Source: a virus
IMG/VR virus record: IMGVR_UViG_3300023082_000036
Span: 1-24,660 of that record
Length of the DNA stretch: 24,660 bases
Direction: 5' to 3' (one strand)
Positions 1-24,660 of this stretch are shown here, piece by piece. Numbering within the stretch: position 1 is the stretch's first letter; every line of letters begins with the position of its first letter. Below the pieces are notes generated by a model, which saw only the letters and a program-made list of their open reading frames with translations, was not told the DNA's origin and did not search any database. Both the position numbers and the translations under genes were made by a program.

Positions 1-9
1 TTTTCTATC

Positions 10-38
10 CCTTGAAAACGCCAAGGCAGTTTTCAAGG
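10..38 (+). terminator. Hairpin terminator in host flank beyond the tRNA remnant
   Basis: A perfect 10-bp inverted repeat (CCTTGAAAAC at 10-19 and GTTTTCAAGG at 29-38, 9-nt loop) is followed on the plus strand by TTTTT at 39-43. It lies outside the tRNA 3' end, so it is probably host DNA. It would stop rightward transcripts from the left flank. On the minus strand the hairpin is not followed by a T-run. Confidence 0.6.
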
Positions 39-45
39 TTTTTAC

Positions 46-100
46 TGGTGCGGACGGAGAGACTCGAACTCTCACACCTTGCGGCGCTGGAACCTAAATC
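46..100 (-). tRNA. Partial tRNA-Leu(UAG), 3' part only; prophage attachment site
   Basis: Read on the minus strand this stretch is the 3' part of a class II tRNA. It starts at the anticodon loop (TTTAGGT, anticodon UAG), then has the 3' anticodon stem, a long variable arm (CGCC-GCAA-GGTG), a perfect T-arm (GAGAG-TTCGAGT-CTCTC), the acceptor 3' strand CGTCCGC, a discriminator base and an encoded CCA end at 46-48. The D-arm, the 5' acceptor strand and most of the 5' anticodon stem are missing: similarity stops at 100. The long variable arm and UAG anticodon indicate leucine. The fragment is best read as the att duplication left when a tRNA-targeting integrase inserted the phage, with the intact gene expected at the other prophage end. 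Confidence 0.88.
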
Positions 101-270
101 ATCCTTACCAACTGAAAAGCCTTAACAATCAACAGCTTGATCCGCTCGCAACCGGTTACGCTGTCTCATGAAGGGGCGCATTGTACACGCTGACAAAAGG
201 TGTGACTCACGTTTCGTACACGCCCATGTTTTCACCCCTCCCCGGCGTCCTGCCGACGATCATCCTTCCT
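101..270. other. Non-coding phage end next to the attachment core
   Basis: I see no convincing gene in these 170 bases. They contain two direct copies of GTACACGC at 183-190 and 216-223, 33 bp apart, which could be integrase arm-type sites or chance. The stretch separates the tRNA fragment from the first phage gene and is probably part of the attP-derived arm. Confidence 0.4.
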
Positions 271-528
271 TTATATGGCATCACCCTTTGCAGCTTTATC
301 CCGCAGCCATTGCTGAGTATCAAGTTGCTCACTCACATGGCTGTAGGCCGCATCTGCTAGCTCGGTCAGCTCGCAGAATTCCTCCTGATCGATAACGCCC
401 ATCCGAAGCATCAGCTTTGCATGCCCGGCCAGTTCACCGGCCCAATGGTCAATCGCGCATTCCCGCCGAGCTTCGTGCTCCAGCAGGTCATTCCAGATTT
501 TCAGCTCACGCTCTTTGATGTCACTCAA
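271..528 (-). CDS. Small phage protein of unknown function, TTG start
   Basis: An 85-aa soluble protein, rich in Glu, Asp and His, mostly helical by composition, with no membrane segment or recognised motif. The only reasonable start is a TTG at 526-528. It overlaps the stop of the upstream gene by 8 nt (TTGAGTGA), so translation is probably coupled to the 98-aa gene before it. No good Shine-Dalgarno is seen. It is the last minus-strand gene before the attachment site, a position where phages often carry genes that are not needed for virion assembly. I do not recognise the family. With the upstream 98-aa gene it forms a two-gene unit whose promoter region holds a LexA box. Confidence 0.72.
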   Translation of the reverse strand: MSDIKERELKIWNDLLEHEARRECAIDHWAGELAGHAKLMLRMGVIDQEEFCELTELADAAYSHVSEQLDTQQWLRDKAAKGDAI

Positions 529-817
529 GACGGCACCACCATGATTGGAAATAAAAGGCCTCGCCCACCTGCTCGATGCCGGAAAGGTTCATGCCCAGGG
601 TGCTCATACCGGTGATAGACACGTCGAGCAGCCGTGGACTGGTTCGGTACTCGTTCGGCTTGCTGGTGAATATCCACGCTTCCACCGAGTCACGGCCAAG
701 CGTCACGTTGTGCTGCTTCGAGATATGAATATCACCACGAAACGGCTGAGCGTTCTGCAATTCTTTCTTGTCTATCGCAATGCCCAGCCGACGGCGAGGG
801 AGGATCAGGTAATACAT
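521..817 (-). CDS. 98-aa protein of unknown function, divergent from the SRAP gene
   Basis: A 98-aa protein with a basic N-terminus (MYYLILPRRR) and a C-terminus rich in aromatic residues that ends in QSWWCRLE. No signal peptide, membrane segment or known catalytic motif is visible. The ATG at 815-817 is preceded by GGAAG eight bases upstream on the minus strand, which supports this start. The start lies only 15 nt from a perfect LexA box (833-848), so repression by LexA and induction on DNA damage is a reasonable inference. It is followed by, and overlaps, the 85-aa gene. I do not recognise the family. The well-formed start and the overlap with the next gene make it likely to be real. Confidence 0.68.
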   Translation of the reverse strand: MYYLILPRRRLGIAIDKKELQNAQPFRGDIHISKQHNVTLGRDSVEAWIFTSKPNEYRTSPRLLDVSITGMSTLGMNLSGIEQVGEAFYFQSWWCRLE

Positions 818-832
818 TTCAGCTTCCGAATA

Positions 833-848
833 CTGTATCTATATACAG
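833..848. promoter_or_regulatory. LexA (SOS) box between divergent operons
   Basis: CTGTATCTATATACAG is a perfect CTGT-N8-ACAG palindrome, the LexA operator form of gammaproteobacteria, with an AT-rich centre. It lies 15 nt from the start of the minus-strand 98-aa gene and 59 nt from the start of the plus-strand SRAP gene, so one repressor dimer could cover both promoters. A near copy (ACTGTATC..TATACAGTTA) occurs at 15842-15857. Confidence 0.85.
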
Positions 849-907
849 TTAAACGGGCTGAGGAATTATGGTCAACACTGTATAAACCGATTTTAGACGG
901 ATGACCT

Positions 908-1561
908 ATGTGCAGCCATTACGAAGCCCCGTCCCACCCGCAGATCATGAAGGCGTTCGGTGTTGAGGGTCCGGATCAAGGCAGGCTTGATTTGTGGCCG
1001 ACCTACATGGGCCCCTTCCTGCGGAGACACGAGCGCGAAGAAGGCCAGGACGAGACTGGCCCAGCGCTTGAAATGCTGTCTGGATCGTTCGGTCTGATAC
1101 CTGGCTGGAGCAAGGACACGAAGATTGCCCGGCGCACGTATAACGCCCGATCGGAAACGGCGGCGAAGAAACCATCTTTCCGCAGTGCCTGGAAGAACAG
1201 GCAGCACTGCATTATTCCCGCCGCAGCAATTTACGAACCTGACTGGCGTTCCGGCAAGGCCATCCCGACACGGATCGCCCGGGCAGACGGTGAACTGCTG
1301 GGCATCGCTGGTCTGTGGGAGTGGTGGCGCAATCCAGAAGGCGAGATAGTGCACAGCTATTCCATGCTGACCATCAACGCCGACGACCATACTTTCATGC
1401 GGGATTACCACAAGCCCGACGACGAAAAGCGGATGGTGGTAATTCTGCCGGCAGGACTTTATAACGACTGGCTCGATGCGCCGGCCAGCGACAGCATGGA
1501 ATTCATGCGCCAGTATCCGGCGGATCGGATGGCGGTGGTGCCGAAGGAGAAGGAATCATGA
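908..1561 (+). CDS. SRAP-domain (YedK/HMCES-like) abasic-site processing protein
   Basis: A 217-aa SRAP-family protein. Members form a thiazolidine DNA-protein crosslink with abasic sites in single-stranded DNA through the N-terminal Cys exposed after Met removal. Visible hallmarks are Cys2 (MCSHYE), NARSE at residues 79-83, CIIPA followed by IYE with the conserved Glu at 110, a SMLT motif, and a His close to the RMVVILP strand, in the usual order. Length matches the family. The ATG at 908 is chosen because it places Cys at position 2; another ATG at 901 is out of frame. A LexA box lies 59 nt upstream, fitting the family's alternative name, SOS response-associated peptidase. The next gene overlaps it by 4 nt (ATGA). 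It runs opposite to all structural genes and so is probably transcribed independently, perhaps protecting phage or host DNA during the damage that induces the prophage. Confidence 0.93.
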   Translation: MCSHYEAPSHPQIMKAFGVEGPDQGRLDLWPTYMGPFLRRHEREEGQDETGPALEMLSGSFGLIPGWSKDTKIARRTYNARSETAAKKPSFRSAWKNRQHCIIPAAAIYEPDWRSGKAIPTRIARADGELLGIAGLWEWWRNPEGEIVHSYSMLTINADDHTFMRDYHKPDDEKRMVVILPAGLYNDWLDAPASDSMEFMRQYPADRMAVVPKEKES

Positions 1562-1794
1562 TTCTGGATGAGGGAGAGTTGCCGCCAAGCTATCTGGCAG
1601 AGATAAAGCGCCTGCTGTCGATGATCGAGACAGCGGTTGATGCGGCGGCCGTGCAGGACGTTGGCCGGTATTCGGAGGGGGTGATTCGCGGGATGGAGAT
1701 AACCAAGTCGTTGCGCTCGGCGGACATCGAGGAGTTGTATTTCATCATCGAAGCCTCTATAACGCTGCGGCTTGAGGATTTGGGGTCGCAGTGA
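1558..1794 (+). CDS. 78-aa protein of unknown function, coupled to the SRAP gene
   Basis: A 78-aa, acidic, apparently all-helical protein (heptad-like stretch around residues 14-50) with no membrane segment. Its ATG overlaps the SRAP stop in an ATGA junction, and a purine-rich GAAGGAGAAGGA sequence just upstream provides the ribosome binding site, so it is almost certainly co-translated with SRAP and shares any LexA control. Its stop codon is one nucleotide from the stop of the convergent holin gene, leaving no room for a terminator. The function is unknown. The conserved-looking pairing suggests an accessory to SRAP or an unrelated small accessory protein; the sequence does not decide. Confidence 0.75.
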   Translation: MILDEGELPPSYLAEIKRLLSMIETAVDAAAVQDVGRYSEGVIRGMEITKSLRSADIEELYFIIEASITLRLEDLGSQ

Positions 1795-1795
1795 G

Positions 1796-2386
1796 CTATT
1801 TTTCGGGGCCTTTGACTGTGCCGGGTGTAACGGCGAAATCTGTGATGGCCGCGCTCTGCTTCTGAGACTCGCGCGTCATACCGAAGTAGAAGCCCATGAC
1901 CTCTTTCGTCATCATGAACCAGGTGGACATCACCGAGCCGACAGTGAGCGCAGCCGTCGTATTGGTGATCACTTCCATCGCCCAGCCCGTGATGATTGCA
2001 ACCACGATGAATAGCGCGCCCAGCAGCATAATGAACGTGATGGCCGGGCGAATCAGGTCGCGCGGCTGCTGGCCGGCAAGCTTACGCGCACTGTCGCGGT
2101 CTGCTGCCTCAGCATCGTACTGCGCGTTCGCATACTTCAACTCGTTCTCGGCGGCAGTCACGGCAAGCTGCTGAAGCTGAACCTTGGCATTGATCTGCAG
2201 TTCTTGAATCTTGACCAGAGCATCCGGGTTGCCCAGCAGGACGGAGTTTACGGCTTCAGGGTCATTCGGGACGTTCAGCACGTTGGCGACCATCGCGCCG
2301 ACCATCCCGCCCGCTGGGCCGCCAAGGAGAGTGCCGACCACAGGCGCGGCCTTTCCAACGATATTGCCAATATCCGACCAGTTCAT
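1796..2386 (-). CDS. Holin of the GTA 3-TM type
   Basis: A 196-aa protein with the layout of the GTA_holin_3TM family. It has a glycine- and alanine-rich hydrophobic N-terminal segment (about residues 10-38), a charged helical middle rich in Gln, Ala and Glu (about 60-105), then QPRDLIRPAI and two hydrophobic segments near residues 112-135 and 140-170, with a charged C-terminal tail. Such holins permeabilise the inner membrane so that the cytoplasmic endolysin reaches peptidoglycan. Its ATG overlaps the endolysin stop by 4 nt (ATGA), so the two are translationally coupled. The pairing with a GH108 endolysin that has no signal sequence supports the lysis role. Family membership is by recognition of the pattern, not a search. 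Confidence 0.85.
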   Translation of the reverse strand: MNWSDIGNIVGKAAPVVGTLLGGPAGGMVGAMVANVLNVPNDPEAVNSVLLGNPDALVKIQELQINAKVQLQQLAVTAAENELKYANAQYDAEAADRDSARKLAGQQPRDLIRPAITFIMLLGALFIVVAIITGWAMEVITNTTAALTVGSVMSTWFMMTKEVMGFYFGMTRESQKQSAAITDFAVTPGTVKGPEK

Positions 2387-2901
2387 GCGTCCACCGCCCC
2401 GTATTGAAGGTTGCCCGCTACCCGGTTCATCCAGCCCTTGCCGTAGGTGGCGAAGGTGGACAGCTTGGTCACGAACAGGATGCGCTCTGCGTTCAAGCGC
2501 ATGATCACGTCAGTGACGGACATCGCCTTGACGGCTGCGATTGACATCGGGCCGATCTGGCCGTCATCAGCGACACCTGCCGCACGCTGGAGCATCCGCA
2601 CCGCATTACCGTTGCCGTTGTTCACCGCGATATCGAACAGCTGATAGGCGATGGCTGAGTCGTACTGGTCAGCCTTGGCGCGATCCCAGAAGTCGCGCTT
2701 GTAGATAGCCTTGGCCTGATCGATCGTCAGATTTTTGATGTCGAGGTCTGGATATGACATCGCCGAGATCCCGAACTTCGTACCGTTGCACTGACCCTGA
2801 CCGATCACGCCGGTCGTCCAGTTGCCTCGGTCCTTCGGATCGGCGCCGTATCCACCTTCGTGGCCGACCACCCTTTCAAACGCCAGATCGAATCCGGTCA
2901 T
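2383..2901 (-). CDS. Endolysin, glycoside hydrolase family 108 (muramidase)
   Basis: A 172-aa GH108-type lysozyme that cleaves the glycan strands of peptidoglycan. The catalytic Glu is in HEGGY (Glu15), followed by the family's P-x-D-x-G region (DPKDRG) and a GTKFGIS turn equivalent to the GxTxxGI motif. Between them is an insertion of about a dozen residues containing a Cys. The C-terminal half, with VNNGNGNAVRMLQRA and DGQIGPMS, matches the peptidoglycan-binding domain usually fused to this family. An in-frame ATG nine codons upstream (2928) exists, but I place the start at 2901 because GGAGAG lies just ahead of it and the extra codons would run through the terminator stem. No signal peptide or SAR segment is seen, so it depends on the downstream, overlapping holin. 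Confidence 0.9.
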   Translation of the reverse strand: MTGFDLAFERVVGHEGGYGADPKDRGNWTTGVIGQGQCNGTKFGISAMSYPDLDIKNLTIDQAKAIYKRDFWDRAKADQYDSAIAYQLFDIAVNNGNGNAVRMLQRAAGVADDGQIGPMSIAAVKAMSVTDVIMRLNAERILFVTKLSTFATYGKGWMNRVAGNLQYGAVDA

Positions 2902-2915
2902 CGCCGCTCTCCAAT

Positions 2916-2935
2916 AAAAAACCCGCAAATGCGGG
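2916..2935 (-). terminator. Rho-independent terminator between tail fibre genes and endolysin
   Basis: On the minus strand CCCGCATTTGCGGG (2922-2935, 5-bp GC-rich stem with an AT centre) is followed directly by TTTTTT (2916-2921). It lies after the 132-aa gene and ends about 15 nt before the endolysin start. Late transcripts must therefore read through or be antiterminated to express lysis genes. Confidence 0.8.
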
Positions 2936-2984
2936 CTGTGTACCCGTAGATGCAGGCTCTGTGACTGGATGGTGGAGTCCAGTG

Positions 2985-3383
2985 TTATGCGGGCGTTTCG
3001 TCCGATGCTTGGGCGGCGTCTGGCGTTTCGCCGGCCGGTGCCTCGTCTGGAGTATCAGCTTCCAGTGATGGCGCATTGAGCAGTTCATTCAAGCGATCAA
3101 TCTCAGCCTGAGCAGCCACCAGATTTGCGGTCAGTACCTGATTCTCGATAATCGTCGCCGCATTCACCTCACCAAGCACATCGCTGAGCTTCTGCCCTGA
3201 CTCGCCATCGACCAAAGCCAATTGCTCAGGCGGATTTAGCGTGGTGTTCAGGACGACCCCATCCTTCAGCAGCTGCGTAATCTGAGTGAGGCTTGCTCCA
3301 ATCAGCTTGCCCTTCTTCGGCGCGACTTCGCCGAAACGCATAAGTACTTCGTAAAAAAACGTTTCTTCGGAATATGCGGGCAT
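2985..3383 (-). CDS. 132-aa protein of unknown function downstream of the tail fibre
   Basis: A 132-aa protein with a structured N-terminal two thirds (MPAYSEETFFYEVLMRFGE, then ITQLLKDGVVLN), a short coiled-coil-like stretch around residues 84-104, and a disordered acidic tail rich in Pro, Ala, Glu and Thr. No membrane segment is present. Its ATG is 2 nt after the tail fibre stop, so it belongs to the same transcript. Genes at this position often encode fibre assembly chaperones, minor fibre components or decoration, but I see no motif that identifies one. A terminator follows it, closing the tail part of the operon. Confidence 0.75.
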   Translation of the reverse strand: MPAYSEETFFYEVLMRFGEVAPKKGKLIGASLTQITQLLKDGVVLNTTLNPPEQLALVDGESGQKLSDVLGEVNAATIIENQVLTANLVAAQAEIDRLNELLNAPSLEADTPDEAPAGETPDAAQASDETPA

Positions 3384-3385
3384 GA

Positions 3386-5470
3386 TCAGCTCACTGTGGT
3401 TGTGGTGTTGAGGATTTGCCAGACGGTGCCATTTGATCGGCAGCGCTTGGAACCGCCGGTGGCGTTGGTAACGTCGATTTCGTAGCCGGAATACGCGGAC
3501 GCAGAAGGCAGCGTCGTTAGCGTGTATTGACCGACTTTGACTGGGCCTCCTACGCCAACACTGCCAGGCACCTGCAAGTCGTCAACGCCGTTATCAACGT
3601 TTGATTTAATGCCGATCCTAGCCGACGGGAACACGCTAAGAGCAGTGCTGCGAGAACTGTTTGCAGAGGTAGCTACAAGGAATCTAAAGGTAAGCGGCGT
3701 GTAGGCATCGGTAACGGTTCCTGATACGTAGGCATCTATCGAGCCATTGTTACCGGATCCGTTGTTAGCGTTGTTCCGGGCGGCAAAAAGGAACGACGAG
3801 ACAATGTCGCCGTTCTGTAGGGGCATTGGTGCAGCCAGAGTCCCTCTTGATCTGCCAAGTTGAAAAATAGGGCGATCCGTGTCACTAGCGTACTGATACT
3901 GGAGCACGCCGTTTTGGATTGAGACTCCTGAAGAAAAAATAGGGTTAATAAGTGGCGCTTTCAAATCCAACGCAGTCTGCTGCGGCGCGCTCACAGGTTT
4001 TACGTTGTCGGCCGTGTTATCAGCATTCGCTAGCCCGACATCGGCCTTTGCCAGTACCACTGCGCCCGTCCGCCCGGCTACAGACGTGACCGTGTTGACC
4101 TGAGCGCCAGCAGCAACGCCGGCAAGTTTCGACTTCTCCGCATCCGTGTATGCGTTGGTGTTGGCGTTCGACTCGTACAGCGTCTTGACCTGGGCGGCGG
4201 TGACGCCAGCAGTCGGGCCGTTGTACACCCACTTGCTGTCGTTGTTGTCCCACAGGTACTGGACGACGTCTGCGCCTGAGGCTGGGTCTACGAAGGCATA
4301 GTCGCCGATATTGGCAGTTGGAACCGCAGCTTGAAGCGCAGCCAGGGTGGCGAACATGCCTCGAAAGTGATTCGGATCGAGACCGGCCAACTTAGCTTTT
4401 TCGAGAGTCGTGTAGTTCTCTTGAGAGAGCTGCAGGCCTGCGACCTTGTCCACTTTGTTAGGGTCGGCCGGAGTAATCAGCGGCGTCCCGTCCACGTGCG
4501 CATAGTCGGTCATCGACCACTGAGCTGAGCCAACGGATCTGAATGTAAGGATATCGCCGGCCCGACCCTGGATGTTGGCGCCGCCAAACAGTCCAAAATT
4601 CACACTATTGTTTATCTGCATGGCCATACCGAGCACGACTTTTCGGTATGAGCCAGTAGGGGCTGCAGCCATGCCAGTGAGCGGGCCAGCGCCAACTACA
4701 GTGATAGTGTTTGATCCTGCAACCGCGGAAGCTCCAATGATTGGGTCGCTGACATCCCAAGATGATTGAGGCGCCTCGTTTAATGCGCTGGTAAGCGTCC
4801 CGCCAGAAAAAACGGGCGGCGTAGATGGTGTAACCCACGCCAGCGCGCCGGAGACGACCGTAAGAACTCGACCTTCAGCACCGATCGCGAGTCGTGACGC
4901 CGCTCCTGCTGCACCGCCTACCAATAGATCCCCCGCCGCAGTCATTGGATTCGCAAAACCCGTAGCGATTGCCCAGGCCAAGGCATTACCGATTCGGGTG
5001 AGCACCATCCCTTCGCTGGTAGGTCCAGGCAAACGTGTTGGAGCGCCAGCCACGCCAGCCACAATCATGTCCCGGATTGTGGTCATTGGGTTGCTGAAGC
5101 CGCCACCGCTTCCGCTGGCTATCGTCCAGGCTGAACCGTTGAAGCCGTAACGAGCCGGCTGACCCGAGCTGTCCAATTCATCCTGAACTGCTACCTCCCA
5201 CCCAGACTTCGCCGACACAAACTGCCATGCGCCGGTAGTAGTGAGCCAATATGCGAGCTGGTTTTCATGTCCAGCCCAAAGGCCTGTAGCCGGAGAAGCA
5301 ACGATGTATAGAGACTCGTCACCTGGCGTTGATGGCGGCGCAGCGAGATCCTTGTCTACCACCGTTGCTTGAACCAACTGATTCAACTGCGCAAAAGTGA
5401 TGTTGGCCAGCGTCTGATTAGCCGCTGCGTTCTGCAGCAGCTCAAGTGCCAGCTTGTTGGTTGCCGTCAT
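3386..5470 (-). CDS. Tail fibre / receptor-binding protein with N-terminal DUF2793
   Basis: A 694-aa fibre. Residues about 40-110 carry a DUF2793-like module (GDESLYIV, TGLWAGHENQLAYW, GAWQFVSAKSGW), common at the base of fibres attached to GTA-type tail tips. Two imperfect repeats of about 40-45 residues follow (NPMTTIRDMIVAG and NPMTAAGDLLVGG, each ending in an LAW). Further on are short fibre repeats with YTTLEKAKLAGL and YTDAEKSKLAGV, and a TSVAGRTGAVVLAKADVGL module frequent in phage fibres. The C-terminal 200 residues are Ser/Asn/Thr-rich and probably form the trimeric tip that contacts the host. The ATG overlaps the stop of the tail-tip hub gene by 4 nt. The C-terminus is the part expected to vary between relatives. 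Confidence 0.88.
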   Translation of the reverse strand: MTATNKLALELLQNAAANQTLANITFAQLNQLVQATVVDKDLAAPPSTPGDESLYIVASPATGLWAGHENQLAYWLTTTGAWQFVSAKSGWEVAVQDELDSSGQPARYGFNGSAWTIASGSGGGFSNPMTTIRDMIVAGVAGAPTRLPGPTSEGMVLTRIGNALAWAIATGFANPMTAAGDLLVGGAAGAASRLAIGAEGRVLTVVSGALAWVTPSTPPVFSGGTLTSALNEAPQSSWDVSDPIIGASAVAGSNTITVVGAGPLTGMAAAPTGSYRKVVLGMAMQINNSVNFGLFGGANIQGRAGDILTFRSVGSAQWSMTDYAHVDGTPLITPADPNKVDKVAGLQLSQENYTTLEKAKLAGLDPNHFRGMFATLAALQAAVPTANIGDYAFVDPASGADVVQYLWDNNDSKWVYNGPTAGVTAAQVKTLYESNANTNAYTDAEKSKLAGVAAGAQVNTVTSVAGRTGAVVLAKADVGLANADNTADNVKPVSAPQQTALDLKAPLINPIFSSGVSIQNGVLQYQYASDTDRPIFQLGRSRGTLAAPMPLQNGDIVSSFLFAARNNANNGSGNNGSIDAYVSGTVTDAYTPLTFRFLVATSANSSRSTALSVFPSARIGIKSNVDNGVDDLQVPGSVGVGGPVKVGQYTLTTLPSASAYSGYEIDVTNATGGSKRCRSNGTVWQILNTTTTVS

Positions 5471-8400
5471 AGAGAGACCTCAAGGGGATAGCCGCGCCCG
5501 ACGACGGACGAAAGCTGATAAACGCGGAACAGGATTGAGGGTTGTACTGACCCGAAGTCGGCTACCTGGTCGGTGGCCGAATACGAAAAACTTCCGTCCG
5601 CACTCAGAAGCGTCCGCTTTATGGTTGATCCCGAAACGACCTCCGCTTGGAAGCTGAGCAGGGTCTCACCCACTGGCGCATCCATCCCGTTCGCCCACCA
5701 GGACGAAGACAGCCGACTACGGCGCTGAACCGAGAACAACAGCGAACCATCAGAGCTTCGAAACCTCTTCGGATATACCGGACTCAACGGTTCGAGATTG
5801 ACGCCCTTGTATGTAAACGGGACATCAGGGGCACTATCAACATCAGCACCAAGCGTCACACCTCGGTATACCTTTGGAGCTAACAAGGCCTCCAAAGAGA
5901 GATCGATGCTGATATTGTCAGGATCATCAAGCAGCACGAAATAGTCGTTCGGCTGATGAAGACCTGTCGCCCACTCAGTGCCTTTTTCTCCGCGGACAAA
6001 GCCACTGACGAGGTAAGAGCCATCAGCCTGGAGGCTTGCACTCTGGAACCTTACAATCTCCCATCGCCCATCCAATCCATAAGCCACGTAATGCATGCCC
6101 GAAAGCATTTGATCGCGAGTGATGCTGTCGAGCTCGCCAGCTATCAGGTTTACACTGAGGGTGCGTTGATCGACTAATGTCGCGGCGCTTGCTGGTAGCG
6201 CGTTTACGCACAATCCCAGCGTGCTCATCCCGCTGAAGCCTTGGAGGCTTTTCCACGTCTGCCCATTGTCATCCGTTTGCACCAGCATCGCGCCTGTCCA
6301 TGAATCTGTGAACCCGACCATCGCCCCAATGAAGCCCGGAGAGTTCTGGAGGTTTTCAGAGATCAGCGGAATATCCAGCGGCACGAAAAGGCTTGGACCG
6401 GGGACCCCGATTGTTTCAAGGGGTGGAGGCGGCTCGTCCGCGACGGCAAGGCTGGTGTAGAGCGAAGCCTTGTTAGGCGTTGCAGTACAGTCAAGCGTGC
6501 CATCGGTGTCATAGTCGATCTTGCCAATGCGCATCTCAAGTGAGGCCCATGGCGTCAGGATGGTGATGACATCGGTAGGCTCTAAATAAAGGTAGGCAGG
6601 CGGTAGCTTGAAGTTGAATGAAGAACGCTCCAGCCATGGCAGCAGCGTTAGTATTTCGGCAGTTTGTAGTGCTTCGGTTGCCGTCATCACAATAGGGATT
6701 TCGACGTCTTCCTTGCCCACTGCGCGGGTAGTAAGCCGCTCAAAGGATTGGTTTGAGACGGAATATTCCCGCGCTGCATCCAGGTACTTAACGGTGGTCT
6801 TAACCGGAAGTTGGGTATCCATTTCGCGGGCTTCAGTTATCGCCTCTGATGACGATCCTGATGTATTGGCAATTAGATCGCCCCAAGGGGCCGTCAAAAC
6901 TGGATCAGTTCCACGCGGAATAAATTTGGCCTGATATCCGGATTGGATTACGTCAAACCGAAATGCTGTTTGCAGCGGTTCGATAGCGCTGCGGATTGTG
7001 CCGCCCTGTACTGCGTACCCCCGCACAGCGCCTGTTAAATAGCTGGTGTCTATGTCTGCGGCTTTGATCAAATCAGAGGTAAGGACCTCCTCTTCGATAA
7101 CGCGTGAAAGCGATGGTGGATCATTGATGATCTGGGCTGTGCGGGTAAATATCGCTACCTCAGTGCCGGATGCGATGTAGGCCACTCCATCAACCGCCAA
7201 GATAGATGGGCTACAGAATTGGTGATAGAGCTGATCAGACATGCGACTGATGATCGACATCGTTCCGTTGTCGATTTCATAGACACACACGTCGCCCCGG
7301 CCGGCGCCATATGCAGTCCACAAGTACTGCGCGCCATTCTCCAGGCAGCACGAGCTGTAGTTGTACTGCGCGGTCCGGCCAAACCCAATCTCATAAATGC
7401 TGACCGGGGAGCCAAGCATGCCAGACGCGATGAGCGTCCCGGCAGCGTCCATCACATGGTAACGGGTACCAGTTTCTGCACCGGTCACGCCTGTTGTCAG
7501 ACCTGTTATAGCGACAACTGATTGCCCATCCGGGCTAAGCGCAAGCCCGTATAGATATTGGTCTGATGGAAGGTTGTCCTGATAAATGGAAGGCGAAATG
7601 ACTTTGGCGATTCCAAAACGCTGAGACAGCTTGCTGCTATCCACATCTACAGGGTCATCACCCATAAACCCCGCGTGGAGAATTGTTCCGGTAGGCGCGG
7701 GGAGTATTGGCCCAGTACCGGCTTTTGCTGCAAGTTTGCAGTCCAGTGTGAAGGTATAACCTGCCCCATTATCATCAGTAACAACAATGACGCCATCAGC
7801 GCTGACAACGTATGGCTGAGGTCCGCCGGTTTGGGCATTTGCGAAACTTACCCCAGAGGTCGCGCCCGCAACCTTGCGGATTGACTGGTAATCGGAAACC
7901 TCAACCACTTCGAATTTGAAGTTTGCCGCCTGTAGTGTGTTTCCATAGTCTTCAAGCTGAAAGTCATCAAAAACAACATATGCCAGACCGCGAAAAGACG
8001 GCGTATTACCAACGCCCCGTGCGGCCTCATAACGAGGGTCGGGAAGTTGGTCATCAGTCCCAAGGTGGATGCGCATGCCTTTGGCTGATTTGTTGCTTGC
8101 AATAATCGTCGACACGTCGCCGCTACCGGCGTTGTAAATCAGCTTATCTCCGCACCATATCCGTGCGATGCCGTCGATGGGGCCTTCACAGATACCCAGG
8201 GCAAAGGTTGCCGAATACGTAAATGTTACGTTCGGAGTGCTTGCGGCAGCACCACCCTTGCCTCCGCTCTTCTTCTTGTGCCTTGTTTCCTTGAGTTGAT
8301 TGTTCTCCAGCCAGATTAGATTCCCGGCTATTCCGATGGTCCCGTGAACCCGGCCGATATCTACCCCATAGCTTGATGTCTGGACTGTTAGATCGCCAAT

Positions 8401-8526
8401 TCGCGGACCCTTCACATCTTTTGGCCCAAACGTCTTATCAATCAGCCCCGGCAGTCCAAGACCGAGCACGTTGGTCGCTTTGAAAATAAACGAATCGCGA
8501 CCGAAGATCGTTGCGCTCAAGCTCAT
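5467..8526 (-). CDS. Tail tip hub / fibre-attachment protein (GTA ORFg15-like, J-like)
   Basis: A 1019-aa baseplate hub protein. The N-terminus (LPGLIDKTFG, then RIGDLTVQTSSYG and NLIWLENNQLKE) followed by TFTYSATFALGICEGPIDGI and CGDKLIYN matches the phage tail protein family that includes GTA ORFg15 and plays the role of lambda J: closing the tail tube and holding fibres. A lysine/glycine-rich linker (HKKKSGGKGGAAAS) lies near residue 85. Residues about 230-470 look like beta-propeller or beta-rich inserts (SPDGQSVVAITG). The C-terminal part (TPNKASLYTSL, VSGFVRGEKGTEWA) is typical of the family. Its ATG overlaps the peptidase stop by 4 nt, and the fibre gene follows directly. Confidence 0.9.
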   Translation of the reverse strand: MSLSATIFGRDSFIFKATNVLGLGLPGLIDKTFGPKDVKGPRIGDLTVQTSSYGVDIGRVHGTIGIAGNLIWLENNQLKETRHKKKSGGKGGAAASTPNVTFTYSATFALGICEGPIDGIARIWCGDKLIYNAGSGDVSTIIASNKSAKGMRIHLGTDDQLPDPRYEAARGVGNTPSFRGLAYVVFDDFQLEDYGNTLQAANFKFEVVEVSDYQSIRKVAGATSGVSFANAQTGGPQPYVVSADGVIVVTDDNGAGYTFTLDCKLAAKAGTGPILPAPTGTILHAGFMGDDPVDVDSSKLSQRFGIAKVISPSIYQDNLPSDQYLYGLALSPDGQSVVAITGLTTGVTGAETGTRYHVMDAAGTLIASGMLGSPVSIYEIGFGRTAQYNYSSCCLENGAQYLWTAYGAGRGDVCVYEIDNGTMSIISRMSDQLYHQFCSPSILAVDGVAYIASGTEVAIFTRTAQIINDPPSLSRVIEEEVLTSDLIKAADIDTSYLTGAVRGYAVQGGTIRSAIEPLQTAFRFDVIQSGYQAKFIPRGTDPVLTAPWGDLIANTSGSSSEAITEAREMDTQLPVKTTVKYLDAAREYSVSNQSFERLTTRAVGKEDVEIPIVMTATEALQTAEILTLLPWLERSSFNFKLPPAYLYLEPTDVITILTPWASLEMRIGKIDYDTDGTLDCTATPNKASLYTSLAVADEPPPPLETIGVPGPSLFVPLDIPLISENLQNSPGFIGAMVGFTDSWTGAMLVQTDDNGQTWKSLQGFSGMSTLGLCVNALPASAATLVDQRTLSVNLIAGELDSITRDQMLSGMHYVAYGLDGRWEIVRFQSASLQADGSYLVSGFVRGEKGTEWATGLHQPNDYFVLLDDPDNISIDLSLEALLAPKVYRGVTLGADVDSAPDVPFTYKGVNLEPLSPVYPKRFRSSDGSLLFSVQRRSRLSSSWWANGMDAPVGETLLSFQAEVVSGSTIKRTLLSADGSFSYSATDQVADFGSVQPSILFRVYQLSSVVGRGYPLEVSL

Positions 8527-8954
8527 TCTGGTGCCCTCACCCGGTATACGCGCATGACGCGACCACCCCAGTCACCGTCAAGTCGGTGAGTTACGACGCA
8601 GCCATGCAACTGGCTTGCGTGAACGATGTAGGGGTGGCCGTCGATGATTCCGGCGTGGATGCCGATATGTTGTGGCGACTTGGTAACGCGCAGCAGGAGC
8701 ACGTCACCCGGAGCCATGTCTTCTACCGCGATCCGCACCATTGCCGGCTGTGAATCAAGCGCACGCTCGAGCGTTCCATCGAAGGGGTTGCGGCCATATC
8801 CGTTCTCGTCGATATAGGGGAGTCCTGCCTTGCTCAGGCAGTAGGCAAGCAAGCCGGCGCAGTCCATACCTCTGCCCTTGACCCTTCCCTGGTGTTTAAA
8901 CGGCGTGTTGTCGCACTCATGCGCGTAGGCAATGAGGCCGAATTCATCAGCCAT
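8523..8954 (-). CDS. Tail-tip NlpC/P60 peptidoglycan peptidase
   Basis: A 143-aa cysteine peptidase. The triad is visible: Cys32 in RGMDCAGLL, His96 in PQHIGIHAG and His112 in YIVHAS. Members in tail-tip operons (lambda K C-terminal domain, GTA ORFg14) cut peptide cross-links so the tail can reach the inner membrane. A TTG one codon earlier could extend the frame, but the ATG at 8954 is preferred because GGGAGAA lies six bases upstream; it overlaps the DUF2163 gene stop by 1 nt (TGATG). The lambda K N-terminal metallopeptidase domain is absent, as in GTA-like systems. Confidence 0.92.
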   Translation of the reverse strand: MADEFGLIAYAHECDNTPFKHQGRVKGRGMDCAGLLAYCLSKAGLPYIDENGYGRNPFDGTLERALDSQPAMVRIAVEDMAPGDVLLLRVTKSPQHIGIHAGIIDGHPYIVHASQLHGCVVTHRLDGDWGGRVMRVYRVRAPE

Positions 8955-9841
8955 CAATTTCTCCCTACTTCTGAGTACTGGGAAGGCGTTGGTACATCAG
9001 GGAAGGCGCCGTGGTTCTTGGCGTTGTCCCACTTGGCGATGCAGTCTTCGGCCAGGCGCTTACGGCACCCAGGGATCATTTCGTACTGGTCGCCAACGGC
9101 AGGCAGATAGCTGAATGCTTCGTGCACTTCCATGCGCCCCGCCGAGTAGGACTTGATCTCAAGCGGTTTGAGGAAAGCGTTCTGCCCAGTGATGAACCGA
9201 ATTGCCCCATTGCCGAAATAGTCATCAGGCTCGGTGCGCGCGCTATCGGTGACGACGTACTGCGACTCCACGGCTGTAGCGGTGCCGACGACCTTGTATG
9301 AACCCATCAAAGGGCCATCTGGATTCGCGCGCGGCCCTGTGCAGCGCGAGCGCCTGGCGCTAATCATGGTTCCATCAAGTGACTGATCGAACAGCGTGTA
9401 ACCGCACATGTTCCCGTAAGAGCGCGCGGTTTCCTGCGACAGCACATCGATCAACCCCATCAACTCGGCCTTGTAGGACCGATCCTCAGTGATCGTGGTC
9501 TTGCCCCAAAACATCAGCGCGAGCGGCTCTTCATCCTCAACCGGATTAGCCCAGCTGGTCGCGAAGAGATACACCCTGGCGTTGTCGTAAACGCCAGAGG
9601 TCAGATCAGCACGACTAACAGCGCCGGTCGAAAGAATGCCTTCTAGGTCTACGCTTGCGGCCGCAAGTGAGTTTTCTGACCCAAGGCCGGAAAACTCATA
9701 CCCGTTTTCAGTGATGTAGGTATCTCCATTGCTCATTGTTATGGCAATTGGATAGCCAGCGAACCTCAGCACCGGGGCAGAAATAGGCACAATTCGGATG
9801 CAATAAATCCGCGTCTGCCAATCAGCGACGTGAGCTTTCAT
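8954..9841 (-). CDS. Tail-tip protein, DUF2163/phage_BR0599 family (GTA ORFg13-like)
   Basis: A 295-aa protein. The N-terminal half matches DUF2163 (DWQTRIYCIRI, then GDTYITENGYEFSG and VDLEGILSTGAVSRADL). The C-terminal half ends with the cysteine motif of the phage_BR0599 domain, GCRKRLAEDC followed by KWDNAKNHGAFPDVP. A further CGYTLFDQ and SRCTGP pair sits in the middle. In gene transfer agents this protein forms part of the hub between the distal tail ring and the megatron, and metal or disulphide coordination by the Cys residues has been discussed for the family. It lies between the DUF2460 and NlpC/P60 genes, the canonical order. Confidence 0.88.
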   Translation of the reverse strand: MKAHVADWQTRIYCIRIVPISAPVLRFAGYPIAITMSNGDTYITENGYEFSGLGSENSLAAASVDLEGILSTGAVSRADLTSGVYDNARVYLFATSWANPVEDEEPLALMFWGKTTITEDRSYKAELMGLIDVLSQETARSYGNMCGYTLFDQSLDGTMISARRSRCTGPRANPDGPLMGSYKVVGTATAVESQYVVTDSARTEPDDYFGNGAIRFITGQNAFLKPLEIKSYSAGRMEVHEAFSYLPAVGDQYEMIPGCRKRLAEDCIAKWDNAKNHGAFPDVPTPSQYSEVGRN

Positions 9842-9849
9842 GGGCAGCC

Positions 9850-10710
9850 TTATGGATTGAGGATTTCTAGAATTTCGATGCCGGAGGCGCTGAGTACGCC
9901 GCTTGCGATGAATGCTGAGTCAATCGATGAATCAAAACGACACGGGACATCAAATTCGGCGCCCGCAGTAACCGACTCCCCAGTCAAAGGGCGAGTTTGT
10001 ACGCTGCCAGCGCTTGCGTAGTCAGTGAATCCTGATGAGTTGATGCCAACCGTGACATTCGAGCCATTAACTGCGGTGATCACCGCGCGCAGGCCGTTTA
10101 TCTGCGCCATCCCCGCCACGCCACTAATGGCGACCGACTGATTGATACCAAGGTTATGACCTGGCACCGCAATCGTAGTGGTCTGGCCCTTGGTGATGCC
10201 GGTTATTGCGAAGGCTTGATTTCCTGACATCGTGACCAGCCCCGTAGTGACATCAATTGCCCACTGGGACGCCGGGTAAGCGGCTCCACCCACGCCGACC
10301 TTTACCGTGCCCGCGACCGGCTTACGCAGCCTGCGACGAGCACACAGCGGATCAGATGGGTCTCCGTACCAACGCATCAACTGATAGACGCCAGGAGCAA
10401 CTAACAGCATGGGCTGGTCGGTGGCCGTAGGCGGCAGAGTGAACTTGTTCGTCGTAAAGTCTTTGAAATCCTTTACTCGAAACCCACGAAGGGAGCCGTT
10501 ACACCGAGAGTAAAGATCGAGAACCTTATCCCGGACAAAGTCTATCTGTCGCGCATAAGAGATATCGTAACTGAGCTTCACAAATGGATGTTTCAGCGAC
10601 CTATATTCGTCCCCTCCTACGGTGGAAGTTACTTCGGTAGCGTGCTCTTCCGAAAAGCTTCCACCGTAATCAATAGCCACAGGAAGCCTTTCTTCAAGGA
10701 ACTGAGCCAT
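9850..10710 (-). CDS. Distal tail protein, DUF2460 family with an inserted beta domain (GTA ORFg12-like)
   Basis: A 286-aa protein. The N-terminus MAQFLEERLPVAIDYG followed by YDISYARQ, a region rich in Arg/Phe (GSLRGFRVKDFKDF) and RWYGDPSDPLCARRRLRKPV matches DUF2460, the distal tail ring component that caps the tube. Unlike the usual length of roughly 210 residues, it contains an extra segment at about residues 165-250 (ITGITKGQTTTIAVPG, then VAISGVAGM, ITAVNGSNVTVGI) resembling ubiquitin-activating-E1 FCCH-like beta folds often inserted in phage structural proteins. The family's C-terminal part then resumes (SAGAEFDVPCRFD). The ATG overlaps the tape measure stop by 1 nt. Confidence 0.85.
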   Translation of the reverse strand: MAQFLEERLPVAIDYGGSFSEEHATEVTSTVGGDEYRSLKHPFVKLSYDISYARQIDFVRDKVLDLYSRCNGSLRGFRVKDFKDFTTNKFTLPPTATDQPMLLVAPGVYQLMRWYGDPSDPLCARRRLRKPVAGTVKVGVGGAAYPASQWAIDVTTGLVTMSGNQAFAITGITKGQTTTIAVPGHNLGINQSVAISGVAGMAQINGLRAVITAVNGSNVTVGINSSGFTDYASAGSVQTRPLTGESVTAGAEFDVPCRFDSSIDSAFIASGVLSASGIEILEILNP

Positions 10711-13700
10711 CAGCTATATCTCCCGGTCTGTTGGATTGCTCGGCTTATTTGTCGAGCTTGCTGGGCCGTGGCCTTCTTAGATTCGCTAGCGCTGGACATG
10801 CCATTGATATTGCTGTTCAGCGTCACGTTGTAGGTCGGGCCTGCTGGACGGGACAAGGCACTCGGCGCGCTTGCCGTTATTGATGGTGATGAATTAGCAC
10901 TGAAACTGCCGCCGCGAATGGCTTCCAGCGTGTCTACGCCGATTCTTGATGTGGCTTTAGCATCGAATACGTATTCTCCTCGATGCACCGGCCCGGCAAC
11001 CTCGTCTGCCGACCCATTGCCGGTGTACCCGCCGGCCTTGAAACCAACGCCGGAGATAGCTGCGATGTTTGCTGCCGTGGCAACTCCGGCCGATATGGCA
11101 AGTGCAACACCAACCGGATAAGGAGGCACCGCCAAGGCATTCTGAATTGCTGTAAACCCTGAAACAGTGGCTTGTGCAATGGCGGCGGCCTTACCAATGG
11201 CGCCAAGGTTCTTGTTCCCGGACTGGCTTAGAGACGTCATATTCCCGAAGAACTCGCCAGCGCTTGTGAGGACTGCTTGGTTCTTTGCCGTCTCGATCTT
11301 TGTCTGCGCCTCACGCCCCTGCTTGTTTATGTTGTTGACGCGATCGGTATACGTTTCCTCGTTAATAGCCTTCAGGTCGAGATAGTCTTTCTGCTTGTCT
11401 AGCTCGTTTTTCCTCCAGCGCTCTACCTTGCGCGACTCTTCGTTCAAGCGGCTAATTTCGCTGGTTGGCCCGCCGACTGAAGCGTCTAGGCCTGTCACGC
11501 TAGGGGCCTGACTAACACCCTCAACGGTTCCGGGCTTTTGGCCATACTTCAGGTTCACGTCCCTGATCTTCTGGAGGGTATCAAGCCGCTTCAGTGCCTC
11601 GACGTTGCCCTGCTTCTCGTACTCCAGACGCTGTTGAGCTTCGGCAAGCCCTGACTGCGCAGCGTTGGCTGCAAGTGCCTGCCCTGTAAGTTTAAGCAGC
11701 TCGATACGGTCCTTCTCCGCCTCTCTTACATTGTCTGCTGCTGCCTTCTGATCGCTGATCTGTTTCTCGATCGCGGCATTGCGTTTGAGCTGTGCGGTAA
11801 TCAGGTCCTGATTGGCGAGTAACGACTTCTGATCGGCAGTGAGGGTTTTCTTCTCCTTGATGTCAGCAAGCTGTTGCTCCCACTTGATCAGCGCTTGAGC
11901 CTGGGTGCCAATCTTTTCAGCCCCAATCGCCTGTTTCTCGATCACAGCCGCTTGTTGAACAAGAACTGCATACTGTTCGCGCGCGGAATCAAGGGCCTTC
12001 ATGCCGGCGTCTTCCGTGTACGCCTTGGCCTTTGCTGACTTCGGATCTTTATTGCGATCAGATATTCCCTTCGCAAGCTGGTCGTATGCGCCACCAGAGA
12101 AGTTCTTGCCGTCGTAGTCCACGCCAGCCAGTAGGTCCGATTTCTTGCCCGTTTTCTCGGCAGTTTCGTATAGGTCGAAAAACTGGGTCTTCAGATCCTT
12201 TAGCGCCTTTGTTCTTTTTGCCAAAGGGCTGATGTTATCCATCTGCCCATCAAGGTTTTTCTGAGTTTCAATGAGGCGCTGATTTGCTTTGTCGAGCTCT
12301 GATTGCTCTTTCGCCTGCTGCGATCCAAGCTTGATTTTGTTTTCGAGCGCGTCGGCCTCGCCCTGATACCCAGCAATGACTTCATCGCGGGACTTCAGTC
12401 CATTGCTGAAAAGCGATGGCACGGCTGAGGCAATGGGATTTTCTTTGATGAACTGGATTTGACGTCGGATGATCTCCAGTTTTTTCGTATCGTCAGGGAA
12501 AATCTCGCCACGAACCTCGGCGTACGCACGCTTGGTCGCTTCCTTGATGTCGTCCCAGTCGCGTTCGATCTCCGAAAGGGATTCCCTATAGCGCTTCAGT
12601 CGAGCCTGGGCATTTTGGTTTAGCGTCTCGCTGAGCGAGTCCAGCGCGCCCTGCGCATCGCCGTTATCCTCGATCGCCTTGATCGACTGATACTGTTCAT
12701 AAGTGATGAGCCCGTACTGCTGGCTGATGCTTTCCGCCGCCGTGGTAGCCGAAGCCCCCATAGACGCGAAACCCTTTGCCACATCGGCGGCACCCTTGCC
12801 GGTAAATGAGGCGATAGCTGCTGACGCCTCTGTGAGGTTCAGCAATTGATCAGCACTTACTTTCCCGCTTTCGGCAAGAGCAAGCGCGGCGTCGCGCGAT
12901 CCGCCAAAGTTACGAGTAACCTCTGCCGATTCGCGCGCGATTGCCTGAAGGCCTGATGCAGTGACGCCAGCGGCATTGTTGCCGGCGAAGAGAGCCTTGT
13001 TGAAGGCTGAGGCCTCCCGCTGACCGTCTATGTACGCGTAGACGATCGCCCCAATGGCCGCCGCAGCAATACCGGCCGGCACCGCGACCGCGGCCAAGCT
13101 TGATGCGGAAATCTTTGACTCTGCACCAAGCTGGGTGATTGCCCGGACGCCACTACCGATGTCGCCATTCGACAGGGCGTTGCCCAGCTGCATTACGTTT
13201 TCTTGCGCTTGTCGAGTGTTCAGGCCGAGGCGGGCCATGGCTGATGCGCCCTTGTCCGTTTCGGCATATTTCCCATCGATCTTCGCTAGAGCAGCATTGT
13301 ATTGCTGCTGGCTGATTCTCCCGGAATCCAGCGCCTTGCCTAAGCTTTCGACCTGGCCGTCAAGCTTTGACAACTTAGCCTGAGCGGGGTCGATAGCCCC
13401 CAGCAGTGAGTTCAGGGCTTTCTGTTCATCCAGCGTAGACTTGACCAAAGAGACTTGATGCTTGTCTAGCTGGGCTGTGATCTTGGTAAATTCTGACTCG
13501 TTGTATGCGCCGACTTTTGTCAGCCTAGCCAGTGTTTCGCGCTGCTTTCCAAGCTCTTGCGTTGAGCGAGCGCCTTGGGCAAGGGTCTTTTCGAGGGCGT
13601 TAATTTCGCCCATCAAGCCGGTTGTCGATTTCTCTGCCCTGTCGCCCGCTGCGGTGAGCTTTTCTAAATCGGTGGTCGCCTTATCGGCACCAGTGGTGTC

Positions 13701-13730
13701 AACTCTGATGCCAAGCTCGGCGATGTTCAT
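10710..13730 (-). CDS. Tail length tape measure protein
   Basis: A 1006-aa protein, the second largest in the window. It has a long N-terminal coiled coil, an Ala/Ile-rich hydrophobic segment near residues 210-235 (AVPAGIAAAAIGAIVYAYI), an extended helical middle rich in Lys, Glu and Gln, and a second hydrophobic alanine-rich stretch near 860-910. The end is glycine-rich with GYTGNGSADEVAGPVHRGEYVF, a signature of lambda-H-like tape measures. It sets tail length and is thought to be ejected into the cell envelope. At about 0.15 nm per residue the tail would be near 150 nm (inference). GGAGAAAAC precedes the ATG. A terminator lies between it and the chaperone gene upstream. Confidence 0.95.
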   Translation of the reverse strand: MNIAELGIRVDTTGADKATTDLEKLTAAGDRAEKSTTGLMGEINALEKTLAQGARSTQELGKQRETLARLTKVGAYNESEFTKITAQLDKHQVSLVKSTLDEQKALNSLLGAIDPAQAKLSKLDGQVESLGKALDSGRISQQQYNAALAKIDGKYAETDKGASAMARLGLNTRQAQENVMQLGNALSNGDIGSGVRAITQLGAESKISASSLAAVAVPAGIAAAAIGAIVYAYIDGQREASAFNKALFAGNNAAGVTASGLQAIARESAEVTRNFGGSRDAALALAESGKVSADQLLNLTEASAAIASFTGKGAADVAKGFASMGASATTAAESISQQYGLITYEQYQSIKAIEDNGDAQGALDSLSETLNQNAQARLKRYRESLSEIERDWDDIKEATKRAYAEVRGEIFPDDTKKLEIIRRQIQFIKENPIASAVPSLFSNGLKSRDEVIAGYQGEADALENKIKLGSQQAKEQSELDKANQRLIETQKNLDGQMDNISPLAKRTKALKDLKTQFFDLYETAEKTGKKSDLLAGVDYDGKNFSGGAYDQLAKGISDRNKDPKSAKAKAYTEDAGMKALDSAREQYAVLVQQAAVIEKQAIGAEKIGTQAQALIKWEQQLADIKEKKTLTADQKSLLANQDLITAQLKRNAAIEKQISDQKAAADNVREAEKDRIELLKLTGQALAANAAQSGLAEAQQRLEYEKQGNVEALKRLDTLQKIRDVNLKYGQKPGTVEGVSQAPSVTGLDASVGGPTSEISRLNEESRKVERWRKNELDKQKDYLDLKAINEETYTDRVNNINKQGREAQTKIETAKNQAVLTSAGEFFGNMTSLSQSGNKNLGAIGKAAAIAQATVSGFTAIQNALAVPPYPVGVALAISAGVATAANIAAISGVGFKAGGYTGNGSADEVAGPVHRGEYVFDAKATSRIGVDTLEAIRGGSFSANSSPSITASAPSALSRPAGPTYNVTLNSNINGMSSASESKKATAQQARQISRAIQQTGRYS

Positions 13731-13745
13731 GTTTTCTCCAGGCGC

Positions 13746-13764
13746 AAAAAAACCGCCTCAGCGG
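13746..13764 (-). terminator. Rho-independent terminator between chaperone ORFs and tape measure
   Basis: On the minus strand CCGC-TGAG-GCGG (13753-13764) is followed by seven Ts (13746-13752). It lies 17 nt after the stop of the DUF1799 ORF and just before the tape measure start. A partial terminator here would lower tape measure expression compared with the tail tube and chaperone. Confidence 0.75.
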
Positions 13765-13780
13765 ATTCGTTATCAGTGAG

Positions 13781-14089
13781 TTATGAGCGGTCTTCTCTGC
13801 TTTCTGCCATCACTGTTAAAGCGGCAGATTCCATTGCTCGGACATCATCGAAGACTTTCGTTCGATCGCTAACCTTGATCCCGGACAGCCTCATGACAAC
13901 AGGAAGCGACACGTAATCAAGGCCCGAAGCACCACCCGGCCCGCTACGCCACTGGGTCGTCATCGACTCAAAGACGCAGAAGCTGGGCCAGTTGTCCGGC
14001 CACACGTCACACTCTTCCTCGGGTATCTGGTCAAGGGTGAGCCCGAACGCGCCAACCTCGGCGGCTGTCGGACCGGGCTCGTAGAGCAT
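13781..14089 (-). CDS. DUF1799 protein, probable -1 frameshift extension of the tail chaperone
   Basis: A 102-aa ORF recognised as DUF1799 (GLTLDQIPEEECDVWPDNWP, WRSGPGGASGLDY). In siphophages the gene after the tail assembly chaperone is normally made as a -1 frameshift fusion, like lambda gpGT, and binds the tape measure and tube subunits. Here this frame is -1 relative to the upstream chaperone and is open back through GGGAAAC at the chaperone's last codons. The 7-codon join would read L-T-A-A-A-R-M, giving a fusion of about 235 aa. The annotated ATG has no good Shine-Dalgarno, which also favours frameshift expression over independent initiation. Confidence 0.85.
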   Translation of the reverse strand: MLYEPGPTAAEVGAFGLTLDQIPEEECDVWPDNWPSFCVFESMTTQWRSGPGGASGLDYVSLPVVMRLSGIKVSDRTKVFDDVRAMESAALTVMAESREDRS

Positions 14090-14113
14090 CCGTGCAGCCG
14101 CTGTTAGTTTCCC
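14061..14113 (-). promoter_or_regulatory. Programmed -1 ribosomal frameshift signal: GGGAAAC plus downstream stem-loop
   Basis: On the minus strand the last two sense codons and stop of the chaperone are GGA AAC TAA. The heptamer G-GGA-AAC (14107-14113) is in the correct phase for tandem slippage to GGG AAA. After a 5-nt spacer comes a stem of 7 bp (GCGGCTG at 14095-14101 pairing with CAGCCGC at 14061-14067). Within its 27-nt loop, CGGA can pair with TCCG and GCTC with GAGC around a TAC loop, giving a nested hairpin. Spacing and phase fit known stimulatory structures. Confidence 0.82.
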
Positions 14114-14487
14114 AGACGGGCCTTCGTATAGGCGTCGCCGTAGCCCTGGACGATAGCGTCTGAAACGCCCATGCAGCTCCTTACCAGATCAGCAATCGAC
14201 TCATCGCTGAACTCGTCTTCGAAACCCCAGCCGGTGACCAGATCCTTGATCTGCGCAACGCCATTTTCGATTTCGGCAGACGTCACCTCGGCGAGTGATG
14301 GCTCCTGATTCTTGAAGCGCTCGCGCAATGCTTCGGCCCGCGCGTTCCAATCGTCGTACAGGGCTGCCATCTGCTCGCGATCACGATGCTTGAAGGTGAA
14401 CGGCACTTTGATAGGCTTGCCACCTACCTGCGGAATAGCCACCTCGACCGTAAAGGTGGCCTTCTGGGCAATTCTAAACTTTGGCAT
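14104..14487 (-). CDS. Tail assembly chaperone (lambda G analogue, DUF1789-like)
   Basis: A 127-aa helical protein beginning MPKFRIAQKATFTVEVAIP, with HRDREQMAALYDDW and an acidic C-terminal helical half, matching the phage tail assembly chaperone family once called DUF1789. It should coat the tape measure during tail assembly and not be part of the virion. It sits directly after the tail tube gene, as in lambda (V then G). The frameshift signal covers its final codons (LGN then stop), so the shifted product keeps practically the entire chaperone. Most ribosomes would stop and make the 127-aa form. Confidence 0.88.
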   Translation of the reverse strand: MPKFRIAQKATFTVEVAIPQVGGKPIKVPFTFKHRDREQMAALYDDWNARAEALRERFKNQEPSLAEVTSAEIENGVAQIKDLVTGWGFEDEFSDESIADLVRSCMGVSDAIVQGYGDAYTKARLGN

Positions 14488-14496
14488 TGTCAGTCC

Positions 14497-15150
14497 TTAC
14501 GCGGCAGCAACATAGCGGGCGATACGGCTGGTCAGCGAGATGGTGATCACTCGCGTCATCAGTGCGTTACGACCGAGTGTCGGCGTCGAGGTGATCGACA
14601 CGAACGCGTTGTAGAGGATCGACGAGCCATCCGGCAGGTTCAAGCGCAGCACTCGGGCTTCCTTGTCCTCGTCAGCAGCCTCCACCACCGACACATAGGG
14701 CAGCAGAGGATCATCCGCTACGGTCAACGTCATGCTGATCGGGTTTTTGTTGGTTGGAATTTGCTTGTCTTCGTCGTCTTCCAGGAAGCCGACAGTGAGG
14801 AACTGCTGCTCGCCGCCAGTAGACGCGACTTCAGTGATCTGCGGGATCTGAACCCAGCTATCAACCGAACGCGCGCTGCCTGCTCCGGAACCAGTCGTGT
14901 ATACCTGAGTGTTGGTGGTGTTCACGCCTTCCAGTGAGAAAGTACCAGTAGCCGCATCAATAACTCGTACGGCACGGTCATTCAGCCTCGACCAACCAGA
15001 GGCCATGACAACAACGTCGCCGTCATCAAAGTCGGATCCCGCAGCGGTCGCCACGGCAGGGTTCGCATTACTGATGGCGGTGACCAGCGCTAGCGCCGAA
15101 TAGCTCGCTGCGATTTCCATGGTTGCGCCGTTGGGCAATTTGAAAGCCAT
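14497..15150 (-). CDS. Major tail tube protein
   Basis: A 217-aa protein beginning MAFKLPNGATMEIA, with a Gly/Ala/Ser/Thr-rich beta composition. The order and motifs (DFDDGDVVVMASGWSRLNDR, FSLEGVNTTNTQVY, SWVQIPQITEVASTGGEQQF, then LPDGSSILYNAFVSI) match the siphophage tail tube family that polymerises around the tape measure. The C-terminal domain, with repeated VTISLTSR-type strands, resembles a small Ig-like or tube-decoration extension, though I am less sure of that. AGAGGA precedes the ATG. A hairpin terminator separates it from the HNH gene upstream, and the tail chaperone follows 9 nt after its stop. Confidence 0.88.
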   Translation of the reverse strand: MAFKLPNGATMEIAASYSALALVTAISNANPAVATAAGSDFDDGDVVVMASGWSRLNDRAVRVIDAATGTFSLEGVNTTNTQVYTTGSGAGSARSVDSWVQIPQITEVASTGGEQQFLTVGFLEDDEDKQIPTNKNPISMTLTVADDPLLPYVSVVEAADEDKEARVLRLNLPDGSSILYNAFVSITSTPTLGRNALMTRVITISLTSRIARYVAAA

Positions 15151-15176
15151 GTTGATTTTCCTCTGTGCAGAAATGA

Positions 15177-15198
15177 CAAAACCCGCTCGAGGCGGGTT
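15177..15198 (-). terminator. Probable terminator after the HNH endonuclease gene
   Basis: On the minus strand AACCCGC-CTCGA-GCGGGTT (15180-15198) is a perfect 7-bp stem continuing into TTTTG. The T-run is short, so strength is uncertain. It sits between the HNH stop and the tail tube start, where it would end the independent HNH transcript. Confidence 0.6.
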
Positions 15199-15254
15199 CT
15201 GGTTTGCCCAACGGGCGGGTTAGTTTGGCGAATGGAAACTGCCGTTTATTAACG

Positions 15255-15761
15255 TTAAATGGTGCAACCTTCGTGGATCAGGCGCTTTCTTTCCAAATAG
15301 GCGAGATGCGCGGTCTTAGGGTCGTCAAAAATCCCGATGTATATGGATTTTCTGTCTTTCTGTATTTTCGCTACCCATCTCCCTTGGTGTGCATGTACGC
15401 CAAGATAGCCAGAGCTACCAAACTTTCTTGGAAGTCGAATATTTTGCACATTCACTCGGCCGACCACGTCCCTTAGGTTAACAATGCGGTTGTTTGTCCT
15501 GTCCCCATCGATGTGGTCGATTTCACCGCAGGGCCAATCGCCGTACGTGATAAGCCAGGCTACTCGATGAGCTAGGTAACGCTGCGAATCCAAGGCCACT
15601 CGGTGATACCCCTTGAGCCCGCCACCATTAACAAGAAAATCAGCCCTATCACCCACCTTGTGGCGTTGGGCGGTTCTAATTTTCCGTTTAAATATCCCAG
15701 TTAGTGGATCGTAATCAACAAGCTCATTAACGCGATGAAACGCTATAATCGGCTCGGCCAT
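15255..15761 (-). CDS. Free-standing HNH endonuclease with C-terminal AP2 DNA-binding domain
   Basis: A 168-aa protein of the HNH-AP2 homing endonuclease type. The middle carries the HNH_3 pattern (LAHRVAWLITYGDWP, EIDHIDGDRTNNRIVNLRD) with the metal-binding His in DHIDGD. The C-terminal 50 residues form an AP2-like domain (SGYLGVHAHQGRWVAKI, IYIGIFDDPKTAHLAYLE). The frame could extend to a TTG at 15824, but ATG 15761 has GGAG seven bases upstream and is preferred. It interrupts the usual order tail terminator - tail tube, is visibly more AT-rich than its neighbours, and has its own LexA box and -10-like element upstream and a terminator downstream. This marks it as a mobile insertion with independent expression. 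No intron is seen. Confidence 0.9.
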   Translation of the reverse strand: MAEPIIAFHRVNELVDYDPLTGIFKRKIRTAQRHKVGDRADFLVNGGGLKGYHRVALDSQRYLAHRVAWLITYGDWPCGEIDHIDGDRTNNRIVNLRDVVGRVNVQNIRLPRKFGSSGYLGVHAHQGRWVAKIQKDRKSIYIGIFDDPKTAHLAYLERKRLIHEGCTI

Positions 15762-15826
15762 TAAAGACTCCATCCAGTCTGCTTGGTTAGGGCCGGACTG
15801 TGTTGGTAGCACGTTCCGGCTCAATC

Positions 15827-15857
15827 ATTTTAGCATCTCCACTGTATCCCTATACAG
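15827..15857 (-). promoter_or_regulatory. LexA box with SOS promoter for the HNH endonuclease
   Basis: CTGTATCCCTATACAG at 15842-15857 (plus strand) is a perfect CTGT-N8-ACAG LexA operator, immediately after the tail terminator gene's stop. On the minus strand TAAAAT (15827-15832) is a good -10. The -35 position (about 18 bp upstream) falls inside the box, as TGTATA, so LexA binding would block polymerase. The transcript would lead into the HNH gene about 60 nt downstream. Confidence 0.8.
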
Positions 15858-16274
15858 TTAGATGGTGTCGGATCGATACCGGAACGATACCGGCACGGTG
15901 TAAGTGGCATCCTCTGGAATGCCTGGCCCTGGCTCTACGGGCGTGTAGACCATGACCGTGAGCGCGGCGCGTGACAGTCGAAGATTCAGCGGGTACAGCG
16001 AAGCGATCTGATCGGCAATCCCTTCAGCTTTGCCTGGGCCATTGCCAGACGGCGTGACGATACTCACTTGGAATATGCCGAGGTAAAGCCGATGAGCGCC
16101 TTCAAGGTCATCGCTGTCCGTTGCCGCTGGCAGCGTGTAGGCCTTCAGGTATGTCTCACCGGTGACGGGTGTGACCTTCACGCCCTCGTACGCAATACGC
16201 AGAGCAGGCACCTGTGCAGCAGCCCAAGCCTTTAAGCGGGCCTCGTAAAGCTGGCGGATAATGGCGTGGCTCAT
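15858..16274 (-). CDS. Tail terminator protein (DUF4128, lambda U-like)
   Basis: A 138-aa protein of the DUF4128 type (IRQLYEARLKAWAAAQ, RIAYEGVKVTPVTGETYLKA, RLYLGIFQVSIVTPSGNGPG, IADQIASLYP). In lambda-like phages this position holds gpU, which caps the head-proximal end of the tail tube and stops its growth. Its ATG overlaps the stop of the HK97-gp10-like gene by 4 nt. Its TAA stop abuts the LexA box of the endonuclease gene, so the HNH insertion starts exactly at the gene end without damaging it. Confidence 0.85.
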   Translation of the reverse strand: MSHAIIRQLYEARLKAWAAAQVPALRIAYEGVKVTPVTGETYLKAYTLPAATDSDDLEGAHRLYLGIFQVSIVTPSGNGPGKAEGIADQIASLYPLNLRLSRAALTVMVYTPVEPGPGIPEDATYTVPVSFRYRSDTI

Positions 16275-16693
16275 ATCTGGTTATTCCTGATGGCTTCCTC
16301 GATGATCCGCTGGAAGCGCGCTAGCGTGATCCGCACCATGCCGCCCGGAGCCTGGTCGGAATGGCCGTATTCGAGCGGTATAGCGTATGGCAGGTTGTTT
16401 ACGACAAAGAATGTGTGCCCAGCCTTAAGCAATATGGAGTCTGCTGCCAGTCGCGCACTTGCCTGACCTCCAGTCGGGTCCAGAGTAGAAAGCGTTCCCG
16501 CAGCAGGCGCATCAATGCTGAACTGCCAGTTTCCACGAAAGCGACCTGTATCTACCGGGGACATTCGGATGACGCTGTTGCCGATCTCAATAACCACTTC
16601 GCGGATGGTTGAGTCGATAGCTTGTTTCGATTTCTCCACGAACTCTGCAATGCTCAGGGCGAAGCTGCCTTGAGCGCCTGCATACTTGCTCAC
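16271..16693 (-). CDS. HK97 gp10-like tail completion protein (lambda Z-like)
   Basis: A 140-aa protein. The RMSPVDTGRFRGNW motif near residues 43-56 and PYAIPLEYGHSDQAP followed by GMVRITLARFQ are the classic signature of HK97-gp10/minor tail neck proteins, which complete the head-proximal tail before joining to the head. The start is GTG (16691-16693), overlapping the stop of the upstream connector gene by 4 nt (GTGA). The N-terminal Gly/Ala-rich part (SKYAGAQGSF) looks flexible. Confidence 0.87.
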   Translation of the reverse strand: MSKYAGAQGSFALSIAEFVEKSKQAIDSTIREVVIEIGNSVIRMSPVDTGRFRGNWQFSIDAPAAGTLSTLDPTGGQASARLAADSILLKAGHTFFVVNNLPYAIPLEYGHSDQAPGGMVRITLARFQRIIEEAIRNNQI

Positions 16694-17058
16694 GACCTTA
16701 CCTGCAGCTCATAGAGCAGTGGCGTGCCGGCCGGGTTGATCTCTTTGAGCGGGGGAATGATTGACCAGGTGCGACCTTGAGCTACGACCTTGCTCAGTAG
16801 TGTCGGGGCTGAGTCCAGACCTTTCGCAGCAATCTTTAGCTTCTTGTCGCCCTGCTGAATGAACGTGTTGGTCTGGAATTCCTGCCCTGTGAAGTCGAGC
16901 AAGATGCCTTGGGCGCTGCGCTCAACAACGGTATCCGGCGCAGTGGTGCTGCTGTCAGGGTCGTATTCGCCCGGCGTCACGTCGCGGATGGTGACTGGCT
17001 GGCCAAACTCGGTAATCAGGTCGAGAGCCATTGCGGCCATTTCATCGTAGAAGGCCAC
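16690..17058 (-). CDS. Head-tail connector / stopper protein
   Basis: A 122-aa protein with a beta-rich composition. A short N-terminal helix (FYDEMAAMALDLITEFGQ) precedes PVTIRDVTPGEYDPDSST, a pattern seen in phage head-closure proteins of the SPP1 gp16 class. Position between the adaptor and the HK97-gp10-like gene supports this. The start is GTG at 17056-17058, with AAGGAG six to seven bases upstream. It is the last head-side ring before the tail proteins. Confidence 0.75.
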   Translation of the reverse strand: MAFYDEMAAMALDLITEFGQPVTIRDVTPGEYDPDSSTTAPDTVVERSAQGILLDFTGQEFQTNTFIQQGDKKLKIAAKGLDSAPTLLSKVVAQGRTWSIIPPLKEINPAGTPLLYELQVRS

Positions 17059-17073
17059 GGGCGTCTCCTTGAG

Positions 17074-17574
17074 TTATGCGCGGACGGCGAACAGTCCTCG
17101 CTTGAGCAGGTAATCGGCAAACTGGGTGCGGCTCGGTCGATCTGGAGCAGCTGGCATCAATCGGCTACTGGTGCTGCTGATCGATGAGTACTCGCGCGTC
17201 ACAGCGCCTTCGACACGCTCCAGGGTGACCGCTCCTTTGCGCGAATCAACCGGGTCAATGTCGTCAGTGTGAATCTCGGCAGCAAGGGCCATCTGACCAT
17301 ACTGGATACGGGCTGGAATGTAGTTGGACGGCTTGATCTCTTTGTCGACGATCACGTCCTTGCGGGGCCAGGCCAAAGCCTGATCCGGGAATGTCCGGCA
17401 TCCCTTCCAGTTCATGCCATCCATCGCCAAGGCGGCCCGGCGCAGCAATGCTTCCTGTGCCACCTCTTCCGCTGGAATGGTCAAGCCATAGCGTATGGCG
17501 TAGCTGACCAATTCCGCAGCGGTTGAGTAGCTGTCAGCATCTGCTTTGCCGGTGCCGTCCTCGATGATGAGCAT
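17074..17574 (-). CDS. Head-tail adaptor (DnaT-like/gp6-like connector)
   Basis: A 166-aa mainly helical protein beginning MLIIEDGTGKADADSYSTAA, with LLRRAALAMDG and CRTFPDQALAWPRKDV. Phage proteins with this start, the tryptophan-proline-arginine motif and this location are commonly annotated as DnaT-like ssDNA-binding proteins, but their place between capsid and connector genes argues for a portal-bound adaptor ring (HK97 gp6 or SPP1 gp15 role). I favour the adaptor reading. It ends 15 nt before the connector gene. Confidence 0.78.
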   Translation of the reverse strand: MLIIEDGTGKADADSYSTAAELVSYAIRYGLTIPAEEVAQEALLRRAALAMDGMNWKGCRTFPDQALAWPRKDVIVDKEIKPSNYIPARIQYGQMALAAEIHTDDIDPVDSRKGAVTLERVEGAVTREYSSISSTSSRLMPAAPDRPSRTQFADYLLKRGLFAVRA

Positions 17575-17577
17575 GTG

Positions 17578-17790
17578 TTACTCCTTCGTCTTGCCTGCCT
17601 TGGTGACTTCGGTGTTTTTGCCGCCGCCATTGTTGCGCGCAGCGGTTTCATCCGATTCGGTTCGCACAGAATCAACGCCACCGGTTTCGCCAACCGTATC
17701 CGGGCCGACGGTGATGCTATCAGCCGAACCGCCAAACCCCCAGCGTGCTTTGACGTTAGGGTCGATATGCTTGTCTTGTTCAACAGCCAT
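17578..17790 (-). CDS. 70-aa low-complexity protein downstream of the capsid gene
   Basis: A 70-aa hydrophilic protein rich in Gly, Thr, Asp, Glu and Lys, ending in charged residues (VTKAGKTKE). It is probably disordered and has no recognised domain. GGGAGA six bases before the ATG supports it over the longer overlapping frame on the same strand. Its stop lies 3 nt before the adaptor start and a strong terminator lies between it and the major capsid gene. It could be a head decoration or assembly factor, but nothing in the sequence proves a role. Confidence 0.68.
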   Translation of the reverse strand: MAVEQDKHIDPNVKARWGFGGSADSITVGPDTVGETGGVDSVRTESDETAARNNGGGKNTEVTKAGKTKE

Positions 17791-17803
17791 GATGTATCTC
17801 CCG

Positions 17804-17833
17804 AAAAAGGTCCGACCCCCATTGGGGGCCGGA
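17804..17833 (-). terminator. Strong terminator downstream of the major capsid gene
   Basis: On the minus strand TCCG-G-CCCCC-AAT-GGGGG-T-CGGA (17811-17833) forms a GC-rich 10-pair hairpin with a central wobble or mismatch, then CC and TTTTT (17804-17808). It begins about 7 nt after the capsid stop. It would raise capsid mRNA relative to distal tail genes. Confidence 0.85.
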
Positions 17834-17839
17834 TAGCAA

Positions 17840-18871
17840 TTACGCCGCTACGGTGGAAGTGATGAACGCCAGAGGAACCTGTTTGCGAGCAAACTTGCGG
17901 GTCCAGTTGGTCGCCAGCGCCAGGTCAGACCAGTTCGCCGAGATAGGGCGAGTGGTGGTCGGCGTGCCCGTGATGGTCACGCCATCGAAGGTGAAGCCCA
18001 ATGGATGCACAACGAAGTTGCGACGAGTCCACAGGGTTTCAGCACCACCACCGTTGCCGCGATCCGGAGCACGATCGTATTCCAGGCCATCTTCACCAGC
18101 TGGCTGCTCTTCGGCGTAACCGATAGCGCCTGGGCCGAAGATCACCGACAGGTACTTGTTCGGAGTGCCCGCGATTACCGGCATGCTGTCGTCAACGACC
18201 ACACGCATACCCTGGAAGCGACCGAATTCAGGAATCTGGTCAGCCAGCGGAGTGAAGTCGATCAGGTTGAGGATCTGCAATTCAGTTTGAACCGCCGAGT
18301 GCATTGCGATGACGCTCAGGCCGCCCAACTGGCCGGAGTAGTCACCCATGGTGGCCTTGGCGCGGATGATCGCCGCTGCGCTGATGGTGCCGCCGGCATC
18401 AACGACCATATCACCCTGAACGTGGTTAGCGTCAGTGGCGGACATGTTGTCGTTGTAGATACCGACTGTGGTAGCGATGGCGCGGCGCTGGGCCACTTTG
18501 CGCCAGTAGCTCAGCAGGCGACCAGCAACGAACTCAAGCGGATCCTGGTTGGTGATGTTCTTCACCAAGTTCATGCAGTTCCAGCCTTCGTTGAGGTACG
18601 CAGCGCGCGCCTGCATGAAGGCGGTGTGCACGGACAGTGGAACCGCAATGTCGGTGTACACGTCGTTCGAGTAGTTAGACTCGATCGATGCGTCCACGTC
18701 GACCCACCACGGAATGGTGAAGGTGTTCGATGGGCTAGCCAACAGCTGAGTCATGTCGCTGTTGGTGGTCAGGATGCCCGACTCGAAGAACGCAGTTCGC
18801 TCAACGCTGTTTACGCTGATGTAGTCCCGCAGTTCGTCGCGGAAGACGACATCGGAGAGAATGGTAGGCAT
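17840..18871 (-). CDS. Major capsid protein (HK97 fold, gp13-like type)
   Basis: A 343-aa protein of the HK97-fold capsid type. An N-terminal arm of FRDELRDYISVNSVERTAFFESG is followed by TIPWWVDVDASIESNYSND, then MHSAVQTELQILNLIDFTPL and GRFQGMRVVVDDSMPV, and a C-terminal RRNFVVHPLGFTFDG strand, which are typical of this capsid group. No N-terminal delta domain or protease is seen, so a separate scaffold (the gene just upstream) is expected. It is flanked by the scaffold-like gene 13 nt upstream and by a terminator. Function follows from fold and position. Confidence 0.92.
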   Translation of the reverse strand: MPTILSDVVFRDELRDYISVNSVERTAFFESGILTTNSDMTQLLASPSNTFTIPWWVDVDASIESNYSNDVYTDIAVPLSVHTAFMQARAAYLNEGWNCMNLVKNITNQDPLEFVAGRLLSYWRKVAQRRAIATTVGIYNDNMSATDANHVQGDMVVDAGGTISAAAIIRAKATMGDYSGQLGGLSVIAMHSAVQTELQILNLIDFTPLADQIPEFGRFQGMRVVVDDSMPVIAGTPNKYLSVIFGPGAIGYAEEQPAGEDGLEYDRAPDRGNGGGAETLWTRRNFVVHPLGFTFDGVTITGTPTTTRPISANWSDLALATNWTRKFARKQVPLAFITSTVAA

Positions 18872-18884
18872 TGCAGTGATTCCT

Positions 18885-19601
18885 TTACTTAGCCTCAGCA
18901 GCGGCCTTCAGGCGCGCATGCTCGGCGGGGTTGGTTCGGCGAAGCTCTACTCGCTCCATACCGGTAAGTTTGTCCCACGATTTCGCGGCCCCGCCGCCTT
19001 TGCCACCAGCGGCCCCGCCGCCAGTCGCCCTGCTTGCTGCAATCAGCGGCGCCAGAGCGGCATCGCTGAACAGTTGTTCTTTGAATTCTTCGACCGTCAG
19101 CGCTGATGGCCGACGATCTACGTCCAGCACGACTACCACCGGCTTGCCATCACGAAGTTCCATGGTCAGGCGCGGCTCGATCAGTTGCTGGAGGATTGCG
19201 GACGATCCCTGTACGGCCAATTCGCCTGCGAGACGCGCGGCAGTTGCGCCAACGGTCAGCGCGTGGACTTGGGCCTGCATCGATGTGAGTGCGCTGTCTT
19301 TCTCGGTGAGTGCCTTGGTGTGTTTCTCGTTCCAGCTGCGTTCCAAAGCTTCAGTGTCGCCGTTGCGCCGAGCAGAGTCTTCAGCGGCGATGCGCGCGGC
19401 CTCTTCAGCCTGCTCACGCTTAGTGCGCTCGTCTTTCTTCTCCCGCAGAAGCTCTTCCACTTTTGCTTTCAGGCCTGTGGTGTCTTCGGGAGGCGGCAAG
19501 CCTTCTACTGCGAGCACGTAGTTATCGCCCTGAGCCTTGTAAAAGGCTTGCAGGGATGGCTCCAAAGCGTCGAAGGCGGCCTTGTCGATCAGGTATTTCA
19601 T
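18885..19601 (-). CDS. Capsid scaffolding-like coiled-coil protein
   Basis: A 238-aa protein. An N-terminal short domain (MKYLIDKAAFDALEPSLQAF) is followed by a charged coiled coil from about 40 to 115 (TGLKAKVEELLREKKDERTK, EEAARIAAEDSARRNGD), a folded middle, a Gly/Ala linker (ATGGGAAGGKGGGAA) and a C-terminal helix (GMERVELRRTNPAEHARLK) that could bind capsid subunits. This layout and its position directly before the major capsid gene are those of scaffolding proteins of the minor structural GP20 type. No protease motif was noticed. Confidence 0.78.
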   Translation of the reverse strand: MKYLIDKAAFDALEPSLQAFYKAQGDNYVLAVEGLPPPEDTTGLKAKVEELLREKKDERTKREQAEEAARIAAEDSARRNGDTEALERSWNEKHTKALTEKDSALTSMQAQVHALTVGATAARLAGELAVQGSSAILQQLIEPRLTMELRDGKPVVVVLDVDRRPSALTVEEFKEQLFSDAALAPLIAASRATGGGAAGGKGGGAAKSWDKLTGMERVELRRTNPAEHARLKAAAEAK

Positions 19602-19643
19602 TGGTTGTCCCCCTGGGACTGGTTTGCCGGCTCGGCCAGCGGA

Positions 19644-20729
19644 TCAGATACCGGCGCGCTCGAACGCCAAAGGCTCCAGTTCTTTCATCTGGGCCAGGTT
19701 GAGCGGCTTGAAGTTTCGGTCGAGTTGCAGTTCGGAGAAGCGCTTTACGCTCAATCCGCCATTACGAAAGAGGTTTGCTCGGGCTTTGCCAATAGCCTGA
19801 TCCTGGAACGAGGCAGGCTGCTGCTGTAGCCACTGGTAGTAATCAAGGTCAGCGCTGACCTGCCCCGGACCGTCGGCACCCTTTGATGCGCGCGTGGAGC
19901 CTTGAGCGAATAGTTCGCTCAAGCGAGTTACCATCACGAAGGTGGTTCGGCAGTTTGGGTGAAATGGAGGGCGCGGCCCGGAATCAACCGGGAACGTCTT
20001 TCCATCCATCGACCTGCAAATCTGGCTTGTCTTACTATCCAGGGTCGCTACCAATTCGATCTTGCTCACCACATCCGTATTGGCCTTAGCCGTCTCCATC
20101 CGCGCCTGACTGGCGACGTGCTGGATGGATGTGCGCACCACCGTTGTGGCGTTGCGATCGGTGACAGCAAGTATGCCATCCGAGAACTTCAAAGCCTTGG
20201 TGCCGCGAATGTTCTGGATAATCTGGAAATTCGTTTGCCCCTCGAAGAAGCCTTGGCGAATAGCCCCAACAACACGCGATCGCTCTGCGGCGGTCCAGTC
20301 CTTAATGAATGGCTTGAGCAGCTTCCCCCCATCAGGGCCGCGAATGCTCAGTGGGTTGCCCAGTACTGCAGAGCGGATAGCAGACACTGTCGGAGTGACT
20401 GCCTCGAAGCTGACACCGATAGGTGCCGCCTTACCCAGGCTTGTAGCCTCGAACTGAGCCTCATAGTTGGCAAGGTCGATAAGGTCAAGATTAAGCTGGT
20501 CGCTGTATCGGGTGAAGATCGCTAACAGAAGGCTATCGACCTCATCCAGCAGCTTTTGGAGTCGCTTAACAGTGAAGTCCGAGAGGTCGGACTTGGTCAG
20601 CCTGTCGCGCACTGACCGGTCGATCTCTTTCAGAAAGGGAGCAAATTTCGCAACCTCCCCCGCTTTCAGGCGCTCAAGGAACACGGCATGGCGAATGGTG
20701 GCATCAAGTAGCGCTTGGTTGGCCGCCAT
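19644..20729 (-). CDS. Minor head protein, Mu F / SPP1 gp7 family
   Basis: A 361-aa protein. The Phage_Mu_F domain is in the C-terminal half: VVRTSIQHVASQARMETA, IELVATLDSKTSQICRSMDG, and the diagnostic PPFHPNCRTTF. These proteins sit inside or on the portal vertex in a few copies and act in head assembly and DNA ejection. In-frame ATGs exist at 20744, 20735 and 20729; I choose 20729 because GAGGG lies eight bases upstream. All overlap the end of the portal gene, consistent with translational coupling. It comes between portal and scaffold, the usual order. Confidence 0.9.
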   Translation of the reverse strand: MAANQALLDATIRHAVFLERLKAGEVAKFAPFLKEIDRSVRDRLTKSDLSDFTVKRLQKLLDEVDSLLLAIFTRYSDQLNLDLIDLANYEAQFEATSLGKAAPIGVSFEAVTPTVSAIRSAVLGNPLSIRGPDGGKLLKPFIKDWTAAERSRVVGAIRQGFFEGQTNFQIIQNIRGTKALKFSDGILAVTDRNATTVVRTSIQHVASQARMETAKANTDVVSKIELVATLDSKTSQICRSMDGKTFPVDSGPRPPFHPNCRTTFVMVTRLSELFAQGSTRASKGADGPGQVSADLDYYQWLQQQPASFQDQAIGKARANLFRNGGLSVKRFSELQLDRNFKPLNLAQMKELEPLAFERAGI

Positions 20730-22158
20730 TGTCATCGCCCTCATCGTCCAAGCCTAAGCCTGCAGTACTTGATTCCAGTTCGCCGCGGATTTCGTCATCG
20801 CTCTTCTCAGGGTTTATAACGCCGCGATCACGCATGTACTGCCAGAAGTCGGTCGCAGGCAGTCTCCCACCCTGAACCGCATTGAACAGCGCCGAAAGGA
20901 TCGTTGCGTCGAGCGTGACCTGCGTGAAGTCCTGATTGAGCTTGTATTCGATCTTGCCGTTGATGCGCATGAACATCGCCATCCACAGCAGGCACTGCGT
21001 GTACGCCTCGCTGACATTGCTCACCACAAGAGACAAGACGCTATGCTCTGCGGCTGACTCGTTGCTGGCCTGAGTGGCAGTCTTCACTGCGCTGCCCGCT
21101 TCAATGAGGCGAGCACCTAGGGCAACCATCTGCGCCTCTTTGGCGTCCATGGCCTCCTTGGCGAGCGTGTTCGGTTGCGCCTGCATCATCCCGCAGGCAC
21201 CACCCGTCGGCAGCAGCCAGGGGGCGCGTGATCCGAGATAAATGCCGTTTTCTTCGAGGTGGTCACGCCATTGCTCGTCGAGGCCAGACATCCACGGTTG
21301 AGGCTGGCCCACTAGATAGCTGGCTTCCTCGTAATCCGCGCTGTTCCGGTAATGCCCGATATTGATCTCGGCCATGTCGTACAGAGGCGAATCGTCAATG
21401 CTCGAATCGTTATTCTCGCTGCCGACGAACATGAAAGGGATGATGCGCCAAGGCTTGCCCGACCCGTCCAGCGGCGTGTGAATCTCGGTCGCTGCGGTGA
21501 AGCCGTCGGCCTCGATCCACAGCTCTTGCTGATAGATGCCTTCATCCGTCAGGCGCAGAACGCGGTACTGATCCTTTGGCTCACTGCCGAACCCATCTTC
21601 AGTCTCTTGGTCAACCTGCTCCTTGAGCACAACTAGGCTCAGAAGGTACTGCCCGCCAACACGACGCGTCTTCCAGTTGATGATGCATTCAGCTGTATAA
21701 CTGGCAATGGTCGGACGAATGCCTGACGCGGCACTGTCGGCAACACTGATCGCGCCAGGCTCAACAGATGGGTAATCCACCAGCAGGCCATGCCTACCGA
21801 CCTCCATCAGATTGCCGATGACCGACTGCGACTGCTGATAGATGCTGACGCCCTGCCCGTCCACGTCCTTGTTCACGTAGTTCAATGCTGTTGGCACTGT
21901 GAGCGCTGGCCAGGTGCGAAACACTGCTCCGACCAGACTGCTCTTGGTGAACCCTGTTGCTCCGTAGAACACAGCACGGGCGAGATAGGCAATGTAGCGT
22001 TCTTTGTTCTCGTTGCTCTCATCCTGGGCATTGGGCCGAGGAAGGTAGAGCGATTTGCCCTTCTTGATGGTTTCCGAGCCCTTGCACACGTCGCGCACCA
22101 GCCTCCAGCGGGACTGTGCCGCTTTGTATTCCGGGCGGGTGAATTCAACGTTGGCCAT
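20704..22158 (-). CDS. Portal protein (DUF4055 family)
   Basis: A 484-aa protein matching DUF4055 portals: NVEFTRPEYKAAQSRWRLVRD at the start, GSETIKKGKSLYLPRP, YIAYLARAVFYGATGFTKSS, PLYDMAEINIGHYRNSADYE, and a long C-terminal helical part ending in a poorly ordered Asp/Gly-rich tail. It forms the dodecameric ring through which DNA enters and leaves the head. The ATG overlaps the large terminase stop by 1 nt (TAATG), and the minor head gene overlaps its 3' end. This terminase-portal-minor head order is standard for siphophages. Confidence 0.93.
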   Translation of the reverse strand: MANVEFTRPEYKAAQSRWRLVRDVCKGSETIKKGKSLYLPRPNAQDESNENKERYIAYLARAVFYGATGFTKSSLVGAVFRTWPALTVPTALNYVNKDVDGQGVSIYQQSQSVIGNLMEVGRHGLLVDYPSVEPGAISVADSAASGIRPTIASYTAECIINWKTRRVGGQYLLSLVVLKEQVDQETEDGFGSEPKDQYRVLRLTDEGIYQQELWIEADGFTAATEIHTPLDGSGKPWRIIPFMFVGSENNDSSIDDSPLYDMAEINIGHYRNSADYEEASYLVGQPQPWMSGLDEQWRDHLEENGIYLGSRAPWLLPTGGACGMMQAQPNTLAKEAMDAKEAQMVALGARLIEAGSAVKTATQASNESAAEHSVLSLVVSNVSEAYTQCLLWMAMFMRINGKIEYKLNQDFTQVTLDATILSALFNAVQGGRLPATDFWQYMRDRGVINPEKSDDEIRGELESSTAGLGLDDEGDDNGGQPSAT

Positions 22159-23645
22159 TAGCGTGCGAATCCCATTTTGATAGATGTGACCGGTTTGCGA
22201 CTGCTCTTCGCAACTGCGAAGTACCTGAAACCGTCGGATCCGTGAGAGGTCCAGTCGTGAAGTGGCTTGTCTTTCCAGCAGCCGCGCTTGTCATCCCATT
22301 CCTTGCGATAGCCCTCAAGGCAGTTGATGCCCTTCTCGCACTTGGCTTCATCGAAGACGCACAGGGGAAGAATCTCGCGAACCTGCTCGATGCCGTCGTT
22401 GATGCCGATCTTTGGCACCACCTGGAAGGTCATCTTGTAAGTCTGTCCGTCGATCTCGTAACCCTCTCGGGCCAGCTCTCGCCGGGTCTTTGCATCGCTA
22501 CCGAACTCGCGGTTATCAATGTCGTGCGGCCCCCAGTGCTCGGAATACGTGTATCCACGATCCTTGAGCACCTTCATGTAATGGCGCAGACCTTCGCCGC
22601 TGTTCTCGTAGTAATCGATGACGTGGTACTGCTCACCAACCTTGCGCACGAACCAGATAGCCGTTGAGTCACCCACGCCGATGTCCCAGAAGGTCATCAC
22701 TGGGAGGTGACTGTTATTCGGTATCTCGCCAATTCGTCTGGCGGTGTACAGCTTCATGAACTGCTGGGCGTAGTACGCACCTTCGATCGACTGCTGGAAC
22801 GCCTCGGCAGGAATCGACGGGTATTCGCGCTTCATGTCGTCGCCAAGGGTCTTTTCCTTGGCTGCGTACCATGCGCGCTGGCCTGGGTTCGTGACGATCC
22901 CGTGCTTTGCAGCCAGGTCGCTGAAATAATCAGTCAGACGGTCAGGGATGATCGCGGTAGAGGCATCAAGCCAATACGCCGCGTTCTTCCACCAACTGAA
23001 GAAGAAGAACTTCCAGTCCAGCAGCCCCAGGGGCGTACCAGAAAGCATTTGTTTCTCGGCACTCTGCGAGTAGTCGAAGAAGTACCCGGCCCGACCTTCA
23101 GCCGTCGATTCGATGGTGACGAAGCAGTCAGTGGCCACAGCCTCAAACGCACCGGTTACGATCTCTCTCGCCTTGTGAGGAAACTTGGCACAGATCTTCC
23201 CGAACTCGGATACGTGCAGATAACGCAGGGTGCCGCCCCGAAAGGATGTGGATACGTACAGCGATCCACCTTTGCTGAAAACCAGCTCACCAGCTGCATC
23301 GTTCGACGCAGGGTTGGCGGCGCGTATCTCGACGGGCAAATTGTCGTAGGCGAACTTCACCTTCTCCCGGAACAGGCGCTTGGCGTCGCTCAGGGTGTGA
23401 GCGATCAGGGCGCACTTGGCTGACTCGAACAGTGCGGCGTCCAGCTGGATGATGCAGCACTCAGTCGTGAACCCAAGCTGGCGAGCTTTGAGGATGATGT
23501 TGCGAGTGTGCATCCCCTCGAAGTATTCAATCTGCTCATCCGTCATCCGGAAGCGGACTTTCTTGCCCTGCTTGTCGGTGATGAAGTACAGGTTGTTCAG
23601 GCGCCAACGCTTATCCCGGAGCAGCTTCAAGTGCTCGGGCTTCAT
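22158..23645 (-). CDS. Terminase large subunit
   Basis: A 495-aa packaging ATPase-nuclease. The variant Walker A is KARQLGFTT (residues 53-61), Walker B with the catalytic Glu is LHVSE (143-147), and IESTAEG fits the coupling motif. The RNase H-like nuclease domain starts with TFWDIGVGDSTAIWF, whose first Asp is the expected metal ligand; HDIDNREFGSD and a late DWTSHGSDGFRYF supply the other acidic residues. It cuts concatemers and translocates DNA into the procapsid through the portal. It starts 1 nt after the small subunit stop. I cannot tell cos from pac packaging from the sequence alone. Confidence 0.95.
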   Translation of the reverse strand: MKPEHLKLLRDKRWRLNNLYFITDKQGKKVRFRMTDEQIEYFEGMHTRNIILKARQLGFTTECCIIQLDAALFESAKCALIAHTLSDAKRLFREKVKFAYDNLPVEIRAANPASNDAAGELVFSKGGSLYVSTSFRGGTLRYLHVSEFGKICAKFPHKAREIVTGAFEAVATDCFVTIESTAEGRAGYFFDYSQSAEKQMLSGTPLGLLDWKFFFFSWWKNAAYWLDASTAIIPDRLTDYFSDLAAKHGIVTNPGQRAWYAAKEKTLGDDMKREYPSIPAEAFQQSIEGAYYAQQFMKLYTARRIGEIPNNSHLPVMTFWDIGVGDSTAIWFVRKVGEQYHVIDYYENSGEGLRHYMKVLKDRGYTYSEHWGPHDIDNREFGSDAKTRRELAREGYEIDGQTYKMTFQVVPKIGINDGIEQVREILPLCVFDEAKCEKGINCLEGYRKEWDDKRGCWKDKPLHDWTSHGSDGFRYFAVAKSSRKPVTSIKMGFAR

Positions 23646-23646
23646 G

Positions 23647-24264
23647 TCAGGCGTCCTTCGATAGATCGTCCATCAGCTTGGATAATTCGTCGGCATCATT
23701 GCCGCCAGTCTTGCTGTCGAGGTCATAGGCTTGGCGCTCAAGCAGGACAAGAGTCTTCAATGTCTCCGCCAGCTCTTTCATGGTCTTGGTGCGAGAAGGT
23801 AGCGCGCCCATCTTCTGAGCCAACGCGAGCACGTCAGACATCGCCTCGCCGTCATCGCTGTCGCCATCCTTGAGCTGAGCAATCAACTCTTTGATGGTGC
23901 CTTGCTCGTCGGTCAGCGACTCAAGCTCATCCAGCAGCTTGTTAGCCAGTCTGCGGGAGCGACCAATGTCACTACGGTGAGCCATCCTGATGTCAGCGAT
24001 GACCTCGGCATTGGCTTCAACGATTCCGCGTTCGGTTGCCAGTGTTTCCGTGGAAACCTTTGTGGAAACCTCACGTTTGGAAACCAGCGAATCAGCTTTG
24101 GCCTTGATCTTGGCGTTGAGGTCACGGTCCCAGCCTTCAGCCTTGGACCGCTTGTTGATTGCTGTGTGGGAGACACCACATGCTGCGGCTATCTCTCTGA
24201 CGGAAAGCAGACCAGCCCGGAAGAGCTGTTCAATGCGCTCCCAGTCGGGTTGCTTGGTTGTCAT
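23647..24264 (-). CDS. Terminase small subunit
   Basis: A 205-aa DNA-recognition subunit. Residues about 7-45 hold a helix-turn-helix (RIEQLFRAGLLSVREIAAAC, GVSHTAINKRSKAEGW) typical of phage small terminases. Then a basic/acidic coiled-coil oligomerisation part (KLLDELESLTDEQGTIKELI) and a C-terminal helix (AETLKTLVLLERQAYDL) follow, the latter presumably contacting the large subunit. It binds the packaging initiation site, often located in or near its own gene. It lies directly upstream of the large subunit gene. Confidence 0.92.
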   Translation of the reverse strand: MTTKQPDWERIEQLFRAGLLSVREIAAACGVSHTAINKRSKAEGWDRDLNAKIKAKADSLVSKREVSTKVSTETLATERGIVEANAEVIADIRMAHRSDIGRSRRLANKLLDELESLTDEQGTIKELIAQLKDGDSDDGEAMSDVLALAQKMGALPSRTKTMKELAETLKTLVLLERQAYDLDSKTGGNDADELSKLMDDLSKDA

Positions 24265-24267
24265 GTC

Positions 24268-24396
24268 TTACTCCACAGTGCAGCCAGGCCAGATCGACCT
24301 AGCAAACTCCAGCGCCGAAACGTGGTCGCGGTCTTCCGGCATGATCATGGGAAAGGGCTTGTATCCAGGTGCGGTGACGACCCAGGACTTCTTCAT
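24268..24396 (-). CDS. 42-aa small phage protein upstream of the small terminase
   Basis: A short frame on the minus strand encoding 42 aa that starts MKKSWVVTAPGYKPFPMIMP and ends ARSIWPGCTVE. GAGGTGA, a strong Shine-Dalgarno, lies 4-5 bases before the ATG, and the stop is 3 nt before the terminase small subunit ATG. These points make it real despite its length. The sequence looks like a compact fold with two Trp and a single Cys. I do not know its function; it may belong to the packaging or early-late boundary genes. Confidence 0.78.
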   Translation of the reverse strand: MKKSWVVTAPGYKPFPMIMPEDRDHVSALEFARSIWPGCTVE

Positions 24397-24443
24397 GGAT
24401 CACCTCGCGCCACGTTTGTAGATACGCCGTTTTGTGGCGCGGA

Positions 24444-24660
24444 CTATTTGATGTATCGCACCAGGTGCCTTGGCAGCATGGTCGCGACATTCCCTCGGGC
24501 GTATCCCACGAAGAACAGAACGCACAGCATCACAAGGGTGAGCGGCGGCTGAACGATGGATGAGAACGAGGTGAAGTTGTAAGCGATTCGGTATGCCTCG
24601 GCCGCATTGGCGCCGGCGAATATCCCTGCAACCGTGCCGACTGTTCTGCGGTGGTTGCTC
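24444..24660 (-). CDS. Membrane protein, partial, cut by the window edge
   Basis: An open frame on the minus strand, running in from beyond 24660 and stopping with TAG at 24444-24446. The visible 72 residues include a small hydrophobic part (RTVGTVAGIFAGANAAEAYR), then a clear membrane segment (PPLTLVMLCVLFFVGYARG) and a basic C-terminal end (MLPRHLVRYIK). A small two-segment membrane protein ahead of terminase genes in a phage could be a second holin or pinholin, but the N-terminus is missing and no family is certain. It ends 47 nt before the 42-aa gene. Confidence 0.65.
   Translation of the reverse strand, partial: SNHRRTVGTVAGIFAGANAAEAYRIAYNFTSFSSIVQPPLTLVMLCVLFFVGYARGNVATMLPRHLVRYIK

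What the first reader, a model, noticed from the sequence alone, without database searches (positions are those of the whole stretch)
833..15857. Two near-identical LexA boxes put a repair protein and an endonuclease of the same prophage under apparent SOS control
Perfect CTGT-N8-ACAG palindromes occur at 833-848 and 15842-15857, sharing ACTGTATC..TATACAGTTA including flanking bases. The first lies between the SRAP operon and a divergent unknown pair; the second covers the -35 of a promoter reading into the HNH-AP2 gene. SRAP proteins cap abasic sites; HNH enzymes make breaks. A small LexA-driven phage sub-regulon, independent of late transcription, would express both while the prophage is being induced. 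I know of SOS control of phage genes in general, but not of this pairing.
Basis: partly seen in the sequence, partly recalled or inferred. Interest (0 to 1): 0.75.

Follow-up and report, generated by a model that had tools for sequence, protein, structure and literature searches.

The report
Phage nuclease cassette behind SOS switch
This fragment of a Pseudomonas-type temperate phage carries two genes, a DNA-damage protein and a mobile DNA-cutting enzyme, each behind its own copy of the switch that bacteria use to turn genes on when their DNA is damaged, and in other phages the cutting enzyme and its switch appear to move together.

Summary
Both sites are perfect 12/12 CTGTAT-N4-ATACAG. None arose in 1,500 shuffles of the window, and whole Pseudomonas genomes hold only 2-7 each, in front of SOS genes such as yebG, imuA and umuDC. 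LexA control of the SRAP operon is well supported but expected. The same box heads SRAP or umuDC-SRAP units in other Pseudomonas loci and in all five Burkholderia phages examined, and SRAP is a known SOS-associated family. The HNH box is the new part. About 95 related tail clusters have neither gene nor box at the tail-terminator/tail-tube junction. Two other lineages have a ~50% identical HNH there with a box at the same place. Between two diverged phages, identity rises to 96-100% from the box to the HNH end. Further HNH cassettes elsewhere show structural-gene stop, box, TAAAAT-like -10, a hairpin at the predicted start, then HNH. Best reading: a LexA-gated, homing-type HNH cassette that moves with its own SOS promoter and sits independently of the SRAP unit. 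The proposed SRAP/HNH pairing as one sub-regulon is not conserved. LexA binding, SOS induction and cleavage are untested.

The parts
46..102 (-). Probable att site: 57 bp identical to Pseudomonas phage Aurca01 and 98% identical in several P. aeruginosa and Moraxella phages; contains the sequence of a tmRNA (ssrA) 3' end
   Evidence: megablast hits H15-H20; exact 23-mer at 47-69; identification as ssrA rests on my own knowledge of the tmRNA 3' end (ARAGORN finds no complete gene)
271..528 (-). Second gene of the divergent pair, unknown function (phrog_19595)
521..817 (-). First gene of the divergent pair, 98 aa, unknown function (phrog_5560); box 1 lies 16-31 bp upstream of its ATG; homologue in the same divergent position in L004 and L275
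833..848 (.). LexA box 1, CTGTATCTATATACAG (12/12), 60-75 bp upstream of SRAP
908..1561 (+). SRAP (YedK/HMCES family) protein, 217 aa, starts Met-Cys
   Evidence: PF02586 E=4.9e-37; PDB 1zn6 E=2e-69
1558..1794 (+). 78-aa gene overlapping the SRAP stop by 4 bp (phrog_36962); also behind SRAP in L004
14497..15150 (-). Tail tube protein, right-hand neighbour of the insertion
   Evidence: PF08813, phrog_584
15177..15201 (-). Intrinsic terminator (10-bp stem) behind HNH; the same hairpin is present in the empty sites
15255..15761 (-). HNH endonuclease (HNH_3, weak C-terminal AP2), 168 aa
   Evidence: PF13392 E=1.3e-14, phrog_99 E=6e-52; PADLOC homing endonuclease model E=2e-5
15765..15780 (-). Predicted second leader hairpin (AGACT/AGTCT), 3 nt before the start codon and next to the GGAG ribosome-binding site
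15792..15820 (-). Predicted first leader hairpin, beginning at the predicted transcription start
15827..15835 (-). Extended -10 element TGCTAAAAT, conserved as TGGTAAAAT in L126 and L153
   Evidence: not reported by the generic promoter scan
15842..15857 (.). LexA box 2 (CTGTATAGGGATACAG read towards HNH, 12/12), directly behind the tail-terminator stop codon; left edge of the inserted cassette
15858..16274 (-). Tail terminator protein, left-hand neighbour of the insertion
   Evidence: PF13554, phrog_179

Best explanation
The window holds two separate accessory units of a Pseudomonas-type temperate phage, each repressed by host LexA and released by RecA-driven LexA cleavage. Unit 1, at the prophage end next to the presumed ssrA att site, is an SRAP operon and a divergent gene pair around one LexA box; SRAP would cap abasic sites during damage. 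Unit 2 is a mobile cassette between the tail-terminator and tail-tube genes: LexA box, extended -10, 5' hairpin leader, HNH(-AP2) gene, closed by the terminator already present at the site. In the uninduced lysogen LexA keeps the nuclease off. When SOS begins, and co-resident prophages excise and replicate with RecA abundant, the nuclease is made and can cut cognate sites in phages that lack the cassette, so that recombination copies it in. Shown here by sequence: operator quality, genomic rarity and conservation; conserved promoter spacing; empty and occupied sites; box and gene moving as one block. Inferred: LexA binding, damage induction, cleavage, homing and its timing.
For: Operators: both 12/12, none in 1,500 shuffles; 2-7 per whole Pseudomonas genome, in front of yebG, imuA and umuDC-like genes. 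SRAP: box in the same place in phage L004 and in L015/L017, and at the head of the operon in L005 and L007; 11-12/12 boxes 66-85 bp before SRAP in five of five Burkholderia phages. HNH: empty site without gene or box in L008 and L010 and in about 95 of 112 tail-cluster rows. Occupied site in L126/L153 with HNH about 50% identical, box 11/12 at the same position, conserved TGG-N3-TG-N-TAAAATGAT. The box-plus-promoter pattern with up to 2 mismatches hits 1 of 399 Pseudomonas genomes, this locus; the box-plus-HNH-core pattern likewise. L126 against L153: identity 96-100% from the box to the HNH end, 72-91% immediately outside. Third lineage L313/L314 at the same junction, box 11/12. Other junctions: L322 (12/12), L319, L315/L317, L321/L323/L325/L326, each with a TA[AT]AAT element 0-7 nt behind the box and a hairpin starting 0-2 nt from the expected transcription start.
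Against: No binding, expression or cleavage data. Most HNH relatives have no box: 0 of 80 in viral contigs near the gene. The raw count of box-plus-HNH-core hits (10) is not far above a control palindrome (6), so the case outside this lineage rests on box quality and shared anatomy, and the boxes of L315 (9/12) and L321 (10/12) could be weak or chance. The only other occupied, intact-looking site in this phage group is one lineage (L126/L153), and its L153 copy has Asp to Tyr next to the catalytic His. Homing has not been shown, and the endonuclease target is unknown.
Confidence: 0.7

Rival explanations
1. The two boxes are operators of the phage's own repressor (CI- or LexA-like), not of host LexA, so the genes belong to the phage's lysogeny circuit.
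For: The two boxes are near-identical, including flanks, and the immunity region lies outside this fragment, so the repressor's operators cannot be compared.
Against: The same motif stands in front of chromosomal SOS genes in several Pseudomonas genomes and before SRAP in unrelated Burkholderia phages; CTGT-N8-ACAG is the documented beta/gamma-proteobacterial LexA motif (PMC3323433; P. aeruginosa CTGN2TN7CAG in PMC9578287).
Confidence: 0.08
2. Only box 1 matters; box 2 is a chance palindrome created where the HNH gene inserted.
For: It lies exactly at the insertion edge; 80 HNH relatives lack it.
Against: 12/12 match not seen in shuffles; in L126/L153 and L313/L314 the half-sites stay while the spacer has changed (CTGTATAGGGATACAG, CTGTGTTTGCATACAG, CTGTACGGACATACAG) at the same distance from a stop codon and, in L126/L153, from a conserved -10.
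Confidence: 0.08
3. SRAP and HNH form one functional pair: the nuclease makes breaks or nicks and SRAP protects abasic or processed DNA during prophage induction.
For: Both have perfect boxes in the same phage.
Against: They do not co-occur in relatives: no SRAP in 9 of 10 LexA-HNH records, several of them fragments, and no HNH of this kind in 6 SRAP records; they lie 14 kb apart in different accessory slots.
Confidence: 0.07
4. The SOS-expressed HNH is mainly a weapon against competing prophages or incoming phages (interference), or amplifies the host's SOS state as P1 Ref does, rather than a device for copying itself.
For: HNH nuclease tied to SOS; P1 Ref, an HNH nuclease, enhances SOS (PMC4713147). 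Homing and interference need the same cut.
Against: The cassette behaves as a mobile block at one junction and matches homing-endonuclease models (phrog_99, PADLOC HEase). No sequence link to Ref was tested.
Confidence: 0.15

Closest known systems
SRAP / YedK / HMCES (PF02586) with its SOS gene neighbourhoods (Aravind et al. 2013, PMC3765255)
   Same: SRAP next to umuDC or behind LexA boxes; SRAP in prophages was already noted there
   Different: That paper argued from gene neighbourhoods and proposed a damage-sensing peptidase for phages; here LexA operators are shown in front of phage SRAP operons in Pseudomonas and Burkholderia phages
Free-standing HNH(-AP2) homing endonucleases of phages (phrog_99)
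   Same: Domain make-up, intergenic insertion behind structural genes, presence/absence at a fixed site, movement as a short block
   Different: Here they carry a LexA operator over their own promoter; I found no report of this in the open literature searched
SOS-controlled mobile-element enzymes: integron integrases, ISCR transposases (PMC13393415)
   Same: A mobility enzyme held off by host LexA through CTGT-N8-ACAG over the promoter and released by DNA damage
   Different: Those are integrases or transposases, not site-specific homing-type nucleases inside phage late operons
Bacteriophage P1 Ref (PMC4713147)
   Same: Phage HNH nuclease linked to SOS and RecA
   Different: ref is held by the P1 C1 repressor, not LexA, and cuts only RecA-bound DNA; no homology tested

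Membership tests
LexA regulon of beta/gamma-proteobacteria | CTGT-N8-ACAG palindrome close to the local Pseudomonas form | tested here: met
   Both boxes 12/12; same motif before yebG, imuA, umuDC in six Pseudomonas genomes
LexA regulon of beta/gamma-proteobacteria | Operator overlaps or adjoins the promoter | tested here: inconclusive
   Box 2: conserved extended -10 right behind it, -35 would fall in the box. Box 1: no clear sigma-70 promoter found
LexA regulon of beta/gamma-proteobacteria | Operator conserved upstream of orthologues | tested here: met
   SRAP: L004, L015, L017, five Burkholderia phages, operon-head boxes in L005, L007, L014, L016, L018. HNH: L126, L153, L313/L314
LexA regulon of beta/gamma-proteobacteria | LexA binding and damage-dependent expression | not testable with these tools
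   Needs gel shift and reporters
SRAP family | PF02586 domain over the gathering score, N-terminal Met-Cys, Asn/Glu/His active-site motifs | tested here: met
   128 bits against 27.1; sequence MCSHYE..., YNARSE, AIYEPDW, NADDH; identity of the active-site motifs is from own knowledge of YedK/HMCES
SRAP family | Covalent capping of abasic sites | not testable with these tools
   Biochemical assay needed
HNH homing endonuclease | HNH catalytic motif | tested here: met
   PF13392 54 bits; IDHIDGDRTNNRIVNLR intact
HNH homing endonuclease | AP2 DNA-binding domain (of the HNH-AP2 subgroup) | tested here: inconclusive
   PF00847 E=0.0009, below the gathering score
HNH homing endonuclease | Empty and occupied alleles of one site, cassette more similar than its flanks | tested here: met
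HNH homing endonuclease | Cuts the empty allele and is copied into it | not testable with these tools
   Needs cleavage and mixed-infection assays
P1 Ref-like RecA-dependent nuclease | Cleaves only RecA-bound DNA | not tested
   Considered from PMC4713147 only; no sequence comparison made

The most novel reading that the evidence does not exclude
A widespread class of phage homing-endonuclease cassettes carries its own LexA-repressed promoter with a structured 5' leader, so that homing is timed to the SOS response, the moment when several prophages in one cell are excised and recombination is high. The cassette thus uses the host's damage signal as a cue for its own spread and for competition between prophages.
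Probability: 0.4. Interest if true: 0.78.

Novelty: new variant of a known kind. Interest (0 to 1): 0.6.

Why it matters
Free-standing homing nucleases are usually thought of in lytic phages, with timing set by early, middle or late phage promoters. If temperate phages place them under host LexA, the cassette is silent in the lysogen, where cutting a resident prophage would be costly, and active when prophages are induced together. That would add homing to the mobile-element functions tied to SOS (prophage induction, integron integrases, ICE transfer, ISCR transposases), and would predict that DNA-damaging antibiotics raise gene conversion between co-resident prophages, which can be tested with simple reporters. 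The SRAP part is ordinary by comparison: it adds operator-level evidence to a known SOS association.

Tried and rejected
Chance origin of the boxes: rejected by shuffles and whole-genome counts. A functional SRAP/HNH pair: no co-occurrence. A claim that HNH genes in general carry LexA boxes: not supported; 0 of 80 relatives in viral contigs, and raw pattern counts are 10 against 6 for a control palindrome. Generic promoter scan found nothing at either box; the HNH -10 rests on conservation between lineages. No Rfam match for the leader (the only weak hit, DnaX element 14.7 bits against a cut-off of 35, is chance). The L321 cassette was sought in E. coli genomes and in phage records without a hit. 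No solved structure resembles the HNH by sequence. SRAP in Stenotrophomonas phage S1 and in SPBc2 shows no CTGT-N8-ACAG box; from own knowledge those hosts' LexA proteins read other motifs. Own-host LexA scan: impossible, the record is a virus fragment. MAFFT on the leaders was too poor for a covariation count, so no covariance model was built.
Full report
What was claimed.

Observation. Exact CTGT-N8-ACAG occurs only at 833-848 and 15842-15857. That pattern alone is weak evidence: 66 of 1,500 shuffles give two hits. But both sites are perfect for the longer CTGTAT-N4-ATACAG, which never arose in 1,500 shuffles. Six Pseudomonas genomes of 4.4-6.7 Mb hold 2-7 each, with zero for the reversed control. 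The genes next to those chromosomal sites include yebG, imuA, umuDC-like and SRAP genes, so the pattern does read the SOS regulon (gene names assigned by me from the printed sequences). The published motifs agree: CTGT-N8-ACAG for beta/gamma-proteobacteria (PMC3323433) and CTGN2TN7CAG for P. aeruginosa (PMC9578287).

Setting. The record is a 24,660-base virus fragment. Late genes run on the minus strand: terminase, portal, head, tail, endolysin. Nearest named relatives are Pseudomonas phages through the terminase genes. Position 46-102 matches a probable att site inside the 3' end of ssrA. The SRAP unit thus sits at the prophage end, the HNH unit in the middle of the tail genes.

SRAP unit. 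The protein is a clear SRAP. In phage L004 the whole arrangement recurs: phrog_5560-type gene, box, SRAP, 78-aa gene, with half-sites kept and spacer changed. In chromosomal Pseudomonas loci L015 and L017 the box lies between umuDC and SRAP; in L014, L016 and L018 it heads a umuDC-SRAP operon. L007 and L005 have the box before another gene of the SRAP operon. In L275 a different SRAP subfamily stands by the same divergent gene and a box. Five of five Burkholderia phages (KS9, BgManors32, Magia, Mana, AP3) have an 11-12/12 box 66-85 bp before SRAP. With the strict pattern about half of the chromosomal Pseudomonas SRAP loci have a box within 2.2 kb upstream, so the link is strong but not universal. 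SRAP and SOS, phages included, were connected by Aravind and colleagues from gene neighbourhoods (PMC3765255). This part is a new member of a known kind.

HNH unit: empty and occupied sites. In relatives L008 and L010 the tail terminator and tail tube genes are separated by about 75 bp with a transcription terminator, no HNH and no box. A search with the tail tube family gave 112 rows; about 95 are empty in this way and none of those has a box of 10/12 or better anywhere in its locus. Eleven rows hold other inserts, none with a box, so the junction is a general landing place for accessory genes. Two lineages hold an HNH: the window, and L126 (a Pseudomonas genome) with L153 (a virus record). 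Their HNH proteins are about 50% identical to the window's. Both have the box directly behind the tail-terminator stop, then TGG-N3-TG-N-TAAAATGAT. Box half-sites and the -10 stretch are conserved (12/16 and 15/18 positions) against 53% for the HNH coding DNA. A third lineage, L313/L314, has an HNH of the same group at the same junction, with a box of 11/12 eight bases behind the terminator gene, in a phage whose tail terminator is only 42% identical; its HNH reading frame is shifted, so that copy is probably broken.

HNH unit: movement. L126 and L153 differ by 9-14% to the left and 12-28% to the right, but from the box to about 690 bp later they are 96-100% identical. The rise starts at the box, so box and gene move together.

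HNH unit: other junctions. A scan for box, about 320 nt, HNH core gave further HNH(-AP2) genes. L322 (12/12 box), L319, L315/L317 and the L321 group show the same anatomy: in L322, L319 and the L321 group the box sits 2-12 nt behind the stop of an upstream phage gene; in all of them a TA[AT]AAT element follows 0-7 nt behind the box, and a stem-loop begins 0-2 nt from where transcription should start, followed in most by a second stem-loop near the ribosome-binding site. Sequences differ widely between these leaders while the layout stays. Caution: the control palindrome TGTC-N8-GACA at the same spacing gave 6 hits against 10, so the count itself proves little; none of the control hits shows the anatomy. 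In 399 Pseudomonas genomes the box-plus-core pattern hits only the L126 locus. Most HNH relatives have no box, and some of those (L099, L063) seem to have the two-hairpin leader without it. The leader may therefore be older than LexA control.

Mechanism. Established pathway: RecA on single-stranded DNA triggers LexA self-cleavage, and operators are freed. Applied here, SRAP and HNH are off in the lysogen and on under damage, independent of phage late transcription for HNH, which has its own promoter-like element and the site's terminator. The most economical role for HNH is homing into empty junctions of other phages when prophages are induced together; interference or SOS amplification are alternatives. 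SRAP and HNH are not a conserved pair.

What is shown and what is not. Shown by sequence: operator quality, rarity, conservation, empty/occupied alleles, block-wise movement. Inferred: LexA binding, induction, promoter use, cleavage, homing. Literature searches in open papers found no LexA-controlled homing endonuclease, but subscription papers were not searched.

Verdict. Observation confirmed; LexA control well supported; pairing not supported; a LexA-gated mobile HNH cassette is the part worth testing.

Noticed in passing
15765-15821 (-) and leaders in L126, L319, L322, L315, L321, L326, L313; also L099 and L063 without a box: HNH leaders share a two-hairpin layout despite different sequences: a first stem-loop starting at or within 2 nt of the predicted transcription start and, in most, a second one at the ribosome-binding site (folding z about -1.3 to -3.8). 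No Rfam family matches. Possible conserved RNA element of HNH cassettes.
   Followed up: partly
L271, L273, L274, L276, L277, L278 (box at 752-5414 of the records, mostly within 1.5 kb of one end): Related Pseudomonas prophages often carry a LexA box near one end, 17-20 bp before a 114-126-aa gene family of unknown function (MNID..WLGCPTPLEMYKHQ..); L279 and L268 have a 246-253-aa gene there, L280/L281 a UmuD-like protein. A LexA-controlled slot at the prophage end may be general.
   Followed up: partly
L275 (box at 1312): A phrog_5560 homologue and a LexA box stand by a different SRAP subfamily (MCGRIAQYHG..), as if SRAP had been exchanged while neighbour and operator stayed.
   Followed up: no
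junction between tail terminator and tail tube: L170, L182, L213, L227, L229, L248, L258, L260, L263: The junction where HNH sits in the window holds other small accessory genes in relatives, none with a LexA box.
   Followed up: partly
L153 HNH; L313/L314 HNH: In L153 the Asp before the catalytic His is Tyr (IYHINGV); in L313/L314 the HNH frame is shifted. Both copies look inactivated, as expected of cassettes decaying after spread.
   Followed up: no
833-880 and L004, L015, L017: Besides the box, ACAGTTAA and a downstream GGTCAA are kept between these SRAP promoters; the role of GGTCAA is unknown.
   Followed up: no
L333 (record of L321), 1-633: A SRAP gene starts at the very edge of this record, perhaps host yedK next to the prophage; not checked.
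   Followed up: no
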